Origin: Ruegeria lacuscaerulensis
GTDB lineage: Bacteria > Pseudomonadota > Alphaproteobacteria > Rhodobacterales > Rhodobacteraceae
Assembly (NCBI RefSeq): GCF_013031245.1
Contig: NZ_WPZL01000022.1
Location: 1 to 64,000, forward strand
Reading direction: 5' to 3'
Length of the DNA: 64,000 nt
Of the stretch, positions 1 through 64,000 are shown in pieces (the first letter of the stretch is position 1; each line of letters begins with the position of its first letter). Position numbers and translations under genes: made by a program. The notes below the pieces were generated by a model. The model made no database searches, was not told the DNA's origin, and saw nothing but the letters and a program-made list of their open reading frames with translations.

Positions 1-112
1 GATATTGCGCGCCTTTGAAGGAAATCATGAACTGACTTTCGACTGATTTTACCGAAAGTCATTCACCCGCAGCATCTGACCTCGTCAACAGCCAAAAGTT
101 TGCAACAGATCC
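1..112 (-). mobile_element. Left-edge partial IS6-family element (copy A, 5' end only)
   Basis: The first 112 bases are the 5' end of an IS6-family element whose body lies off the window. Read on the minus strand, they match the 5' end of the complete element at 53586-54405: the same terminal inverted repeat (GGATCTGTTGCAAACTTTT, ending at base 112), a nearly identical leader, and a transposase start at 28 that reads MISFKGAQY as in the complete copy. A few substitutions separate the two copies, so they are related but not identical. The element points left here and right at 53.6 kb, so the 53.5 kb between them is flanked by inverted copies. What is seen is the end and the first nine codons; whether the rest is intact cannot be told. 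Confidence 0.85.
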
Positions 113-177
113 ATTGTGTTTTGACCTTACGAAGGTGGTCGACCATAAAACGAGAAAATCCTTTGGAGGCCACAAGA

Positions 178-549
178 ATGGCATATATTTATTGCAGCAA
201 GATCGTCCCAGACACGCAGGAAGATGTGAACCTCGCTTTCCGTGAAAACGGCATTCCCGCAGAGCTCTTCGTGGGCGATGGTGGTATCCACTATGTCGCG
301 CCGGTTCTGAGCTGGGCGAAATGGTCGGTGTTCCCCCAATCGGATAAAGCAGATCAACCAATTGCAGACGGTTGGGATAATGCCATTCAGGGCGGAACTG
401 CCTTCATGGCAAAAAATAGATGGCTTAAGGAAGACGTTGTTCCTGCACGATGGCAGAGATTTGACGCAACAATGCGATGCAGCAAGATGGAAGCCTGTCA
501 AAGAGAGCAAGACATTCCGAAGCTGTCTGCACTCTTGGCGAGGTCGTAG
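178..549 (+). CDS. Hypothetical protein, 123 aa
   Basis: I do not recognise this protein. The ATG at 178 is chosen because GGAGG lies about ten bases upstream; an upstream ATG at 100 would run into the IS end. The product is soluble, with no signal peptide or membrane segment, and has an aromatic middle part (SWAKWSVFP, GWDNAI) followed by a basic, cysteine-containing tail that looks less like a folded domain. Its stop lies one base before the start of the alpha/beta hydrolase gene, which suggests co-transcription. The position just outside an IS6 end means the gene could be chopped or fused by rearrangement. The chance that it is not expressed is real. Confidence 0.4.
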   Translation: MAYIYCSKIVPDTQEDVNLAFRENGIPAELFVGDGGIHYVAPVLSWAKWSVFPQSDKADQPIADGWDNAIQGGTAFMAKNRWLKEDVVPARWQRFDATMRCSKMEACQREQDIPKLSALLARS

Positions 550-550
550 A

Positions 551-1657
551 ATGAAACGCCTCTGGAAAGTCACCAAGTACACACTCCTGACGATTGCAGC
601 GCTCATTCTGTTAGTCTTAGGGGGCGCATGGCTCGCAAGCCCCGGCGAAACACCCGCATTTGTCAGCGAGACAGGCGATGCGCTTCCGCGATCCATCGCC
701 GAGATTCGACGTGTGGAAATTGGCGAACTGGAACAGTTCGTCGTTATTCGTGGCCGCGACCGCGCCAACCCAGCTTTGTTGGTTCTGCATGGTGGGCCAG
801 GTACATCAGAAACCGCAATGTTTCGGCACTTCAATGCGGAGCTGGAAGATCATTTCACGGTGATCCATTGGGACCAGCGTGGGGCAGGAAACTCGTATTC
901 TAACACCCTAGCACCTGAATTGATGACAATTGATCGCATGGTTTCAGATACCCATGAATTGACCCAATACATCAAAGCAGAGTTGGCACAGGACAAGATA
1001 TATCTGCTCGGTCATTCTTGGGGTTCATTTCTGGGTGCGATCACAACATCACGCTACCCTGAAGACTACATCGCCTATATCGGTACCGGTCAAATATCCA
1101 ATCAGTTTGAAAGCGAAAACCTCGCCTATAGCTTCGTCTTGAACGCGGCACGACAGGCGGGTGACGAAGACGCGATCACTGCTCTTGAAGAGCTAGGACC
1201 ACTTGAGTTAACCGGGAACTCCAGCAGCGAGATCATGGAATGGGTCTACGCGCAGCGACCTCACATAGCTCAATACGAACAAGTCGAAAACGCCATGAGC
1301 CCAATGGTGATGATGTTTCAACCATTGTTTGTTGCGGATGAGTTCACACTTAGTGAGAAATTTGGCTTCTTTTCCGGAACATTCTTCTCACTCGAAAACT
1401 TGTTTCCGCAGGTGTTGGCATCCGACTTGAACGAGGAAGCTCAGCGCTTCGATATTCCTGTCTTCTTCTTGCAAGGAGCGGGTGATCTGACGACTTCCGA
1501 ACCCTTGGCGCGGGCATACTTTGATCGGATCGAGGCACCAGAAAAACAGTACGTCCTGTTTGAGAAGTCAGGCCACAACCCACCTTTTGAAGAGCCTGAG
1601 CTGTTCAATCAAACCATGATCGAGACGATACTGAGATCAGATGGAAGGTCGAATTAG
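551..1657 (+). CDS. Alpha/beta hydrolase, proline iminopeptidase-like, membrane-anchored or exported
   Basis: A serine hydrolase of the alpha/beta fold, closest in motifs to proline iminopeptidase (S33) and related hydrolases. From the ATG at 551 the product has 368 residues: a hydrophobic segment at about 10-28 that would act as signal or anchor, the oxyanion motif HGGPG at 80-84, DQRGAGNS at 108-115, the nucleophile elbow GHSWG with Ser156, a late Asp in GAGDLTT and the catalytic His in KSGHNPPFE. The triad is therefore complete. Longer in-frame starts exist upstream but overlap the preceding gene and lack a good ribosome site. The substrate cannot be fixed; a peptidase, esterase or lactonase role are all possible. 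The N-terminal anchor suggests action outside the cytoplasm. Confidence 0.85.
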   Translation: MKRLWKVTKYTLLTIAALILLVLGGAWLASPGETPAFVSETGDALPRSIAEIRRVEIGELEQFVVIRGRDRANPALLVLHGGPGTSETAMFRHFNAELEDHFTVIHWDQRGAGNSYSNTLAPELMTIDRMVSDTHELTQYIKAELAQDKIYLLGHSWGSFLGAITTSRYPEDYIAYIGTGQISNQFESENLAYSFVLNAARQAGDEDAITALEELGPLELTGNSSSEIMEWVYAQRPHIAQYEQVENAMSPMVMMFQPLFVADEFTLSEKFGFFSGTFFSLENLFPQVLASDLNEEAQRFDIPVFFLQGAGDLTTSEPLARAYFDRIEAPEKQYVLFEKSGHNPPFEEPELFNQTMIETILRSDGRSN

Positions 1658-1790
1658 GCAGTCTTGATACCAACAATGCGACCGTGTTGCACGAATCCTG
1701 GATGAGGCGAATTTGCCCACACCCCATCATTTCAGAAGACGCGTTCATACTCCGCTCGACCGAGTGACCTGCTCCCTGAGGCTCCCTCAT

Positions 1791-2042
1791 TCATAACGAG
1801 AGTCTGCGGGTCTGTGCCAATCGGTCGATTTCTTCTGCAATGCGGCGCAGAAAGGTTGCACGGGTTGCGCTGGCTGACTGGCCAAAGGACCAGAACGCAT
1901 CCTCTGCCGCCTCGCAGGCCGCGTTTACCAGTTCTACATTGCCCATTGCGAATGTGTCGGTATCTCCCGAAACCGGTTCATTGGTGAAAGTCTTGTCTCC
2001 GGCGATCCAAGCTCCAGAGATCAGGTGTTTTCCCTTCAACAT
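1791..2042 (-). pseudogene. Truncated alpha-ketoglutarate semialdehyde dehydrogenase (N-terminal 83 codons)
   Basis: Only the first part of an aldehyde dehydrogenase remains. It starts MLKGKHLISGAWIAG and continues with the pattern of N-terminal residues seen in alpha-ketoglutarate semialdehyde (2,5-dioxovalerate) dehydrogenases, then ends after about 83 codons with an abrupt TRRLSL tail and a stop. A full enzyme has about 500 residues, so the NAD site, catalytic Cys and Glu are gone. It sits last in the minus-strand operon, 15 bases behind the enolase-superfamily gene, where the final oxidative step of a sugar-acid pathway would be expected. The loss probably came from a deletion or rearrangement with the breakpoint near 1800. 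What lies beyond (1658-1790) shows no further homologous sequence. Confidence 0.7.
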
Positions 2043-2057
2043 CTCGTCACTCCAACT

Positions 2058-3260
2058 TCAGTCTCGAGCCCAATAGCTGTCGGGTGGCGGACCGAAATCG
2101 ATCAGGGCACAGGAATAGACAGCCGTTTCGTCAAAGGAATAGCGCGCCTCCATCTCAGGAGTCAGGGTCAGGCCAAGACCCGGCGCGGTCGGCCGGACCA
2201 GGTTGCCATCCACGATGCGCCCCTGATCGGCCATCATCTCGCGCCCAAGCGGGAAATCGAGCATCGGGAATTCCACCAGTTTGCCGCCTGCTGCAAAGGC
2301 GGCGTGATAGCTGGCCATGATCGCCGCCGCCCCGCCCCAGGCGTGCACCACGACGGGAGTGCCCTTGGCATTTGCTGCGTCGAACACATTCATAACGCCG
2401 GATATGCCGCCCATGACCGAAGCGTCGGGCTGGACGAAGTCGTAGATCTCGTTATTGATGCGTTCGATCATCTCTTTTGGCGTCGTGATTATTTCGCCGC
2501 CGCAAACCGGAACATCCGTGCGGGCGCGCAATGCTTTGAACCCTTCCGGCGCATCGGGGCCGATCGCCTCTTCGACGAAAATCATGCGCCGGTCGGTCAG
2601 GGCGTGAACTGCTTCGATGAAGCCCACCACATCGTCAACCTTTTGCGGTGGATCGGCCAGGTTCTGGCACATATCGACGCCCACCTCGATGCCGCGCCGT
2701 CCGGCCTCTTCCAAAACCCAAACGGTGCGCAGGATATCCGTCTTGATCGAGCGCATCTTGTATTTTATGATCCCGAGGCTGTCGAGCAGATCCAATTCAC
2801 GTAGGAACTGTTCCTTTGCATCACAACAACCGCCCGAACCGTAGATCGGAATATGATCTGCCTTGGCGCCGCCCAAAAGGTCATAGACCGGCTGATCCAA
2901 TGACTTCCCCTTGGCATCCTGTAAGGCGATTTCAAATGCCGCAATCACATGCCGCGCAGCCCCTTGCAGCGACCAGTAGTCACAAAGCGAACGCAGATCA
3001 CGCACCCGCGCCGAGATATCGAACCCCTCCTTGCCCATCACCTGCGGCGTGCAGAGATCGACGATGGATTTGAAAACCAGCGGTGCGAATACCGCCAGAT
3101 ACCCTTCGCCCAGCCCGGTGACGCCATTATCGAGCGTCACTTCGACCATGCCGATGGTCCGTTTGGGGCCGTTTGGAAAGCACTCCTTGATTTCCGGATC
3201 ATCCGCATCGGCATAGGGCGAACTGAGAAGCAGGCAACGAATATTGGTAATTTTGGGCAT
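2058..3260 (-). CDS. Enolase-superfamily (mandelate racemase group) sugar-acid dehydratase-like enzyme
   Basis: A 400-residue member of the mandelate racemase/muconate lactonizing enzyme family, which abstracts the proton alpha to a carboxylate and often dehydrates sugar acids to 2-keto-3-deoxy acids. Visible active-site parts are the lysine motif KYK at 166-168, metal ligands Asp196 (GVDMCQ), Glu230 (FVEEAIGPD) and Glu256 (CGGEII), the QPDASVMGG strand and a late His in VHAWGG. The N-terminal capping domain is present and the length is normal. It lies between the aldehyde dehydrogenase and the broken semialdehyde dehydrogenase in one minus-strand operon with a DapA-family lyase and a TRAP transporter. 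That context suggests it forms the 2-keto-3-deoxy acid consumed by the lyase. The exact sugar acid is unknown. Confidence 0.85.
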   Translation of the reverse strand: MPKITNIRCLLLSSPYADADDPEIKECFPNGPKRTIGMVEVTLDNGVTGLGEGYLAVFAPLVFKSIVDLCTPQVMGKEGFDISARVRDLRSLCDYWSLQGAARHVIAAFEIALQDAKGKSLDQPVYDLLGGAKADHIPIYGSGGCCDAKEQFLRELDLLDSLGIIKYKMRSIKTDILRTVWVLEEAGRRGIEVGVDMCQNLADPPQKVDDVVGFIEAVHALTDRRMIFVEEAIGPDAPEGFKALRARTDVPVCGGEIITTPKEMIERINNEIYDFVQPDASVMGGISGVMNVFDAANAKGTPVVVHAWGGAAAIMASYHAAFAAGGKLVEFPMLDFPLGREMMADQGRIVDGNLVRPTAPGLGLTLTPEMEARYSFDETAVYSCALIDFGPPPDSYWARD

Positions 3261-3275
3261 TGTTCAGCGGCGTCC

Positions 3276-4766
3276 TTAGCTCATTCCATTCTGGATCCAG
3301 ATGGTCTTGGTTTGCTGGTATTGTTCCATGGCTTCGGTGCCGTTGTCGCGCGACAGCGAACCGGATTGTTTGTAACCACCAAACGGCGTCTTAATGTCGC
3401 CTTCGGAGAAACCATTGACCGAAACCGTGCCACAGGGCAGCCGCCGCGCCAAATGAAGTGCGCGGTCGATGTCACGGGTGAACACCGTCGCGTGCAGCCC
3501 ATAGATCGAATCAGAGGCCAATTTCAGGGCCTCCTCCATTCCATTGACGAGTAGGACGCCAAGGACCGGTCCGAAAATCTCCTCGCGGGCGATTGTCATG
3601 TCATGGGTCACACCCGCAAACACAGTTGGTTCAACAAAGAACCCTGCACCGTTGCGACCACCACCGGTTAGCATTTGCGCGCCTTCGGAAATACCGCGCT
3701 CGATATAGCCTGTGACGCGGGCCATGTGCTCTTGCGTGACCATTGCGCCGATATCGCTGTCGGGATCCAGTGGATTGCCAACTTTATAGGCTTTGGCGCG
3801 GGTCAGAACCCGGTCCAGAAAATCGTCGGCGATCTTGGCATCCACCAGTTGCCGCATGTTGGCCGAACAGTTCTGTCCACCGTTCCAGAAGGCTGAGGTG
3901 GCGGCATGTTCAATCAGATCATCGTTCAGGTCTGCATCGTCAAGCACAATGAAAGGGCTTTTGCCGCCCATTTCCAGGCCAACGGCTTTCAGGTTGCTTT
4001 CACCTGCATAGCGCAGGAAATAGCCGCCGACTTCGGTCGATCCGGTGAAGGACACGATGTCGATGTCATGGTGCCGCCCGATGGCTTGGCCGGTTGTCTC
4101 GCCAAGGCCGGGCAATACGCTCAGGACCCCGTCAGGCACACCCGCCTCTTGCGCGAGTTCGGCAAGGCGAAGCGCAGTCAGCGACGTTTGCTCGGCTGGT
4201 TTGACGATGCAGGAACACCCCGCCGCCAAGGCTGGCGCCAGTTTCCAGGCGGCCATCAGAAGCGGGAAATTCCAGGGCAGGACCAGCCCCACAACGCCTG
4301 CCGGTTCTTTGACAACCAAAGCCAAGGCATCTTCACCGGTCGGCGCAACTTTGCCAAAGCTCTTGTCAGCCAGTTCGGCGTACCATTGGAAGAAGTTCGC
4401 CACCTCGCCGCCAATCTCATCTAGGCAATCGGTGATCATCTTGCCCGCATCTAGGCTTTCCATCACCGCCAGTTCATCAGCGTTTTCGCGCACCAGACGG
4501 CTGAGTTTCAGAAGCACCTCTTTGCGATGCTCGGGCGCCGCGCGCGACCAGCCGCCGTCGTCAAATGCGCGACGCGCGGCTTGAACCGCACTATCGACAT
4601 CCTCGGCGGTACAGTGGGCAATCTTGCACAATGTTTCACCCGTGGCCGGATTGATCGAGGCAAAGGTTTCACCGTTTGACGCATCTGTCAGTTTACCACC
4701 GATGAAAGCTTTCGTGGGAAGAAGGAGGCCATCTGAAATCTGTTGATAGGTCGCCAGGTCGGACAT
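3276..4766 (-). CDS. NAD(P)-dependent aldehyde dehydrogenase (PuuC/betaine aldehyde dehydrogenase-like)
   Basis: A complete 496-residue aldehyde dehydrogenase. The cofactor region PWNFPLLMAAWK lies at about 164-175, the FTGSTEVG turn near 240, the catalytic general base Glu265 in LEMGGKSP and the nucleophile Cys300 in GGQNCSAN. The C-terminal PFGGYKQSG motif is intact. Overall it resembles gamma-glutamyl-gamma-aminobutyraldehyde and betaine aldehyde dehydrogenases more than semialdehyde dehydrogenases. The gene lies 15 bases upstream of the enolase-superfamily gene and 33 bases downstream of DctM on the same strand. It may oxidise an aldehyde intermediate of the imported compound, and could also partly replace the truncated dehydrogenase at the end of the operon, although that is only inference. 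Confidence 0.88.
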   Translation of the reverse strand: MSDLATYQQISDGLLLPTKAFIGGKLTDASNGETFASINPATGETLCKIAHCTAEDVDSAVQAARRAFDDGGWSRAAPEHRKEVLLKLSRLVRENADELAVMESLDAGKMITDCLDEIGGEVANFFQWYAELADKSFGKVAPTGEDALALVVKEPAGVVGLVLPWNFPLLMAAWKLAPALAAGCSCIVKPAEQTSLTALRLAELAQEAGVPDGVLSVLPGLGETTGQAIGRHHDIDIVSFTGSTEVGGYFLRYAGESNLKAVGLEMGGKSPFIVLDDADLNDDLIEHAATSAFWNGGQNCSANMRQLVDAKIADDFLDRVLTRAKAYKVGNPLDPDSDIGAMVTQEHMARVTGYIERGISEGAQMLTGGGRNGAGFFVEPTVFAGVTHDMTIAREEIFGPVLGVLLVNGMEEALKLASDSIYGLHATVFTRDIDRALHLARRLPCGTVSVNGFSEGDIKTPFGGYKQSGSLSRDNGTEAMEQYQQTKTIWIQNGMS

Positions 4767-4799
4767 GATGAGTATGACCTTACATTGAGGCGCTGAGGG

Positions 4800-6113
4800 T
4801 CACTGAAATGGCCAAAGCGCGATTTGCGGAAAGAGAAGCATCAGGATCAGCACGCAGATCTGGATGCACACGAAGGGGATGAAGGCCTTGTAGATATCGA
4901 ACAGGCTGATCTCGGGCGGGGCCACGCTTTTCAAGAAAAACGCCGATGGCCCCAAGGGCGGAGACATGAACGCCACCTGCATGTTGATCGAAAAGAGAAT
5001 GCCGAACCAGATCGGATCATAGCCAAGCGCCACCACGATGGGCACAAAGATCGGTAGGGTCAGAAAGGCGATGCCGATCCAGTCCATGAAAGTTCCCAGC
5101 AGGAACAGACTGCCCATCATGATCAGGATAATGACGATGGGGGTGGCATCCATGCCGGTGAAGACCTCCTCCATGTAGCGGCCCCCGCCCATCAGGTTGT
5201 AAATGCCGACGATGGCGATAGCCCCCATACCGGCCCAGATAATGATGCCGCAGGTATTGAACGCCTGGTCAATGCTTCGGTTCACGATGTCAAAGTTCAG
5301 TCGACCCTTGATCAGAAGCATGAAGAAAGCTCCTGCCACCCCCATCGAGGCTGCCTCGGTGATTGTGGCAATGCCCGCGAATATCGTGCCAAGCACCATG
5401 GTGATCAGCACCAAAGGCAGGATGACCAGATTGATCGCCTCTTTGATGCTGGTTTGGCGGCGTTCTTCTTCCGGCAGTGGCGGGCCGTCGCCCGGGCGAA
5501 GATAGCACCGGATGCCGATATAGAAGATGTAGCAAAGCATCAGTATGGTGCCGGGTGTGATCGTGGCAATGAAGAGATCACTGATCGAGGTGCGCGTGAC
5601 CATACCGTAGATAATCAGCACGATTGATGGCGGGATCATCGTGCCCAATGCACCGCCCGCACAAACCGAGCCGATGGCGATCCCCTTGGCATATCCAAGC
5701 TTGAGCATCTGAGGCAGCGCCAGCATGCCCAACAGCACGGTTTCGCCACCGATGATCCCCGACATCGCCGCCATGAAGAACGCTACAATCACCGTCTGGA
5801 TCGCCACCCCGCCGCGCAGGCGCCCGGCAAAGATTCGCATACCCTGGAACATGTCTGCCGACAGGCCCGAGCGGTCGAGCAACGAGGCCATGAGCACGAA
5901 CATTGGAATCGCGATCAGGCTGTATTCGGTCACGATCCCGTACATCCGGGCACTGACCAGCGTCAGCGCGTCCGGGCCAAACCAGCCAAGGGTAAAGACA
6001 ATGGCGACCGCCGAGGTGGCAAAGCCAAGCGGCACGCCGGTTAGAAGAATGGCGAAGGCCAGGCCGAAAATCAGCCAGGTGCCCGCCTCGATTCCAATCG
6101 CTTCAAGACCCAT
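4800..6113 (-). CDS. dctM: TRAP transporter large permease DctM
   Basis: The large, about 12-helix membrane subunit of a tripartite ATP-independent periplasmic transporter, which drives uptake of an organic acid with the sodium gradient. The product has 437 residues, the usual length. Family motifs seen are SLIAIPMFVLMASLL, the GGETVLLGMLALPQM stretch, the PPSIVLIIYG loop and the C-terminal FMSPPLGPSAFFLKSV. Its start codon shares one base with the stop of dctQ (ATGA), the typical coupling of the two membrane subunits. The binding protein is at 6774. The substrate is probably the acidic sugar derivative handled by the rest of the operon. Confidence 0.93.
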   Translation of the reverse strand: MGLEAIGIEAGTWLIFGLAFAILLTGVPLGFATSAVAIVFTLGWFGPDALTLVSARMYGIVTEYSLIAIPMFVLMASLLDRSGLSADMFQGMRIFAGRLRGGVAIQTVIVAFFMAAMSGIIGGETVLLGMLALPQMLKLGYAKGIAIGSVCAGGALGTMIPPSIVLIIYGMVTRTSISDLFIATITPGTILMLCYIFYIGIRCYLRPGDGPPLPEEERRQTSIKEAINLVILPLVLITMVLGTIFAGIATITEAASMGVAGAFFMLLIKGRLNFDIVNRSIDQAFNTCGIIIWAGMGAIAIVGIYNLMGGGRYMEEVFTGMDATPIVIILIMMGSLFLLGTFMDWIGIAFLTLPIFVPIVVALGYDPIWFGILFSINMQVAFMSPPLGPSAFFLKSVAPPEISLFDIYKAFIPFVCIQICVLILMLLFPQIALWPFQ

Positions 6114-6697
6114 CAGAGCTCACCCCGCTCGCCATTGTCGTGCTTCACACGATGAATGAACTGCGCGACCGACTGGATCAGCAAAAGAACGGTGGCGATA
6201 AACATGACGACCTTGGTCAACCCCGGATAGGGCGGATTCCAATAGGTGCCGGAGCGTTCCAGATAGAATGGCAAGCCGGGCCGCGCATGGGTGGCCGTCC
6301 AGGCTGTAAGGGCCGAAACATATACCAGTCCAAGACAGATCAGGATCATCAGAAAACTGTTTGTCAGGCGCAATGCCCGACGTCCGTCGCGTGGCAGCAA
6401 ATATTGCAGCAGGTTGATCGTCACATGCTGATTGCGGGCCATGGCCCGGGCCCCGCCAATCAGAAAAACGATCGCAATCAGGAAAGTCGAGGTCTCGTGC
6501 ACCCATTTCGTAGGCGCGTTGAACCCATAGCGGCTGACCACTTCGTAAACTGAAATCACCGCCACGATCAGCACCAGCCAGCCGGTCGGCTTTATCAGCC
6601 TGTCGATGACCCTGTCCGTCTGTGTGTCGATCCGCCCCTGATCAAAAGGATCGTGGGAGGGTGTCACGGGCGTTGGCTGTTGTTGGGTGTCGCTCAT
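6113..6697 (-). CDS. dctQ: TRAP transporter small permease DctQ
   Basis: The small four-helix membrane subunit of the TRAP transporter, 194 residues. After a polar N-terminal tail of about 30 residues come four hydrophobic segments; between the first two is the GFNAPTKWVHETSTFL region that is characteristic of DctQ proteins (a Trp and Glu before helix 2), followed by GGARAMARNQHVTINLL. It overlaps dctM by one base and follows dctP by about 76 bases. It acts only in complex with DctM in the inner membrane. The annotation is secure by motif and by position between P and M. Confidence 0.92.
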   Translation of the reverse strand: MSDTQQQPTPVTPSHDPFDQGRIDTQTDRVIDRLIKPTGWLVLIVAVISVYEVVSRYGFNAPTKWVHETSTFLIAIVFLIGGARAMARNQHVTINLLQYLLPRDGRRALRLTNSFLMILICLGLVYVSALTAWTATHARPGLPFYLERSGTYWNPPYPGLTKVVMFIATVLLLIQSVAQFIHRVKHDNGERGEL

Positions 6698-6721
6698 GAT
6701 GTTCTTTGACCTCGGAATATG

Positions 6722-6754
6722 AAGCCCGCGCGGAGGGAGTGACCACGCAGGCTT
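6722..6754 (-). terminator. Hairpin between dctP and dctQ
   Basis: An imperfect inverted repeat (AAGCCCGCG against CGCAGGCTT, one mismatch) lies in the 76-base gap after the binding-protein gene. It has no strong T run after it on the minus strand, so it is more likely an mRNA-stabilising or partial-attenuation hairpin that favours binding protein over membrane subunits than a full terminator. Confidence 0.45.
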
Positions 6755-6773
6755 TTGGGATGTTTGTACGAAC

Positions 6774-7790
6774 CTACATCAGCCCGTTCGCCGTCAAATA
6801 ACCGGTGATCGAGTCAAAGACCTTTTGCGAGGCAGGAGACCGGGTCGCGAAGTCCGCCCAAACCTCCTGAGCGATGCCGCGGAACTTGGCACGCTCTTCC
6901 AGCGACCAGTTCACGATCGTGATCTCGGGGTCGGCCTCGGCCACGGCGACAGCCGCGCGGTCAGCCTTGTCGATCTCAGCGCGCAGCGAATAGGCCAAGG
7001 CCTTGTAGGATGTCGCCAGGATGACTTGGTCGGCGGGGGTCATCTTGTCCCAGATCTTCTGGTTGACCGTCAGGGCCTGCAAGGTGGTCGAGTGGAAACC
7101 GGGATAAACCGGATAGCGCGCCACATCGTGGAAGCCTTCGGCGTGGTTCGTGGCAAAGCCTGCCACATCCGAGGCGTCGATCACGCCTTTGTCGATCGCA
7201 ACAAAGACTTCCGACAGCGACATGCTGACCGGCGCAGCACCGGCAGCGGCAAAGACCGCGCTGACCATGCCTTCGGGCGCGCGCAGCTTCAGCCCTTTGA
7301 GGTCATCCACACCGTTCAGCTGGCGGTTTGACACGAAGGCTTCGACACCTGGGCAGCCAACGCCAACAACATGTTGGTTGTAGGGCGCGACCAGTTCTTG
7401 CATCAGTTCAAGCCCGCCACCGGCATAGATGTAGTCCAAGGCCTGAATGGGGTCGCTCCAGGCGCCCACTGTGTTGCCAATCAAGCCAAAGGCGGGATCG
7501 TTACCCGACCAATAGCCCGGCGCCGCGATCTGGCCTTCCAGTACGCCAGCCTGAACCGATTCCAGCATCGTGTCGTAGCGCACGACCGCGTCCTCCGGGA
7601 CAACGGTGATATCGAGGCGTCCGTCGGTCATCACGCCAACATCTGCGGCCCAGGCTTCGAGGATTGGCAGATCAGGATCGCCCGGCAGCGACGAAGACTG
7701 GATTGTCATTTTGATGGGGTCAGCCATGGCCATCCCAGTGGCAAGGGTTGCCACCGCGATTCCCGTTGTCAGTTTTGAGATTATGTTCAT
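6774..7790 (-). CDS. dctP: TRAP transporter substrate-binding protein DctP
   Basis: The periplasmic binding protein of the TRAP system, 338 residues from the ATG at 7790. This start is preferred over an upstream one because GGAGG precedes it directly and the protein then begins with a clean signal peptide (MNIISKLTTGIAVATLATGMAMA, cleavage after AMA). Typical DctP features follow: a YDTMLESVQAG region, the Arg in LKLRAPEGM that binds the substrate carboxylate, and SLSEVFVAIDKGVIDASD, the P-family signature. It heads the P-Q-M order of genes and follows the DapA-family gene by about 35 bases. The bound ligand is expected to carry a carboxylate, but its identity is not visible. Confidence 0.92.
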   Translation of the reverse strand: MNIISKLTTGIAVATLATGMAMADPIKMTIQSSSLPGDPDLPILEAWAADVGVMTDGRLDITVVPEDAVVRYDTMLESVQAGVLEGQIAAPGYWSGNDPAFGLIGNTVGAWSDPIQALDYIYAGGGLELMQELVAPYNQHVVGVGCPGVEAFVSNRQLNGVDDLKGLKLRAPEGMVSAVFAAAGAAPVSMSLSEVFVAIDKGVIDASDVAGFATNHAEGFHDVARYPVYPGFHSTTLQALTVNQKIWDKMTPADQVILATSYKALAYSLRAEIDKADRAAVAVAEADPEITIVNWSLEERAKFRGIAQEVWADFATRSPASQKVFDSITGYLTANGLM

Positions 7791-7825
7791 TTTTTCCTCC
7801 GTTGGATTTCTCGTTCTGTTTTTCT

Positions 7826-8779
7826 TCACTCAACCAGCCGTGGCACGCCGATCTGGCGCATCATGGCTATGGTATCGGCTCGATAGAACCCGCGTATGTC
7901 GCGGGTGGGCGGGCGGCAGCGGCTGGACGGCAGACCAATCAGCTCCATGCAAAGCTTGTCGAGGTAGCCGTCACCACTGGTGTAGTTCCGCTCAATTTCG
8001 ACCCATAGCTTGTAGAAGGGCATGCCTTCCTGAACCAGCATACGGGTGATTTCCGCATAGTTGCCTACGTGAACCTCATTGATCAGCTTGATGCCCCACT
8101 CGGGCCAAAAATTGCAGTGGTGGACTTCGAAGGCCTTGGCGCCCATTGATGGCGTCGCGCTCATTCCGAAGAACAGGTTGTTGTCGATAATCGTGAACCG
8201 ATCTGAGAAATGCGAACACACATCCTCGAATTCCATCGCATCGGTACGAGGTGCCGCCCACTTCAAACCAACGATGTTTGGGATGTCAGCCAGCCGTTCG
8301 ACCATAGCGAACGAAAGATTCTGACTGGTCCAGAAGGTGTTGTAGATGATGATGCCCAACTCGGGTTCAGCGGTGGCTGCGGCACGAATGTAGGCCTCGA
8401 AATCGGCCTCGGTATGGGCAAAATAGAACGGGCAGGACACTTGAATGAAATCCGCGCCGATCCGCTTGGCCGCTTTTGTCAGCTTGACCAGTTCCAGGGT
8501 GCTTGTCGTCTGCGCCCCCATGGCAATAGGAACGGCACCTTTTGCTTCATCGACAACAATTTCGGCGACCTGGACGCGCTCTTCAAATGACATGGTCGAA
8601 AAATCACCAGCCGCGCCGCCAGCCAGCAAAGTGGCATAGTCGCTGGTCAGTCCGGAATCGATCAAGAACCGTACATATGCGCGCAAGGCCGTCTCATTGA
8701 CCGCCAATTCCGCGTTGTCCTCAAACGGGGTGGGAATGGTAACATAGCACCCTTCCAGCTTCTTCTTCAAATGATCCAA
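7826..8779 (-). CDS. DapA/NAL-family class I lyase (2-keto-3-deoxy sugar-acid lyase or dehydratase)
   Basis: A 317-residue TIM-barrel enzyme of the dihydrodipicolinate synthase/N-acetylneuraminate lyase family. The family Tyr is Y146 in IIIYNTF and the Schiff-base lysine is K173 in GLKWA. The loop GGAAGDFSTMS replaces the GTTGE pattern of true DapA, so lysine biosynthesis is unlikely. In sugar-acid operons such proteins either cleave 2-keto-3-deoxy acids or dehydrate and decarboxylate them to alpha-ketoglutarate semialdehyde. Together with the enolase-superfamily dehydratase and the remnant of an alpha-ketoglutarate semialdehyde dehydrogenase, the second reaction is the better guess. It is the first gene of the minus-strand operon and is divergent from the GlxA-like regulator. 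Confidence 0.83.
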   Translation of the reverse strand: MDHLKKKLEGCYVTIPTPFEDNAELAVNETALRAYVRFLIDSGLTSDYATLLAGGAAGDFSTMSFEERVQVAEIVVDEAKGAVPIAMGAQTTSTLELVKLTKAAKRIGADFIQVSCPFYFAHTEADFEAYIRAAATAEPELGIIIYNTFWTSQNLSFAMVERLADIPNIVGLKWAAPRTDAMEFEDVCSHFSDRFTIIDNNLFFGMSATPSMGAKAFEVHHCNFWPEWGIKLINEVHVGNYAEITRMLVQEGMPFYKLWVEIERNYTSGDGYLDKLCMELIGLPSSRCRPPTRDIRGFYRADTIAMMRQIGVPRLVE

Positions 8780-8933
8780 CTCTTTTCCTCTCTTTCGGAC
8801 ACAGCTCCGCCGTTGCAGAAAACTAGGCCTTCCGCTGGGCCAATGCTGGCCAGTCCCGAGAATTTTTTTGGAAAGCCGAACTTCCGGTCAGCTTCTGTCT
8901 GACGTCAGTGTTTATCGGATTTGGAAAGATAAA

Positions 8934-8961
8934 TTGACAATTTTTGCCGTCGAATTAACAT
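8934..8961 (+). promoter_or_regulatory. Likely promoter of the GlxA-like regulator
   Basis: A TTGACA hexamer at 8934-8939 and TAACAT at 8956-8961, separated by 16 bases, form a good sigma-70 type promoter reading toward the regulator gene. The predicted start of transcription near 8968 agrees with the TTG start at 8999 and its GAGGA ribosome site at 8988-8992 rather than with the TTG at 8975. The rest of the 8780-8974 gap should also carry the promoter of the minus-strand operon. Confidence 0.5.
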
Positions 8962-8998
8962 TAACTGCCAGATATTGCCGAATTTCCGAGGAACCCGC

Positions 8999-10024
8999 TT
9001 GCAACCAAGCCCCGAGCCGACCCGTTTTGTATTGGTCCTTCAACCGGAATTTCCGATCTCTGCCGTGATTCTCGCCAGCGAAGCGCTTCGGATTGTAAAT
9101 CAAAATTCGGGTCTGGGGCTGTTTGCCTGGCAGCTTGTCAGCGAAGACGGTCAAGACGTCCGTGCAAGCAATGGGATGTGGTTGCAGGTGGATAGCAACT
9201 TTGACAATGCAGCGTCGGCAAATGTTGTGCTTTTGTTCGAAGGCAACTTGCCCACCCAACACATTTCGCGGGGACTGTTGGGCTATCTGCGCGGGGCAGC
9301 CAGGTTTGGAGCGGTCGTCGGTGGCATCGACACTGGAACTTATGCTTTGGCACACGCTGGATTGGCCGCGACAGAAGCAACACCCGAAGTGGTCCTGCAT
9401 TGGGAAGCGGTTCCAGCATTCAGCGAAAACTTCCCCTCGGCTCAGCCGCAAAACCGGATCAACCAGTCAGATGGAAATGTCGTGTTTTCAGCCGGCGGTA
9501 CGGCAACGCTGGACTTGATGCTGGATCTGATCGCCCGCTACGCTGGCGAAGCTATGGCCAACGAAGTGGCAAACGCCATGATCCACACGCGGCGAGAGGC
9601 CAATGCCCGGCAACGCCAAGAACGTAAGAGCGAGTTCAATAGCGATAGTTTGGCGACCGAGATCGTGCGGATTATGGAAGAGAACATGGACTTCCCTCTT
9701 TCGCTCGAGGAGCTGGCAGCAAAGCTAAACACCTCGAAGCGCACAATCGCGCGCGTCAGTGAAAACACATTCCAGATCTCGCCCATGCGGCTTTATCTTC
9801 AGATCAGGCTTCAGGCCGCGCGAAACTATCTCTTTTACGAAGAACACACGATCAACGACATCGCGACCGCTTGCGGATTTTCCTACCCTGCCGCGTTCTC
9901 GCGCGCGTTTCGATCTCAGTTTGACATCTCGCCTTCCGAATTCAGACGCAGTTTTCGCGACCGACAACGTCTGGCTGTCCAGCCCGAGATACACAGGCTG
10001 ATTGCTAAACGGAATTCGGATTGA
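8999..10024 (+). CDS. GlxA-family transcriptional regulator (DJ-1/PfpI plus AraC-type HTH)
   Basis: A transcription activator with an N-terminal amidotransferase-like domain (about 10-180: PTRFVLVLQPEF at the front, GGIDTGTYALAHAG in the nucleophile-elbow position) and a C-terminal AraC-type double helix-turn-helix (about 215-320: FPLSLEELAAKLNTSKRTI and TINDIATACGFSYPAAFSRAF). In the elbow the usual catalytic Cys is replaced, as in other GlxA/GbdR regulators, so the domain probably senses a ligand. I take the TTG at 8999 because GAGGA lies six bases upstream; a TTG at 8975 is also in frame. It is divergent from the TRAP/sugar-acid operon and is the obvious candidate for its control. Confidence 0.85.
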   Translation: MQPSPEPTRFVLVLQPEFPISAVILASEALRIVNQNSGLGLFAWQLVSEDGQDVRASNGMWLQVDSNFDNAASANVVLLFEGNLPTQHISRGLLGYLRGAARFGAVVGGIDTGTYALAHAGLAATEATPEVVLHWEAVPAFSENFPSAQPQNRINQSDGNVVFSAGGTATLDLMLDLIARYAGEAMANEVANAMIHTRREANARQRQERKSEFNSDSLATEIVRIMEENMDFPLSLEELAAKLNTSKRTIARVSENTFQISPMRLYLQIRLQAARNYLFYEEHTINDIATACGFSYPAAFSRAFRSQFDISPSEFRRSFRDRQRLAVQPEIHRLIAKRNSD

Positions 10025-10221
10025 GAATAGGAAGCCAGTGGTTTCATCCGATTTCAAAGTCTGCAATCTCGTCCTTTTTGGCTGTTTGTACAAAGCGCAG
10101 CATCCGCCGCGCTATGCGCGAACGACTGTTTCGCCAATAAACCACTTACAGGGCGATTTGGCATTGAGCCGCGCTCGACTCTCTGTCGACCGATGTGGTT
10201 TGTGATAGGCGCGTGGTGGTT

Positions 10222-11382
10222 TCACAGATGCATTGGCGACAAGACTTCTGCCTTGTGCGTTTCATATTTGGTCAGTTCTTCCGGCACAGAGACGATACCG
10301 ATGCCGGGCTCAGAATTACAACGCCACCCATGATCCAAGATGCAAGTTTTGATCGACCCAAACGCGTCCCTAAGTGGGTTTGGGTTAGCGTCGATCTCAA
10401 GTAGTCCATCTCCGCCAACCGCAGCCAATAGATTGGCTGACGCTTGCAGCCCGATCCCACCGCCCAAAAAATGCGGGCAATAGCGCAGGCCTGCAGCTTG
10501 CACATTCTGCCCAACACGCAGGCATCCTGTAATGCCACCCCATTTGATAATATCTGGTTGAAATATGCGCAAGTGGGCCCTTTGCACCGCGCTATCAAAC
10601 TCATCGAATCCAACGAGGTTTTCCCCTCCAGCCAAAGGATAGGGGCTGGCGCGAGACAAGGCGGCCCAAGCAGTAGGATCAGCATCCGCGCGGATCGGTT
10701 CTTCCAGCCACTCCAATGGGAGGCCACGCGTGGAAGTGATAAACGAGAGTGCAGCGTCTTCTGTCCAACCCTGGTTTGCGTCTGCTGCGATGGTATCGGC
10801 TGCGGCTTTGGTGTCAAAGGCCTGTTCCAGCAGAGCCAAGTCGTCTTCCATATTGAAGCCCACTTTCACCTTAAAAGCAGAGAAGCCAAATTCTCGGGAC
10901 TTCGGGATAAGCGCTTCAGCATCCGTAATATGTATCCCGCTCGCATAAGCGGGTACGACGTCGGGGGACTCAGCGTTCATGTAATGTCGAAGTGTCTGCC
11001 CGTTTCTGCGTGCGAAAAGGTCCCACAGTGCTATGTCGAGCCCGGCAATGACTTGCCTAAAAGGACCCCATTCTCCACTTTGCAACGCCACGATCTCCGT
11101 CCGAGATGTCAGTAATTCAAACATTTGTTCCGGATGAGAAAAAGCATGTTCAAAGGCGAACGGCGCAACATCTCGAACCAATAAGTTGACCCGATGCTCT
11201 GCGGCCGCGGCGGGCCAGTTGGCGAAGATCTCTCCCCAACCGAAACAGCCATCCCGATCCTCAATGCGCACAAACACTGCAGGCCGGTCTTTCATGATGC
11301 CAAAGGAAGTTAGAACCGGGTCGGCGATGGGGCTGCGAAAGGCGAACCCCTGTATACGTGCAATGCGAAGGCGATCGTTCAA
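10222..11382 (-). CDS. Second enolase-superfamily (mandelate racemase group) enzyme, TTG start
   Basis: A 386-residue mandelate racemase-group enzyme. Motifs seen are KVKVGF (KxK lysines), the metal ligands in ADANQGW, LEWLEEPI and AGGENL, the QPDIIKWGGI strand and the His in CPHFLGGG. An in-frame ATG further upstream would place 28 extra basic residues inside the GntR gene; instead the TTG at 11380-11382 overlaps the repressor stop as TTGA, a classical coupling, and the protein then starts LNDRLRIARIQGF just before the first strand of the fold. It is paralogous only at family level to the enzyme at 2058. With the divergent GMC, aldehyde dehydrogenase and UxaA genes it probably belongs to one sugar-acid pathway. 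Confidence 0.82.
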   Translation of the reverse strand: MNDRLRIARIQGFAFRSPIADPVLTSFGIMKDRPAVFVRIEDRDGCFGWGEIFANWPAAAAEHRVNLLVRDVAPFAFEHAFSHPEQMFELLTSRTEIVALQSGEWGPFRQVIAGLDIALWDLFARRNGQTLRHYMNAESPDVVPAYASGIHITDAEALIPKSREFGFSAFKVKVGFNMEDDLALLEQAFDTKAAADTIAADANQGWTEDAALSFITSTRGLPLEWLEEPIRADADPTAWAALSRASPYPLAGGENLVGFDEFDSAVQRAHLRIFQPDIIKWGGITGCLRVGQNVQAAGLRYCPHFLGGGIGLQASANLLAAVGGDGLLEIDANPNPLRDAFGSIKTCILDHGWRCNSEPGIGIVSVPEELTKYETHKAEVLSPMHL

Positions 11383-12107
11383 GCCATCAGGTCCATATCC
11401 AGTCGAACGTAATCGCCGCGGTAAACCACGTCGGCCAAGTAAAAGATTTCTCCTTTGTCGTCGCACATTATCCTGCGCACTTCTGCCATCGGTTCTCCAA
11501 CCTTCAGGTCAAGAAGGCCTGCGGTTTCCAGATCACATTTGCTGACAATCAGACTTTGCCGGGCTGTCTCAATATGCAGATTGGGATCATCAAACAGAAC
11601 AGGCAGGGCCAGTTCAGTACGAAGCAACGCCTCGTGCCGGTCAAATACTGCCTTGGCAATATATAGCGCAATGACGCAGTATTGCTGCCCATCACGCGAA
11701 TGGATGCGTCTCAGCTTATGATACTTTGGTGCCGCTTTGCCGAATGTCACCCCATCGGGCAAGTCTGCTTCTGTATCGTCAAGGCTAACCAGATCGGGAA
11801 CATCACCGCGATAAAGGTCAACAAGTTCAGCGAGGCTGGTCACCACGCTAAGCGGTCGGGTGGGCAGCTGATGAGGCAATACCATCGTTCCCCGACCGCG
11901 CCTGGGTTCGACCAGCCCTTCTGATTCAAGTATTTTGACAGCATCGCGGACTGTGATTCGCGCGACCTCGAATTCTTGCACCAATTTGTCGATCGTGGGC
12001 AGAAAATCCCCTGTCGCCCAACGACCACTCAGGATTCGCTGCCGCATAACATCGGCGACCTGCAGGTAGAGCGGGGTGCCATCCCGGCGGAGTTTAGGTT
12101 TCTTCAT
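11379..12107 (-). CDS. GntR-family regulator, HutC subfamily (UTRA domain)
   Basis: A 242-residue repressor. Residues 10-75 form the winged helix-turn-helix (PLYLQVADVMRQRIL, then VQEFEVARITVRDAV and the wing GLVEPRRGRGTMV). The rest (about 90-240) matches the UTRA ligand-binding domain of HutC-type regulators, with the ending PMAEVRRIMCDDKGEIFYLADVVYRGDYVRLDMDL split over the last strands. It is translationally coupled to the enolase-superfamily gene and divergent from the GMC-TRAP operon, with 139 bases between the two start codons that hold two inverted repeats. It most likely represses both directions and is released by a sugar acid or polyol intermediate. Confidence 0.9.
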   Translation of the reverse strand: MKKPKLRRDGTPLYLQVADVMRQRILSGRWATGDFLPTIDKLVQEFEVARITVRDAVKILESEGLVEPRRGRGTMVLPHQLPTRPLSVVTSLAELVDLYRGDVPDLVSLDDTEADLPDGVTFGKAAPKYHKLRRIHSRDGQQYCVIALYIAKAVFDRHEALLRTELALPVLFDDPNLHIETARQSLIVSKCDLETAGLLDLKVGEPMAEVRRIMCDDKGEIFYLADVVYRGDYVRLDMDLMA

Positions 12108-12134
12108 GACCTCGAAGGTAGCGCGTTTTCATGT

Positions 12135-12223
12135 GGTTAACCATCAAAAAGTGTTAAGGTTCTACTTTTAGAATTTTTGCATTGAAAAAATTGGAGAAAC
12201 TAATTAGTCCTATAAATGGGACT
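12135..12223. promoter_or_regulatory. Divergent control region with GGTTAACC and AGTCC-N8-GGACT inverted repeats
   Basis: The 139-base gap between gntR and the GMC gene is AT-rich and contains a perfect palindrome GGTTAACC (12135-12142) and an inverted repeat AGTCC-N8-GGACT (12206-12223) just upstream of the GMC ribosome site. HutC-type GntR proteins commonly bind GT-N-AC type palindromes, so the first is a good operator candidate. The second overlaps the likely leader of the GMC transcript. Neither has been tested. Confidence 0.4.
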
Positions 12224-12246
12224 TTAGAAATTAAGGGGAGGGCAAC

Positions 12247-13842
12247 GTGTCAGGGTACGACTACATCATCGTCGGTGCAGGCACGGCAGGAGCGACGCTT
12301 GCCGCGCGTCTGACTGAAGATGCTGCCTGCCGTGTTTTGGTCTTGGAGAGTGGTGGATCGGATCGGAATTTTTGGCTGAAACTACCGGTCGGCTACTACA
12401 AGTCTATCTACAACTCGACCTTCTCTCATCTTTATCGGTCGGAGCCTGATGACGGCATCAATGGGCGGCAAATGGATTGCCCTCGTGGGCGAGTTATTGG
12501 TGGATCCAGTTCCATCAATGGGCTGATCTACATCCGCGGCCAGCATGAAGATTTTGAAGACTGGGAAGCGATGGGAGCCCGCGGATGGGGTTATGAAGAC
12601 GTTCTGCCGCACTTTCGCAAATTGGAAACCTATTCAGGGCCACCTTCGCAATATCGAGGGGCACATGGGCCGCTTCAGATCAGCGATTTACGTAACAAGA
12701 ATTCGGCATGTGACGCCTGGATAAGAGCCGCGCACGAAATGGGTCTACCCAGCAACCCGGATTTCAACGGCGCATCTACCCATGGTATTGGATCCTATCA
12801 GTTAACACTCCGCGGTCGGTGGCGCGATAGCGCGGCGACTGCGTTTCTCAAGCCGGCGATGGGCCGCCCCAATCTGACGGTCAAGCTACACGCCGCTGTT
12901 ACGGGCGTGACATTTACCGGGCAGCGCGCGCAGGGCGTAACCTATCGTCAGGATGGTCAAGAGCACACAGCCTGTGCCGATTGCGAAGTGATTCTTTGCG
13001 GCGGGTCGGTTCAAACCCCGCAGATATTGCAACTATCGGGTATCGGACCAGCCGACCTGTTGGGTCAACATGGGATCACGGTGCGCCATGATGCGCCGGA
13101 GGTCGGTGAGAACCTGCAAGACCACATACAGATGCGCACCATCGTAGAGTTGAAAGATCGTGGGCTTTCGCTGAACGACCATATGCGCAACCCTTTTAGC
13201 CTTGCCAAGATGGGGCTCGACTGGCTTGTCAGCGGATCAGGGCCGCTTTCCGTGGGAGCTGGGCAGGTTGGAGGGGCTGCCTGCACCAAATATGCAGAAG
13301 GCGGGCGCCCTGATCTTCAACTGTTCGTCATGCCGCTGTCGGTAGACAAACCAGGAAAGCCGCTGCACCCGTATTCCGGGTTCACGACGTCGTTTTGGCA
13401 ATGCCACCCCGAAAGCCGCGGCAGCATTCGGATATCTTCGGCTGATCCGGCCCGCGATCCGACCATCCGCATGAACTATTTCGAGGCGCAACGAGACCGC
13501 GACGTGACGCTTGAGGGATTGAAAATGGTGCGCGACATTTATCAGCAACCTGCGTTCCGCAACATGTGGAGCCGCGAGGTCATTCCGGGCGACGCCCTTG
13601 GCTCTGATGACGCCATGATGAATGCAATCCGCGCGAATGCCACGACCGTTTACCACCTTGTCGGCACCTGCCGGATGGGAAGCGACGACACCGCTGTCGT
13701 TGATCCCGATCTGCGCGTTCAAGGCGTAGAGGGGCTCCGTGTCGTGGATGCCTCAATCATGCCGAAGATTACATCCGCCAATACAAATGCCCCAACTTAC
13801 ATGATCGCGGAGAAGGCCTCTGCAATAATCCGCAGCAACTGA
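12247..13842 (+). CDS. GMC-family FAD-dependent oxidoreductase (choline/alcohol dehydrogenase-like)
   Basis: A 531-residue glucose-methanol-choline oxidoreductase that would oxidise a primary alcohol or polyol to the aldehyde with FAD. The N-terminal FAD motif GAGTAGATLAARL is at about 7-19, followed by LESGG, the GGSSSINGLIYIRG signature near 85-98, and the C-terminal active-site region HLVGTCRMG with NTNAPTYMIAEKAS at the end. The start is GTG, with a strong GGGGAGGG ribosome site seven bases upstream. No signal peptide is seen. It opens an operon that continues with TRAP genes and an aldehyde dehydrogenase at 16753, which would take the aldehyde to the acid. Confidence 0.9.
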   Translation: MSGYDYIIVGAGTAGATLAARLTEDAACRVLVLESGGSDRNFWLKLPVGYYKSIYNSTFSHLYRSEPDDGINGRQMDCPRGRVIGGSSSINGLIYIRGQHEDFEDWEAMGARGWGYEDVLPHFRKLETYSGPPSQYRGAHGPLQISDLRNKNSACDAWIRAAHEMGLPSNPDFNGASTHGIGSYQLTLRGRWRDSAATAFLKPAMGRPNLTVKLHAAVTGVTFTGQRAQGVTYRQDGQEHTACADCEVILCGGSVQTPQILQLSGIGPADLLGQHGITVRHDAPEVGENLQDHIQMRTIVELKDRGLSLNDHMRNPFSLAKMGLDWLVSGSGPLSVGAGQVGGAACTKYAEGGRPDLQLFVMPLSVDKPGKPLHPYSGFTTSFWQCHPESRGSIRISSADPARDPTIRMNYFEAQRDRDVTLEGLKMVRDIYQQPAFRNMWSREVIPGDALGSDDAMMNAIRANATTVYHLVGTCRMGSDDTAVVDPDLRVQGVEGLRVVDASIMPKITSANTNAPTYMIAEKASAIIRSN

Positions 13843-13871
13843 TAAAGCAATCAACCAGGAGGAGAAACGAC

Positions 13872-14927
13872 ATGAAACCTTGGACAAGAGCGGCTTGGCT
13901 CACCGGAGCGTTGGTCTTTGGGCCGGTGCTTGCATCGGCACAGGACACCAATCCGATGGATTGGCGATCGGTGCCGGAAATGGACGATCAGATCACCATG
14001 AAAATCGGCCACTCGGTCAACATGGAATGGTCATCCCATACTGCGACGCTGAAACGCTTTGCTGAGCTTGTGGCGATTTACACGCACAATGAAATTCGCC
14101 CCGAAATCTTCCCTGGTGCCCAGCTTGGCGGTGAACGCGAGATGGTCCAGCAGGCACGGCAGGGCGCATTGCAAGTCACTTTGCCCGCCACCAACAACAT
14201 CGCGGCACTTGCACCGTCGCTAAACGTGTTCATCCTGCCCTATCTGGCCACGTCCACCGAACAGGTGAACTACCTTCAGGATGAGCTCACCCCCTACCTT
14301 GTACCGCGTGTCATCGAAGAGGCGGGCGTGCGCATTGTCGGTTGGGAAAACTCAGGCTGGCGTGCATTCTTCTACAAGTCTGATGAACCTATCGAAGAAC
14401 CTGGTGATCTGGCAGGGCTGAAAATGCGCGTACCACCGAACCCGATCATGATTGCATCTTATGAAGCCTGGGGCGGCAACCCGACGCCAATCGCGTGGGC
14501 TGAACTTTATTCAGCGTTGCAACAGGGTGTCGTCGAAGGCGGTGACAACCCGGTCACTGATGTGATGGGTATGAAGTTTGATGAAGTCATTAATCGGATG
14601 ACTACATTCCACTATACCATCCTAACTCATCCAATCGTCGTATCAGAGCGTTGGTTCCAGGGCCTGTCCGAAGAACATCAAGCCGCTGTGTTGCGTGCCG
14701 GCAAAGAGGCCACAGATTACATTCGTTGGTGGCAGCCGCTGGACGAAGCAAACTGGTGGGAAATGGCGCGTGAAGCAGGCGTAGAGATCACAGCGATCGA
14801 AGACGAGTCCGAGTGGCTTGAAAAAGCCCGCGCAATCTGGCCGGACTACTACGATGCGATCGGCCCCGACGGCGAAGTAGTCGTCAACAAAGCTCTAGAA
14901 ATTCTAGCCCAGTACCCGGGTGAGTAA
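13872..14927 (+). CDS. dctP: TRAP transporter substrate-binding protein DctP (second system)
   Basis: Periplasmic solute-binding protein, 351 residues, preceded by AGGAGGAG. The signal peptide is MKPWTRAAWLTGALVFGPVL with cleavage after ASA. DctP hallmarks follow: a GGEREMVQQARQGALQ region, the substrate-binding Arg in LAGLKMRVPPNPIM and the WAELYSALQQGVVEGGDN signature. It lies 29 bases after the GMC gene in the same operon. The ligand is likely a carboxylated polyol or sugar derivative, inferred from neighbours only. Confidence 0.92.
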   Translation: MKPWTRAAWLTGALVFGPVLASAQDTNPMDWRSVPEMDDQITMKIGHSVNMEWSSHTATLKRFAELVAIYTHNEIRPEIFPGAQLGGEREMVQQARQGALQVTLPATNNIAALAPSLNVFILPYLATSTEQVNYLQDELTPYLVPRVIEEAGVRIVGWENSGWRAFFYKSDEPIEEPGDLAGLKMRVPPNPIMIASYEAWGGNPTPIAWAELYSALQQGVVEGGDNPVTDVMGMKFDEVINRMTTFHYTILTHPIVVSERWFQGLSEEHQAAVLRAGKEATDYIRWWQPLDEANWWEMAREAGVEITAIEDESEWLEKARAIWPDYYDAIGPDGEVVVNKALEILAQYPGE

Positions 14928-14937
14928 TCCAACCCAT

Positions 14938-14966
14938 GTTGCCTGCAGTCTCTGATTGCGGGCAAC
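14938..14966 (+). terminator. Hairpin between dctP and dctQ (second system)
   Basis: A six-base perfect stem GTTGCC/GGCAAC, extended inward by a partial TGCA/TTGC pairing, occupies the gap between the binding-protein and small-permease genes. No T run follows, so it is more likely an mRNA-processing or stabilising structure than a strong terminator. Its place is the same as that of hairpins behind three other binding-protein genes in this window. Confidence 0.5.
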
Positions 14967-14986
14967 CACAGCCTTGGAGCAGGTGT

Positions 14987-15460
14987 ATGGAAAACGTTTT
15001 GCGAAAATCTCTTTTGCTGCTGGCGTCGGCGTTGTTGGCATTTATGGTAGCCTCGCTCTTTTTGCAGGTGATCGCCCGAGAATTTAACTGGGCCGTCGAT
15101 TGGACCGAGGAAACAGGCCGTTTCAGTTTCATCACGATGGTGTTCATCGCCGCTGCCTATGGCACACTTACCCGGTCGCACCTAAGTGTGTCGGTGTTTT
15201 CGGACTGGATATCGAGCAAGGTAGGAAACCGGCCTATCGCCTTTTTCCACACTATCATGGTGCTGGGCTTCGCCGCTGTCATGGTCGTATTTTCCGCGCT
15301 CAACTTCACCGACGGGCTTCGCTATCCCAATATCTCTCCTGCGCTTGAGTTCAACCAGAACATCCTGTTCGCCGTGATGTGTGCGGGGTTCGTAATGATC
15401 TTCCTGTTGCACCTGCGCGATCTTTTTACTCTTCTACGCGGAGGATCTTTCGATGAATGA
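14987..15460 (+). CDS. dctQ: TRAP transporter small permease DctQ (second system)
   Basis: Small membrane subunit, 157 residues from the ATG at 14987, which has GGAGCAGG upstream; an earlier ATG at 14936 lies within the hairpin and is less likely. Four hydrophobic segments are seen, with the DctQ pattern NWAVDWTEETGRFSFI before helix 2. The last eight bases overlap dctM. It anchors and stabilises the large permease in the inner membrane. Confidence 0.9.
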   Translation: MENVLRKSLLLLASALLAFMVASLFLQVIAREFNWAVDWTEETGRFSFITMVFIAAAYGTLTRSHLSVSVFSDWISSKVGNRPIAFFHTIMVLGFAAVMVVFSALNFTDGLRYPNISPALEFNQNILFAVMCAGFVMIFLLHLRDLFTLLRGGSFDE

Positions 15461-16748
15461 AGTCATCCTGGTTCTCACGATCCTCTTTCCCCTCCTGCTG
15501 ATTTTGGGGCTGCCGATCTATGTCAGCCTCGGCATCACAGGCCTGACGATCAGCTATCTGACCGATGCTCCACTCGTATTTGCTACACAAAACGTATTGA
15601 ACGGGTTGGACCAGTTCCCGCTGCTGGCCATCCCGGCCTTTATTCTGGCGGGCAATATTATGGAAAAGGGAGGCATTACCGAAGACATCATTGGCATTTT
15701 CCGGCACGCTTTCGGTCATATCGCAGGCAGCCTTGGCCTTGTGACGATCTTTTCCTGCATGTTCTTTGCCGCGATTTCGGGGTCCGGTCCCGGCACGGTC
15801 GCCGCCATTGGAGCCATCATGATCCCTGCGATGATCAAATATGGCTACCCCCCCGCATATGCTGCTTCGGTTTCGGCGACCGGCGGTACATTGGGCGTGA
15901 TGATACCCCCCAGTAATCCACTGATCATTTACGGGATTATCGCTAACGTCTCTATTGCCGACCTTTTTGCTGCTGGCATGATTCCGGGTCTCCTCACCGC
16001 ATTTCTTCTGGCTGGTGTTGCCTACTTCATCGCACGACGCGCGGGCGCGGTGATGACTGTCGATGCCGATGCGCCGCGCCAGAGTATCTGGAAACTGTTA
16101 TGGAAGGCCAAATTCGCACTGTTCCTGCCCTTCATGATCCTCGGAGGTATCTATTCGGGGATATTCACCCCGGTCGAGGCTTCGGTATGTGCGGTTGTCT
16201 ATGCCCTTGTCGTGAGCCTTGTTGTCTACCGCCAACTCACTCTTGCCAGCCTGCTGGTCGCCTTTGAAGGGGCGGTCAAACTGGGTGGTGCGCTGATGAT
16301 CATTGTTGCCTGTTCGACCCTTTTCGCGACTGTGATTACGCTTGAGCAAATTCCGCAGGATGTGGTCAGAACTTTCAGCGGCATCACCGATAGTGCGATC
16401 ATCATTCTTCTGATCATCTGTGCCTTGCTGATTATCATCGGAACTTTCATGGAAACGATCAGTGCGATCATCATTTTGGCCCCGATCCTTGTGCCGCTGG
16501 TAAAAAGCTACGGCGTCGATCCAGTTCATTTTGGCATTATCCTGATTGTGACAATCGAGATCGCCTTCCTGACACCACCGCTGGGGGTTAACCTGTTTGT
16601 CGCCAGTCAAATCGCGAATATCAAATTCGAAAGAGTGGCAATTGCAATCCTGCCGTTCGTATTCACCCTGATGATCGCAATGCTCATCGTGATCTTTATC
16701 CCGCAACTCAGCCTCTGGCTGCCTGAAACCCTACGAAGCCTGAGGTAA
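15453..16748 (+). CDS. dctM: TRAP transporter large permease DctM (second system)
   Basis: Large permease of 431 residues with about 12 membrane segments. Family motifs include FPLLAIPAFILAGNIM, the GSGPGTVAAIGAIMIPAMIK region, PPSNPLIIYG and near the end FLTPPLGVNLFVASQIA. It overlaps dctQ by eight bases and is followed four bases later by the aldehyde dehydrogenase, so transport and catabolism are on one message. It is of the same family as the DctM at 4800 but clearly diverged, so the two TRAP systems are not a recent duplication. Confidence 0.93.
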   Translation: MNEVILVLTILFPLLLILGLPIYVSLGITGLTISYLTDAPLVFATQNVLNGLDQFPLLAIPAFILAGNIMEKGGITEDIIGIFRHAFGHIAGSLGLVTIFSCMFFAAISGSGPGTVAAIGAIMIPAMIKYGYPPAYAASVSATGGTLGVMIPPSNPLIIYGIIANVSIADLFAAGMIPGLLTAFLLAGVAYFIARRAGAVMTVDADAPRQSIWKLLWKAKFALFLPFMILGGIYSGIFTPVEASVCAVVYALVVSLVVYRQLTLASLLVAFEGAVKLGGALMIIVACSTLFATVITLEQIPQDVVRTFSGITDSAIIILLIICALLIIIGTFMETISAIIILAPILVPLVKSYGVDPVHFGIILIVTIEIAFLTPPLGVNLFVASQIANIKFERVAIAILPFVFTLMIAMLIVIFIPQLSLWLPETLRSLR

Positions 16749-16752
16749 CTCA

Positions 16753-18138
16753 ATGTCCATAGAAATCCGCAATCCGGCAAATCCAAGCGAGGTCGTTGGC
16801 TCATTTGAGACGATCACGCCGGATGAAGTGCCAGCGATGATCGCATCCGCCCACAAAGCACAGCGTGAGTGGGCGAAGGTTACCCAGCAGGAACGTGGTC
16901 GGTTGGTCGAGGCTTTTCTGGACGCGTTAGAGGCGCGCGCCGATGACATCGCGACGTCAATCACCCGTGAAATGGGGAAAATCATCGCGGAATCCCACGG
17001 CGAGGTCGCCAAGGCCCTTGGCGAAGGGCGCGCCACGACACGGCGCGCATCTTCGCCAATCGGGGAAGTTTTGCCCTCCCAAAAACCCGGTACCGTGACA
17101 TATTCGACCCGCCGCCCACGCGGGGTGATCGTTGGGATTAACCCGTGGAACTTTCCCTTCAGCACGCCCATACGAAAGACGGTCCCGGCGCTCCTCTATG
17201 GCAATGCCATGGTCCTGAAGCCGTCGGTCAGCACTCCGGGTGCAGCTTTCATCATGCAGGAAGTTGCTGACGCAATTTTGCCGAAAGGCTTGTTCCAGGT
17301 AGCCTATGGGTCAGGCGCGCTTGGGGCTGCTCTAACCTCGGCTCAGGGAGTCAACGCGATCAGCTTTACCGGATCAGTCGGAATTGGCCGCATCGTGGCT
17401 CAGGCCGCGGCGGCAAACCTTGCCGAGATCAGCCTCGAACTGGGCGGAAAAAACCCTGTCATCCTGAACGATGCCAGCGATTTGGAAGTCGCTCTGGACC
17501 AAATCTATGCAGCAGCCTTTTCGGTCTGCGGGCAGCGTTGTACCGCCATCAGCCGCGTGATCGTGCGCCGCGAACTGGAAGCACAAGTTGTCGATGGTCT
17601 GGCGCAGCGGGCAAAGGCTGCCCAGGTTGGCGACGGGCTTGACACCACATCCACGATCGGACCTTTGATGGGCGAAAAGGCTCGCGCTGATGTGGCGGGT
17701 TTTGTGAGCCGCGCCGTTGCCGACGGGGCAGTCGTTGCCGCCGGGGGAGAGATGATTGACCAGGACGGCGGCTATTTTTATGCCCCTACGGTCCTATGCA
17801 ACGTCACACCGGACATGGAAGTGGCCCGCGATGAAGTCTTCGGTCCGGTGCTTGCGGTCATTCCCTATGACACGCCGGATGAGGCGTTGGCCATTTGCAA
17901 CGATGTTGAATTTGGCCTCTCCGCCTGCCTCTATTCAGAACAGACACCGCTGGTTGAACGGTTTGTTTCTGAAGCCGAAAGCGGGATGCTCCACGTCAAC
18001 TGTGGCAGCTTTCCCGAAGACCACGCGCCATTCGTGGGCGTCAAAAACTCTTCGCTTGGGGTTGGCGGTTCGAATGGCCCGTCGACGCTGCATTTCTATA
18101 CGCAGGAACATACGGTCTTCCGCAAGGGGCAGGCATGA
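16753..18138 (+). CDS. NAD(P)-dependent aldehyde dehydrogenase (succinate semialdehyde/aldehyde type)
   Basis: A 461-residue aldehyde dehydrogenase. It contains INPWNFPFSTPIRK near 131-144, FTGSVGIG near 205, the general base Glu in LELGGKNP near 230 and the nucleophile in FSVCGQRCTAISR near 263. The C-terminal segment (PFVGVKNSSLGVGGSNG) differs from the usual PFGG-K-SG and resembles alpha-ketoglutarate or 2,5-dioxovalerate dehydrogenases. It lies four bases after dctM and overlaps the next gene by four bases. In this operon it would oxidise the aldehyde made by the GMC enzyme or a semialdehyde formed later. Confidence 0.87.
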   Translation: MSIEIRNPANPSEVVGSFETITPDEVPAMIASAHKAQREWAKVTQQERGRLVEAFLDALEARADDIATSITREMGKIIAESHGEVAKALGEGRATTRRASSPIGEVLPSQKPGTVTYSTRRPRGVIVGINPWNFPFSTPIRKTVPALLYGNAMVLKPSVSTPGAAFIMQEVADAILPKGLFQVAYGSGALGAALTSAQGVNAISFTGSVGIGRIVAQAAAANLAEISLELGGKNPVILNDASDLEVALDQIYAAAFSVCGQRCTAISRVIVRRELEAQVVDGLAQRAKAAQVGDGLDTTSTIGPLMGEKARADVAGFVSRAVADGAVVAAGGEMIDQDGGYFYAPTVLCNVTPDMEVARDEVFGPVLAVIPYDTPDEALAICNDVEFGLSACLYSEQTPLVERFVSEAESGMLHVNCGSFPEDHAPFVGVKNSSLGVGGSNGPSTLHFYTQEHTVFRKGQA

Positions 18139-18407
18139 CCAAGGCAATACCTTCGGCTGATCCCAAGACGCGCTTGTCCGTAACGGCGCATACGCAGGAC
18201 AATGTGGCCACATTGTTGGACGGCAAGGTGGACTGCGCCACAATCTCCGGGGGGCTGGCCATCACAAAAGGTGTGCCCTTCGGACATAAGGTGGCGTTGC
18301 GCAGCATTTCTGTGGGTGAAACTATCGTGAAATATGGGGTGGTGATCGGTCACGCCTATAAGGCCATTGGTGCGGGGGAACACGTGCATGTCCACAATAT
18401 CAGATGA
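18135..18407 (+). CDS. UxaA-like dehydratase, small N-terminal (SAF) subunit
   Basis: A 90-residue protein matching the SAF domain that forms the N-terminus of altronate/galactarate-type dehydratases. The pattern HTQDNVATLLDGKVD, then GGLAITKGVPFGHKVAL and the ending VIGHAYKAIGAGEHVHVHN is typical of the small half of split UxaA enzymes. It overlaps the aldehyde dehydrogenase (ATGA) and overlaps the large half at 18388, so the two halves are probably made in equal amount and form one enzyme. These iron-dependent dehydratases act on sugar acids or sulfolactate-like hydroxy acids. Confidence 0.85.
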   Translation: MTKAIPSADPKTRLSVTAHTQDNVATLLDGKVDCATISGGLAITKGVPFGHKVALRSISVGETIVKYGVVIGHAYKAIGAGEHVHVHNIR

Positions 18408-19560
18408 ACCAGTTGGTGCCGGCTGGCGGCGCACAGATGGCCGGATCGGGCTACGAAATCACGTGATTGCCTTTTCCACGGTCGCGTTGACCGACAGGAT
18501 CACCGATCTTGCCGCGGCCCATGTCCCGGGCACTCTGCCCATCTGCCCGTCCTTCCAACGAGGTCTGCGCGGACCGGATGCCCAGCTTCAGGCAGACATG
18601 ATACGCGCTGTGATTGCGCATCCGAACGTGGGGGCCGCCCTGGTCGTCACACATGACCGCGCGGCTGCGGCTGACCTGAAGGCTGCCAGCAAAGGCTTCG
18701 GCAAACCGATAATTGTCGTCCCGCTGATGGCACATAGCGGAATGCAAGCAGCACTTGATATCATGGTATCTGATTTGCGATTGCTCGTGGCACAGGTTTC
18801 CGACAGCCAAAAAATCGCGATGCACCTGTCTGATCTGACTGTGGCGCTGGAATGCGGTGGTTCCGACGCAACGTCGGCGCTTTGTGCCAACCCGACGATT
18901 GGTCGCTTTGTAGATCGCCTGATTGCCGCCGGGGGCACAGCAATCGTGTCCGAGACAGCAGAGTTTCTGGGCGGTGAGCAGGTTGTCCGTTCGCAAAGTC
19001 GAACGCCAGAGGTTGCAGCAGACATACTGGGGTATTTGCGCGCCGAAGAAGAGATGATGAAAGCCGACGGCATAGATTATCGCGGTGTGAACCCGACGCA
19101 GGAAAACATCGAAGCAGGACTGAGCACCCTGACAGAAAAGACGATGGGTGCGATCTGTAAAATTGGTAAGTCGAAGTTTGCAGGAACTTTGGGATTTGGT
19201 GAACAACCAGTTGGTCGAGGGTTATTCTTTATGCACACTCCGTTTTTCAGCCCGACATCGCTGACAGGTATGGTTCTGGGCGGAGCACAAATCAACCTTT
19301 TCGCCGTAGGCGTCTACAATCCGTCCGGCCTTCCCCTCGCGCCAACCATAAAAATCTGCGGTAATCCAATAACCTGTGCGGAGTGGTCGGACTCAATTGA
19401 TATGGATGTGTCGGGAACTGTTTCTGGTAACTCTACGTGCGAAGATCCTGCAAATGGCATACCCGATCTGATCGGCCAGATCTCTGAAGGCAAATTGACT
19501 TGCGCGGAAAGATGGAAGGAAGGTCAAATCATCGTTCCGATGTCGCGTTTGCCTCTTTAG
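18388..19560 (+). CDS. UxaA-like dehydratase, large C-terminal subunit
   Basis: The catalytic half of a split altronate/galactarate-dehydratase-family enzyme, 390 residues from the ATG at 18388. It begins MSTISDEPVGAGWRRTDGRIGLRNHV, a family hallmark (GRVGVRNH-like), and continues with ALECGGSDATSALCANPTIG near 155-175, a conserved region of UxaA/GarD proteins, and FGEQPVGRGLFFMHTP. The gene ends the operon. Such enzymes dehydrate a hydroxy acid to a 2-keto-3-deoxy acid; altronate, galactarate, talarate and sulfolactate are all possible. The reading frame overlap of 20 bases with the small subunit is larger than simple stop-start coupling. Confidence 0.86.
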   Translation: MSTISDEPVGAGWRRTDGRIGLRNHVIAFSTVALTDRITDLAAAHVPGTLPICPSFQRGLRGPDAQLQADMIRAVIAHPNVGAALVVTHDRAAAADLKAASKGFGKPIIVVPLMAHSGMQAALDIMVSDLRLLVAQVSDSQKIAMHLSDLTVALECGGSDATSALCANPTIGRFVDRLIAAGGTAIVSETAEFLGGEQVVRSQSRTPEVAADILGYLRAEEEMMKADGIDYRGVNPTQENIEAGLSTLTEKTMGAICKIGKSKFAGTLGFGEQPVGRGLFFMHTPFFSPTSLTGMVLGGAQINLFAVGVYNPSGLPLAPTIKICGNPITCAEWSDSIDMDVSGTVSGNSTCEDPANGIPDLIGQISEGKLTCAERWKEGQIIVPMSRLPL

Positions 19561-19625
19561 ATCAGTTGATGCGATTGTGTCGCGAAATTCATGAGAAGCC
19601 TGAAAAATCCACCTGCTAGACAAAA

Positions 19626-19808
19626 TTACTCCTCAACTTCAGCGAACTGGCAAAATCCAGAGGCCCAAGGCAAAACGAATTGCCGTTTACGGATCATGTT
19701 CACGGCCTCGATGCCGTCCAGCGTCGCCGACGCGGATGCGACAGAGCCATCTAAGTTTTCTATCCGGAGGACGACTTCAGCGCGTCGCCATCGCCAGGGC
19801 CATGCCAA
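19626..19808 (-). mobile_element. Decayed IS6-family transposase remnant (C-terminal end)
   Basis: On the minus strand this stretch reads SVASASATLDGIEAVNMIRKRQF and ends CQFAEVEE, which lines up with the C-terminus of the complete transposase at 53671 (SAAATLAGIEVSHMIRKGQF, ending KQFAELAA). The sequence upstream to about 19860 is frameshifted and no longer reads as a transposase. Together with the rest of the 19561-20125 gap it holds no intact gene. It marks the left end of an insertion-sequence-rich zone that reaches to about 27.8 kb. Confidence 0.65.
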
Positions 19809-20125
19809 TGCGTCCGGAAGTTCTGCTGTTTGATGTACTTACATCCGCACTTGGTCCGTAAATGGTTTGCGAGGTGCTGAACGTGCTTCGGGGCACTACT
19901 GAGTTCGTAGATTCCACAATCATTCAGTACACACAGCAAATGGGATTTGCTAAAAAAGTTTCTAATCGGGTTTGTTACTTTGATTGCGGAAAAAATGCTG
20001 GAGCAGGGTGCGCCATCTATTGGAACGCTCAAATCAACCGTGTTTTTTGCGGGCAACACAAGGCGCACCTGAACGGCTGATTGCGAAAATGAACGCGGTT
20101 TAAACACTCTCGAAACAGGCGACCT

Positions 20126-20803
20126 ATGACCGAAACCAAACAACACACACATAATGACTTGACGGCAGCTGAAATCGGCGCTCTCGCACATTTGTATCGA
20201 GGTGAGATCTATCGCAGTACAATTTGGCGAACCAGACTGGACACCACAACCAATTGGTCCGTTGTCTCGCTAGGCGTCGCCTTGTCAATTTCCTTCGCTT
20301 CGCCAGAAGCCTCACCGCTTCCCTTGTTGATTATCGGTATTCTGATTTGGCTGTTTATGATTCTCGAAGCGCGGAGGTATCGCTACTTCAATGTTTGGCG
20401 CGCCCGGGCACGATGGATGGAAAGATGTTTTTATGCTCCCATGCTTCACCATGAGGACTATCAGAATAACTGCAATTGGCAGAACATATTGGCCAATGAC
20501 TACCTAAAACCAGAATACCATGTCAGCTACGTTACGGCCATGGGCCGGAGGGTCCGCCGTAACTACTTGTGGATTCTGATCATTCAAACCATTGCCTATT
20601 TAGGTAAATTGATAATCCACCCAACTTCTGCCTCTTCGGTCGAAATATTTATTGAAAGGGCCAGTGTAGGTCCAATTCCAGGAGAAATAATTTTGTTCGG
20701 AGGTCTGCTGTACGTATCTTGCTTTGTCATGTTGTCTCATTATGTAAGCCGTAAGGACGCGGTCAATGCAAAGCTCAGGAGTGCAGGCGACGCGTTAGGC
20801 TGA
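20126..20803 (+). CDS. DUF2270 family integral membrane protein
   Basis: A 225-residue membrane protein of the DUF2270 family, recognised by LTAAEIGALAHLYRGEIYRS near the N-terminus, followed by TIWRTRLDTTTNWSVV. Four membrane segments are seen: two close together at about 45-80 and two at about 145-165 and 185-205, with a long cytoplasmic middle region rich in Arg, Trp and Tyr. The function of the family is unknown. No operon partner is present: the IS remnant lies upstream and the IS6 type B element downstream, so it may be an islanded core-type gene. Confidence 0.82.
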   Translation: MTETKQHTHNDLTAAEIGALAHLYRGEIYRSTIWRTRLDTTTNWSVVSLGVALSISFASPEASPLPLLIIGILIWLFMILEARRYRYFNVWRARARWMERCFYAPMLHHEDYQNNCNWQNILANDYLKPEYHVSYVTAMGRRVRRNYLWILIIQTIAYLGKLIIHPTSASSVEIFIERASVGPIPGEIILFGGLLYVSCFVMLSHYVSRKDAVNAKLRSAGDALG

Positions 20804-20841
20804 AAGAGGAAATATGCAGGTGTGAGCGATAACTGAACCGC

Positions 20842-21652
20842 GGGCCTTGCCAACTTGTTTGCACGCGGCTGACGACGGTCTGGCCTGCGTCTGTCAGGCG
20901 GTCATTTCGAGAGCGTAACCATCCCAGAGGCCGAAAGCATCGGTTCTGGCGTGACGGTATGAGACGATGGAGAGTTGATAGCGGCGGGGTCGAAAGACGG
21001 TGTTGATCTGGTCGTGAGCGGCAAGAAACCTTTGGGCCTGTCTTAGAGATTTGAAACGGCCCATCAGCTTCTCACGCTTTCGAGTGGGTCTGTGTGATCC
21101 TTCGATCCGGTTGTTCAACCCTTTGTGTGCTCGGTGATCCGCGCCCGGTGCAAGATCGCGGATCGGCTTGAAATAGCTTCGCAACTTATCCGTGATCACA
21201 ACACGGGGTTCGCCGAATTGTGAAATCAACCGCTTCAGAAAGCGCCCGGCTGCCTTAGCACTCCGCCGTGGTTGGACGAGGATATCAAGAGTATCTCCGT
21301 TCGCATCCACGGCCCGCCAGAGCCAGCATTTCCGACCGTTGATCGGGATGACCACTTCGTCCAAATGCCATTTGTCGGCGGCGGCTGGCCGGTCTCGCCT
21401 GATGCAATTCGCGAAATGGCCGCCAAAGCGGTTGACCCATTGCCGGATCGTTTCCCGACTGACCGTTACACCGCGTTCCGCGAGCAGATCTTCAACATCG
21501 GCAGTGCTGAGCGCAAATCGGTGGTAGACCCAGACGGCATAGGCGATGATCTCACGCGGAAAACGAAAGCCCTTCAGGCGAGGCATCTTGGACGGCATCT
21601 TCATGCGTGAGGCCTAACCAGTTCAGTACGCGCAAACAAGTTGGCAATGCCC
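20842..21652 (-). mobile_element. IS6-family element, type B, complete (811 bp)
   Basis: A complete IS6-family element with 24-base terminal inverted repeats: GGGCCTTGCCAACTTGTTTG at the 3' end and GGGCATTGCCAACTTGTTTG at the 5' end. The transposase fills most of it on the minus strand. The eight bases on each side (TGAACCGC and TTTCAACT) differ, so no target duplication is present. The right end cuts into an IS3-family orfB, so insertion was linked to deletion or recombination. This type differs from type A at 1 and 53586. Confidence 0.9.
20894..21604 (-). CDS. IS6-family transposase (type B)
   Basis: A 236-residue DDE transposase. The catalytic Asp residues are in KWHLDEVVIPI and VVITDKLRSY, and the Glu is in NNRIEGSHRPTRKRE, giving a complete DDE set with the usual IS6 spacing. 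The N-terminal part carries the helix-turn-helix-like FALSTADVEDLLAERGVTVS. Length is normal for the family, so the element may be active. The start is the ATG at 21604, just inside the 5' inverted repeat. Confidence 0.92.
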   Translation of the reverse strand: MKMPSKMPRLKGFRFPREIIAYAVWVYHRFALSTADVEDLLAERGVTVSRETIRQWVNRFGGHFANCIRRDRPAAADKWHLDEVVIPINGRKCWLWRAVDANGDTLDILVQPRRSAKAAGRFLKRLISQFGEPRVVITDKLRSYFKPIRDLAPGADHRAHKGLNNRIEGSHRPTRKREKLMGRFKSLRQAQRFLAAHDQINTVFRPRRYQLSIVSYRHARTDAFGLWDGYALEMTA

Positions 21653-21868
21653 TTTCAACTCCTCTGTCATTCTCGGTCGCCCGTAGCTGCCCAGGCTGAA
21701 CCGGGACTGCTCCTTGATATGGGCCAGAACAACCATGTCGGTTCGCTGCCTTGGGCTGGCAGGTCGGCTGCGAAAGGCCCGAAGGCCGCGTGAACTGACA
21801 TCCAGAACGTCACACATGCGCTGCGCACAAAATGCGTCACGGTGTTCTTCGATGAACCTGAACCTCAT
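21653..21868 (-). pseudogene. IS3-family OrfB, truncated after about 70 codons
   Basis: This is the front of an OrfB transposase: MRFRFIEEHRDAFCAQRMCDVL, then RRLRAFRSRP-like residues typical of the N-terminal HTH_21 region. After SYGRPRMTEELKG it should continue to the DDE core but runs into the type B IS6 terminal repeat and stops in foreign sequence. Confidence 0.8.
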
Positions 21869-22140
21869 GGCTTTTGGCCCGCGAAGAACTGAGTTGCCTT
21901 TTTTAGGATCTCCCTCTCCTCCCTGAGGATGCGGTTCTCCCGTCGAAGCCGCTCATTCTCACGGGAAAGGTCCAGGTCCTGGTTGGACATAACGTCGGTG
22001 TCGCGATGTGCTATGATCCATTTGTTCAGCGTTGAAAGCCCGACACCCAAATCTGAGGCAACCTGCTTGCGTGTCAGCCCGCTCGTCAGCGCGATCCGCA
22101 CCGCATCAGCCCGGAATTCGTCCGTCCGTTTCAGTCCCAT
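21865..22140 (-). CDS. IS3-family transposase OrfA
   Basis: A 91-residue OrfA with helix-turn-helix (FRADAVRIALTSGLTRKQVASDLGV and LSTLNKWI) and the leucine-zipper-like segment LSRENERLRRENRILREERE that mediates dimerisation. It overlaps orfB by four bases, with the usual potential for programmed frameshifting to make OrfAB. Since orfB is cut, it cannot give an active transposase by itself. Confidence 0.88.
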   Translation of the reverse strand: MGLKRTDEFRADAVRIALTSGLTRKQVASDLGVGLSTLNKWIIAHRDTDVMSNQDLDLSRENERLRRENRILREEREILKKATQFFAGQKP

Positions 22141-22299
22141 AGTTCATCTCCTTTGCTGCAATAAATGCTATCAAAGGAGCGGCATCAAACCGCGACAGGT
22201 CCAGTTATTGTTACTTGTCGGATTGCATAGCGAAATACAAATAGCTGAGATGTGCGCCTCGTGAAGCGTAGGTAAAGCGTTTTGCGTTATTCGATCTTT

Positions 22300-23580
22300 T
22301 TATCCGTTTCTTGAACGGGATACGGCTCCAGGAGAAATGGCGGCGGAAATTGCACAGCATAGAAGCCCGAGCCCCCCGAAAGCGGTATTTATGCTGACGC
22401 CGTGGTCAAGGAGCACGCCCACCACACCAGGCCCGACAGCGGTACCGCAGATCATCACCATTACTACAACGGACCGAATTGCGCCCAGGTGCCGCCGACC
22501 GTAGACCTCCGGCCAGACGGACCCGAAGAGAGTTAGCGAAAACCCGTTGGCTATGCCCATCAGGGCCATGAACACGGGTACACTCCATGCGGCCTCGACC
22601 CAACCTAAAATCATGCAGGCCACGGCCAGTGGTATCAAGTAAAGCGGTAAGAACGTCGTAGAGCGGTACCTATCGACCAACCAGCCAGCGACGAACGTCG
22701 TCGGGATCGTGAGGGCTGCCATTATGCCAAAAAACGATGTGAAGTAAGCTAAGTCCCAGTCACGAAACTGTACCAACGTAGTCTGGTAGAAGAAGATCGT
22801 ATTAGCTATCAGTGACATCGGCACGATCCCAGCGAGAACGGCGTAAAAGAATGGGTCGGCGAGTGCTTCGCGTCGCGTGTAGTCTCTCACATGATCATTT
22901 GATACCGGTCTATTTTCCGTCATGCCTGGAGTTACATCGGGATCACGTTCGACCCAGAACAAAGCAACCACAAAAGGTGTGATAGCAATCAGGACGGCGG
23001 AGACTGTAACCCAAGCCAACTGCCATCCGATAGCAGCGCCAATCGCCACAAAACCGAAGGGTACGACCATTTGGCCGATGGTTTGCCCAGCCGAAGTGAT
23101 AGCTACCGCGCGGCCTCGACTGGCTTCGAACCACCGACCGACAAGCGTGAAAGCCACGTGTGTCATAAGACCATGAGCCGCAAATCGTAGTAGGAACAGA
23201 GCCAAGAAGAACGCCCAAGGACCTGTATCGAGCTGGTAGAGGAAGGCCGCTACACCAAGAATGGGTAGGGATGCCGCGATCATCAATCGGGCTGAAAAAC
23301 GATCTGCGAGGCCACCGAAGACCAAAACCAAACCGCCGCTCACGAAAGTTGCGACGGTATTGATCAGACCCAAGTCGCCATCAGTGAACCCATGGATCGA
23401 TTTGATTTCCTCGAAATTCAACGAAACGACATAACTCTGTCCAAACGCCGAGAAGAAGAAGACTAAGAATAAGCCAACGAGCCAACGAGTATTTCGTTGA
23501 ATGAATTTAAGCCAAAAAGGGGCGGGAGTACCTCCCACCACCCTTGCTTTTCGGAGATTATCAGTACGTGGAATAGCCAT
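22300..23580 (-). CDS. MFS transporter
   Basis: A 426-residue major facilitator protein with about 12 membrane segments. The loop between helices 2 and 3 shows the family pattern FGGLADRFSARLM, and helix 4-5 shows RGRAVAITSAGQTIGQ. It follows the ectoine-synthase-like gene by seven bases on the same strand, so the two are an operon. A broken close relative of its C-terminal half is at 24398-24629. The substrate is unknown; import of a zwitterionic solute, or export of the product of the EctC-like enzyme, are both possible. Confidence 0.88.
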   Translation of the reverse strand: MAIPRTDNLRKARVVGGTPAPFWLKFIQRNTRWLVGLFLVFFFSAFGQSYVVSLNFEEIKSIHGFTDGDLGLINTVATFVSGGLVLVFGGLADRFSARLMIAASLPILGVAAFLYQLDTGPWAFFLALFLLRFAAHGLMTHVAFTLVGRWFEASRGRAVAITSAGQTIGQMVVPFGFVAIGAAIGWQLAWVTVSAVLIAITPFVVALFWVERDPDVTPGMTENRPVSNDHVRDYTRREALADPFFYAVLAGIVPMSLIANTIFFYQTTLVQFRDWDLAYFTSFFGIMAALTIPTTFVAGWLVDRYRSTTFLPLYLIPLAVACMILGWVEAAWSVPVFMALMGIANGFSLTLFGSVWPEVYGRRHLGAIRSVVVMVMICGTAVGPGVVGVLLDHGVSINTAFGGLGLLCCAISAAISPGAVSRSRNG

Positions 23581-23587
23581 CTTCCGA

Positions 23588-23974
23588 CTACTGGTGCCGC
23601 TCCGTGCCTTCGAGTGCGGGGGAGAAAATGCTGATGAGGATCAGGTCGCTATCAGGATCGGCAATAAGCGTATGAGCTTCGTGGTTATCCAGAACATAGA
23701 CGGTTCCAGCCTCAATTCGATGGTTCACGAGATCAGCCTTGTTCTCATCGCTCGCGACATTCTCTGCACTAACTAGACCTCTGCCGGATATACAGTAGCA
23801 AGCCTCTACGTGGTTTCGATACTGCAACTTTGAGCTCGTTCCGGCACGAACAACCGTGTGACACATGCCGAACCCGACATCGTCCCGCGTCGTCAGAAGC
23901 CTGTGGCTCGTTCCGCTTCCCCATTCAATGCACAAGCCGGCTTTTTCGGTCTCTTTTAGGGTTCTAGTGAACAT
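23588..23974 (-). CDS. ectC: Ectoine synthase (EctC)-like cupin, orphan
   Basis: A 128-residue cupin with the full length and motif order of ectoine synthase: it starts MFTRTLKETEK, contains NHVEACYCISGRG with Glu57 and AGTVYVLDNHEAH with Tyr93 and His98, which stand where EctC holds its metal (Glu, Tyr, His), and ends IFSPALEGTERHQ. Real EctC closes the ring of N-gamma-acetyl-diaminobutyrate to ectoine. Here ectA and ectB are absent; instead the neighbours are an MFS carrier and the remains of an acyl-CoA-dehydrogenase-like gene. It could serve as a stand-alone EctC on imported precursor, or belong to a side branch of the EctC-like cupins with another substrate. Start codon at 23974 overlaps the end of the upstream remnant. 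Confidence 0.8.
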   Translation of the reverse strand: MFTRTLKETEKAGLCIEWGSGTSHRLLTTRDDVGFGMCHTVVRAGTSSKLQYRNHVEACYCISGRGLVSAENVASDENKADLVNHRIEAGTVYVLDNHEAHTLIADPDSDLILISIFSPALEGTERHQ

Positions 23975-24200
23975 CTTGATATTCCTGTTTCAAGTTTTTC
24001 AGATGATGCTGGCCAATACCGGAATAGGCTTCGCGGGCTCGAACATCGGCGTGAGCGCACATGACCTGCAAGTCTCGCCACAAGTTCTGGGCCCGATCCT
24101 CGTTGTCGATGATCGACATTCCACCCAGCGTCTGGAGCCGCCCGGCCGTATGCCGGCAGGTCTCGGCAATCCATGCTGATCTAGCCCGTAGAACTCGGCG
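23964..24200 (-). pseudogene. C-terminal remnant of an acyl-CoA-dehydrogenase-like flavoenzyme
   Basis: The minus strand reads ETCRHTAGRLQTLGGMSIID followed by NLWRDLQVMCAHADVR, which resembles the last domain of acyl-CoA dehydrogenase-like flavin enzymes (DszC/HsaA group: a Gly-Gly turn, then a WRD and HA pattern). It ends at 23964, overlapping the EctC-like start, as expected of an upstream operon partner. The front of the gene is missing: at about 24202 it gives way to an IS6 type B terminal repeat. The family call rests on this short motif only. Confidence 0.4.
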
Positions 24201-24201
24201 C

Positions 24202-24224
24202 GGCATTGCCAACTTGTTTGCACG
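24202..24224. repeat. Solitary IS6 type B terminal repeat
   Basis: GGCATTGCCAACTTGTTTGC and the next bases match the terminal repeat of the type B element at 20842-21652. About 17 more bases after it also match moderately. No transposase of that type adjoins it. It sits between the acyl-CoA-dehydrogenase-like remnant and a type A IS6 fragment and is probably a scar left by a type B element. Confidence 0.75.
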
Positions 24225-24325
24225 GGCCTGATGGCGGTCTGACAGCATGAAATCAAGGGTCTTGCCATGTTTGTCTACGGCGCGATAGAGATAAACCCAT
24301 GCGCCCTTCACTTTGATATACGTTC
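24225..24325 (-). mobile_element. IS6 type A transposase fragment
   Basis: The minus strand reads TYIKVKGAWVYLYRAVDKHG and KTLDFML, which matches the DDE region of the complete transposase at 53671 (TYIKVKGTWVYLYRAVDKHG) with one substitution. A one-base deletion separates it from the preceding codons near 24325, and the fragment is replaced by the type B terminal repeat after the FML. Only about 30 codons remain. Confidence 0.85.
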
Positions 24326-24326
24326 T

Positions 24327-24405
24327 TTAATTTAGCAGCATGAGCCTGAGGAGCGTCAATGCATACCATCGGCAACCCCCGATCCGCCAGCTCAGTATAC
24401 AGTGA
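24327..24405 (-). mobile_element. IS110-family transposase fragment
   Basis: About 25 codons on the minus strand read SLYTELADRGLPMVCIDAPQ then AHA, the conserved stretch before the NKTDRNDA motif in IS110 transposases. The fragment ends where the IS6 type A piece begins and starts inside the end of the broken MFS gene. It is a scar, not a functional gene. Confidence 0.65.
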
Positions 24406-24629
24406 CAACGGAGCGAATGGCTCCAAGGTGTTCGGTGCCGAAAGCTTCTGCCCAAATCGCGCCATAGAGGTTGAGCGAATAGCCGTTTGATATACCCGCG
24501 AGCACCATGAACGGCACGATGACCCATGATGCCGATCCGATCGCGAGGATCAGACAGCCAACAACTACAGGGGACAGGTAGTTGGGCAGTAGAGCTACAG
24601 CCGAAAAACGGTCAACCATCCATCCCGCA
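24398..24629 (-). pseudogene. MFS transporter fragment
   Basis: About 75 codons of an MFS transporter that starts at the ISKra4 boundary (GWMVDRFSAVALLPNYLSP) and runs to EHLGAIRSVVT, where an IS110 scar follows. It lines up with GWLVDRYRSTTFLPLYLIP and RHLGAIRSVVV of the intact MFS at 22300, so the two were paralogs or the result of duplication. Both ends are missing. Confidence 0.75.
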
Positions 24630-26083
24630 GGGAGTGGAAAGAATGTGGGGATCAAGCCGCTCGGAGTAGACCTTCGCCAAGCCTTCCATCCAAAACTGCG
24701 GCCCTTACCGTTGCCACCCGATGCGCGCCTTGCGGGGACCAACGCATCCGGCGCTTCTTGCCCATCCGGGCGTTCGCGACATCATTGACCAGTCCTTCTG
24801 CTCGTGATGTCGAGATTGCCTTCTCGTTACGACGCCGACGACCATAATCGACGAGTGCAGCACGATTGTATTCCAGGTAGGTGCGCAGCTCCATTGCTCG
24901 TGCAACCGCTGAAAAGGCCGCTTCATTCGTTCGGCCAATTGTTTCGCGGCGCACGCGTATACCAAATCTGAGCAGGGTTTCAATCGCATCAAGTGCCCGA
25001 TCCGCTTGCCCGTGCCATATGCGCCATCGAAGGCTTTGTGCCAATGGCTCAAGTCCTGGAACCTCGACCCCTTCCAGTAAAGAAAGCAGAGTTTGAAATG
25101 TTGTTTCCACATGCCTGATGCGGATCGAAATATGCCACCAGTCCAGGACGTGACTGACATCCGCACCTGTGGCGTCCCTCACCAATCGGGGCAATGCGGG
25201 GTCACCATCAGACAGAACCGTTACGGTTGTGCCATCACGCCATCCGGCCGCTTCCAGATTTCGTCGCAGATATTCGCGCGCATTGTTCGAACCAATCACG
25301 CTCAATCCAAATCGGCGTTTTTCGCATCCTTTGCTCTCGATGGAACCAACAATGACTTCAAAGTTCCGGCGCTGGTATTCCGGTCTCGACCTCACATATG
25401 CGCTATCCAGAAACACTGTAATATCAGGCGGCTTTGGGCGTCGGTCGGTCTCGGAAGCCGCTGTACTTTCGTCGTCTGCAAGGTCGTCAGCGAGGGTCGC
25501 GAGTCGATTGCGGATCGTAACATGGTTCTGCTTGCCGCATGGTGTCAATTCATTCAGAAGCCGTGCAGCTTCTCGAAAGCTATGACGCGCTCCCAATTCC
25601 GCCTGCAATCGCCGAAGCTCTGGTGTGGCATTACCCGGCAAGAGACGTGTCAGAGGAGAATGCGCGACTTTCAACGTTGGAAATCCCGGGAGTCCACACA
25701 TGCATATCCGAACACGCGGCGCTTCGACGATGACCCGACCGAAAAGCGTGTCAATGCGGCGGCGGCGGCGGTCATGAACCGGTAGATAGGTGCCACAAAA
25801 ACGGCAGACACGCGCGATTTCGCCGATCTCTTCAACCTGATCCTGCAGCAGCGCGCGCTGGATCTCATTAAGTATTGATTTCGCCTCGACCAGACACAGT
25901 CCAAGGTCTTCCTCGGACGCATCAACCGACCGGCGTTCCAGGGTGCAAATCTCGTGTGATCGCTTCTCGCCCCAACCAAACTCAGTCTCTAAACTGATCT
26001 TGAATTTCATCACTATGCCTCCTGCAAAAACAACGAGACATTAGATCAGAATCTGCAGGTATCCCCACATTCTTTCCACTCCC
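24630..26083 (-). mobile_element. ISKra4-family insertion sequence (about 1454 bp)
   Basis: The element is bounded by a 23-base perfect inverted repeat that begins GGGAGTGGAAAGAATGTGGG (24630-24652 and 26061-26083). The transposase fills the inside on the minus strand. On the left it ends in an MFS gene, on the right in a 2-hydroxyacid dehydrogenase gene; these are not two halves of one gene, so its presence is linked to a larger rearrangement. No target duplication can be recognised. Confidence 0.85.
24652..26010 (-). CDS. ISKra4-family transposase
   Basis: A 452-residue transposase of the ISKra4 type. The N-terminal part has a zinc-knuckle-like VCRFCGTYLPVHDRRRRRID followed by a second CxC pattern (RICMCGLPGF). 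The central part holds the DDE-like core with DITVFLDSAYVRSRPE, VLSDGDPALPRLV and the HVLDWWHISIRIRHVE stretch, followed by the C-terminal GKKRRMRWSPQGAH motif. An AGGAGG lies before the ATG at 26010; a GTG one codon upstream is also possible. The reading frame is intact. Confidence 0.88.
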   Translation of the reverse strand: MKFKISLETEFGWGEKRSHEICTLERRSVDASEEDLGLCLVEAKSILNEIQRALLQDQVEEIGEIARVCRFCGTYLPVHDRRRRRIDTLFGRVIVEAPRVRICMCGLPGFPTLKVAHSPLTRLLPGNATPELRRLQAELGARHSFREAARLLNELTPCGKQNHVTIRNRLATLADDLADDESTAASETDRRPKPPDITVFLDSAYVRSRPEYQRRNFEVIVGSIESKGCEKRRFGLSVIGSNNAREYLRRNLEAAGWRDGTTVTVLSDGDPALPRLVRDATGADVSHVLDWWHISIRIRHVETTFQTLLSLLEGVEVPGLEPLAQSLRWRIWHGQADRALDAIETLLRFGIRVRRETIGRTNEAAFSAVARAMELRTYLEYNRAALVDYGRRRRNEKAISTSRAEGLVNDVANARMGKKRRMRWSPQGAHRVATVRAAVLDGRLGEGLLRAA

Positions 26084-26770
26084 GTTGCCGAGCATGTTAT
26101 GGCAATGATGATGGCCCTTACCAAGAAGATCATTCCGGGTGACCGGGCCGTGCGCGATGGCAATTGGGGCTACCGCAACATGGTCCAGACGAGCGAGCTT
26201 TCCGGCAAGACACTGCTATTGCTGGGGATGGGTCGGATCGGGCGCGAGGTGGCGCAGAGGTGCGCGGCCTTTGGGACGACCGTACAGGTCTTTGATCCAT
26301 TTGTTGATGCAGACACAATTCGTGATGCGGGCTATCAGCCGGTCGAGGACTGGCGGGCGGCGTTGGACTCGGTGGATTTTCTTAGCCTCCACTTGCCTTT
26401 GACACCTGAATCCTTGGGTCTGATCGGAGCCGAAGAGCTTGCCGCGATGAAGCCCACGGCGATTGTGATGAACGCCGCGCGTGGTGGGTTGATCGACGAA
26501 GACGCGCTTTGCGATGCACTCCAAGGACGAATGGCAGCGGGTGGTGCAGGGTTGGATTGCCTCGCATCAGAACCACCCAATACCGATCATACGCTTTTTT
26601 CTCTGCCAAATGTGGTTTTCAGCCCGCACTCTGCTGCGCTTAGCGCGGAATCGACACGCTCAATGGGCGTTGTGTCTGCTCAGAATGTTCTTGCGGGCTT
26701 GAAAGGGCAACTAAATCCGACATTGATTTTCAACCGCTGCCAATTGGATGAGACCGGGCATGGAGTATGA
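26084..26770 (+). pseudogene. D-isomer 2-hydroxyacid dehydrogenase, N-terminus lost
   Basis: Starting at the ISKra4 boundary the plus strand reads VAEHVMAMMMALTKK, then the NAD-binding domain with GMGRIGREVA, ARGGLIDEDAL with the catalytic region, and FSPHSAALSAEST. These are hallmarks of phosphoglycerate dehydrogenase-like D-2-hydroxyacid dehydrogenases. The first 100 or so residues of the substrate-binding domain are absent. An internal ATG at 26099 could give a 223-residue fragment, but this would lack part of the active site. The stop overlaps the next gene. Confidence 0.8.
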
Positions 26771-27494
26771 GATTCCAAAGGAGGGTTATCTTCCATTCCT
26801 CTCTGAACCGATCACTATTCATTGGGGCAACCACGCAATTCTGATGTTCGTTCTCTGGTTCATACTTGTGCCGGCAATGATTCTTTTGCTGCGTTTCGGC
26901 AAAGTGCGACCCACGACCTACGGTATGAAGGGGGGGATACCGAAATTTTCCCGGCCAGAGTTTCCCTGGACGATGCACAAGATCGTGCTGTACACGATGA
27001 TCATTTTGGCGATCGGGGGAGTTTGTTTTGCGATGCTGCTTTCCGGAGGTTTTTCCGGCACAATGCATTCGTATTTCGGTTTGGCCACTCTGATACTTGG
27101 GCTCTTGCAAGGGGTTTCGGCTTGGTTCAGGGGTACTCATGGGGGACAAAGGGGCTCGGAGGCTGATCAGGAAGATCGCTCCTCATGGGGCGGTGACCAT
27201 TTTGACATGACACCCCGACGGTGGTGGTTTGAAGCCTATCACAAAACGGCGGGATATTTTGTACTGTTCTGCGCGGGCGGAGCTGTTGCAACAGGGCTTG
27301 CCCAATACTGGATGCCGGGCATTGCAATCGCGTTTGTTGTGGTGGTTCTGTTCGGGTTGATTTGCGCCATTGTTCTGCAGGGCAGTGGACGCAATCACGA
27401 TACCTACACATCCGTATACGGCTACCACCCGGAACACCCATTTAACAAACGTCGCTTTCAATCCATGATTCGTTCCAGGCGGGACGAACCATAA
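26748..27494 (+). CDS. Cytochrome b561-domain-like membrane protein
   Basis: A 248-residue protein with about five membrane segments. Histidines that could hold heme lie in PWTMHKIVLYTM, GTMHSYFGLATL and EAYHKTAGYFVLF, and an extra HWGNHAILMFVLWF is in the first segment, a pattern like cytochrome b561 domains. A charged loop (QRGSEADQEDRSSWGG) separates helices 3 and 4. It overlaps the broken dehydrogenase by 23 bases and may once have been in its operon, shuttling electrons between a quinol and a partner. The heme-binding role is inferred from the histidines. Confidence 0.6.
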   Translation: MRPGMEYEIPKEGYLPFLSEPITIHWGNHAILMFVLWFILVPAMILLLRFGKVRPTTYGMKGGIPKFSRPEFPWTMHKIVLYTMIILAIGGVCFAMLLSGGFSGTMHSYFGLATLILGLLQGVSAWFRGTHGGQRGSEADQEDRSSWGGDHFDMTPRRWWFEAYHKTAGYFVLFCAGGAVATGLAQYWMPGIAIAFVVVVLFGLICAIVLQGSGRNHDTYTSVYGYHPEHPFNKRRFQSMIRSRRDEP

Positions 27495-27499
27495 ATTCG

Positions 27500-27802
27500 G
27501 GAATTCAGGGTAGCGCGTACCGCCGTTTCATGTTTCCCAGCAGGTTTCATGACCGCCCGCATATCTCGACGCGCCAATATGGCCGGCTTGTGAGGGATTG
27601 GGTTGCCGCGATTGGGCTGGAACGCAGCGGATATGGCACCCATTCGCGGCGCCGGACCAAAGCAGCAGAAATCTACTGCAAAATCGGAAACCTCAGAGCG
27701 GTTCAACTTCTGCTCGGACACACAAAGGTAGACAGCATTGTCAGATACCTTGGCGTCGAACTTGAAGATGCGCTGAGCATCGCCGAGCAAATCGACATTT
27801 GA
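27500..27802 (+). pseudogene. Tyrosine recombinase/integrase, C-terminal fragment
   Basis: The last about 100 codons of a phage-type integrase. RFMFPSRFHDRPHISTRQYG leads to the catalytic Arg box GTHSRRRTKAAEIYCK (normally HSLRRT), then the LLGHTKVDSIVRYLGV motif with the catalytic His and Tyr. The N-terminal arm-binding and core domains are missing. An ATG at 27530 exists but a fragment of this size would not be active. It closes the mobile-element zone at its right side. Confidence 0.8.
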
Positions 27803-28247
27803 ACTATGTTGGCGGGCGGCACTTGCCGTTCGCCAATCCTGAGCGGACCTACATTTGCACTGCAGCGGTGGGTCGGATCGAGCCTAACCTGTCAGTTTGG
27901 TTTTTTCGCTGCGCGTACTCACAGCATGAAATTTGCTGCATCTGTGCAAATTTGAACGCTGCGTGGCAGTGGGAAAATCATCATCGACTTTCAGTTGATG
28001 ATGAGCGTCATGAGCCGGTAACCAATTTACACGTATAACAAATGAAGTACCTCATATGCGATATATGCAGTAAAACAAAAATTTAATAATATTTCTTTAG
28101 TTAATATGGTATCGCATCAATCTGTGTTTGCGGGAAGCAGAGGAGAATTACGGGCTAGAGGATTGAGCAGGGAAGGCATCGGGCACAACACTCACAAAAC
28201 GCCTCGAAACGGGAGGCAACACACCATTTAACCAAAGGGAGAAAATC
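27803..28247. other. Gene-free stretch upstream of the polyol ABC operon
   Basis: I see no convincing gene here. The right part (28021-28130) is AT-rich with promoter-like hexamers and a partial inverted repeat CATAT-GCG-ATATATG at 28053-28067. A ribosome site AAAGGGAG precedes the binding-protein ATG. The region is a plausible control region for the ABC operon. Confidence 0.4.
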
Positions 28248-29642
28248 ATGATTGGTAGAAGTTTAGTGGGTCGATTTGTTCGATCAAGCGCCTCCTTGGC
28301 AGTCTGCGGGCTGCTGGCGCTTCAGGGAACGGAGGCCATGGCCTGGTCGCTAGAAGAGGCCGCCGCGCCATATGAGGGAACTACGATTCGGACTGTGGGC
28401 GAAGCGCTTCCACCGCTGGAGGCTATGGCCAAGCTGAAAAGTGAATTCGAGAGCCGGACCGGCATCACCGTCGAGATCGAGATGTATGAGCATTCCGAGG
28501 CGGTCAACAAGGTCATGCTGGACCTGAACTCGCGCCGCGGACGCTACGATTTCATTCTGCAGCCGCACCGCGAACTAGGCCGTTTTGTCGCCAATGGCCA
28601 TCTCGAGCCGGTCGAAAGATTCATGAATGACCCAAGCCTGCGCGATCCTTCTTTTATGCCAGAGGAACAGCTTTATCAGGGCTTGTGGCATGAAATCTCT
28701 TGGTATGAAGGTCAGGTCTATGGGTTCCCGTTCACTGCACTTAACATGTACATGTGGTACCGAGATGATCTGCTCAATGATCCGAATGAGAGAGCCGGGT
28801 TCAAAGAAAAATACGGCTATGAGCTGAAGCCGGCGACCACCTGGCAGGAATACACCGATATCGCCGAGTGGTTTCATCGACCGGATGAAGGCTTTTACGG
28901 TACGGCCCTGCAAGGCAAGCGCCACGAAGCGCTGTGGTACGAATGGCTGAACTTCCTCTACAGCTTCGGTGGCGACATGCTGGAAACGAATTCCGGAAGT
29001 GAGTGCGGCCCGGTTGTCGTCAACAGCCCTGAAGCGATTGCATCACTTGAATACTACAAGAGCCTGTTGGCCTATTCGCCCGCGGATTCCCTCAACTACA
29101 CCTGGGATGAGGTCATGGCGTTGATGCAGCAGGGCAAGGTGTATCAGATGATCATGTGGAATGACGCGACTTATGCCGTCGCCGAAGATCACGAGGCCAG
29201 CACCGTTGCAGGAAAGATGGGGTTTGACATTGTTCCGCCACAAGCGAATGGAGAGCCTGTGGGCCAGGTTGAAGGTTGGACCTACCTTATCCCGGCGGGT
29301 TCGAAGAACCAGGAAGCCGCCTATCTGTTCATCCAGTGGATGATGGAGGAAACCCAGCAGCTCAATCAGCATCTGAACGGTGGCGCAACGGCCCGACCAG
29401 ACGTCTACGCACACCCTGATGTGCAGGCCATCAGCTACTCTCAGGCGTCGATGGACACCAACGCGGCAGCGCGGCCAAAGCCGACGATCCCGGAATCGCC
29501 GCAGATCACCGATATTCTGGTGCGTGAGCTGAGCAGTTACCTGTCTGACGCGAAGAATGCCAAAGAGGCCCTGGATGATGCGGCAGTGGAAATGTCCGAG
29601 CTTCTCGGGGACTGCGCACCGCTCAAGTATCCGGTGGAATAG
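28248..29642 (+). CDS. ABC transporter substrate-binding protein, family 1 (polyol/sugar type)
   Basis: A 464-residue periplasmic binding protein. After a signal peptide of about 31 residues (ending EAMAWS) it shows the family 1 pattern: FESRTGITVEIEMYEHSEAV, then DFILQPHRELG, a middle GFPFTALNMYMWYRDDLL and a late GWTYLIPAGSKNQEAAYLFI. Length and pattern resemble sorbitol/mannitol-type binding proteins. It is the first gene of a five-gene operon (binding protein, two permeases, ATPase, small membrane protein). With the SDR and the diol dehydratase downstream, a small polyol or diol such as glycerol or propanediol derivative is a reasonable ligand guess. Confidence 0.88.
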   Translation: MIGRSLVGRFVRSSASLAVCGLLALQGTEAMAWSLEEAAAPYEGTTIRTVGEALPPLEAMAKLKSEFESRTGITVEIEMYEHSEAVNKVMLDLNSRRGRYDFILQPHRELGRFVANGHLEPVERFMNDPSLRDPSFMPEEQLYQGLWHEISWYEGQVYGFPFTALNMYMWYRDDLLNDPNERAGFKEKYGYELKPATTWQEYTDIAEWFHRPDEGFYGTALQGKRHEALWYEWLNFLYSFGGDMLETNSGSECGPVVVNSPEAIASLEYYKSLLAYSPADSLNYTWDEVMALMQQGKVYQMIMWNDATYAVAEDHEASTVAGKMGFDIVPPQANGEPVGQVEGWTYLIPAGSKNQEAAYLFIQWMMEETQQLNQHLNGGATARPDVYAHPDVQAISYSQASMDTNAAARPKPTIPESPQITDILVRELSSYLSDAKNAKEALDDAAVEMSELLGDCAPLKYPVE

Positions 29643-29693
29643 TGTGTTCATAGAACTGCGAACTGTTGAAACCTAGTAGAGGCTGGAACCGAA

Positions 29694-30626
29694 ATGCGAA
29701 CAAACAGGATAATTGAGAGGGTGCTGGATCACGGAGTAGCACCTCTGTTGCTGGTTCCCTCCGTTATCCTGCTCTTCGTCATTCTTCTGGGACCGTTCCT
29801 CTACATGGTCTGGACCGGCTTTACGGATCTCCACTATGCGCTGCCAAACCGGGATGGCGCATTTGTAGGGTTCGCAAATTTCCGGAGACTGATGCAGGAC
29901 GACCCCATTTTCTGGCATAGTTTCTGGTTGACCATGAAGTTTGTCTTTGGGGTCGTCTTGGTCGAATTCATGTTTGGTCTGGGCTTGGCGTTGCTGCTTT
30001 TCCACTACATCAAGCAGCATCGCTTCATCCTGACTCTGCTGCTCGTCCCCATGATGCTGGCACCGATTGCAGTCGGACTGATCTGGAAGCTTTTGCTTTC
30101 GGGCGATTTCGGGATGTTCACTTACTATTTGCGGTACTTCGGCCTTGCCGATCAGCAAACGTCCATTCTGGGCAATCCGTCACTGGTCATGCCGGCAATC
30201 ATGCTGATCGATGTCTGGCAATGGACACCGTTTGTAACCTTGGTCATCCTTGCTGGTCTGCTCAGCTTGCCAAAGGAACCATTTGAAGCCGCCATAATGG
30301 ATGGTGCACGGCCTTTGCAGATTTTCAGAGATGTCACGCTTCCTCTTCTGCGCCCAATCATCGCGCTTGTCCTTTTACTACGCGGAATTGATGCGTTCAA
30401 AGAGTTCGATAAGGTATTCATCCTGACCGGCGGAGGTCCCGGCATCTCTACGGAAATGCTGTCGATTTACACCTATCGAATCAACTTCAGGGACTGGGAT
30501 CTTGGCTATGGGGCGGTGTGTGCCTTCATGGTGTATCTCGTCGTCCTGATCATGTGCTCGGTTTTCTACAAGGCCGTGTACTGGAATGAAGGCCGCTCGA
30601 AAACGGTCGGAAAGGCAGCATCATGA
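29694..30626 (+). CDS. ABC transporter permease, MalF type
   Basis: A 310-residue inner-membrane permease with six membrane segments. The cytoplasmic coupling loop EAAIMDGARPLQIFRDVTLP is the EAA motif that docks on the ATPase. The periplasmic first loop and the IRINFRDWDLGYGAVCAFMVYL ending are typical of MalF/UgpA-type subunits. Its last four bases overlap the next permease gene (ATGA). Confidence 0.93.
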   Translation: MRTNRIIERVLDHGVAPLLLVPSVILLFVILLGPFLYMVWTGFTDLHYALPNRDGAFVGFANFRRLMQDDPIFWHSFWLTMKFVFGVVLVEFMFGLGLALLLFHYIKQHRFILTLLLVPMMLAPIAVGLIWKLLLSGDFGMFTYYLRYFGLADQQTSILGNPSLVMPAIMLIDVWQWTPFVTLVILAGLLSLPKEPFEAAIMDGARPLQIFRDVTLPLLRPIIALVLLLRGIDAFKEFDKVFILTGGGPGISTEMLSIYTYRINFRDWDLGYGAVCAFMVYLVVLIMCSVFYKAVYWNEGRSKTVGKAAS

Positions 30627-31444
30627 TAAGCCGAGGCTGGAAAATGGCGATGGTGGCAACGCTGATCGCTATTCTGATCTTGTTCCTGACGCCCTATCTC
30701 TGGATTGTCATGACATCCTTCAAAACACGTCTTGATATATTGTCAGACGCACCCCTTTGGTTCTTCACACCGACCTCGGAGAACTACCCAACGATTTTCA
30801 TCGACAAGAATTACCTGCCACTGGTCTGGAACTCCATGATTGTGGCTTCGTTCAGCACAATATTGTCGCTGGCGTTTGGCACACCGGCCGCCTACGTGTT
30901 TGCCCGGTATGATTTTCCCGGAAAAGAAGACCTGTTCTTCTTCTTTCTGACCACACGCATGGCCCCCCCGATTTCCATCGTCGTGCCGATGTTCCTGTTG
31001 TTTTCGGTGCTGGGGCTAACGGACAAGCCGATTGCCGTCATTCTTGCGCATACGACCTTCAATGTCTCTTTAGTGGTCTGGATGATGCGCGGTTTTTTCG
31101 CCGATATTCCCAGAGAGATCGACGAAGCTGCGATGATGGATGGCCACACGCGTGGTGGTACATTCCTGAGGGTCTTGCTCCCCCTGGCGGCGCCCGGACT
31201 CGCGGCAACCGCAGTTCTGTGCTTCATCCTCAGCTGGAATGAATTCCTCTATGCGTTCATTCTGGTCGCCTTTGAAGGGCGGACACTGACGGTTGGCATC
31301 CCCGGTCTGGTTACGCCACATGGTACGCTTTGGGGGCAGGTAGCCGCAGTTGCAGTCGTTGCAACTCTGCCGATCATCTTCTTCACATTCCTGGTGCAAA
31401 AACACCTCGTTCGAGGCCTCACCTTCGGCGCAGTAAAAGGATAA
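30623..31444 (+). CDS. ABC transporter permease, MalG type
   Basis: A 273-residue permease with six membrane segments and the EAA loop DEAAMMDGHTRGGTFLRVLL. The motif NSMIVASFSTILSLAFGTPA at about 70-90 is the usual start of the transport domain. It pairs with the MalF-type subunit just upstream and is followed four bases later by the ATPase gene. Confidence 0.93.
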   Translation: MISRGWKMAMVATLIAILILFLTPYLWIVMTSFKTRLDILSDAPLWFFTPTSENYPTIFIDKNYLPLVWNSMIVASFSTILSLAFGTPAAYVFARYDFPGKEDLFFFFLTTRMAPPISIVVPMFLLFSVLGLTDKPIAVILAHTTFNVSLVVWMMRGFFADIPREIDEAAMMDGHTRGGTFLRVLLPLAAPGLAATAVLCFILSWNEFLYAFILVAFEGRTLTVGIPGLVTPHGTLWGQVAAVAVVATLPIIFFTFLVQKHLVRGLTFGAVKG

Positions 31445-31448
31445 GACT

Positions 31449-32504
31449 ATGGCTGTTTCCTATAACCAGATCAGCAAGGTTTTCGGTGATGGCACCGTTG
31501 CGCTGGACAATCTCAATTTGGAATTCGAGAAGGGTGAGTTCATCGTTCTGCTGGGCCCATCGGGCAGCGGTAAAACAACGGCATGCCGAATCCTCGCCGG
31601 TCTCGAAGAAGCAACGGGCGGTTCCGTGACCGTAGACGACCTTGAGGTTACGAGTTTGCCGCCGCGAGAACGAAACATGGGAATGGTGTTTCAGAACTAT
31701 GCTCTTTATGGGCACAAAACAGTTTACGAAAACATTGCTTACCCGCTTCGCATACGAAAAATCGACAACGGCAACATCGACAGTCGCGTCCGTGCGATTG
31801 CGAAAGTTCTGCAAATTGAAAGCTATCTGGACAGACGGCCAAGCCAGCTTTCAGGCGGGCAGGCACAGCGCGTTGCAGTTGCCCGTGCACTCGTCTGGAA
31901 TCCGGAAATTTGCCTGATGGATGAACCGCTGAGCAATCTGGATGCGCTGCTTCGACTAGAAACCAGAACAGAGTTGAAACGCCTGCATGGCGATCTGGGC
32001 CAGACCTTTGTCTTCGTGACCCACGACCAAGAAGAGGCAATGACTCTTGGCACCCGAATAGCGGTTCTGAACGGTGGGAAGCTGGCACAGTTCGACACGC
32101 CGCGACGCGTATACCATGAACCGGCGACACGGTTCGTCGCGGAATTTATCGGGCGACCTGCGATGAACGTTCTGGACGGCGAAGTTGCGGGTGGCGTGTT
32201 CAGGTCGGGAACGTTCGAATTACCGGTCACGGGACAACCGAACGGGCCGGTAGCCCTTGGCGTCCGACCTGAACAGATATTGCTTCAGGAAGCACCTACA
32301 GATCAAACTGTCAGCTTTGATCTAGACGTTTTGGAACTGGTCGAACCCGACGCTTTGATGTTCGTCAAGAAAGACAACACCTCTCTGGTTGTACGCGTCA
32401 TGCATGACACTACCGGTCTTGATCGCAGCTCCCAAATTCATCTGGAGTTTCCGGAACATACTCGCCATTTCTTCGAAATCAGTGACGGGCGGCGTAGGTC
32501 ATGA
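31449..32504 (+). CDS. ABC transporter ATPase, MalK/UgpC type
   Basis: A 351-residue ATPase with Walker A GPSGSGKTTACRIL at about 35-48, Q-loop MVFQNYALYGHKT, signature LSGGQAQRVAVARAL at about 133-147, Walker B ICLMDEPLSNLD and the H-loop FVTHDQEEA. The C-terminal about 110 residues form the TOBE/regulatory domain (LGVRPEQILLQEAPTD). The stop overlaps the ATG of the small gene downstream. Confidence 0.95.
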   Translation: MAVSYNQISKVFGDGTVALDNLNLEFEKGEFIVLLGPSGSGKTTACRILAGLEEATGGSVTVDDLEVTSLPPRERNMGMVFQNYALYGHKTVYENIAYPLRIRKIDNGNIDSRVRAIAKVLQIESYLDRRPSQLSGGQAQRVAVARALVWNPEICLMDEPLSNLDALLRLETRTELKRLHGDLGQTFVFVTHDQEEAMTLGTRIAVLNGGKLAQFDTPRRVYHEPATRFVAEFIGRPAMNVLDGEVAGGVFRSGTFELPVTGQPNGPVALGVRPEQILLQEAPTDQTVSFDLDVLELVEPDALMFVKKDNTSLVVRVMHDTTGLDRSSQIHLEFPEHTRHFFEISDGRRRS

Positions 32505-32665
32505 GCTCTATAGTCCATATTGTCCCGATCGTTGTCGCTGCTTTTTTCTGGTGTTTGCTCAACGCACTCAACCGTCGTAAGGGCTGGTTTCGGATCGGTG
32601 AGATCATCTTCTGGGATGTCATCATCCTGATTCTTGTCTTCCTGATCTGGCTGATCTGGTTTTAG
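32501..32665 (+). CDS. 54-residue two-helix membrane protein, overlapping the ABC ATPase gene
   Basis: A short gene that starts ATGA over the stop of the ATPase gene and is 54 codons long. The product MSSIVHIVPIVVAAFFWCLL has one membrane segment, then the basic turn NALNRRKGWFRIGE, then a second Trp- and Ile-rich membrane segment ending IWLIWF. The four-base overlap and the clean hydrophobic-basic-hydrophobic design argue for a real gene. I do not recognise the family. It could be a small accessory subunit of the transporter, or regulate it. Confidence 0.7.
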   Translation: MSSIVHIVPIVVAAFFWCLLNALNRRKGWFRIGEIIFWDVIILILVFLIWLIWF

Positions 32666-32833
32666 CTGAACTTTGATGAAATGACCGTTCTTCTGTTACG
32701 CAAACTCGAAGCGGATATGAAACACAATCAAGAAATATCTCCCTGAACTGGCGGTTGGTGGTTTTACCGCCGCCGTTTTTTCTGATGTTCTATTGCCAAC
32801 CGTCACGCAGTGACCGCCTTTGGAATTGCTTGA

Positions 32834-33625
32834 TCAGGGAGAGTTTTCCAGCAGAGTGTCAATAAACTCGGAAAACAGTTCGCCCTGAGATCGGATTCGC
32901 AGTTTGGAATAGATATTTCGACGATGTATGCGCACGGTGCCGGGTGAGATTTCCAAAATTCGTCCAACGGCAGCAGCGGAATGACCTTTAAGCGTGAATT
33001 CGGCCACTTCCTTTTCCCGGGGCGTGAGCAGTCCAAGGCCGAATTGCTGAAATGCAAGTTCCAGGCTTCCCTCGCCACTATCAGCCTTCTTATCTGCACC
33101 CGGAGCGCCAAACTTTTGCGCCAGATCAGACCAATGCTGTTCACACGCGGCCAGAACGATGGGAGCGTATCTGTTCAGGTCACGACATTCTTTGACGGTG
33201 AATGCCTTTTGGGCACGCATCAGTGACACAACCACAACTGCAGCGTCGGGCAAGTTCACAAAAAATGCGATCTCCTCCGCGAGGTCGGTCTGCACGTAGT
33301 AGTTGCGAAAATATTCACCCTGATAAAACCGGTCCGGAGCCAGGTCACGCAGGCGGTAAAGTCCCGACTCGTTGGGATTGGTCGTGGCAAGGAAAAAGGG
33401 ATCCAGAAGGTATGGCCCTTCCTGGTAGTCTTCGACAAAGATCTTTCTCTTTTTGCGTGGGAAATCATCGTAGAGATCAAGCGGCCGTGCCGATCCGTGA
33501 TAACCGAATACTACGGTGTAGTCGAAAGGGACGATCTCCTGAAGCGCAGCTGACAAACTGGCTCCGAACGCAGTTTTTCCGATATCACCGATCAACTGCC
33601 CTGTGGGATCAAAGTCAAATTTCAT
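32834..33625 (-). CDS. LuxR-family transcriptional regulator
   Basis: A 263-residue regulator with an N-terminal sensory region of about 180 residues that I cannot assign to a known ligand domain (it has the length of an autoinducer- or GAF-like fold) and a C-terminal LuxR helix-turn-helix: LGLLTPREKEVAEFTLKGHS, AAAVGRILEISPGTVRIHRR and NIYSKLRIRSQGELF. It is convergent with the ABC operon and divergent from the SDR/diol dehydratase genes with 267 bases between, so it probably controls one or both. Confidence 0.87.
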   Translation of the reverse strand: MKFDFDPTGQLIGDIGKTAFGASLSAALQEIVPFDYTVVFGYHGSARPLDLYDDFPRKKRKIFVEDYQEGPYLLDPFFLATTNPNESGLYRLRDLAPDRFYQGEYFRNYYVQTDLAEEIAFFVNLPDAAVVVVSLMRAQKAFTVKECRDLNRYAPIVLAACEQHWSDLAQKFGAPGADKKADSGEGSLELAFQQFGLGLLTPREKEVAEFTLKGHSAAAVGRILEISPGTVRIHRRNIYSKLRIRSQGELFSEFIDTLLENSP

Positions 33626-33892
33626 AGACGGTGCTCCACTTCATCGTGCCACGTATTGCATTGTGCATACCCATTTTGAGATATATACATCAATGCGCTA
33701 TTTTTATACAATTTTTTAATTATCAGCGGTATCTCATGGTTGAGCTTAATGCCAGCTCCGGTTGCTGATGAGGGAAGGCAGTAAGATCATACAAGTGAGG
33801 AGAGCGCCGCCCCGATTGTTGATTGAAAGTTTGTCAATGACCCAAATTGCGGCGGTGGCCGTTCCTCTGAGGGTTGGAAGGATGCTGGAAAC

Positions 33893-34699
33893 GTGAACGG
33901 AATTGCAACGCAAACTATGTCAAAATCTCCCGCGGACATGGTCTCGCTGAACGGTCGAATTGCCCTGGTAACTGGTGCGGGCTCAGGGATTGGGCGGGCC
34001 GGGGCGCTCGCAATGGCGCGGTGTGGCGCACATGTTGTCGTGTCAGATCGTGATGGAGATTTGGCCGCGGCTGTTCAGAACGAGATCGTGGCCAAAGGCT
34101 TCCATGGCTCGTCACGCCAGCTGGATGTCGGCGAGGACGCGGCGTTGGAAGCAGCGGTTCTTGAAACGGCGGAAGAACATGGCCGCCTTGATATTCTTCA
34201 TTCCCATGCAGGAATTCAAGTCGAAGGGTCGCTCGAAGAGGTTGCCCCGGAGGGGATGGATGCGAGCTGGGCAATAAATGTACGGGCCCATTTCATTGCT
34301 GCCCGAGCCGCAATTCAACCTATGAAACGACAGGGCGGCGGCAGCATTATTATCACAGCATCCAATTCTGGCATCCAATATGATCGAGGCATGATTGCTT
34401 ATGCGACGACAAAGCACGCGGTTGTTGCGATGACGCGACAGATGGCGGCTGACTATGCCAATCTCAACATCCGTTTCAACTCTCTTTGCCCGGGCTTTGT
34501 GGACACACCGTTCAATGCCGGCTTCGAGGTTCAGATGGGAGGGCGAGGTGCGTTGGAACAGTATGTTAAGGACAACATTCCAATGGGTCGGTGGGCGACA
34601 TGTAGTGAAATCTCAGATGCTATTGTATTTCTTGCCTCCGATATGTCTTCGTTCATGACGGGTCATGCGCTGGTCGTAGATGGCGGGGAATGCATCTAG
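33893..34699 (+). CDS. Short-chain dehydrogenase/reductase
   Basis: An SDR of 268 residues from the GTG at 33893 (an ATG at 33917 would give 260). The cofactor motif TGAGSGIGRAG is at about 27-37 and an acidic SDRDG after strand 2 favours NAD. The catalytic set is Ser in IITASNSG, Tyr and Lys in YATTK; the usual NNAG is SHAG. The end MTGHALVVDGGECI is typical. It lies 93 bases before the diol dehydratase gene and is a candidate for oxidising the polyol or reducing the aldehyde made by the dehydratase. Confidence 0.85.
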   Translation: MNGIATQTMSKSPADMVSLNGRIALVTGAGSGIGRAGALAMARCGAHVVVSDRDGDLAAAVQNEIVAKGFHGSSRQLDVGEDAALEAAVLETAEEHGRLDILHSHAGIQVEGSLEEVAPEGMDASWAINVRAHFIAARAAIQPMKRQGGGSIIITASNSGIQYDRGMIAYATTKHAVVAMTRQMAADYANLNIRFNSLCPGFVDTPFNAGFEVQMGGRGALEQYVKDNIPMGRWATCSEISDAIVFLASDMSSFMTGHALVVDGGECI

Positions 34700-34792
34700 T
34701 TCTGAAATCAAACGCGTAACAGTAGCGCAATTCGCCAGAATACATCGGCCGCGCTGCTCAATCGGAGCGGCATTGCAACAAGGAGATAAGCC

Positions 34793-37057
34793 ATGGCCAA
34801 CACCTCTGACACCAATCGCTGGCGGCGCTTTTCCGATTGGGACGATAGAATGCTCCGCCTTGATCTCTTCGCAGAAGAAGAGCCCGAGGCTGGGTTTTCG
34901 GTTTTCAAAAGCCCTTATGATCCCACGCCTGCCGTTACGATCAAAGGCGGACGTGTTGTCAGTCTGGATGGCAAGTCTGAAAAGGACTTCGACATTCTGG
35001 ACGAATTTATCGCACGCCATCATTTGGATCCGGACCTGGTTGAAGAGGCCATGGCCATTGATGATGGTGAAATTGCTAGGATGCTGGTGGATATCAATGT
35101 TCCCAGAGAAAAGCTGGAGCGGCTGGCGCGCGGCATGACACCGGCAAAACTTGCCAACGTTGTCGCGCATCTTTCGTCGCTTGAGGTCGCGTTTGCATAT
35201 TCAAAAATGCGACAGCGTAAGACCCCAGGCAATCAGGCGCATGTCACTAATGCCAAGGACGATCCGCTGCAATTGGCCGCGGACGCGGCAACTGCTGCGG
35301 AATTGGGTTTTGACGAACTCGAGACAACGATGCGCGTTTCTTCGAATTCTTGGGCCAACGCGCTTGCTTGTACGGTCGGAGCCGCCGTCGGTCGCGGAGA
35401 CGCCCTGTTTCAGTGCTCTATTGAAGAGGCGGAAGAATTGCAGATCGGAATGGCCGGCCTGGCAACCTATGCAGAGACCATTTCTGTATACGGAACAGAA
35501 AATGCTTTTATTGATGGTGACGACACGCCTTGGTCCAAAGCGTTCCTCACGGCGGCTTACGCGTCGCGCGGAATTAAGGCGCGATGCACGTCGGGGGCGG
35601 GTGCCGAGCTTCTTATGGGGTTTCACGAAAAGAAGTCTGTACTCTATCTCGAAGCCCGGTGCCTTTGCGTGCAGCGCGCAATGGGCATTCAGGGCACGCA
35701 AAATGGCGGCGTGGATGGCGCGGCTTTGACCGCATCGATGCCGGGCGGGGTCAGAGAACTTATGGCCGAGAACCTGATCGCTGTTTGGCTTGGTTTGGAA
35801 TGTGCATCTGGCAACGATGCCCGCACCAGTGAATCTGAAATACGTGTTGGCGCCAAGATCACGCCACTTCTGCTGGCAGGTTCCGACCTGATCACCAGTG
35901 GGCAGGGATCGATCAATAAATACGACAACACATTTAATGCCTCTTTATTCAACGGTGAAGAGATCGAGGAATACCTGACGCTGCAACGAGACTTCGAAGT
36001 CGATGGCGGATTGACACCACTTGACGAAGAGCGCGCACTTGGAGTGCGAATTCGCGCTGTAGAGGCTTTGACTGCGGTGTTCGAAGAGCTCGGTCTGGCC
36101 GATGTTACAACATCAATGATTCAATCTGTGGTCTTTGCCTCGGGCTCAGATGACACGGAAAGTTTCACTGCCGGTGAGGTCACTCCGATTAGCGAAGCCA
36201 TCAAGAGCCGGAAAATCACTGCCGTGGACGTTGTTCGCGCCCTGGCCAAACGTGGCTTCCGCGAGGAGGCCGAGAACCTCCTTTTCATGCTGAAGCAGCG
36301 CGTGACCGGCGACTACCTGCAAACCTCTGCGATCTTCCGCGGTGGCAAGATCATCAGCGCACTGAATGACCCCAACGATTATAGCGGCCCGGCAAGCGGC
36401 TATCGTATGGACGAAAAACGCTGGGCAGATGTAAAATCCGTCCGGGGAACCCTGACGAAGGAAAGCGTTCTTGCAACGGAAGCTCTGGGAAAGGAGAAAT
36501 TCCCGGATTGGCTTTTTGACGCGGGAACCGCGGAGCCCGGTGAGGACCGACATGAGGTTGTCATTGGCGTCAGTCCGGCTTTCGGGACAGAGATGCACAG
36601 AACGTCTGCGGGCCATGGCCTGCCCGATGTTGTCAACGCTATTGTATCGGGCATTGAAGACGCTGGCGGCAATGCAAGGCTGGTGCGGATCATGCATACG
36701 GCCGATACATCTTTTGTTGGTTTATCGGCGGCTAAGCTGTCTGGTTCAGGGATTGGCATTGGCATTCAATCGAAAGGCACCGCCGTCCTGCACCGTTCCG
36801 ATCGCTTGCCGCATTTGAACCTTGAGTTGTTTTCGAACGCGCCGTTGGTTCTGCTCGATCATTACAAGCTACTTGGCAGGAATGCGGCCCGCCACACCTT
36901 CGGAGAGGCACCGGAGCCGGTTGTTGTCCCCTTCCGGGGCGAGGCACTCTCGGCCCGTTTCCATGCGCGTGTTGCTATCCTCTTCGCATTGGAAACTGAG
37001 ATGACCGACCCCAAGGCAAAACCCATTCAACTCACGTTATCGCCCAAAGGAGCGTAG
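34793..37057 (+). CDS. pduCD: B12-dependent diol/glycerol dehydratase, fused large and medium subunits
   Basis: A 754-residue fusion. Residues 1 to about 560 match the large subunit (PduC/DhaB): the substrate-site His150 in AHVTNAKDDPLQ and Glu177 in FDELETT, then LFQCSIEEAEELQIGM, ISVYGTENAFIDGDDTPWSK, and a stretch ending LYLEARCLCVQRAMG with QGTQNG. Residues from about 585 match the medium subunit (PduD): HEVVIGVSPAFG, SGSGIGIGIQSKGTAVLHR, LNLELFSNAPL and YKLLGRNAARHTFGE. The enzyme removes water from glycerol or 1,2-diols by an adenosylcobalamin radical. The small subunit follows five bases later. No reactivating factor, microcompartment gene or cobalamin gene is nearby. The start at 34793 has AAGGAG upstream. 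Confidence 0.92.
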   Translation: MANTSDTNRWRRFSDWDDRMLRLDLFAEEEPEAGFSVFKSPYDPTPAVTIKGGRVVSLDGKSEKDFDILDEFIARHHLDPDLVEEAMAIDDGEIARMLVDINVPREKLERLARGMTPAKLANVVAHLSSLEVAFAYSKMRQRKTPGNQAHVTNAKDDPLQLAADAATAAELGFDELETTMRVSSNSWANALACTVGAAVGRGDALFQCSIEEAEELQIGMAGLATYAETISVYGTENAFIDGDDTPWSKAFLTAAYASRGIKARCTSGAGAELLMGFHEKKSVLYLEARCLCVQRAMGIQGTQNGGVDGAALTASMPGGVRELMAENLIAVWLGLECASGNDARTSESEIRVGAKITPLLLAGSDLITSGQGSINKYDNTFNASLFNGEEIEEYLTLQRDFEVDGGLTPLDEERALGVRIRAVEALTAVFEELGLADVTTSMIQSVVFASGSDDTESFTAGEVTPISEAIKSRKITAVDVVRALAKRGFREEAENLLFMLKQRVTGDYLQTSAIFRGGKIISALNDPNDYSGPASGYRMDEKRWADVKSVRGTLTKESVLATEALGKEKFPDWLFDAGTAEPGEDRHEVVIGVSPAFGTEMHRTSAGHGLPDVVNAIVSGIEDAGGNARLVRIMHTADTSFVGLSAAKLSGSGIGIGIQSKGTAVLHRSDRLPHLNLELFSNAPLVLLDHYKLLGRNAARHTFGEAPEPVVVPFRGEALSARFHARVAILFALETEMTDPKAKPIQLTLSPKGA

Positions 37058-37061
37058 TGCC

Positions 37062-37475
37062 ATGTCGGTTAAAGACCTTTACCCACTTGCCGAGAACGCG
37101 CCTGATCGGGTCAAAACACCAACCGGCAAACTTCTGTCAGACATCACGCTGGATGCAGTTCTGGCTGGGGAGGTGACAGCGGCTGACCTCGCAATCACTC
37201 CTGAAGCTCTGCATTTGCAGGCAGAAATAGCACTTGCCGGGGGCCGCCGCACCCTTGCCGAGAATTTTCACCGTGCGGCCGAACTCGTTGCGATCCCTCA
37301 AGACGTTATCATGGAAACCTATGAAATGCTGCGTCCGGGACGGGCCGATTTGGAAATGCTTCACGCGCAGGCCGATGTTCTCCGGTCCATCTATAAGGCA
37401 GAGCTTTTGGCGAAGTTCATTGAAGAAGCCGCAACGGTTTATGAACGTCGTGGAATTTTCGAAAAAAGATACTGA
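37062..37475 (+). CDS. pduE: Diol/glycerol dehydratase small subunit
   Basis: A 137-residue small subunit of the B12-dependent diol dehydratase. It starts MSVKDLYPLAENAPDRVKTP, the family form YPLA-PE, followed by GKLLSDITLDAVLAGEVTAADLAI, LHLQAEIALAGGRRTLAENF and the C-terminal YEMLRPGRADLEML and AATVYERRGIFEKRY. The reading is complete at normal length. It is adjacent to the fused subunit and forms with it the alpha-beta-gamma enzyme. The 286 bases after it hold nothing I recognise. Confidence 0.92.
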   Translation: MSVKDLYPLAENAPDRVKTPTGKLLSDITLDAVLAGEVTAADLAITPEALHLQAEIALAGGRRTLAENFHRAAELVAIPQDVIMETYEMLRPGRADLEMLHAQADVLRSIYKAELLAKFIEEAATVYERRGIFEKRY

Positions 37476-37761
37476 TTTGAGTACGTGTCGATAGCGGTTC
37501 GGCTATGAGACGACCCAGCGAATTCAGAGACCGGCTTGGCTAACTTGGCAATATAGCTAATCCGTGCATTGCGGTACGCGCAATTTTAGCGAATTTCAAA
37601 AAGTGCTTCGGCGGCATTGTGCTGCATGCGCACGCAGCGCGCCGCTCCGCGGCACTGCCGAAAAACTAACGAATGGAGGCCGCTCATTGGCGTTCGGGCC
37701 ACTTTGGTTTCGCCAGCCACTGTCGTCTGTTCTGCCCTTATGGATCATGCTCTACAGCTGC

Positions 37762-38484
37762 TCATAACTTGGAAAGCCCCTGTTTAAGCTGCTCCGTGAA
37801 GCCCGAAGTTTCCATATAATTCCGCAGGCGCTGGTTATATCCTCCGGGTGTGTTCAGTGCCCGGATCAGGTGCTGGCAATCCGGAGTGGCTTGCAGGCTA
37901 GAGCCGACCAGAGCACGTAAAAACGCTTCGCCCTGCGCAGCATCTTTAACATTTTCTCCCAGCCATTCTCCGGCTTTCTGCACCATGACGGTTGCCGGTG
38001 AAAGCACAGCCTGAGCGGCGAGATAGGCGGCAAGTTCACTTTGATCCGCTAGTTGGAAGATAGAATTGCGAGCCCCAAAAAGCGCATTGGCGATTGCAGC
38101 ATCGCCCAGTATCAAGATCGGAGATCCGCCTGTGGCGATTCCAGGAAAAGGGATCATATTTGCGACAGCAGTCGCCGGCGCAACCATTTCTCGCAAATCT
38201 GAGAGCGTCGGGCCGGACATGAGTGATATGATCTTTTGGTCTGGCCTGAATGTCAGGGAAGAGAGAACGGGCCTTGCTTGTTCAGCCACCAGACCCAGGA
38301 ACACGATGTCACTCGCATCAAGGACCTCTTGATTGTCAGCAACAGTCACATTTTCATAATTTCCAGCGAGCCGGGAGGAGTGCGCCTCTCCGCGGTGTGA
38401 AACGGTGATTTGGTGGCCGTCCTCAGCAATCCCATCGACAACGGCGGCGGCTATGGTACCTGTTCCAACAATTCCGATTCTCAT
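37762..38484 (-). CDS. ProC-like NAD(P)-dependent imine reductase
   Basis: A protein of about 240 residues in the pyrroline-5-carboxylate reductase family. The Rossmann start MRIGIVGTGTIAAAVVDG follows GGAGG; a GTG four codons upstream is an alternative start. Later motifs are SDIVFLGLVAEQARPVLSSL, MIPFPGIATGGSP and LFGARNSIFQLAD. The proline pathway motifs of the C-terminal dimer domain are only partly there, so an imine or an amino-acid derivative other than pyrroline-5-carboxylate is likely. It lies 124 bases after the aldolase-like gene on the same strand and may be the last member of the Sox operon. Confidence 0.7.
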   Translation of the reverse strand: MRIGIVGTGTIAAAVVDGIAEDGHQITVSHRGEAHSSRLAGNYENVTVADNQEVLDASDIVFLGLVAEQARPVLSSLTFRPDQKIISLMSGPTLSDLREMVAPATAVANMIPFPGIATGGSPILILGDAAIANALFGARNSIFQLADQSELAAYLAAQAVLSPATVMVQKAGEWLGENVKDAAQGEAFLRALVGSSLQATPDCQHLIRALNTPGGYNQRLRNYMETSGFTEQLKQGLSKL

Positions 38485-38607
38485 GGTAGAACTCACTCTC
38501 CTCCAGTTTGTTGCATTGACAAAATTCTAAAAGTCTACGCTCAAAGCATTTGTTATCTCCCGGCATCAAATCTGCAGCGGTGCGTGAAAAAGCCTCGGAT
38601 AAGCGCC

Positions 38608-39663
38608 CTAATTGCAGTTTTTCGAAAAATTACGACAGGTATGTTCAAAAATTTCCAAGTGGGATTCCTCATCCGCATAGGACATCACCATGCGCACTCC
38701 ATTGCCTTGCCCGTCACAAACCCAGGGACGCAGGGACAATCCTACCTTTACTAGCGCTGCCTCTAGCGCAAGCGGCAACTGAACAAAGACTTCGTTGATA
38801 TGCACCGGATGGACAACTTCGACCCCTGGGCAGGCGTGCAAGGCAGCGAGGATACGTGTGGCATTGCCATTGGCGCGGGCCGCATTTGTCCGCCACAGAT
38901 CATCCTCCAAATGGGCAAGGAGCTGGGCGGACATGTAGCGCATCTTCGACGAAAGGTGCCCTGCTCGTTTATGCATGAAGCGCAGCGCCGCGCCGATGGC
39001 CGGATCAAATGTGATCACGGCTTCAGCGTTCATCGTGCCATTTTTGGTGGTGCCGTAGGTCAGCAGATCAACACCCGCCTTCCAAGTCATTTCCGCAGGG
39101 GAACAGCCCAGGTGGACGAGCGCATTGGAAAACCGCGCCCCATCCAGATGGGTCTTCATGCCCGTACCGTGAGCGATGGCATTCAGTTCAGCTAATTCCT
39201 CCAACCCATAGGTGACACCGCATTCGGTGGCCTGGGTCAGACAAAGCGCGCTGGCCTGCATATGATGGGCGTTGCCAATGCCATGATCGGAAAGCGCCTG
39301 ACGCAAGGCCTGTGGCGTGATCTTATTGTGCGCCCCGCTCAGTAAAGTCATGCGCCCACCACCAGAATAAAACTCCGGCGCGCCACATTCGGTGGTGACC
39401 ACATGAGCCAGGCGGTGGCAAAAGATAGTGCCATAGGGTGGCGTGATCGCGCCCAGAGCCAAACCGTTGCCTGCTGTACCCGTGGGCACGGGAAAGACAA
39501 AGGCTTCACGCTCGAAGAACTCGGAAAATGCCGGGTTCAAACGCTCGGTCCACTGATCCGCGCCATAAGCTGTCTCAACGCCAGTGTTGCAGGCGATCAA
39601 AGCCTGCATCACCTCGTCACAAACCGGTGCACCATTGTCCGAGTTAAACTGGTAGCTTGGCAT
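38608..39663 (-). CDS. ltaE: Threonine-aldolase-like PLP enzyme (beta-hydroxy amino acid lyase)
   Basis: A 351-residue fold-type I PLP enzyme of the low-specificity threonine aldolase family. From the ATG at 39663 it starts MPSYQFNSDNGAPVCDEVM, with FVFPVPTGTAGNGLAL near 70, the THLDGARFSNA region with the PLP-contacting Asp and Arg near 165, and the Schiff-base Lys in TYGTTKNGTMNAEA near 200. Such enzymes split beta-hydroxy amino acids to glycine and an aldehyde. It is one base away from soxG and in the same operon, so it can act on the glycine end of sarcosine breakdown or on a hydroxy amino acid precursor. Confidence 0.85.
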   Translation of the reverse strand: MPSYQFNSDNGAPVCDEVMQALIACNTGVETAYGADQWTERLNPAFSEFFEREAFVFPVPTGTAGNGLALGAITPPYGTIFCHRLAHVVTTECGAPEFYSGGGRMTLLSGAHNKITPQALRQALSDHGIGNAHHMQASALCLTQATECGVTYGLEELAELNAIAHGTGMKTHLDGARFSNALVHLGCSPAEMTWKAGVDLLTYGTTKNGTMNAEAVITFDPAIGAALRFMHKRAGHLSSKMRYMSAQLLAHLEDDLWRTNAARANGNATRILAALHACPGVEVVHPVHINEVFVQLPLALEAALVKVGLSLRPWVCDGQGNGVRMVMSYADEESHLEIFEHTCRNFSKNCN

Positions 39664-39664
39664 C

Positions 39665-40273
39665 TCAGACAAATCCTCCGCCAAATTCCGCCGCCGCATC
39701 TTGTAGGACATCCCACAGGTAATGGCCGGAAGCAAAATCGCTCAGCATATAAAGCCCGAACTCGCCGTTGCGATCCTGGCGCAGCAGGATGGCACCGAGC
39801 CGCGCAACTACGGTTTGCGCCACGTCCCCTTCCGCAAAGACGTCAGGCCGCAGATCCACACCACAAATCTTGGCCATCATCGACGGTACATCTGCGCCGG
39901 TGATCCACAGCCAACTATGGCTGTCTTCCCGAGGCAGCGGAAAGCCGATGCCCTGAGTGCCAGTGGACCGCGCCGTATCCCAGGCCTTCGTCAGATTTGC
40001 GCAGAAGGTGGAACGACCCTCTGGATCAGGCAGTGCCAGGTATTCCTGCCCGCCTAGCCAGGCGATGACTGTGCCATCGTCTTGAAAGGCGGCTTGGTTG
40101 GGGGCGTCTGGCACGGTGTCAACTTGAGATGCCAGCCAGTCGCGGGTGCCTCGGCCTTTGAAGCCGGTGCGCGGCAAGGCGGAAAGGTCGGTAATCTTCA
40201 CACCGCCGCTGACTGTCGGGCGAGTGTCGCGCAAACGATGAGCAAAGGGGCTTTGTGCGATTGGATTGTCCAT
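39665..40273 (-). CDS. soxG: Sarcosine oxidase gamma subunit
   Basis: A 202-residue gamma subunit of heterotetrameric sarcosine oxidase. From the ATG at 40273 it begins MDNPIAQSPFAHRLRD and shows ITDLSALPRTGFKGRGTRDW, AWLGGQEYLALPD and the C-terminal LYMLSDFASGHYLWDVLQDA. The length is normal. It stabilises the enzyme rather than catalysing. It is two bases behind soxA. Confidence 0.9.
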   Translation of the reverse strand: MDNPIAQSPFAHRLRDTRPTVSGGVKITDLSALPRTGFKGRGTRDWLASQVDTVPDAPNQAAFQDDGTVIAWLGGQEYLALPDPEGRSTFCANLTKAWDTARSTGTQGIGFPLPREDSHSWLWITGADVPSMMAKICGVDLRPDVFAEGDVAQTVVARLGAILLRQDRNGEFGLYMLSDFASGHYLWDVLQDAAAEFGGGFV

Positions 40274-40275
40274 GA

Positions 40276-43143
40276 TCACATCTCCTGCCGCTTGTTGTCG
40301 GGGTCGTAGAAATGGGGGGAGCAAACGGTTGCCTGATGCAGGCTTCCGTCACTGGCACGCAAGGTGATCTTCGCACCGGTCTCGCTGTCAGAGCGGGCCG
40401 CATAGGCCAGACCAATGACCTTGCCCACCGAAGGCGACTGACAGATCGACGTCACAAAGCCCGCGATCTCACCATTTTTGATCACCAGATTGCTTTCTTC
40501 CAATCCAGCCGTAGGCATCTCATCCAGGGAGAAGCCGACCAATTTACGATCCCTAAGCGTCTTGTTGCGCAATTCCAGACTGCGTTTGCCGACGAAGAAT
40601 GGTTTCTTATTGGCCACCGCCCAGATCATGTCCAGCTCTTCCGGCGTGGTCATACCGTCGGTGTCCTGGCCAACAATCACATGGCCCTTTTCCAGTCGCA
40701 TGACGCGCTGTGCTTCCAGCCCGAAGGGGCGAATGCCAAACTCGGCACCCGCTTCAGCAATAGCATCCCAAAGCGCCCCGCCATAACGCGCGGGCACATG
40801 GATTTCGTAGCCCAACTCACCAATGAAACCGACCCGGAAAGCCCGAGCGGGAATGCCTGCCACATGCCCCTCGCGATAAGCGAGATACGGGAAATCCTCA
40901 GCGCCAGTGGCGATATCATCTGTCAGCTTGTTAAGCACCGTACGGGCATTTGGTCCGGCAAGGTTCACGCCGGCATAGGCTGCGGTCACATTGGCAATAT
41001 CCACGTCCAACCGCCATTGGGCGTTCCACCACAGCATATTACGGTAGATATTGTCGACGCCGGTGGTGGTTGCGGTGATGTAGAAGTAATCCTCGGCAAT
41101 GCGGCAAGCCACACCGTCGTCAATCACTGTACCCGCCTCATTGGTCATCAGCAGGTAACGTGTTTTGCCGATGGGCAGTTTGGCATAGGCAAATGTGTAC
41201 ATCCGATTGAGGAATTCTGCCGCATCAGGACCGCGCACATCCAACCCACCAAGCGTTGAAACATCGATCATACCGACGTTGGTGCGCGCATTACTGACTT
41301 CGAGCGCAATGGTCTTCTTAGCATTGCCCCGCCCATAATAAGCCGGACGTTGCCAATTCCCTGCCAGCAACCATTCTGCTCCGGCTGACTCATGCCGGGA
41401 ATGCATCGGCGTGCGGCGCATCGGCGTGAACTTACGTCCCGCCAGCGTGGCAATCTTTTCCGTTGTAAAAGGTGGTCGCGCGGTGGTGACCCCCACTTCC
41501 GCAACAGTGCGGTCGGAGTGTTTGGCGACCAGGCGTGCGGTCGGCAGCGCCGCGTGCCGACCTTGGCTAGGCCCCATGCCAACGGTGGAGAAGCGTTTAA
41601 CCAATTCCAGTTCGCGGTAGCCCTCGGCAACCGCATTCTTGATGTCCTTGATTTGCAGATCTTCGTCGAAATCCACAAAATCCTTGCCTTTAGGATGTGG
41701 GAAAATCGGCCAGGGGTAATTGGGCGAAGTGGCGCATTTGTCTGGCGCTTCCGGGGCATCAGCCTCCGACAGCCGGGCCGCAGCCCGCGCACCCATGGCC
41801 GTGCCATGAGCTACACAGCGCTCCAGCGCGTATCGGCCATCCATTGATCCAGCGAGACCAACGTCGGCGTTGTGCCCAGTGATCGAGAACATGGCCGTTT
41901 TATCGTCATACCCAACTTTGCCGCCAGCTTGCACAGCGAGCTGATAGGTTGGTGTGTAGCCCACCGACATGCAGACCAGATCGCACGGTAGCATCCGCTG
42001 CTTACCAGTCGCTGCACCCGCGTCGTCCAATTCGGCAATGGAGACGCCCCGCACATGCTTGTGGCCTGGCCCGGGCAAGGCCTCATAGATGCAGCAGCCA
42101 TCGTGGATGGTAAGCCCCACTGTCTGAACCTGTGCCCGCAATGGCCCTTCCGCCTCCTTGCGCAGTTCGCAGACAGTGACGGAAACACCTGCATCCACCA
42201 AGTCAAGAGCCACACCATAGGCGTCATCGTTGCCCGCCAGAACAACTGCCGTCTGCCCCGGTGTGACACCGTAAGATTTTATCAAACGCTGCGCAGCGGA
42301 ACCCTGCATAATCCCAGGCAGATCGTTGTTGCGGAATTGCGCGGGTTGTTCGATCAGTCCTGTGGCAAGCACCAACTGACGCGCCCGGATTTTGTGCAAT
42401 CGGTTACCTTGGATCACCGCCAGCCAATTGTCGGCAAACCAGCCATTACAGACGGCGTCAGTCCAAGTCTCGATGTTTTCCATCGCCTCGACATGATCGA
42501 TCAGGTCTTGCAAATTCATGCCGCGTGCATAGGTCGCCGCGCCGCCCAGCTGTGGATTTTCATCAACCAGCAGAACAGACCCACCCAACTTGGCCGCCTC
42601 TAGCGCCGCAGCCAGACCAGAAGGACCGGCACCCACCACAACCACATCATACCAGCCATAAGCTTTGTCGTGATAACCGTCTTCGGGCGCATTGATATCC
42701 AAAGTGCCCAGACCCGCCTTGGCACGGATCAGCGGTTCCCAGATTTTCTCCCAGATGCCTTTAGGCTTATAAAAAGTGCGATAATAGAACCCCACAGGCA
42801 TGAAACGCCCCATACGGTTCATGAAGAAGTCGCGATCTTTCTCCAAGGAACCGTTGACGTTTTGAGCCTTGATCTCTAGCCCTTCAGAAATCGGGTGACG
42901 GTCGGCAAAAACGCTGACCTCATTGCCGATCTGCACCAATGTATTGGCGTCCTGACCGGCCATGGTCAGCACCCCGCGCGGGCGATGGTATTTGAAGCTG
43001 CGCGACAGAACCCATTGCCCATTGGCCGCCAGGGCCGAGGCAATGGTGTCGCCCTGAACACCGGAGTAGCGTTTTCCCTCAAAGAAAAAAGTGATCGGTT
43101 TCGTGCTGTCGATCAGCGCGCCGGTTCGAGTGATTTGAGTCAT
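40276..43143 (-). CDS. soxA: Sarcosine oxidase alpha subunit
   Basis: A 955-residue alpha subunit. The N-terminal part (about 1-110) is a ferredoxin-like domain with KRYSGVQGDTIASALAANG, followed by a dinucleotide-binding domain (VVVGAGPSGLAAALEAAKLG near 168-187) and a second Rossmann part (VVLAGNDDAYG). The C-terminal third (about 570-950) is a GCV_T folate-binding domain that takes the N-methyl carbon to form 5,10-methylene-THF. It starts ATG overlapping soxD by four bases. Its length is a little below the roughly 1000 of many family members but no domain is missing. Confidence 0.94.
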   Translation of the reverse strand: MTQITRTGALIDSTKPITFFFEGKRYSGVQGDTIASALAANGQWVLSRSFKYHRPRGVLTMAGQDANTLVQIGNEVSVFADRHPISEGLEIKAQNVNGSLEKDRDFFMNRMGRFMPVGFYYRTFYKPKGIWEKIWEPLIRAKAGLGTLDINAPEDGYHDKAYGWYDVVVVGAGPSGLAAALEAAKLGGSVLLVDENPQLGGAATYARGMNLQDLIDHVEAMENIETWTDAVCNGWFADNWLAVIQGNRLHKIRARQLVLATGLIEQPAQFRNNDLPGIMQGSAAQRLIKSYGVTPGQTAVVLAGNDDAYGVALDLVDAGVSVTVCELRKEAEGPLRAQVQTVGLTIHDGCCIYEALPGPGHKHVRGVSIAELDDAGAATGKQRMLPCDLVCMSVGYTPTYQLAVQAGGKVGYDDKTAMFSITGHNADVGLAGSMDGRYALERCVAHGTAMGARAAARLSEADAPEAPDKCATSPNYPWPIFPHPKGKDFVDFDEDLQIKDIKNAVAEGYRELELVKRFSTVGMGPSQGRHAALPTARLVAKHSDRTVAEVGVTTARPPFTTEKIATLAGRKFTPMRRTPMHSRHESAGAEWLLAGNWQRPAYYGRGNAKKTIALEVSNARTNVGMIDVSTLGGLDVRGPDAAEFLNRMYTFAYAKLPIGKTRYLLMTNEAGTVIDDGVACRIAEDYFYITATTTGVDNIYRNMLWWNAQWRLDVDIANVTAAYAGVNLAGPNARTVLNKLTDDIATGAEDFPYLAYREGHVAGIPARAFRVGFIGELGYEIHVPARYGGALWDAIAEAGAEFGIRPFGLEAQRVMRLEKGHVIVGQDTDGMTTPEELDMIWAVANKKPFFVGKRSLELRNKTLRDRKLVGFSLDEMPTAGLEESNLVIKNGEIAGFVTSICQSPSVGKVIGLAYAARSDSETGAKITLRASDGSLHQATVCSPHFYDPDNKRQEM

Positions 43144-43418
43144 GATCGGAGTTCCTCGGATGGGCGAAGGTCCTCGGATGGATAGGTTCGAAGGATTTCG
43201 TCTGTCACGGTGTTACGTTCGGCAATGAACCAGTAGTTAGTCGGCGTATGGCACCACCATTCGCGCACTACGCCAGCGGCGTTATTGGCGAGCCAGACGT
43301 ACTCGGCCCAATCCTTGTCGGAAGTCTTGTCCGGGTCGGGATGGTTGTGGAATTCGCCGTAACAAATGAATTCGGAAATGTTGCGGGGTCCGTTCAACGG
43401 ACAGTGCATGATTTTCAA
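43140..43418 (-). CDS. soxD: Sarcosine oxidase delta subunit
   Basis: A 92-residue delta subunit. The zinc-binding residues include Cys and His in MHCPLNGPRNISEF, CYGEFHNHPD and WWCHTPTNYWF. The tail carries a short repeated unit (PSEDLRPSEELR). It overlaps soxA by four bases and follows soxB by 12 bases. This order B-D-A-G is the standard sox operon order. Confidence 0.93.
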   Translation of the reverse strand: MKIMHCPLNGPRNISEFICYGEFHNHPDPDKTSDKDWAEYVWLANNAAGVVREWWCHTPTNYWFIAERNTVTDEILRTYPSEDLRPSEELRS

Positions 43419-43430
43419 TTGCGTTGTCCC

Positions 43431-44669
43431 TTAGTGGCTGGCCGCTGTGGCACCCATTTCATTAACCAGGTCAAAAGTGTCGAAACGATCAAGGCGGAAG
43501 GGTTGGATCATTTCCGGCACCCGGTCTTCAGCCATTGCCTGTGCCAGATAGAAACCGCTGGCGGGGGTCGACTTGAATCCCCATGTGCCCCAGCCCGCAT
43601 CCAGCCAGTAGTTGTCCAATGGCGAACGTCCCATGACCGGGCTGTAATCCGGCGTCATGTCGGTGATACCCGCCCATTGACGCAGAATTTTCAGATCCCC
43701 AATGAAGGGAAACATCTCCAGCGCGGAGGCCGCCAGACTTTCCTTCATGTCCAGCGTTGAGCGAGTGTTGTAGAGCTCATAAGGATCAGAACCCCCGCCA
43801 ATCACCAGCTCGCCACGGGCGGATTGCGAAATATAGCAATGCAGCGCAGTGGAGGAGACCATAGGGTTTAGGAAGGGTTTCACCGGGTGGGTCACCATGG
43901 CCTGCAGCGGGAAGCTGCGGATCGGCAAGCGTAGCCCGGCCATGGCAGCCACAACCGAGGAATGCCCGGCCACACATTGCACCACAGCCCCAGCCGAGAC
44001 ATTGCCACGATTGGTCTGCACTTCTGTGACCTTATTCCTGTCCACTGTCAGACCAGTCACCTGAGTTTTCTGGTGCAATTCCACACCGCGGTCACAAGCA
44101 CGGATGGCATATCCCCAAGCAACCGCGTCGTGCCGCGCGGTGGCAGCATCCGGGTGCCACAAACCTTTGAGGATTGGGCGACCTTCAATATCCAGGTTTA
44201 GACTGGGCACCAGCTCTTTGATCTGCTGACGATCCAGGATTTCGTTGCGTTCACCCAGAAATGTGCCACTGTCCGCCCGTAGGCGCAGCGCCCGCGAAAC
44301 GCCATCGGAATGAGACAGGGTCAGCTGACCCCGGCGGGAGTACATCAGGTTGTAGTCCAGCTCGTTGGCCAGGCTTTCATAGAGCCGCATAGAAGCGGCA
44401 TAGAACTTGATTGACTGCGAGGTGATGTAGTTGGAGCGGATCACCGTGGTATTGCGCGCTGTGTTGCCGCCGCCCAGGTAGCCTTTTTCTAGAATGGCAA
44501 TATTTGTTATGCCGTGTTTCGTCGCCAGATGATAGGCAAGCGACACTCCGTGACCGCCGCCACCTATGATCACGACGTCGTAGTGATTTTTCAGATCAGG
44601 GGTTCGGGGAATCTCCTCACGCACCGGATAGCGTCGAGAGAGACCGTATTTGAGTAGCGCCAGGACCAT
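43431..44669 (-). CDS. soxB: Sarcosine oxidase beta subunit
   Basis: A 412-residue beta subunit that holds FAD and covalent FMN. The N-terminal motif is YDVVIIGGGGHGVSLAYHLA near 30-48, followed by GGGNTARNTTVIRSNY which is the usual beta-subunit signature near the flavin site, and by the second motif SAGAVVQCVAGHSSVVAAMA. The C-terminal end LDAGWGTWGFKSTPASG is also conserved. The gene starts about 105 bases after the PhyH-like gene on the same strand. Substrate is sarcosine or another N-methyl amino acid. Confidence 0.94.
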   Translation of the reverse strand: MVLALLKYGLSRRYPVREEIPRTPDLKNHYDVVIIGGGGHGVSLAYHLATKHGITNIAILEKGYLGGGNTARNTTVIRSNYITSQSIKFYAASMRLYESLANELDYNLMYSRRGQLTLSHSDGVSRALRLRADSGTFLGERNEILDRQQIKELVPSLNLDIEGRPILKGLWHPDAATARHDAVAWGYAIRACDRGVELHQKTQVTGLTVDRNKVTEVQTNRGNVSAGAVVQCVAGHSSVVAAMAGLRLPIRSFPLQAMVTHPVKPFLNPMVSSTALHCYISQSARGELVIGGGSDPYELYNTRSTLDMKESLAASALEMFPFIGDLKILRQWAGITDMTPDYSPVMGRSPLDNYWLDAGWGTWGFKSTPASGFYLAQAMAEDRVPEMIQPFRLDRFDTFDLVNEMGATAASH

Positions 44670-44774
44670 GAGGAGAGACCTTCTAGAGCTGGAGTTGTGC
44701 CGTTTCGTTGGCTACTAGCTCAGTGGCATATTCAACCATCGAAACCTTTGCGACTGATGTTCGTTCAAATACAG

Positions 44775-45581
44775 CTACCGGCTCCACACAAGCGGCAGCA
44801 GTTCGCCTACAATGGGTTCACCTTCCTTCATTCCATGAGCCTGCCAGTATTCTGTCTGCGCGTCGGTCCAACTGCCTCGTTTTTCAAACGCTGCATTCCC
44901 GTGGGCGAAGCGCATTGTCAGACGGTTGACGGTACGTTCAGGCGGTACAGGGTTGGGGGCGCCATGCAATGTATGGGAATCGAAGATCAGGCAATCACCG
45001 GGGTCCAGATCAAATTCCAGCACGTCATAATCATCCAGATTTTCAGTGAAGTCCGGTGTGGGCTCATAGGGTTCCTGTAGTGCTGCCTTTTGTCCGGTGC
45101 CGGCAAAGCTGAGAGGCATGAATTTGCGCCCCCATTTGTGCGAACCCTTGAGGAAGACCACGCCCTCACCCTGACGAACGGGTTCAAGTCCCATCCACAG
45201 TACACACCATTCGCCGCTGACATCGAAATAGGGGTTGTCATGGTGCCAGGGCGCTCTGTTGACCGCGCCGGCCTCGCGCACCAGCCAATTGTCAGTCACG
45301 AGTGCAACGGAACTGGCCTCCATCGCTTCGCCTGCAAGTTCCGCCGCTGGAGAATTGAAAATGAAATTCTTCATGTGGGCATTTTCGCGCCAGATCCACA
45401 TGTCTGTGCAGTAGGTGCCCGGATTGGTGTCTTTGGAATAGTCCAGATACATCGGCCCCGGATTGGCGCGACCAAATTCAATCGAACTTCGCACTTCGTC
45501 CAACCATTCCTGCGAAAATGCGTTTTTGATCTGAACCACGCCATCGTTTCGATAAGCGGTCATGTGTTCTTGCGTCAGCAT
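44775..45581 (-). CDS. Phytanoyl-CoA dioxygenase (PhyH)-family Fe(II)/2-oxoglutarate oxygenase
   Basis: A 268-residue oxygenase. The iron triad is H113-x-D115 in APWHHDNPY and a late His in SHTLHGAPNP, followed by the Arg in NRLTMRFAHG that would hold 2-oxoglutarate. The ectoine hydroxylase signature (a WHSDFETWH-like stretch) is not present, so this is not EctD. It lies 23 bases after the M24 gene and leads to the sox genes, so it likely hydroxylates an intermediate of the same pathway, or removes an N-methyl group by oxidation. An upstream ATG at 45608 overlaps the M24 gene; the ATG at 45581 is preferred. Confidence 0.83.
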   Translation of the reverse strand: MLTQEHMTAYRNDGVVQIKNAFSQEWLDEVRSSIEFGRANPGPMYLDYSKDTNPGTYCTDMWIWRENAHMKNFIFNSPAAELAGEAMEASSVALVTDNWLVREAGAVNRAPWHHDNPYFDVSGEWCVLWMGLEPVRQGEGVVFLKGSHKWGRKFMPLSFAGTGQKAALQEPYEPTPDFTENLDDYDVLEFDLDPGDCLIFDSHTLHGAPNPVPPERTVNRLTMRFAHGNAAFEKRGSWTDAQTEYWQAHGMKEGEPIVGELLPLVWSR

Positions 45582-45604
45582 TGTGTGCCTTTCGGTGCGT
45601 GTCA

Positions 45605-46762
45605 TCACTTTATGACAAGGCTTTCAGGTGTTGTGGCGGTCAGCACTTCGGCACCATCTTCGGTGAGAATGACCGTGTTCGAGATGAAGTAGTCGACGAC
45701 GTCGGTGTCTGTGAACCAGCTGTGGGCGTGGAACACCATGCCGACCTCCAGCGTGCGTTCTGACCCGGGGAAGAGGCTGGTTACCATGGACCCACCTGTC
45801 CAACTGGGTGAGAATCCGATGCCCACCATATAACCGCAATGATGCCGTTCGTAGTCTGCCAAGCCGCCGCTTGCGGCTACCTCGCGCCAGGCGGCGTATG
45901 CCTCCCCGGCCTTGCCGCCTACTTTCAATGCACTGCAGATTGCCTTCATGCCGTCCATGGCCAGCTCTGCCGACTTCTCAGCCCCCTCCGGCGCGCTGCC
46001 CACAAAGACCAACCGGCCCATAGGCGCGTGATATTTGCGATAGGATGCGGCATTTTCCAGAAACACCGCGTCACCAGTTCGGAAGGTTTCGCCACGCCAG
46101 GTCGTATGCTCTTCGCCCGAGCGTGTGGCTGGACGAATGAACGGGCCAAAGCCGGTCGGCTCACTACCTGCCAGAGTCGAGGCGCGCATGTACTCCGCGG
46201 CAATCTCATAATCTGTCGCGCCGTCGCGGATCAGGTCAATGCAAGCGCTCATGCCGACATCTGCGGCCTTGGCGGCCTTGCGTGTGTATTCGATTTCCAG
46301 CGGGGATTTTGCCTGTCGCAGGTTGTCGACCAGACCGGATCCGTCCGCCCATTCGACGCCCTCCGCCTTTGCCAATATCCCTTCGGCATGATGCAGGTGC
46401 AAGAACAGGCTGCGCCTTTCGAGCGCGACGCGACCACCGGACAGGCCTAGGTCCTTCATCGCCTGTACCACGTAGTCAGAAAGCTCTTCGTGATCCTGAT
46501 GACCATAGAACCGGGCGTTTCTCACCTGATTGTCAAACGTGATCTTTTCCATGGCCCGGCAGATCAGCGCCATCTCGCCATCTCGGTTCACAACGAGAAC
46601 ATGGGCAGCAAAGAACCCCCAGTGGTCCAAACCGGTCAGATAATAGATGTTTTCGGGCACCGAGATAACGATCCCGTCCAGATTCTGCTCGGACAGGACG
46701 GTTTTTACACGGTTGAGTCGGTGGTCCAGCTCCTCTTTTGGGAACGGGGCGTGTTCGATCAT
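45605..46762 (-). CDS. M24-family hydrolase, ectoine hydrolase (DoeA)-like
   Basis: A 385-residue pita-bread-fold protein that begins MIEHAPFPKEELDHRLNRVK behind GGAGA. The creatinase-like N-terminal domain ends near 150; the catalytic domain contains GDAVFLENAASYRKYHAPMG, HHCGYMVGIGFSPSW and MVFHAHSWFTDTD. The standard metal ligands (two Asp, His, two Glu) of M24 peptidases are partly replaced, as in ectoine hydrolase DoeA, and the wording is closer to DoeA than to creatinase. It would open an amide or cyclic amidine. It is the first gene of the minus-strand operon, divergent from the ABC transporter. Confidence 0.75.
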   Translation of the reverse strand: MIEHAPFPKEELDHRLNRVKTVLSEQNLDGIVISVPENIYYLTGLDHWGFFAAHVLVVNRDGEMALICRAMEKITFDNQVRNARFYGHQDHEELSDYVVQAMKDLGLSGGRVALERRSLFLHLHHAEGILAKAEGVEWADGSGLVDNLRQAKSPLEIEYTRKAAKAADVGMSACIDLIRDGATDYEIAAEYMRASTLAGSEPTGFGPFIRPATRSGEEHTTWRGETFRTGDAVFLENAASYRKYHAPMGRLVFVGSAPEGAEKSAELAMDGMKAICSALKVGGKAGEAYAAWREVAASGGLADYERHHCGYMVGIGFSPSWTGGSMVTSLFPGSERTLEVGMVFHAHSWFTDTDVVDYFISNTVILTEDGAEVLTATTPESLVIK

Positions 46763-46807
46763 TCGGTGTCTCCTAACTGAGATTGATTCCACTGCGTCGA
46801 CTGTTAA

Positions 46808-46815
46808 GGTATACC
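46808..46815. promoter_or_regulatory. GGTATACC palindrome, left operator in the divergent control region
   Basis: A perfect eight-base palindrome GGTATACC followed by AAT, 45 bases upstream of the M24 start codon and in the gap before the ABC operon. The same 11 bases recur at 46914. FadR/FCD-type GntR proteins usually bind TGGTATACCA-like sequences, and one is encoded at 51894. Confidence 0.65.
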
Positions 46816-46913
46816 AATGATAAGTCAAGAGGCTGGCGCTGTTCATGATAGGCCCCAAAATATTGGGACATTTTTGCGAAATTGCAGATTTATGTTGAGA
46901 AACTTCCCAAAAA

Positions 46914-46921
46914 GGTATACC
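46914..46921. promoter_or_regulatory. GGTATACC palindrome, right operator in the divergent control region
   Basis: Identical copy of GGTATACCAAT, 106 bases from the left site (ten helical turns) and 39 bases before the start codon of the binding-protein gene. With the two sites on the same face of the helix, one repressor pair could control both operons by looping. Confidence 0.65.
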
Positions 46922-46960
46922 AATACGCCGTAGTTCAGGGAATCAATCAGGGAGAGACCA

Positions 46961-47806
46961 ATGAGCCAAATACTAAGAACCACTATTATCGCCGCGACAA
47001 CCATTGTGGGTGTCGCGACATCGGCGCTGGCGGGTCCACTCATGGATCGTATCGAAAGTGGTGAGACCATTCGGATTGGTTTCTCCAATGAAGTGCCGTG
47101 GTCTTACCCCGGCGACAACGACGCACCACTTGGATTTGCAAACGTACACACGCTGGGTGTCCTGAAGGCAATGGGCTACGACAACATCGAGCCCGTCGTG
47201 ACAGATTGGGGTGGATTGATCCCGGGCCTCAAAGCCAATCGCTTTGATATCATCACGGGTGGCATGTACATTCTTGAAGCGCGTTGTGAGAGCATTGATT
47301 TCTCCGAGCCGATGGGGATTTTTGGCGATGCCTTTGTGGTTCCCGCTGGCAACCCGAAGAACATCACCTCTTATGCTGACATCAAAGATCAGGGGGCCAC
47401 GATGGTCACTGGCGCCGGTTACAACACGGTTGATGCCGCCAAACGCGAAGGCGTGGCAGCCGAGCAGATCCTCGAAGTGCCCGGGCCAACTGAGGTGCTA
47501 GCCGCAATGCGTGTTGGTCGTGCTGACGCAGGTGCTATGACGTTCTTCACGGCGCAAAACCTGGCGGCCCAATCCGATGGCGAGCTTGAGGTCACCGATC
47601 CTAACGCGTTGCCCGAATGGACCCAGAACTGGGTTGGTATCGGTTTCCGCCCGGAAGACAGCGACTTTCTTGAGGCCTTCAATGCCGCGCAGGCAGAGTA
47701 CTTGGGTTCAGAAGAGATGTTGGCCGCCGTTGCGCCATACGAATACACTGAATTTCAGGTTCCGGATCCAAGCGTGAAAACCGAATGGATTTGCCAGAAC
47801 CGTTGA
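46961..47806 (+). CDS. ehuB: Amino-acid ABC transporter binding protein, EhuB-like
   Basis: A 281-residue family 3 periplasmic binding protein with signal peptide MSQILRTTIIAATTIVGVAT cleaved after ALA. It has IRIGFSNEVPWSYPGDNDAP, GLIPGLKANRFDIITGGMYI, CESIDFSEPM and the EWTQNWVGIGFRPEDSDFLE ending of EhuB (ectoine/hydroxyectoine binding) type proteins. Cys residues at 106 and near the end could form a disulfide. It is first in an A-type operon and lies 39 bases past a GGTATACC operator. Ectoine or a related zwitterion is the best guess as ligand. Confidence 0.82.
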   Translation: MSQILRTTIIAATTIVGVATSALAGPLMDRIESGETIRIGFSNEVPWSYPGDNDAPLGFANVHTLGVLKAMGYDNIEPVVTDWGGLIPGLKANRFDIITGGMYILEARCESIDFSEPMGIFGDAFVVPAGNPKNITSYADIKDQGATMVTGAGYNTVDAAKREGVAAEQILEVPGPTEVLAAMRVGRADAGAMTFFTAQNLAAQSDGELEVTDPNALPEWTQNWVGIGFRPEDSDFLEAFNAAQAEYLGSEEMLAAVAPYEYTEFQVPDPSVKTEWICQNR

Positions 47807-47821
47807 CGGCATTGCTTTAGC

Positions 47822-47848
47822 AGGCGGGTCAGGTTCGGCCCGCCTTTT
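47822..47848 (+). terminator. Hairpin with T run after the binding-protein gene
   Basis: A nine-base stem (AGGCGGGTC with GGCCCGCCT, one G-T pair) with a six-base loop and four Ts stands 16 bases after the ehuB-like stop. It looks like a partial Rho-independent terminator or processing site that makes more binding protein than permease. Confidence 0.75.
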
Positions 47849-47871
47849 ACGTCCGCCATCCGGGATACGTC

Positions 47872-48537
47872 ATGTCATATTGGGAATTTCTCGCCGAAAA
47901 CGCGCCGCGTTTTCTGGACGGAACGCTGGTCACAATCGCGCAGTTTTTTCTGTCGGCAGCGCTTGCCATTGTGCTCGCTCTGACCGCAGGGTTGATGAAA
48001 CTGTCACGGAATATTGCGGTGCGCTGGACGGCCGGCGTTTACATTGAAATCTTCCGGGGCACGTCTCTTTTAGTGCAGCTTTATTGGATTTTCTTTGTCC
48101 TGCCTCTCTTCGGATTGACGCTGGACAAGTTCTTTGCCGGTTTCATTGCGGTCGGGCTGAACCTCGGGGCCTATGGTGCCGAACTCGTGCGTGGCGGCAT
48201 TCAGTCGGTGCCCAAAGGGCAGTGGGAAGCGGCTTATGCGATCTCGATGTCTCCGGCCAAACGGATGTATCGGATCATCCTGCCACAGGCGTTTTTGAAC
48301 ATGCTGCCGCCTTGGGGCAACCTGATGATCGAACTGCTGAAGGCGACCGCGCTGGTGTCGTTGATTTCGGTTACTGACCTGATGTTCGAAGCCAAGCAAA
48401 TAAACGGCTCCACCTTCCTGTCAGCGCAGGCTTTCGGGACAGCACTGATAATTTACTACATTCTTGCGCGGCTGATCGTGACGCCGTTCATGCGGTGGCT
48501 CGAACGCTTCATGGCACGCAAATTGGGGAGGGCGTAA
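47872..48537 (+). CDS. ehuC: Amino-acid ABC transporter permease, EhuC-like
   Basis: A 221-residue polar amino acid permease of the HisMQ type with about five membrane segments. It contains GTLVTIAQFFLSAALAIVLA near 20, the EIFRGTSLLVQLYWIFF motif near 60-75 and the coupling loop VPKGQWEAAYAISMSPAKRM. The last residues RFMARKLGRA are the basic cytoplasmic tail. It is three bases before the second permease. Confidence 0.9.
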   Translation: MSYWEFLAENAPRFLDGTLVTIAQFFLSAALAIVLALTAGLMKLSRNIAVRWTAGVYIEIFRGTSLLVQLYWIFFVLPLFGLTLDKFFAGFIAVGLNLGAYGAELVRGGIQSVPKGQWEAAYAISMSPAKRMYRIILPQAFLNMLPPWGNLMIELLKATALVSLISVTDLMFEAKQINGSTFLSAQAFGTALIIYYILARLIVTPFMRWLERFMARKLGRA

Positions 48538-48540
48538 GCT

Positions 48541-49209
48541 ATGTTTGACTGGCGTTGGGATTTTACCTTTGAAATTCTTCCCCGGCTTTTACAGGCCACG
48601 CTGAACACGCTGGCCGCTGCCGGAATCGGCTATGGGATCGCAGTGGTACTGGGGCTGGTTTTTGCACTGGCGCAACGCACACCGTCGCGCATCGTCACAA
48701 TGGTGGTGCGGGAATGTGTCGAATTCATCCGATCGACGCCGCTGGTGCTGCAGATTTTCTTTGTGTTCTTTGTCGGCCCGCAATTCGGGATACGCCTCAG
48801 TCCATGGGTGGCAGGGATGATCGCCATCGGGCTGCATTATTCGGCCTACCTGTCTGAGGTTTATCGCGGCGGCCTCGAGTCGGTGCCGAAAGGACAGTGG
48901 GAGGCTTGCACCGCACTGAACCTGAGCACGACCAAGACCTATTTTCGCGTTATCATCCCCCAAGCCCTGCCGCCCTCAATGGCTGGGATGGGCAATTACC
49001 TGGTTGGGATATTCAAGGACACACCGATGCTGTCGGTTATCGGCGTGGCCGAGCTGATGCAGGCGGCGAATGCCATTGGTGGGTCAACTTACAGGTATTT
49101 GGAACCCTATACCATGGTCGGGATCATCTTCCTGGCGATTTCACTGCCCGCAGCCGGGTTGATCAAACTCTTTGAGGCCTGGGTGCGCAAGAAACTGGGA
49201 ATGAACTGA
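48541..49209 (+). CDS. ehuD: Amino-acid ABC transporter permease, EhuD-like
   Basis: The second permease, 222 residues, with the ECVEFIRSTPLVLQIFFVFF motif near 62-80 and VPKGQWEACTALNLSTTKTY coupling loop. About five membrane segments. Its stop overlaps the ATPase start by one base (ATGGA/TGA). It pairs with the EhuC-like subunit to form the pore. Confidence 0.9.
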   Translation: MFDWRWDFTFEILPRLLQATLNTLAAAGIGYGIAVVLGLVFALAQRTPSRIVTMVVRECVEFIRSTPLVLQIFFVFFVGPQFGIRLSPWVAGMIAIGLHYSAYLSEVYRGGLESVPKGQWEACTALNLSTTKTYFRVIIPQALPPSMAGMGNYLVGIFKDTPMLSVIGVAELMQAANAIGGSTYRYLEPYTMVGIIFLAISLPAAGLIKLFEAWVRKKLGMN

Positions 49210-50024
49210 TGGAAGATATGTCGCAATACCCACTGGAACTGACCGGGCCCGACGTGCCGATGGTACGGTTCATGAACGTAACCAAAAGCTATGGCGCCCT
49301 GACCGTACTGGACAGTCTGCATCTGGACGTGTCGGAGGGTGAGATGGTCACCGTGATCGGCCCGTCCGGCTCGGGCAAAACCACCGTGTTGCGCATGCTG
49401 ATGACTTTGGAAACCATCAATGGCGGCGTCATCTATGTTGATGGCAAACCGCTTACCCATATGGAAAAGAACGGGGTTCTGGTGCCGGCGGACGCGAAAT
49501 ACCTGCGCCGGGCCCGGTCCTCAATCGGCATGTGTTTCCAGCATTTCAACCTGTTTCCACATATGACCGCCCTACAGAACTGCATGGAAGGGCCTGTGCA
49601 GGTGCTGGGTTTGCCAAAGGCTGAGGCCCGAGAACGGTCCGAAGAGTTGTTGTCGATGGTCGGCATGATCGACAAAAAGGACCAGCATCCTTCGCGCCTG
49701 TCGGGCGGTCAGCAGCAACGTGTCGCCATCGCCCGGGCGTTGGCCATGCGCCCCAAGGTGATGCTGTTTGATGAAGTCACCTCGGCGCTTGACCCCGAGG
49801 TAATCGGTGAAGTGACCGGCGTCATCCGCAAACTGGTGGCCGAGCACAACCTCACCATGTTGATGGTGACACACCAGATGGGCTTTGCGCGCGACATTTC
49901 AGATCGCGTTTGTTTCTTCTACCAAGGGAAGATCGAAGAACAGGGTCCTCCGGAGGATCTGTTCGGCAATCCCAAACGCGAACGCACACAGCAATTCCTG
50001 TCAGCAGTAAAAGCGGCGGATTGA
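49209..50024 (+). CDS. ehuA: Amino-acid ABC transporter ATPase, EhuA-like
   Basis: A 271-residue ATPase with Walker A GPSGSGKTTVLRML near 57-70, signature LSGGQQQRVAIARALAM, Walker B VMLFDEVTSALDPE and the H-loop MMVTHQMGFARDIS. The sequence YVDGKPLTHMEKNGVLVPAD between Walker A and Q-loop is a longer insert seen in EhuA-type ATPases. It completes the uptake system and is followed 60 bases later by the aspartate-dehydrogenase-like gene. Confidence 0.92.
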   Translation: MEDMSQYPLELTGPDVPMVRFMNVTKSYGALTVLDSLHLDVSEGEMVTVIGPSGSGKTTVLRMLMTLETINGGVIYVDGKPLTHMEKNGVLVPADAKYLRRARSSIGMCFQHFNLFPHMTALQNCMEGPVQVLGLPKAEARERSEELLSMVGMIDKKDQHPSRLSGGQQQRVAIARALAMRPKVMLFDEVTSALDPEVIGEVTGVIRKLVAEHNLTMLMVTHQMGFARDISDRVCFFYQGKIEEQGPPEDLFGNPKRERTQQFLSAVKAAD

Positions 50025-50084
50025 GCCTTGCACCTGACGTCATGATACGGTTCCCGAGGAACCACCACCAAAGAAAGACCTGTT

Positions 50085-50888
50085 ATGAGAATTGGAGTTG
50101 CCGGTATCGGAGCTGTCGGTGCGGCGGTTGCACGCGCATTGGACAACGGTGAAGTTCCAGGATGTGCGCTGGGTGGTCTGGCGGCGCGAACCAGCGAAAA
50201 GGCGGCTGCCCTGAATGATACTCTGAAACATCCGGCGCATGTAGTGGATTTCGGAACGTTGGCCTTGACCTGTGATTGTGTGATCGAAGCTCTCCCCCCC
50301 GCATTGTTCGGCGATCTGGCTGACCCGGTTTTGCGGGCAGGCAAGCAACTGGTTGTGCTTTCGGCCAGCCAGTTGCTTGCCCGGGACGACCTAATCTCTC
50401 TTGCGGCGAAAAACGGTAGCCGCATTATGGTCGCGTCAGGTGCGATGCTGGGTCTGGACGCGTTGAATGCAGTGAATGTCGGCCAGATTCATTCGGTCAC
50501 AATAGTGACCCGCAAACCGGTCGAAAGCCTTATCAGGGCACCTTTTGTCGCGCGGTTGGGCATGGATCTAACCGCGCTTCAAGGGCCAAAACAAGTGATC
50601 GCAGGCAGTGTCACCGAAGTGGCACGCGAATTCCCCGCCAACGTGAATGTCGCGGCAGCGATCAGCATGGCCGGGCTTGGTCCAGACAAGACCCGCATGG
50701 AGGTCTGGGCTGATCCATCCCTGACGCGAAACACACATTCGGTAGAGGTAACTTCCGACAGCTCGGATTTCACAATGTCTATTCAGAACCGGCCGAGCGC
50801 TGAAAACCCGGCTACCGGCATCATCACCGCCCGAAGCGTGATCGCGCTTCTACGCCGCTTTCATTCAACTTTGCAGGTGGGGACGTGA
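50085..50888 (+). CDS. L-aspartate dehydrogenase-like NAD(P) enzyme
   Basis: A 267-residue protein with the Rossmann start MRIGVAGIGAVGAAVARALD and the pattern VVDFGTLALTCDCVIEALPP of L-aspartate dehydrogenases. Later ISMAGLGPDKTRMEVWADPS and the ending NPATGIITARSVIALLRR match that family. Aspartate dehydrogenase reduces iminosuccinate to aspartate or the reverse. It is followed four bases later by the dehydratase gene at 50893, which would make an imine-type product; together they would convert a hydroxy amino acid into aspartate. Confidence 0.8.
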   Translation: MRIGVAGIGAVGAAVARALDNGEVPGCALGGLAARTSEKAAALNDTLKHPAHVVDFGTLALTCDCVIEALPPALFGDLADPVLRAGKQLVVLSASQLLARDDLISLAAKNGSRIMVASGAMLGLDALNAVNVGQIHSVTIVTRKPVESLIRAPFVARLGMDLTALQGPKQVIAGSVTEVAREFPANVNVAAAISMAGLGPDKTRMEVWADPSLTRNTHSVEVTSDSSDFTMSIQNRPSAENPATGIITARSVIALLRRFHSTLQVGT

Positions 50889-50892
50889 CGCA

Positions 50893-51858
50893 GTGTTGAC
50901 CATTGAAATGATCACTCAGGCTGCCGAGCGGTTACAGGATGTCGTGATCCGAACCCCGTTGTTGGAATCTCCACTGCTCAACAACGCGCTTGGGTTCCGG
51001 TTGCTGATCAAATCGGATTGCCTGCAAAAGACCGGCTCGTTCAAAATACGTGGTGCTTACAACAAGATTGCGTCGCTTGGCGAAGGCCAGCGCAAGGCAG
51101 GGGTCGTGGCATATTCATCCGGCAACCACGCACAAGGCGTTGCGGCTGCCGCAAACGCGATGGGGGTTTCGGCTAAGATAGTGATGCCAGCAGATGCGCC
51201 CCGCATAAAGCTTGACAACACCGCCCAGTGGGGGGCCGAGGTTATCACCTATGACCGACAGACGGGTGACCGGGCCAAAATAGCCCAGGACATCGCCGAA
51301 AAAACCGGCGCAACGCTGGTGCCGCCCTATGACGATTACGACCTGATGGCCGGGCAAGGTACAACTGGGCTGGAAATAGCTGAGCAATTGGACGCGCTTG
51401 GCGTAAGGGCGGATAGAGTCATTTGCCCCGCCGGAGGTGGCGGGCTAATCGCCGGGCTGTCTACTGCCATGCTCGCGCGCCATGAGGACACTGAAATCTG
51501 GGCGGCTGAACCCCGGAATTTTGATGATACCAAGCGCTCTCTAGAAGCGGGAACTGCCCTGTCGATTGAGCCGGGTCACAGCTCGATTTGCGACTCGATC
51601 GTGACCGCGCGACCCGGACAGCTAACCTTTCCAATCAACCTGAAGACCCTGTCGGGTGGCTATTCCGTCAACGAGCTAGATGTTGTTGCCGCAATGCGGA
51701 CTTTGTTCACAGAGCTCAAGGTTGTTGCCGAACCCGGCGGCGCAGTTTCAGTGGCCGCAGCCGTGTCAAACAAACGCGCCTTGCAAGGGCAGACCGTCGT
51801 TGCTCTGGTGACGGGCGGCAACGTTGATATGGACAGTTTTCTCACGTGGATGGCATAA
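50893..51858 (+). CDS. Serine/threonine dehydratase-family PLP enzyme (hydroxyaspartate dehydratase or EutB-like)
   Basis: A 321-residue fold-type II PLP enzyme. The lysine lies in KTGSFKIRGAYNK near 50-62, the substrate loop in SSGNHAQGVAAAANAMG near 79-95 and the phosphate loop in PAGGGGLIAGLS near 178-190. There is no ACT domain, which rules out biosynthetic IlvA. Close in family are threo-3-hydroxyaspartate dehydratases and the EutB enzymes of hydroxyectoine use. The start is GTG. Adjacent to the aspartate-dehydrogenase-like gene, it probably dehydrates a beta-hydroxy amino acid. Confidence 0.83.
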   Translation: MLTIEMITQAAERLQDVVIRTPLLESPLLNNALGFRLLIKSDCLQKTGSFKIRGAYNKIASLGEGQRKAGVVAYSSGNHAQGVAAAANAMGVSAKIVMPADAPRIKLDNTAQWGAEVITYDRQTGDRAKIAQDIAEKTGATLVPPYDDYDLMAGQGTTGLEIAEQLDALGVRADRVICPAGGGGLIAGLSTAMLARHEDTEIWAAEPRNFDDTKRSLEAGTALSIEPGHSSICDSIVTARPGQLTFPINLKTLSGGYSVNELDVVAAMRTLFTELKVVAEPGGAVSVAAAVSNKRALQGQTVVALVTGGNVDMDSFLTWMA

Positions 51859-51893
51859 GTTGGCGAATACCCGTTATCGATAGTGAGCAACGC

Positions 51894-52556
51894 ATGACGA
51901 AGAACGATATCTATCTCGAGATGCGCCGGCGTATCTGCCTTCTTGACTATCAGCCGGGAACGCGCCTGAACGAGCGGGAATTGGCAACGGAATTTGGCGT
52001 CAGCCGCACGCCGATGCGGGCCGTGCTGCAAAAGCTTGAACACATCGGTCTGATCTCCAGCCAGCACGGGCATGGCACCATCGTTACCTCAATCGATCTG
52101 AAATCCATGCGCGATGTCTATATCGTGCGCATGAGGCTCATGGATGCGCTGGGTGATTCCGCTCCGTCCCCTCGGAATCCGGCCATACTGGACGAGATGC
52201 GCGAGTTGGAAGCGCGGTGCGATGCGATGCTGGATAGTCACGACAAACGCGAATTCGCGCGCGTGCTTCTGCGCTTGCACAAAATCCTGCATGGGTTGAC
52301 CACCAACGCGGTGCTGGAGGATATCAACGACACATTATTCTATCAGTCCGCGCGCTTTTGGTTCTTGTTGCTGGATCGCGTCGAGATGCGCGTCCAAGTC
52401 GAGGATTTGAAGGATGAGATCCGAATATTGCGCCGCAGTCTGGAGATCGGCGATATCAAGTTGACGGCCTCGATCCACAAAACCTATCTCAGAGTGGTCG
52501 TGTCGCGTCTGGATGCCATCCAAGAGGAAGGCGGTGTTCTTTTTGAAGCAGAGTGA
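51894..52556 (+). CDS. GntR-family regulator, FadR/FCD type
   Basis: A 220-residue regulator. The winged HTH includes YLEMRRRICLLDYQPGTRLN, ERELATEFGVSRTPMRAVLQ and LISSQHGHGTIV; the C-terminal helical FCD domain has the metal-binding His positions in VLLRLHKILHGL and TASIHKTYL. An in-frame ATG at 51846 would overlap the dehydratase gene, so the ATG at 51894 is preferred. It sits in the operon whose control region carries GGTATACC sites, so it is the obvious repressor of this whole regulon, with the imported compound or an intermediate as inducer. Confidence 0.88.
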   Translation: MTKNDIYLEMRRRICLLDYQPGTRLNERELATEFGVSRTPMRAVLQKLEHIGLISSQHGHGTIVTSIDLKSMRDVYIVRMRLMDALGDSAPSPRNPAILDEMRELEARCDAMLDSHDKREFARVLLRLHKILHGLTTNAVLEDINDTLFYQSARFWFLLLDRVEMRVQVEDLKDEIRILRRSLEIGDIKLTASIHKTYLRVVVSRLDAIQEEGGVLFEAE

Positions 52557-52565
52557 TCCTTCATA

Positions 52566-52573
52566 GGTATACC
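52566..52573. promoter_or_regulatory. GGTATACC palindrome before the amidotransferase gene (site 1)
   Basis: Perfect copy of the palindrome nine bases after the regulator stop, in the 158-base gap before the amidotransferase gene. It matches the two sites at 46808 and 46914. Confidence 0.6.
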
Positions 52574-52627
52574 TATATCTTCATTGGGGCACATTTTGGT
52601 AGATTATCCAGTTAAAATCATTGAATT

Positions 52628-52635
52628 GGTATACA
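52628..52635. promoter_or_regulatory. GGTATACA near-palindrome before the amidotransferase gene (site 2)
   Basis: A one-mismatch copy, 62 bases after site 1 (six turns), preceded by AATT. With site 1 it gives the amidotransferase gene the same two-site arrangement as the divergent region. Confidence 0.5.
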
Positions 52636-52714
52636 ATTTGAGCTAGATTTCTTCAATCATTGAACATCGGGGCGGCCGCAGCGTCTGCCCGCCCAAGATA
52701 GCGAAAGAAATACC

Positions 52715-53488
52715 ATGACCGATACAGCCGGGAACTCTTTGCTGTTCATTTCCATGTTGGGTGAGAATGAGCTTTTCAACCCCGATCACTTTGGAGGCTT
52801 GTGTACTTCCGGCCAGGAAAAAGATTGGATCGTGGACTGGTTTGGACCCGTGGCGCTGGAAACGGGTTTTTCACTATCCGGCGTCGACATTTGTCGCGGT
52901 GATGCACTGCCTGCGGTGGATGATGTCGATTGTGTCATCCTCGGCGGCACGATGCATGTAGTCACCGAGGACCGCCCCTGGCTGCACGCGCTCTATTCCT
53001 GGTTGCGCCGGTATCGCGATGCCGGGAAACCTTTGCTTGGCATTTGTGGTGGACATCAATTGGTGTCTACGCAGTTCGAGGATGGCGTGCTTGATGGCCG
53101 TACCGGAGGTACGCTTGCCGGAACCTATGAGATTGAGCTGACAGACCTTGGGCGCCAGCACCCCCTTTTTGAAGGCCTGTCCACATTCCCCCGTTTCAAC
53201 TTTGCCAACTATCTGCATGTGATTCCGTCAGAAGCGCAGAAAGCAAAGGTACTGGCCCGCATCGGTGAGAGCAACGCCATCTGTATCGACCACGGCAACC
53301 ATTGGTATACGACACAATTCCATCCGGAATCCCGCCGATCAGTCTGGTCCTGCATGTATGAACAGACCGAGCCAGAGCATGTCGAGAACTATTCGGATGA
53401 TCAGGATGGTGCGGCCTTGCTTCGAAACTTCATGGCAATTGCTGCAAAAGAGTTGAATAAACAACGTCCAGTCACGTTGAGTCCATAG
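52715..53488 (+). CDS. Class I glutamine amidotransferase-like protein
   Basis: A 257-residue protein with the catalytic Cys111 in LLGICGGHQLVS, the His and Glu in TTQFHPESRRSV and an oxyanion strand VDCVILGGTMHV. The triad of class I amidotransferases is thus present. It has no synthetase domain, so it acts either as a hydrolase of gamma-glutamyl compounds or as a subunit that delivers ammonia to a partner enzyme not in this window. It starts 158 bases after the regulator with its own two operator copies, so it belongs to the same regulon. Confidence 0.82.
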   Translation: MTDTAGNSLLFISMLGENELFNPDHFGGLCTSGQEKDWIVDWFGPVALETGFSLSGVDICRGDALPAVDDVDCVILGGTMHVVTEDRPWLHALYSWLRRYRDAGKPLLGICGGHQLVSTQFEDGVLDGRTGGTLAGTYEIELTDLGRQHPLFEGLSTFPRFNFANYLHVIPSEAQKAKVLARIGESNAICIDHGNHWYTTQFHPESRRSVWSCMYEQTEPEHVENYSDDQDGAALLRNFMAIAAKELNKQRPVTLSP

Positions 53489-53519
53489 GACCAATACGGA
53501 ATCTGAACTCGTTTTCGCT

Positions 53520-53585
53520 ATTGTTCGAAAAATAACGCCGACAAATGCTCAGACTGCTTCAGCGTTCCTTTGCGGATATTGGTAT
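53520..53585 (-). other. Possible IS6 transposase C-terminal scar
   Basis: On the minus strand this reads NIRKGTLKQSEHLSALFFEQ, which is like the C-terminus of some IS6 transposases (an IRKGQ pattern). It directly adjoins the left end of the complete element. The match is short and could be chance. Confidence 0.3.
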
Positions 53586-54405
53586 GGATCTGTTGCAAAC
53601 TTTTAGCTGTTGACGCTCTTCGGTGCTGCGAGTGAATGGCTATCGTTATTTTCAACTCGAGAGTCGGTTCATGATCTCTTTCAAAGGCGCACAATATCCG
53701 AAAGACGTGATCCTGTTTGCGGTCTTCTTCTATGTCCGTTTCGGCGTGTCCTATCGCGATCTGGAAGAAATCATGCTCGAGCGAGGCGTCACGGTGGATC
53801 ACACCACACTGAACCGCTGGGTGACAAGGTATTCTGGCGCAATTGCTGATGCAGCGCGTCGTCGCAAGGGACCATGCGACCGCTCCTGGAGAATGGATGA
53901 AACGTACATCAAAGTAAAAGGCACATGGGTTTATCTTTATCGTGCCGTAGACAAACACGGCAAAACTCTTGATTTCATGCTGTTCGAGCGTCGAAACAAG
54001 CCGGCCGCCACAAGGTTTTTCGCCCGAATGATGGAGGTCAACGGTCTGCCGCGAAAGATCGTTATCGACAAAAGCGGTGCCAACACCGCTGGCATCAAGG
54101 CAATCAACAAGATGCTTGCGGGTTTTGGCTGCCCCATCCCGATCGAGATGGTCAGGCGGAAATATCTGAACAACATCGTAGAACAAGACCATCGTTTCAT
54201 CAAAAGGCGAACTCGCCCGATGCTCGGTTTCAAGAGCTTTGCCTCAGCTGCAGCAACACTTGCTGGCATCGAGGTGTCGCACATGATCCGAAAGGGCCAA
54301 TTCGCGCCCGGACTCTGTCCGTTTAAACAATTCGCTGAACTGGCAGCTTAACTTCGTTCTGATCGCCAAGACAATTCGGTAAGCTCAAAACTTTGCAACA
54401 AAGCC
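53586..54405 (+). mobile_element. IS6-family element, type A, complete (820 bp)
   Basis: Terminal repeats GGATCTGTTGCAAACTTTT (left) and GGCTTTGTTGCAAAGTTTT (reverse complement of the right end) agree in 16 of 19 bases. The body encodes one transposase on the plus strand. Eight-base flanks (ATTGGTAT and TGATGGAC) are not duplicated. A relative lies at the left edge of the window in opposite orientation, and small scars of the same type are at 19.6 and 24.3 kb. Confidence 0.92.
53671..54351 (+). CDS. IS6-family transposase (type A)
   Basis: A 226-residue transposase from the ATG at 53671 (MISFKGAQYPKDVILFAVFF); an ATG at 53623 gives 16 more residues. The DDE residues are in WRMDETYIKVKG, KIVIDKSGANTAG and NNIVEQDHRFIKRR, all present, so the enzyme may be active. 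The HTH-like YRDLEEIMLERGVTVD precedes the core. The length is normal for the family. Confidence 0.93.
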   Translation: MISFKGAQYPKDVILFAVFFYVRFGVSYRDLEEIMLERGVTVDHTTLNRWVTRYSGAIADAARRRKGPCDRSWRMDETYIKVKGTWVYLYRAVDKHGKTLDFMLFERRNKPAATRFFARMMEVNGLPRKIVIDKSGANTAGIKAINKMLAGFGCPIPIEMVRRKYLNNIVEQDHRFIKRRTRPMLGFKSFASAAATLAGIEVSHMIRKGQFAPGLCPFKQFAELAA

Positions 54406-54457
54406 TGATGGACCCCTAATTGGAACAACTGACCAAATCGAGGGGAGGCAATACAGG

Positions 54458-55231
54458 ATGTATCTTGAAAAGCTATCGATGACTGACCGCGTCGCTGTCG
54501 TGACAGGGGCCGGTACCGGCATTGGTTTTGCATGTGCCGAAGCCTTGGCGGAGGCGGGTGCCACCGTAATAATCGCCGACATTGATGAGGCGGGCGCCCG
54601 GTCCGCAGCGAACAATCTTGTTGGTTCCGGGTATCAGGCAGACGCGGAGCAATTGGACGTGACAGATTCCACCGCTGTAAACGCCTTGGTGGGACGGATC
54701 ATCGACCGATACGGCAAGATCGATGTTTTGGTTAATAATGCCGGTATCGGTAAGAGTTTTGAACCCGCAGAAGATATGACTGACGAGGTTTGGCAGGCAA
54801 CGCTTGACGTAAACCTCAACGGTCTTTTTTGGTGTTGCCGCGCCTTCGGGAAGGAGATGCTAAAAGCAGGCCGCGGCGCGATCGTTAATCTCGGCTCTAT
54901 GTCGGGCGAAATCTCGAACCGACCTCAAGAGCAAGCACAGTACAACACATCCAAAGCCGCAGTGCACCACCTGACACGTTGTTTGGCCGGCGAATGGGGT
55001 GACCGTGGTGTTCGGGTGAACGCCGTGGCACCTACTTACATTGAGACAAAGCTGATTGCTCATGTCCATGATGATCCGGAATTAGCGCAACACTGGATTG
55101 GGGGTACACCCATGAAACGTATGGGGCGGGCAGACGAGGTAGCCTCAGTGGTCCAGTTTCTTGCTTCAGACGCTTCGAGCCTAATGACTGGATCAATAGT
55201 CCTTGTCGACGGCGGCTACACCTGCTGGTAA
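54458..55231 (+). CDS. Short-chain dehydrogenase/reductase
   Basis: A 257-residue SDR with TGAGTGIGFACAEAL near 18-32, Asp in IIADIDEAG (favours NAD), NNAGIG, and the catalytic Ser in LGSMSG with Tyr and Lys in YNTSKAAV. The end LMTGSIVLVDGGYTCW is typical. GGAGG is ten bases before the ATG. It lies 50 bases from the IS6 right end and has no operon partner, so it may be a gene separated from its original pathway by the IS. The substrate is unknown. Confidence 0.85.
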   Translation: MYLEKLSMTDRVAVVTGAGTGIGFACAEALAEAGATVIIADIDEAGARSAANNLVGSGYQADAEQLDVTDSTAVNALVGRIIDRYGKIDVLVNNAGIGKSFEPAEDMTDEVWQATLDVNLNGLFWCCRAFGKEMLKAGRGAIVNLGSMSGEISNRPQEQAQYNTSKAAVHHLTRCLAGEWGDRGVRVNAVAPTYIETKLIAHVHDDPELAQHWIGGTPMKRMGRADEVASVVQFLASDASSLMTGSIVLVDGGYTCW

Positions 55232-55333
55232 TTCCGGCGGCCATCAAACTGCGGCGTTCGAAAAACAAGCCTGATCATTTACGGGCGCGTTGAGAGAAGC
55301 GACCGTCTTGGCGAATTGAATTTGGACCAGCCT

Positions 55334-55741
55334 TCACTGTAGAGGACCCTTCAGTTTGAGATCGCGTGACCTGTCCCAATCCCGGCAGTTTTCGACGAAA
55401 GCCATATGGGGGTTCTCAAAACCAGAGTGGTCGCCCAAAACACCTACCGCGACGAATAGAAACTCCGGCATCTTCGACGTCGCTTTGTAGATCGGCGAAC
55501 CACAGTCAGAACAATAACCCAGGCTGACAGTGTTCCCTGCGTCAGACTCCCAGCTGTAGAGCTTCGGCTCGTCGCTAATTACCACATGCTGCCTAAGATA
55601 CGCAGACTGCGGAAGATGGCCGCCACCGGAAATTTTCTGACAGTCCAGACAGAAACACAAAACCGAAAATTCGGGAGAACCCGAAATACGAACCTCAATT
55701 TTTCCACAAAGACACTGACCAGTGCAAATTGCCGCCGCCAT
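55334..55741 (-). CDS. GFA-domain (CENP-V/formaldehyde-activating-like) zinc protein
   Basis: A 135-residue member of the GFA family. Zinc ligands are in CTGQCLCGKI, CFCLDCQKISGG and GYCSDCGSPIY. Many members have no tested formaldehyde activity, so this is a fold call. The ATG at 55741 is chosen since it precedes MAAAICTGQCLCG; a longer upstream reading carries a membrane-like segment with no support. It is convergent with the SDR gene. Confidence 0.8.
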   Translation of the reverse strand: MAAAICTGQCLCGKIEVRISGSPEFSVLCFCLDCQKISGGGHLPQSAYLRQHVVISDEPKLYSWESDAGNTVSLGYCSDCGSPIYKATSKMPEFLFVAVGVLGDHSGFENPHMAFVENCRDWDRSRDLKLKGPLQ

Positions 55742-56259
55742 TACAAGCCTCCAGATCGTTGTGTTTGGCGCCTTTTTTGATTGAAACCGAAACGGAGCGC
55801 AGCTTTCCGATACGGATGACGTCAAGAGCAGCGCCAAAATCACCAACTGTTCGAGGCCGATTAGAGCCTTGATCCAAAGCCGGTTCAAGATAGGCCGAGA
55901 AATGAAGAAGTGGCTTGTGTCGTTTGAGATTTTGCCGGCTCATCCTTTGAACTTCCTTGATTTGCTATCATACCAAAGGCTTATCTTCCTCCTAATGAGT
56001 GCGATGGACCCGCAGTCGTCGGTCATCGGCCCAACCGGTTCCTCACCGGGCCGTGGCATACCGCGTGGTTCGCGCGGAACTTGATGCCTTGACTGCTTGA
56101 GCCGCAAAACCTGGATTTTTGCCACTTCGCGACCTCAAGGTTCATGGGCCGGTTCAGCAGGTTGGATATATACTTGCAAACTGCATTTAATTGCAGTACG
56201 CATTAAATAGGAGTTTACCTCTCCGCAATCAACGCGAAAAACTCTCCAGGGAGGAGATC
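55742..56259. other. Gene-free stretch before the fructose operon, with an operator-like palindrome
   Basis: No convincing gene in about 500 bases. At 56181-56196 is a palindrome CTGCATTTAATTGCAG (seven of eight pairs match), 64 bases upstream of the binding-protein start. It is a candidate operator for the ROK repressor at 61552. The ribosome site GGAGGAG lies just before the ATG. Confidence 0.5.
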
Positions 56260-57336
56260 ATGACCTACAAGATGCTCAAGCCTTTGCTTGTGACAGCAGC
56301 CATGTTGCCGCTCGCGAGCGTGGCAACGGCTCAAAGCGAAGCTCGTACCGATCTGGTAATCGCAGACCTTGGCCAGCCCGAAACAAACCCTTGGGTAATC
56401 AACCGCCATCGTTTTGAACGATGCGTCGCCGAAGCGCTTGGTGTCGAGCTGAAGGAGTTTGACGATCAGAACTCGGAAGAGCAGCATGCTGCGCAAGCTG
56501 AATCCATCATCGCAAGCGGCCCGGACGGGCTGATCTTCAACCCGCTGACGTCGCCGGCCGGTATCCAGGTCGCCCGTCTTCTGGAAGAGAATGACATTCC
56601 GGGCATTGCCGTCGGTCGACTGGTGGTGTCCAGCTACGACGATGACTATGAAGGTGAGGATTTCATCGCGCAGGTGACCCAGAACAATGACACTTGGGGG
56701 CAGGCGATTGGCAAAGCCACGGCAGATCTGGGGCACAAGAAAGTCGCGATGGTCTGGAACCAGAAGGGTGTGACCTCTGCGGAAGAAATCTGGGCTGGTG
56801 TCCAATCGGAACTGGACGCGGCAGGGGTCGAGGTGATCGCCGAGGCCTGGGATCGTCTGAACCGGGAGAATGGCCAGAAATATGCTGAACAGTTCATTGC
56901 CCGCTTCGGACCTGGCGAGATTGACGCGATCGTCGTGCTTGGTGCGGTCGCTGGCCTTGGCAGTCAATTTGCGGTGGAACAGGCCGGGCGAGATGACATC
57001 GCCATCATCACCACAGATATCGACGAGCAGGTGGCTCAGTTCATCAAGGACGGCAAGCTGGACTTCTCGATCGGCGGTCACTGGATGGTTGGCGGGTTCG
57101 GTCTTATCCAGCTCTATGACTATCTGCACGGTCACCCGATTGAAGACACCCAGCCTCGGGTCGGCCTCATTCCAGTAACGGCCGACAATGTGGATACCTA
57201 TGCCAACAGTCTTCTGAACGGCTGTATTCTTTCGCCGGACACCATTCGCAGTCTCAGCAAGGTCCATAATCCCGACGCTGATCTGCCTGGTTTCATCGAC
57301 GCCTGGCAGGCAAACTGGCAAGACTACGTGCAATAA
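56260..57336 (+). CDS. frcB: Sugar ABC transporter binding protein, FrcB-like
   Basis: A 358-residue type I periplasmic binding protein. Signal peptide MTYKMLKPLLVTAAMLPLAS with cleavage near VATAQ. The ligand-binding pattern includes EAESIIASGPDG-like HAAQAESIIASGPDGLIFNP, TADLGHKKVAMVWNQKGVTS, VVLGAVAGLGSQFAVEQAG and TTDIDEQVAQFIKDGKLDF. A GGAGGAG ribosome site supports the ATG at 56260. It heads the operon with a GH32 enzyme, aldolase, kinases and FrcA/FrcC-like subunits, so fructose or a fructose-containing sugar is the likely ligand. Confidence 0.85.
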   Translation: MTYKMLKPLLVTAAMLPLASVATAQSEARTDLVIADLGQPETNPWVINRHRFERCVAEALGVELKEFDDQNSEEQHAAQAESIIASGPDGLIFNPLTSPAGIQVARLLEENDIPGIAVGRLVVSSYDDDYEGEDFIAQVTQNNDTWGQAIGKATADLGHKKVAMVWNQKGVTSAEEIWAGVQSELDAAGVEVIAEAWDRLNRENGQKYAEQFIARFGPGEIDAIVVLGAVAGLGSQFAVEQAGRDDIAIITTDIDEQVAQFIKDGKLDFSIGGHWMVGGFGLIQLYDYLHGHPIEDTQPRVGLIPVTADNVDTYANSLLNGCILSPDTIRSLSKVHNPDADLPGFIDAWQANWQDYVQ

Positions 57337-57359
57337 CTCCCCTTGCACGCAGCATGCCC

Positions 57360-57384
57360 TCCCCCGGCTCAATGGGCCGGGGGA
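57360..57384 (+). terminator. GC-rich hairpin after the FrcB-like gene
   Basis: A perfect nine-base stem TCCCCCGGC/GCCGGGGGA with a seven-base loop begins 24 bases after the stop. No T run follows. It is likely an mRNA-stabilising or attenuating structure between the binding-protein gene and the rest of the operon. Confidence 0.6.
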
Positions 57385-57419
57385 CCCAGAAATATCAAAC
57401 TCTTTTTCGAGGTCCGCAG

Positions 57420-58907
57420 ATGAGACTTTTCGGATACGCTCCGGAGCGCGGTGCTGCCGCTGGTGATACAATGCCATTCTACCACGATGGCACATGGCAT
57501 CTGTTTTTTTCCCAACCCCCCGTAGGCGCCTGGGAATATGTTGAGCGGGCGCGTGTCTCGACCGCTTATCTTCGGTCAGATGACCTCGTAAACTGGGAAG
57601 TAATGCCCGACGCTTTTGGTCCCGGCGCGCATGGCGAATGCGACGGTGATGGGATCTGGACCGGCTCTGTCATTGAGCACGAGGGCGTTTTTCACTTCTT
57701 CTACACAGGCTACAACCGTCAATCGGCCTCGCCGCAGTCAATTTGCAAAGCAACATCGACCGATCTCAAGACCTGGGAGAAATCCGGATCCAACCCGATG
57801 ATCTCCCCCGATCCCCGCTGGTACGAAACCGTCGATTGGCGCGACCCCTTTGTCTACCGCGACGAAGAGGCAGGGTGCTTCAAGATGCTGATCTCGGCAC
57901 GCCTCAAGGAAGGTCCGCAGTTTCGTCGGGGCTGCGTTGCCGTAGCCACGTCCGATGATCTGGAAAGCTGGGAGGTCGGCCCGCCGCTGGCGTCCTCGAT
58001 GCTGACGCATTGCCCGGAATGCCCTGAAATCTTCAAGCTGGGCGATTGGTGGTATCTGGTTGAAAGCCGCTACTCGGAACGAATGCAAACCGTGTATCGG
58101 GTGTCAAAGTCCCCGGATGGTCCTTGGGAAAGCCGCAAGCTCGACAGTCTTGACGGGCGTCGGTTCTACGCCGCCAAATCCGCCAGCGATGGCGATCGTC
58201 GCATGAGTTTCGCATGGATTCCGTTCCGCAAGCATCACGGCCCCAAACGTAGCTGGGTCTGGGGCGGAGAACTGGGCAGCCCGCGCGAACTTGTCTCGCT
58301 GCCAGACGGCACGCTGACCTGCAAACTGCCCGATAACGTGGACCAGAGTTACGCAGAGACCGTGCCCCACAAGCTACGTCCCATGTTAGGGGACTGGACC
58401 GGCGATGCAGACCCTCGGTGTGATGCGACAGGATCATACGGATACGCGTTCATCGACGGGCCGAACCGGGATGATGTGTTGCTCGATGTGCTTATCGAGC
58501 CCAGCCCCGCAACTGAAGCAGTGGGTATTCTCATCGAACCCCGAGGCGGCGATCATCTGGACAGCGGTTACAGCCTTTCAATCGAGCCCATGAAGGAGCG
58601 CGTCCTGTTTGATCGCTGGCCTGCCGCGATGGATCCACTTTGGGACAGCCTGGTGCTCAATGAGCGGCATGGCATTGAGGTCCGTCAGGAGATCGACAGC
58701 CCATTGGTTGAGCGTCCGCTCGCCTTCACACCGGAGGATGGGTGTTACCGGGTCCAGATCCTGCGCAACGGGTCGGCCATAGAATGCTTTGTGGCCGGGC
58801 AGGTTGTTGCATCCTTCAGGGTCTATGACATCTCCAATACCGATGCCTGGGGTCTCTTTGTTCAGGAAGGCTCGGCCAAATTCCACAATCTCAACTTCCG
58901 CAAGTAA
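57420..58907 (+). CDS. Glycoside hydrolase family 32 (fructosidase/sucrose hydrolase-like)
   Basis: A 495-residue GH32 enzyme without signal peptide, so it acts in the cytoplasm. The three acidic motifs are GDTMPFYHDGTWHLFF (nucleophile Asp in the position of NDPNG), WRDPFVYRDEE (transition-state stabiliser) and CPECPEIFKLGDWWYL (acid/base Glu in EC). A C-terminal beta-sandwich (about 360-495) completes the fold. It splits fructosyl bonds, for example in sucrose or small fructans, releasing fructose for the kinase and aldolase genes that follow. ATG at 57420 has GAGG upstream; an earlier ATG at 57354 is inside the hairpin. Confidence 0.85.
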   Translation: MRLFGYAPERGAAAGDTMPFYHDGTWHLFFSQPPVGAWEYVERARVSTAYLRSDDLVNWEVMPDAFGPGAHGECDGDGIWTGSVIEHEGVFHFFYTGYNRQSASPQSICKATSTDLKTWEKSGSNPMISPDPRWYETVDWRDPFVYRDEEAGCFKMLISARLKEGPQFRRGCVAVATSDDLESWEVGPPLASSMLTHCPECPEIFKLGDWWYLVESRYSERMQTVYRVSKSPDGPWESRKLDSLDGRRFYAAKSASDGDRRMSFAWIPFRKHHGPKRSWVWGGELGSPRELVSLPDGTLTCKLPDNVDQSYAETVPHKLRPMLGDWTGDADPRCDATGSYGYAFIDGPNRDDVLLDVLIEPSPATEAVGILIEPRGGDHLDSGYSLSIEPMKERVLFDRWPAAMDPLWDSLVLNERHGIEVRQEIDSPLVERPLAFTPEDGCYRVQILRNGSAIECFVAGQVVASFRVYDISNTDAWGLFVQEGSAKFHNLNFRK

Positions 58908-58917
58908 AGGCCTCGCC

Positions 58918-59991
58918 ATGCCCCTCATAACCCTCAGACAATTGCTTGATTATGCGGCGGATCAAGGATTTGGTGTGCCGGCGTTCAACATCTCCAATAT
59001 GGAGCAGGGCCTTGCGATCATGAACGCTGCGCGCGCCTGCGACGCACCGGTGATCCTGCAAGCCAGTTTAAATGTTCGCAGGGCCTATGCCGGAGATCGG
59101 ATGATCGTCGCCATAGTGAACGCACTGGCGTCCATGTATCCCGACAACCCAATCTGTCTGCACCAGGACCACGGCCATGATGAACAGGCCTGCGTCAGCG
59201 CCATCGCTGCGGGGTTCACCTCGGCTATGATGGATGGCTCCCTGATGGGCGACGGCAAGACACCCGCCAGCTATGCCCACAACGTCGATATCACGGCCCG
59301 CGTTGCACAGATCGCACATTGGACGGGTGCCTCAATCGAAGGAGAGCTGGGTGTTCTTGGATCGCTGGAAACCGGCGAGGCGGGTGAAGAAGACGGGTCC
59401 GGGGCAGAGGGCAAACTGGATCACGATCAGCTGTTGACCGATCCCGATCAGGCGGCGGAGTTTGTTGCTGCAACCAAGGTTGATGCGCTTGCGATAGCCT
59501 GTGGGACATCTCATGGCGCTTATAAGTTCACACGGGAACCGGATGGTGACATCCTGGCCATCAGCCAGATTGAGGCGATCCACCGTAGCGTACCGAATAC
59601 CCATCTTGTGATGCATGGATCGAGCTCTGTGCCACAGGGCCTGCAGGACCTGATAAACGCCTCTGGCGGTGAAATGCCACAAACCTGGGGTGTCCCCGTC
59701 GAAGAGATCGAACGTGGGATCCGACATGGTGTTCGAAAAATCAACATCGACACCGATTGCCGCATGGCCATGTCCGGCGCGATGCGGCGCTTCTCCCGGG
59801 ACAACCCGTCGAACTTCGATCCGCGGGCGTTTATCCTGGCCGGGATGGCGGAGCTTGAGACGCTGGTCCGTGACAGGTTCGAGAGGTTCGGGGCGGCGGG
59901 CCACGGGTGTAAAATCAAGCCGATCCCAGTTGCCGAAATGGCAAAGCGGTATGCTGATGGCGGGCTCGATCCATCCCGGAAGGCCGCGTGA
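58918..59991 (+). CDS. fba: Class II fructose-bisphosphate aldolase
   Basis: A 357-residue class II aldolase. The zinc ligands and catalytic residues are in CLHQDHGHDEQAC near 79-91, IEGELGVLGSLE near 141-152, CGTSHGAYKF and LVMHGSSSVPQ, with the phosphate loop KINIDTDCRMA. This matches the Calvin-type class II subgroup. It is ten bases after GH32 and overlaps the kinase gene by four bases. It would cleave fructose 1,6-bisphosphate formed by the two kinases in this operon. Confidence 0.9.
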   Translation: MPLITLRQLLDYAADQGFGVPAFNISNMEQGLAIMNAARACDAPVILQASLNVRRAYAGDRMIVAIVNALASMYPDNPICLHQDHGHDEQACVSAIAAGFTSAMMDGSLMGDGKTPASYAHNVDITARVAQIAHWTGASIEGELGVLGSLETGEAGEEDGSGAEGKLDHDQLLTDPDQAAEFVAATKVDALAIACGTSHGAYKFTREPDGDILAISQIEAIHRSVPNTHLVMHGSSSVPQGLQDLINASGGEMPQTWGVPVEEIERGIRHGVRKINIDTDCRMAMSGAMRRFSRDNPSNFDPRAFILAGMAELETLVRDRFERFGAAGHGCKIKPIPVAEMAKRYADGGLDPSRKAA

Positions 59992-60839
59992 GCCCGGCGC
60001 TGTTCATAGGCCGCTCGGTGATGGATGTCACCGCGCTTGTCGAGGATTTTCCGGGTCCGGACGGGAAGACCAAGGCATTGAGCAATGATGTGATCCCGGG
60101 CGGGTCTGCTTTGAACGCCGCCGTCACGTTTGCCCATCTTGGCGGAAGGGCGGCGCTGGCTACATCGCTGGGCGCGCCGGGTCCAATGAAGACAATGCTG
60201 ACGTCCGATCTGAAGGACAGAAACGTTACGGTGCACGACATCTGTAATGACCCGGACTATCGCATTCCTCTTTCGACAGTTGTTTCAACCCGGAGCCTTG
60301 GGGCCAGGATGATTGTCAATGGCGCAGGGGATGAGTGCGAAAAGGTGCACTCTCAAGATGATCTGATCCTGACGGAAGGATACGGGTTGATTCAGATCGA
60401 CCAGTACGAACGGCATTTTGTTGCGGCCCACGCTGACGCTTTGCGTGCGTTTGAAGGGCCAATCATTTTGGATGGCGGTGGCTGGAAAGACTGGTCACCG
60501 GACTTTCTAAAGCTGGCCGATATTCCAATTGTCAGCGACGTGTTTTGTCCCGAGGGACCACGCGCCTTTGCCAATATGTGTGAGGACCTGGGCATCCATC
60601 GCTGGGCGATGACACGGGGTCACGCTGGGGTCGTTTGGCATGATCAGGGACGTCAGGGTGAGATACCCGCTTTGGAGGTGGACGTTGTCGATAGCTTGGG
60701 CGCAGGGGACATTTTCCACGGCGCTTTCTGCCACGCGTATCTCGAGATCGGGTCATTTATAGATGCGCTGAATATCGCCAACCAGATCGCGGGTAAGTCA
60801 TGCACTCATGCGGGTACGCGGAGTTGGATGGATGCCTGA
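59988..60839 (+). CDS. PfkB-family sugar kinase
   Basis: A 283-residue carbohydrate kinase starting GTG that overlaps the aldolase stop (GTGA). It shows GRSVMDVTALVEDFPGPDGK, the PGGSALNAAVTFAHLGG strand near 32-48 and the C-terminal DSLGAGDIFHGAFCHAYL signature with the catalytic Asp. It could phosphorylate fructose or fructose-1-phosphate. The exact sugar cannot be read from sequence. Confidence 0.87.
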   Translation: MSPALFIGRSVMDVTALVEDFPGPDGKTKALSNDVIPGGSALNAAVTFAHLGGRAALATSLGAPGPMKTMLTSDLKDRNVTVHDICNDPDYRIPLSTVVSTRSLGARMIVNGAGDECEKVHSQDDLILTEGYGLIQIDQYERHFVAAHADALRAFEGPIILDGGGWKDWSPDFLKLADIPIVSDVFCPEGPRAFANMCEDLGIHRWAMTRGHAGVVWHDQGRQGEIPALEVDVVDSLGAGDIFHGAFCHAYLEIGSFIDALNIANQIAGKSCTHAGTRSWMDA

Positions 60840-61476
60840 GCAGCTCGCCGACTATGCCAGCCTTCTGGGCGCAATTGAAAAGCGGATAGGTGCGGGTCAA
60901 CCGCCGCTCATTGTCGCAATTGCGGGGCCTCCGGCGACGGGAAAGTCTACGCTGTCCGAGCGGCTGGCCGAGGATTTACGCGCTGCCGGGCACATCGCTG
61001 CCTACTGCCCAATGGACGGGTTTCACAAAACAAACGCCCAGCTTGAGGCCGAAGGGCTTAGGAGCGTGAAAGGCCGTATCGATACATTTGATGGCAACGC
61101 GTTTGCCCGCGCGGTGGAACGTTTGTCCAAGGGAGATGCGTTCTGGTGGCCGCGATATTCCCGGCACATACATGACCCGGTCCCAGAAGGGACCCGGATC
61201 GAAGGAAACGAAGCCGTTTGCATAATCGAGGGCAACTACATTCTGATGAATGAAGCGCCCTGGCTTCAAGCGGCATCGCATTTCGACCTGCGTATCTTTG
61301 TAGATACGCCGGACGATCTCCTGAAGCAGCGTTTGATGCAACGCCACGAACGTGGCGGCAGAGGTGAAGTCGAGACGCGGGAAAAGATCACCAAGACCGA
61401 CATGCCCAACGCGGAGAGGATCCGACAAAGTGCTACATTCGCCGACATCCTGTTTCAGGAGGTCGTCAATGCGTAG
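60832..61476 (+). CDS. frcK: P-loop kinase, FrcK-like (uridine kinase superfamily)
   Basis: A 214-residue P-loop kinase with Walker A AIAGPPATGKSTLSERL near 32-48, CPMDGFHKTN near 65-74 (typical of FrcK/uridine kinase-like enzymes), FWWPRYSRHIHDPVPEG and a lid region with GRGEVETREKI. FrcK accompanies frcBCA in rhizobia, where it is thought to phosphorylate fructose. Overlaps the PfkB gene by eight bases. Start at ATG 60832; an ATG at 60808 is inside the preceding gene. Confidence 0.84.
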   Translation: MPEQLADYASLLGAIEKRIGAGQPPLIVAIAGPPATGKSTLSERLAEDLRAAGHIAAYCPMDGFHKTNAQLEAEGLRSVKGRIDTFDGNAFARAVERLSKGDAFWWPRYSRHIHDPVPEGTRIEGNEAVCIIEGNYILMNEAPWLQAASHFDLRIFVDTPDDLLKQRLMQRHERGGRGEVETREKITKTDMPNAERIRQSATFADILFQEVVNA

Positions 61477-61551
61477 CACCCCACAGTTGATTGCAGGTCG
61501 CAAGCAAAACTCGCTATGTTTGAGCCAAATTGCAATAATTGGGGTTCGGAC

Positions 61552-62784
61552 ATGAAGCTTGCTCAAAAAGGCCTGTCGATCGAAGGCATTCAAGGCCACA
61601 ACAGGCGCGCCATCCTTGCGGCTTTGCACGACATGGGAGAGTGCTCGCGCAAGGAAATCAGCGTAGCCACCGGATTGGATCAGGCGACCGTCACCCGTGC
61701 AATTGCACCCCTTATCGACAATGGCATCGTAGAGGAAGTGGGGCTTGTTCGCGGGGGGCGCGGCCGGCGATCGATCAACCTGGCCTTTGTCGGTTCCGGG
61801 CGATACATCCTCTGTCTCCGACTGCAGCGGCGTAGCTTTTCCATCGCTGCATTCAATCTGCGCGGTGACTTGCTGGAGACCAATGAATTCCCCATCGCAC
61901 GAGACGGGTCCGCCAAGCAGACTTTCAAGGAGATCTCCGAGATACTGGATCGCCAGATTGGCAATTTGAAACAGGTCGATGGCATTGGCGTGGCTGTTCC
62001 TGGCCCGTTCCTGGAGCGGGATGAACGTGTCATCCTCATGACTGAAAGCCCGCAATGGCAGGGCTTCGATCTGATCCCCGAGCTGCGCTCCCGCTACCCC
62101 GACATTCCTGTTCACTCCACACACGACGCCAAGGCAGCAGCCTTGACTGAATGGCGCCATCATGGCCGGGCGCTGGGGGCCAAGGTCATGTTGTACGTGT
62201 CCGCCGGTCAGGGGATCGGCTCGGCGCTTGTCGTGGATGGCCATGTGCACCGCGGGGCGCAAGGACTTGCAGGTGAACTGGGGCATACGTCCATCAGCGT
62301 TGATGGCGAGCAGTGCAAATGTGGAAATCGAGGCTGTCTGGAACTCTTTACGTCACGCATTGCTCTACTGCGCGCCATTCGGGAGCGCGCGGGGGACGTC
62401 AGCGGCACGACATTGACTTCAGATGCTAATTTTTCTCAGGTCCTCGATGCATATGCGGCGGAAGACCGGCTTGCCAGCGAAGAGGTGCACAGGGTTGCAC
62501 GTTATCTGGCGCAAGGCATCACCAACTGCATCAACTTCGTCAATCCGGATTTGGTGGTGATCGGAGATGAATATGCCGGGTTCGGTCAAAACTTTCTTGA
62601 ACAAATCAAGACCCATGTAAGAGCGACGGTTTTGCCAAGCATCTATGATGCGGTCGACATCGAGCTGAGCCAGCAAAGCGAAGATACAGTTCTGCGCGGA
62701 GCCTTTCTGGACGTACTTGCACAAACCTATCTCGGTTCTCCCAGAGCCGAGCCAGAAGCCGTTGTTGCCGAAGCAAGCGGATAG
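61552..62784 (+). CDS. ROK-family transcriptional repressor
   Basis: A 410-residue ROK repressor: N-terminal winged HTH (IQGHNRRAILAALHDMGECS and RKEISVATGLDQATVTRAIA), then the ROK sugar-kinase-like domain with GVAVPGPFLERD, the zinc motif CKCGNRGCLELF near 255-266 and the GELGHTSISVDG strand before it. It stands in the middle of the fructose operon and is likely its local repressor. ATG at 61552 is preferred since the HTH begins about 20 residues later. Confidence 0.88.
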   Translation: MKLAQKGLSIEGIQGHNRRAILAALHDMGECSRKEISVATGLDQATVTRAIAPLIDNGIVEEVGLVRGGRGRRSINLAFVGSGRYILCLRLQRRSFSIAAFNLRGDLLETNEFPIARDGSAKQTFKEISEILDRQIGNLKQVDGIGVAVPGPFLERDERVILMTESPQWQGFDLIPELRSRYPDIPVHSTHDAKAAALTEWRHHGRALGAKVMLYVSAGQGIGSALVVDGHVHRGAQGLAGELGHTSISVDGEQCKCGNRGCLELFTSRIALLRAIRERAGDVSGTTLTSDANFSQVLDAYAAEDRLASEEVHRVARYLAQGITNCINFVNPDLVVIGDEYAGFGQNFLEQIKTHVRATVLPSIYDAVDIELSQQSEDTVLRGAFLDVLAQTYLGSPRAEPEAVVAEASG

Positions 62785-62803
62785 GAATGAAGGAGAACCC
62801 ACT

Positions 62804-63559
62804 ATGAATGACCAGACGGCTCAACCTCTTCTTTCGGTGAAACACGTTTCGAAGTCATTCGGTGGTGTCCAGGCATTGCGTGACGGCTCCTTTGATCTTC
62901 ATCGCGGTGAAGTTGTCGCGATCGTGGGCGGAAATGGTGCCGGAAAATCAACGTTGATGAAGGTTGTGGCCGGGGCCCATGTTCCGGACGGCGGAGAGAT
63001 CATCATCAATGGCAAGGAAGTATCCCGGGCTGAGCACAGCGTTTCTCATATGCAGGAATGCGGGATCGAAGTCGTCTATCAGGATCTGGCACTGGTTCCC
63101 AATATGACGGCGCCCTACAACCTGTTTCTGGGGCGCATCCCCCGCAAATGGGGGATTTTTGTGGATGAACGAAAGATGCGCGAAAAAACCCGTGAAGCCC
63201 TCGCGCAGCTCAATGTCACCACCGTTCAGGATTTGTCACAACCAATCTCCTCGATGTCTGGTGGACAACAACAAAGTATCGCGATCGGGCGCGCCATTGC
63301 CTGGGGAAGCGACATCGTAATCCTTGACGAACCGACCGCTGCACTTGGACCGAATGAAACGGCGGAGGTCGAGCGATTGGTTGAGGATGTGCGCGACAAG
63401 CAGGGCACGTCATTCCTTTTGGTCAGCCACAATCTCGATCAGGTGCGCCGCCTCGCTGACCGTATCGTAGTGACCCATCACGGGGTCACATCGCGTGAAT
63501 TCAAACGCGACGAGATTACTTCGGACCGGCTCGTGAAGGCCATAACTCTCGGCGAATGA
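62804..63559 (+). CDS. frcA: Sugar ABC transporter ATPase, FrcA-like
   Basis: A 251-residue single-domain ATPase. Walker A IVGGNGAGKSTLMKVVAG, Q-loop VVYQDLALVPNMTA, signature SMSGGQQQSIAIGRAIAW, Walker B SDIVILDEPTAALGPNE and H-loop LLVSHNLDQVRR are all there. It is a single ATPase rather than the double RbsA type, as in FrcA of frcBCA systems. AAGGAGA is upstream. It is followed ten bases later by the permease. Confidence 0.92.
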   Translation: MNDQTAQPLLSVKHVSKSFGGVQALRDGSFDLHRGEVVAIVGGNGAGKSTLMKVVAGAHVPDGGEIIINGKEVSRAEHSVSHMQECGIEVVYQDLALVPNMTAPYNLFLGRIPRKWGIFVDERKMREKTREALAQLNVTTVQDLSQPISSMSGGQQQSIAIGRAIAWGSDIVILDEPTAALGPNETAEVERLVEDVRDKQGTSFLLVSHNLDQVRRLADRIVVTHHGVTSREFKRDEITSDRLVKAITLGE

Positions 63560-63569
63560 GGAGAACGAC

Positions 63570-64000
63570 ATGACCGAAACAACCGCCTCCGGCCCCTTCC
63601 TGACGCCCAAACGCGCGGAAATGTTGCGAGACTATGTGCCTTTCATTGCCATTGTTCTGGTGATCTTGTTGTTCTGGGCGATTTCCGGCGACCGCTTCAT
63701 GTCGATGCGCAACTGGACGTTCATCGCGCAGCAAACGCCTGTCTTGATGTTGCTGGCTTTTGCACAGTTGATGATCGTGACAACCGGTTCAATTGATATC
63801 TCCATCGGGTCAAGCCTGGCATTTTCGGCGTTTCTGGGAGCACTTGGAATGCTCTGGTTCGGGGATGTGGGCTTGATCCTGGGAATTGTCGCAGGTGGCC
63901 TTGTTGGCATGGTCAACGGCCTGATTATTTCACTGCTCAAGATCCCATCATTTGTAACAACTTTGGCAATGCTCATCATCGTGCGGGCCATTGTGATTAT
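63570..64000 (+). CDS. frcC: Sugar ABC transporter permease, FrcC-like (runs off the window)
   Basis: The first 143 codons of a permease of the RbsC/FrcC type. It starts MTETTASGPFLTPKRAEMLR behind GAGGAG, then membrane segments with DYVPFIAIVLVILLFWAISG, the TGSIDISIGSSLAFSAFLGA motif that is a hallmark of sugar permeases of this type, and VNGLIISLLKIPSFVTTLAM. The rest lies beyond the right edge. Confidence 0.9.
   Translation, partial: MTETTASGPFLTPKRAEMLRDYVPFIAIVLVILLFWAISGDRFMSMRNWTFIAQQTPVLMLLAFAQLMIVTTGSIDISIGSSLAFSAFLGALGMLWFGDVGLILGIVAGGLVGMVNGLIISLLKIPSFVTTLAMLIIVRAIVI

Follow-up and report, generated by a model that had tools for sequence, protein, structure and literature searches.

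A horizontally mobile gene cluster of Ruegeria lacuscaerulensis that may serve the catabolism of an N-methylated, ectoine-type solute

Results and Discussion

Inspection of a 64,000-nucleotide stretch of the Ruegeria lacuscaerulensis genome (here called the window) indicates that 16 genes almost certainly form one regulon with common control sites. We tentatively assign this mobile regulon to the catabolism of an imported ectoine-type cyclic amidine amino acid carrying an N-methyl group. Judged by sequence comparison, its M24-family hydrolase (M24w) is a member of a family neighbouring the ectoine hydrolase DoeA, not DoeA itself, and the cluster is horizontally mobile and has been transferred between genera. 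We found no paper on this gene set in the open-access literature searched, in agreement with the sequence-only reading of the window, which knew of no described pathway with this exact set.

Gene content and shared control sites

All 16 ORFs of the cluster are open, and profile matches bore out the family type that had been named for each of them (Table 1). The M24 gene likely starts at the ATG at 46760-46762, because the proteins of close relatives begin with MIEHAPFP; an alternative TTG-started ORF would overlap a predicted operator. As noted before, neither doeB, doeC, doeD nor ectD was seen inside the cluster. A transaminase or semialdehyde dehydrogenase that could process a diaminobutyrate backbone is also missing from it, which counts against the pathway proposed below.

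Table 1. Genes and predicted control sites of the cluster, with positions in the window
Feature	Position	Strand	Basis
ProC-like (F420_oxidored/P5CR-type) NAD(P) reductase	37762..38496	-	PRK06476 147 bits (cut-off 254); Pfam F420_oxidored 55 bits
Threonine-aldolase/GntG-type PLP aldolase (LTA)	38608..39663	-	Beta_elim_lyase 173 bits; GntG 55/230 bits
SoxG-like subunit	39665..40324	-	TIGR01375 37 bits (cut-off 144)
SoxA-like subunit, SO_alpha_A3 and GCV_T (folate) domains	40276..43143	-	848 bits (cut-off 1164)
SoxD-like subunit	43140..43418	-	TIGR01374 66 bits (cut-off 116.5); Pfam SoxD 97 bits
SoxB-like flavoprotein subunit	43431..44669	-	TIGR01373 464 bits (cut-off 529)
PhyH-type Fe(II)/2-oxoglutarate oxygenase	44775..45608	-	HxD...H, by eye
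M24-family hydrolase M24w, outside but near DoeA; presumed ring-opening	45605..46762	-	profile, fold, alignment
Presumed GntR operator, 43 bp 5' of M24 start	46806..46818	-	pattern match
Presumed GntR operator, 36 bp 5' of ehuB start	46912..46924	-	pattern match
EhuB-like binding protein	46961..47806	+	TIGR02995 186.8 bits (cut-off 190.9)
EhuC permease	47872..48537	+	243 bits (cut-off 197)
EhuD permease	48541..49209	+	275 bits (cut-off 205)
EhuA ATPase	49209..50024	+	407 bits (cut-off 345)
Aspartate dehydrogenase (AspDH)	50085..50888	+	PRK13302 308 bits (cut-off 253)
PALP-fold enzyme	50893..51858	+	nearest threo-3-hydroxyaspartate ammonia-lyase, 305 bits (cut-off 452)
GntR-family regulator, presumed regulon repressor	51846..52556	+	profile; predicted operators
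Imperfect operator-like palindrome ATAGGTATACCTA	52563..52576	.	sequence pattern
Presumed GntR operator 5' of amidotransferase gene	52625..52637	+	pattern match
Class I glutamine-amidotransferase-like protein, presumed amide hydrolase	52715..53488	+	Cys, His-Pro-Glu motifs by eye

The pattern ATTGGTATACMWT, which was derived from the cluster's own sites, has three matches in the whole 5.27 Mb genome, located 5' of the M24 gene, ehuB and the amidotransferase gene; its reverse has none in the same genome. GGTRTACC was present 5' of the M24 genes in 19 of the 25 sequences examined, twice in 17, and no operators were found at the M24 gap of loci L057, L072, L077, L082, L096 and L102. These common sites uphold the earlier view of the genes as one unit. 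The GGTATACC sites are presumed to be operators of the cluster's GntR protein, which most likely controls the regulon.

The ehuABCD-eutABCDE cluster of Sinorhizobium meliloti (PMC5924519) shares with the Ruegeria cluster an Ehu importer, an M24 hydrolase, a threonine-dehydratase-fold enzyme and a GntR-superfamily regulator. EutA, EutC, EutE, AsnC, Ssd and Atf were not seen in the Ruegeria cluster, which in turn has SoxBDAG, PhyH, the aldolase and AspDH, and a short GntR protein in place of the MocR/GabR-type EnuR.

The M24 hydrolase and the importer

M24w passes neither curated DoeA model (TIGR02993, 147/613 bits; NF038259, 210/575 bits), and we rejected the assignment to DoeA. Among five relatives tested, the M24w proteins of L096, L102, L077 and L089 score 145-152 and 206-215 bits, respectively, and the second M24 protein of L090 scores 131 and 190 bits. 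In a structural search, the top five matches of M24w were all EutD/DoeA (TM 0.88-0.90), with creatine amidinohydrolase next. Glu238, which all 16 aligned M24w proteins share, and Pro249 stand at aspartate positions of the prolidase motif; M24w thus combines the M24 fold with replaced metal-ligand positions and a presumed catalytic Glu. In this comparison, we take Glu255 of DoeA to be the nucleophile and assume the metal-ligand and catalytic roles of the M24 positions concerned. The Halomonas elongata enzyme DoeA/EutD (PDB 6TWJ, 6TWK, 6YO9) has the same fold, its metal-ligand positions are likewise replaced, and its Glu255 aligns with Glu238, but M24w is only 26-27% identical to it and belongs to a separate clade with other partners. 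Plasmid-borne M24w copies are annotated as 'Xaa-Pro peptidase'.

In the importer, EhuC, EhuD and EhuA exceed the NCBIfam cut-offs and EhuB falls slightly short of its own (Table 1). EhuB shares 65-68% identity with its counterparts at L096, L098 and L115, where the DoeA proteins reach 628, 630 and 593 bits (cut-off 613). M24w relatives at 45-46% identity reside inside EutB/EutC/DoeA clusters, for example at L096, where EutB (427 and 458 bits, cut-off 413) and EutC pass their models. The proposed pairing of an ectoine-like importer with an ectoine-hydrolase-like enzyme stood, and the substrate is probably ectoine-like.

Ehu-type proteins also bind ectoine itself. The genomic company of EhuB and M24w, and two core units devoid of SoxBDAG, would also fit a variant of the ordinary 5-hydroxyectoine/ectoine route, in which M24w would cleave the ring, the amidotransferase-like protein would remove the acetyl group, the aldolase or PALP-fold enzyme would convert hydroxylated diaminobutyrate to glycine, hydroxyaspartate or aspartate, and SoxBDAG would be an add-on. 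We regard this route as unlikely. Another contig of the host carries a DoeA-like gene (C11:19232-20395; 584 bits, cut-off 613) followed by an M20 deacetylase gene apparently split over two frames. With this separate gene in the host, plain ectoine is a less likely target of the cluster. DoeA-like genes (E <= 1e-150) occur in 271 of 380 genomes of the host's order (101 above the cut-off), whereas the cluster's M24w was found at 95% identity or more in 3 of 390. A DoeA-like protein is also present at 21 of 80 M24w loci (5 of 39 in the inner set, 53-95% identity; 16 of 41 in the outer set, 43-50%), and the ordinary route gives no account of why two enzymes would serve one step. Furthermore, SoxB, the aldolase and AspDH were absent from all 20 control DoeA loci, which were taken from the strongest DoeA matches in the host's order only.

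SoxBDAG and the question of N-demethylation

As in heterotetrameric sarcosine oxidase SoxBDAG, four subunits are encoded and a folate domain is present, but each subunit scores under its NCBIfam cut-off (Table 1). The retrieved sequence contained SoxB at 8 of 39 inner loci, 13 of 41 outer loci (10 of these 13 from Mesorhizobium) and all seven plasmid loci; two of the plasmid loci are identical in DNA to two inner ones. At six of the seven plasmid loci, purU follows the PALP gene (the seventh ends there), and folD is present in two. The purU genes point to folate-linked N-demethylation and, along with the SoxA folate domain, sustain the N-demethylation step suggested previously; whether the substrate itself is N-methylated is, in our estimate, evenly balanced. 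Of the 'N-methylated, ectoine-like or carnitine-like' solutes envisaged earlier, the evidence favours the first two features combined.

N-demethylation could also serve creatine, creatinine or another sarcosine-yielding substrate: a creatinase-like M24 enzyme would free N-methylglycine, SoxBDAG would convert it to glycine, and the aldolase, PALP-fold enzyme and AspDH would form an analogue of the beta-hydroxyaspartate cycle, which turns glycine and glyoxylate into aspartate. Creatine amidinohydrolase is indeed the closest fold after DoeA, and the cluster's aldolase, dehydratase and reductase presumably share the reaction types of BhcC, BhcB and BhcD. The cluster aldolase and reductase, however, come from other families than those of BhcABCD, no BhcA was seen in the cluster, and the PALP-fold enzyme was rejected as BhcB (257/550 bits). 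We consider a sarcosine-yielding substrate quite improbable: by sequence, M24w matches creatinase far more weakly than DoeA (29.5 versus 146 bits), two other SoxA genes of the host (1330 and 1284 bits, cut-off 1164) pass the sarcosine oxidase model that the cluster SoxA fails, importer and genomic company are of the ectoine type, and inspection of the cluster showed no gene for urea handling.

Conservation and transfer

Gene-neighbourhood comparison, proposed earlier as a check, revealed conserved linkage. The full set (importer, M24, SoxBDAG, aldolase, hydroxyaspartate-lyase-like enzyme, AspDH) is present at 14 of 47 loci; two of these repeat the same DNA, and shared ancestry means that the counts are not independent. 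None of 11 partner families tested was found at 16 of the 47 inner-set loci, 10 of these 16 being shorter than 15 kb; many partner-free loci are gammaproteobacterial with a dipeptide-type importer. Legume-associated bacteria carry the core of the cluster on plasmids. Cluster genes show 83-95% nucleotide identity, compared with 77% for gyrB, which speaks for transfer.

As a fixed enzyme set, the earlier proposal held for the linkage but not throughout: PhyH is present at only 6 of 47 loci, and neither the Shimia gijangensis stretch nor any of the plasmid loci includes it. Two close relatives, Shimia abyssi and an uncultured Rhodobacteraceae, have loci without the SoxBDAG-aldolase-ProC block, and in both the aldolase orthologue is missing genome-wide too. 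Shimia gijangensis has the Sox block, with an aldolase orthologue 93% and a ProC-like copy 91% identical; genomes G111 and G256 have only a 42-45% identical aldolase paralogue. The isolated cores and the S. gijangensis block without PhyH might suggest that an importer-M24-PhyH-AspDH-PALP-GntR-amidotransferase core and an unrelated SoxBDAG-aldolase-ProC operon were joined by chance or recent transfer, but this is very unlikely in view of the full-set loci and the recurrence, in largely conserved order, of SoxBDAG, aldolase, PALP and AspDH (50-82% identity to the window) with M24w in Mesorhizobium, Rhizobium and Pararhizobium.

PhyH, the amide step and the lower enzymes

PhyH matched no NCBIfam model at E <= 1e-5, and EctD was rejected, as it was not among the five PDB matches at 0.01, the best of which was MysH. 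At 96% identity or more, PhyH occurs in 3 of 390 genomes, the three that also carry the M24 gene; the next best match is 40% identical. The PALP-fold enzyme was likewise rejected as the hydroxyectoine dehydratase EutB (TIGR02991, 184 bits; NF005680, 205 bits; cut-off 413), while AspDH passes its curated model (Table 1). The ProC-like protein is presumed to be an imine reductase; a 'NAD(P)-binding domain' protein lies beside gntR at the seven plasmid loci, and that of M. loti (L061) is of the F420_oxidored type.

For the amide step, 18 of the 47 loci have an amidase, 10 an amidotransferase and none both. In rhizobial copies, an AtzE-like amidase (360 bits, AtzE cut-off 461) stands in place of the marine amidotransferase; the short protein 5' of it, without a Pfam or NCBIfam model match, we take to be AtzG-like. 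Neither protein was detected in the window; the amidotransferase may replace both there.

Proposed pathway

From gene families and neighbourhoods we infer the substrate, the order of steps, repressor binding and the roles of PhyH, the amidotransferase, the ProC-like protein and the lower enzymes as follows. EhuABCD would import an N-methylated ectoine-type solute, and M24w, lacking the usual metal ligands, would hydrolyse its ring as DoeA does with ectoine, yielding an N-acyl (possibly N-formyl), N-methyl diamino acid. The acyl group would be removed by the amidotransferase-like protein here, by the amidase in rhizobia and by an M20/DoeB-type deacylase in some relatives. PhyH may hydroxylate or demethylate one position. 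The divergent SoxBDAG would remove the last N-methyl group as methylene-tetrahydrofolate, probably from the alpha-nitrogen, because the substrates of SoxB relatives are N-methyl alpha-amino acids. A hydroxylated four-carbon backbone would be converted to glycine, aspartate or oxaloacetate by the aldolase, AspDH and the PALP enzyme resembling hydroxyaspartate lyase.

In the cyanobacterium Hydrocoleum, genes for EctB (621 bits, cut-off 552), an EctC-formyltransferase fusion and a methyltransferase lie directly upstream of the M24 gene. Okeania has the same set before its M24 gene, with a frame break in the fusion. Overlapping samples of 386 and 120 cyanobacterial genomes contained no full fusion beyond these two seed genomes and the EctC part only in three others; the link comes from two related genera. 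These enzymes might synthesize a formyl-for-acetyl ectoine, an N-methylated tetrahydropyrimidine carboxylate, which marine and legume-associated bacteria would eat, as such or as relatives, with this regulon. A formyl-derived ring in the substrate is a rather unlikely prospect, and so is the wider proposal of a new solute made by Hydrocoleum and Okeania, with M24w founding a ring-hydrolase family beside DoeA.

Both in the sea and around roots, ectoines matter as osmolytes and nutrients. M24w, a family that comes with its own importer, control sites and a presumed N-demethylase, all carried by transferable DNA, points to ectoine-like compounds that may never have been measured, and the cyanobacterial gene set offers a concrete structure to seek. 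If the substrate were plain hydroxyectoine, a second route for hydroxyectoine would still be new.

Gene Content of the Cluster

All open reading frames that the sequence-only reading had assigned to the 16-gene cluster were recovered at their coordinates, and their families, checked by matches to models, agree with that assignment (see the table). The M24 gene most likely starts at position 46762, since its close relatives begin with MIEHAPFP. The nearest family of the PALP enzyme, as judged by its model match, is threo-3-hydroxyaspartate ammonia-lyase, and its identification as EutB was dismissed by the curated model test. A role of PhyH as ectoine hydroxylase found no support among the NCBIfam or PDB matches; its predicted structure was poor (pLDDT 41, 6 sequences) and was left unused.

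Features of the cluster, of its surroundings in the window, and of two further stretches
Feature	Position	Strand	Remark
Genes for ProC-like protein, threonine-aldolase-like enzyme, SoxG, SoxA, SoxD, SoxB, PhyH, M24		-
Genes for EhuB, EhuC, EhuD, EhuA, aspartate dehydrogenase (AspDH), PALP enzyme, GntR, class I amidotransferase		+
Imperfect palindrome	52563		
Transposase-like ORF	53623-54351		by eye
Transposase-like ORF	20894-21604		by eye
Transposase-like ORF	21865-22140		by eye
Transposase-like ORF	24652-26013		by eye
EctC-like cupin (128 aa), then MFS-like transporter ORF	22300-23974	-	between transposase-like ORFs
B12-type diol/glycerol dehydratase, SDR	33893-37475	+	large and medium subunits fused (754 aa), with small subunit
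Host contig C11 (stretch L156): DoeA-like gene, then M20 deacetylase	9134-11559		deacetylase apparently split into two ORFs that overlap in different frames
Uncultured alphaproteobacterial contig (L090): ectoine-type genes	14250-19054		with DoeB2-like amidohydrolase (315/550 bits) and trans-3-hydroxyproline-dehydratase-like protein (434/550 bits)

The M24 Hydrolase and Its Relation to DoeA

The M24 enzyme of the window reached 147/613 bits (score/model cut-off) on the DoeA model and 210/575 bits on a second ectoine-hydrolase model, and by this curated test it is not a member of DoeA. Its relatives (collectively M24w) were collected in a scan of named genomes, from which the best 80 of 203 were retained, their neighborhoods mapped, and the loci divided by identity into an inner set (39 loci) and an outer set (41 loci). 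In a phylogeny of 112 M24 proteins, built by a quick method with midpoint rooting and with long branches flagged, the window enzyme falls into a clade of 38 proteins (SH-aLRT 100). Together with a second clade of 34 it belongs to an M24w group of 78 proteins that is separate from a DoeA group of 22; six more outer-set proteins lie outside the two large clades, and the inner loci L057 and L107 and the outer locus L097 are not represented by an M24w protein in the tree.

The five best PDB matches of the AlphaFold2 model (pLDDT 88, 16 sequences) are all EutD/DoeA structures (TM-scores 0.88-0.90, relative to query length); creatine amidinohydrolase comes next. In the alignment, the motif aspartates of the Pyrococcus prolidase correspond to Glu238 and Pro249 of M24, and its later glutamates to His and Ser; these prolidase residues we take to be metal ligands. 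Glu238 is aligned with Glu255 of DoeA, presumably the nucleophile of that enzyme. Because of the fold match, the replaced metal positions and the Glu238/Glu255 alignment, M24 probably works like DoeA, hydrolyzing a C-N bond without the metals of M24 enzymes.

Putative Operators Shared by the Promoters of the Cluster

The gap between M24 and ehuB contains ATTGGTATACC twice, one copy lying 43 bp upstream of M24 and the other 36 bp upstream of ehuB. The pattern ATTGGTATACMWT, built from the cluster's own sites, has three matches in the 5.27 Mb genome, namely the two sites in this gap and one at 52625 before the amidotransferase gene, and its reversed control has none in the same genome. Four occurrences of ATTGGTATAC, versus 0.01 expected, are found in the window, the fourth lying within the amidotransferase gene. 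When the gaps upstream of M24 genes were inspected in 25 sequences, GGTRTACC was present twice in 17 of them and once in two (expected: 0.4-1.0 per whole sequence); it was absent at the gap in L057 (a 3.2 kb contig), L072, L077, L082, L096 and L102. Carriers comprise the window, Shimia, an uncultured Rhodobacteraceae, Roseovarius, Roseibium/Labrenzia and Granulosicoccaceae, as well as the rhizobial genera Pararhizobium, Rhizobium and Mesorhizobium. The gene across the gap is mostly ehuB, a peptide-binding protein gene taking its place in Roseovarius and gntR in Granulosicoccaceae. The recurrence of GGTRTACC in relatives and the genome-wide restriction of ATTGGTATACMWT to the three promoters of the cluster bear out the earlier proposal of a single regulon. 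From linkage and co-conservation, we infer that the GntR protein binds these putative operators.

Gene Neighborhoods of M24w Genes

Shimia gijangensis carries the entire unit minus PhyH. S. abyssi and an uncultured Rhodobacteraceae possess M24, PhyH, Ehu, AspDH, PALP, GntR and the amidotransferase without Sox, aldolase and ProC; the aldolase is represented in these two genomes only by a distant paralogue. In seven plasmid loci, one arm encodes an NAD(P)-binding (ProC-like) protein, GntR, AspDH and EhuADCB, and the divergent arm M24w, a short protein, an amidase, SoxBDAG, aldolase and PALP. The short protein, unannotated in one locus, is AtzG-like by eye and matched no Pfam or NCBIfam model. 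The unit is followed by purU in six of the seven loci, the seventh ending there; folD is present in two (in L183, purU and folD both score above the model cut-offs), and one locus encodes a RidA protein. In L181, soxB is preceded by a transposase and a regulator, and beyond the ProC-like gene L180 and L182 encode a desaturase-family oxygenase, a ferredoxin, a reductase and a formaldehyde dehydrogenase.

Partner genes were counted in 47 loci: the window, the 39 inner loci (53-95% identity) and the seven plasmid loci, two of which are the same DNA as inner loci. The counts are not independent because the loci share ancestry, and many loci are short contigs. EhuB, AspDH, PALP, aldolase and SoxA occur together in 14 loci, aldolase and AspDH together in 15, and SoxA in 15 (leaving out L059, a partial 33% match to a different protein). 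An amidase is found in 18 loci and an amidotransferase in 10, never both; PhyH is present in six, five of them with the amidotransferase, and 16 have none of the 11 tested partners. Among 20 control DoeA loci, taken from the strongest hits in the order, SoxB, aldolase, AspDH and amidase were each absent and EutC was present in 11. The outer set has SoxB in 13/41 loci, ten of which are Mesorhizobium loci that also contain a DoeA-like gene; Sox therefore does occur alongside DoeA-like genes there. The proposed linkage recurs in other genera, but it holds less well for PhyH (6/47 loci) and for the Sox block, which two close relatives lack.

In the gammaproteobacterial metagenome-assembled genomes L074, L075, L076, L078 and L085, M24w precedes an importer of the dipeptide type rather than Ehu (the binding-protein ORF of L075 was uncalled). 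For the AT-rich contigs L090 and L091, gene lists derive from homology-scored ORF calls.

Association with Ectoine-Type Genes

The window EhuB shares 65-68% identity with its counterparts in L096, L098 and L115, as well as the motifs NE-P-W, TDW/TEW-G and GGMY. The DoeA proteins of these three loci score 628, 630 and 593 bits versus a cut-off of 613, and EutB (458/413) and EutC (477/472) of L096 pass their models. A DoeA-like protein is encoded in the same locus as M24w in 16/41 outer and 5/39 inner loci. L058 combines M24w (85%), Ehu, DoeB (557/403 bits) and aldolase (48%) with an EutA-like (228/318) and a DoeA-like protein (425/613). One Mesorhizobium plasmid carries in a single run doeA, two M20-type deacylases, a 35% M24w relative, SoxBDAG and an Ehu importer, adjoined by a ferredoxin and a reductase.

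DoeA-like genes (E <= 1e-150) were found in 271/380 genomes of the order, in 101 above the cut-off. The plain doeABCD route was rejected as the whole story: the host's DoeA-like gene (584/613 bits, just under the cut-off) is on a separate contig, and no doeBCD genes were seen within the cluster, in agreement with their previously reported absence. The M20 deacetylase after this DoeA-like gene is a single ORF in the stretches L157 and L159.

In the cyanobacterium Hydrocoleum sp. CS-953 (L089), one strand encodes EctB (621 bits, cut-off 552), an EctC-formyltransferase fusion, a methyltransferase and then M24w (54%). The ectoine synthase part of the fusion scores 161 bits (cut-off 128) and its formyltransferase domain 66 bits; an EctA gene was not noticed next to this set. 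Okeania (L088) has the same gene order, with the fusion broken across two frames. When two overlapping sets of cyanobacterial genomes (386 and 120) were sampled, the full fusion was restricted to these two seed genomes; the EctC part alone was matched in three others, and two other cyanobacterial EctC genes sit in unrelated gene sets. This set likely serves the biosynthesis of an ectoine analogue, the simplest reading, based on one lineage, being that ectoine would be made with a formyl group and then methylated. An N-methyl tetrahydropyrimidine carboxylate of this kind (C6H10N2O2) would be isomeric with ectoine. The EctC-like cupin of the window, about 14 kb from the cluster, shares 37% identity with the EctC domain of the cyanobacteria across 98 residues.

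Distribution and Transfer

M24w at >=95% identity was present in 3/390 sampled genomes of the order, the host included, the next three being at 45-49%; PhyH at >=96% was found in the same three genomes (next best 40%). Since DNA identity to relatives in other genera is 83-95% for cluster genes versus 77% for gyrB, these comparisons indicate a recent transfer of the cluster, and the nearby transposase-like ORFs are in keeping with it. Sixteen plasmid records contain M24w (E <= 1e-60). Nine of them, including near-duplicates, are from Rhizobium and Mesorhizobium at about 70%; eight of these nine came from a legume, with only cell culture given for the ninth.

A Proposed Catabolic Route

A search of the open-access literature found no paper with this gene combination, as the sequence-only reading had anticipated, and nothing with this gene set for the homarine route. 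Rhizolotine, an opine-like compound of Lotus nodules that may be a tetrahydropyrimidine conjugate, was weighed as a substrate of the rhizobial copies but given no weight; no open-access paper on it was found. According to a survey of ectoine catabolism from 2026, some clusters contain two EutD homologues; its text mentions "sarcosine" solely within a reference and lacks the words "oxygenase" and "aldolase" (PMC13188858).

In the route that we propose, the imported solute would have its ring opened by M24w and its acyl group removed by the amidotransferase or amidase. SoxBDAG would then N-demethylate the product, yielding methylene-tetrahydrofolate; in rhizobia, purU and folD would recycle the folate. 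SoxA scores 848/1164 bits on its model; because SoxBDAG is divergent while two other SoxA genes of the host genome pass, its substrate is likely other than sarcosine. PhyH would provide an oxygenation in the window cluster, and aldolase, PALP and AspDH would carry out the lower steps. The aldolase would fit as an enzyme that cleaves a beta-hydroxy diamino acid to give glycine; as an alternative, a joint action of the three enzymes would fit as well, for which the beta-hydroxyaspartate cycle provides the model. Although the tests for the hydrolase, the demethylase and the dehydratase place the cluster outside ectoine catabolism, the proposed route would work alike.
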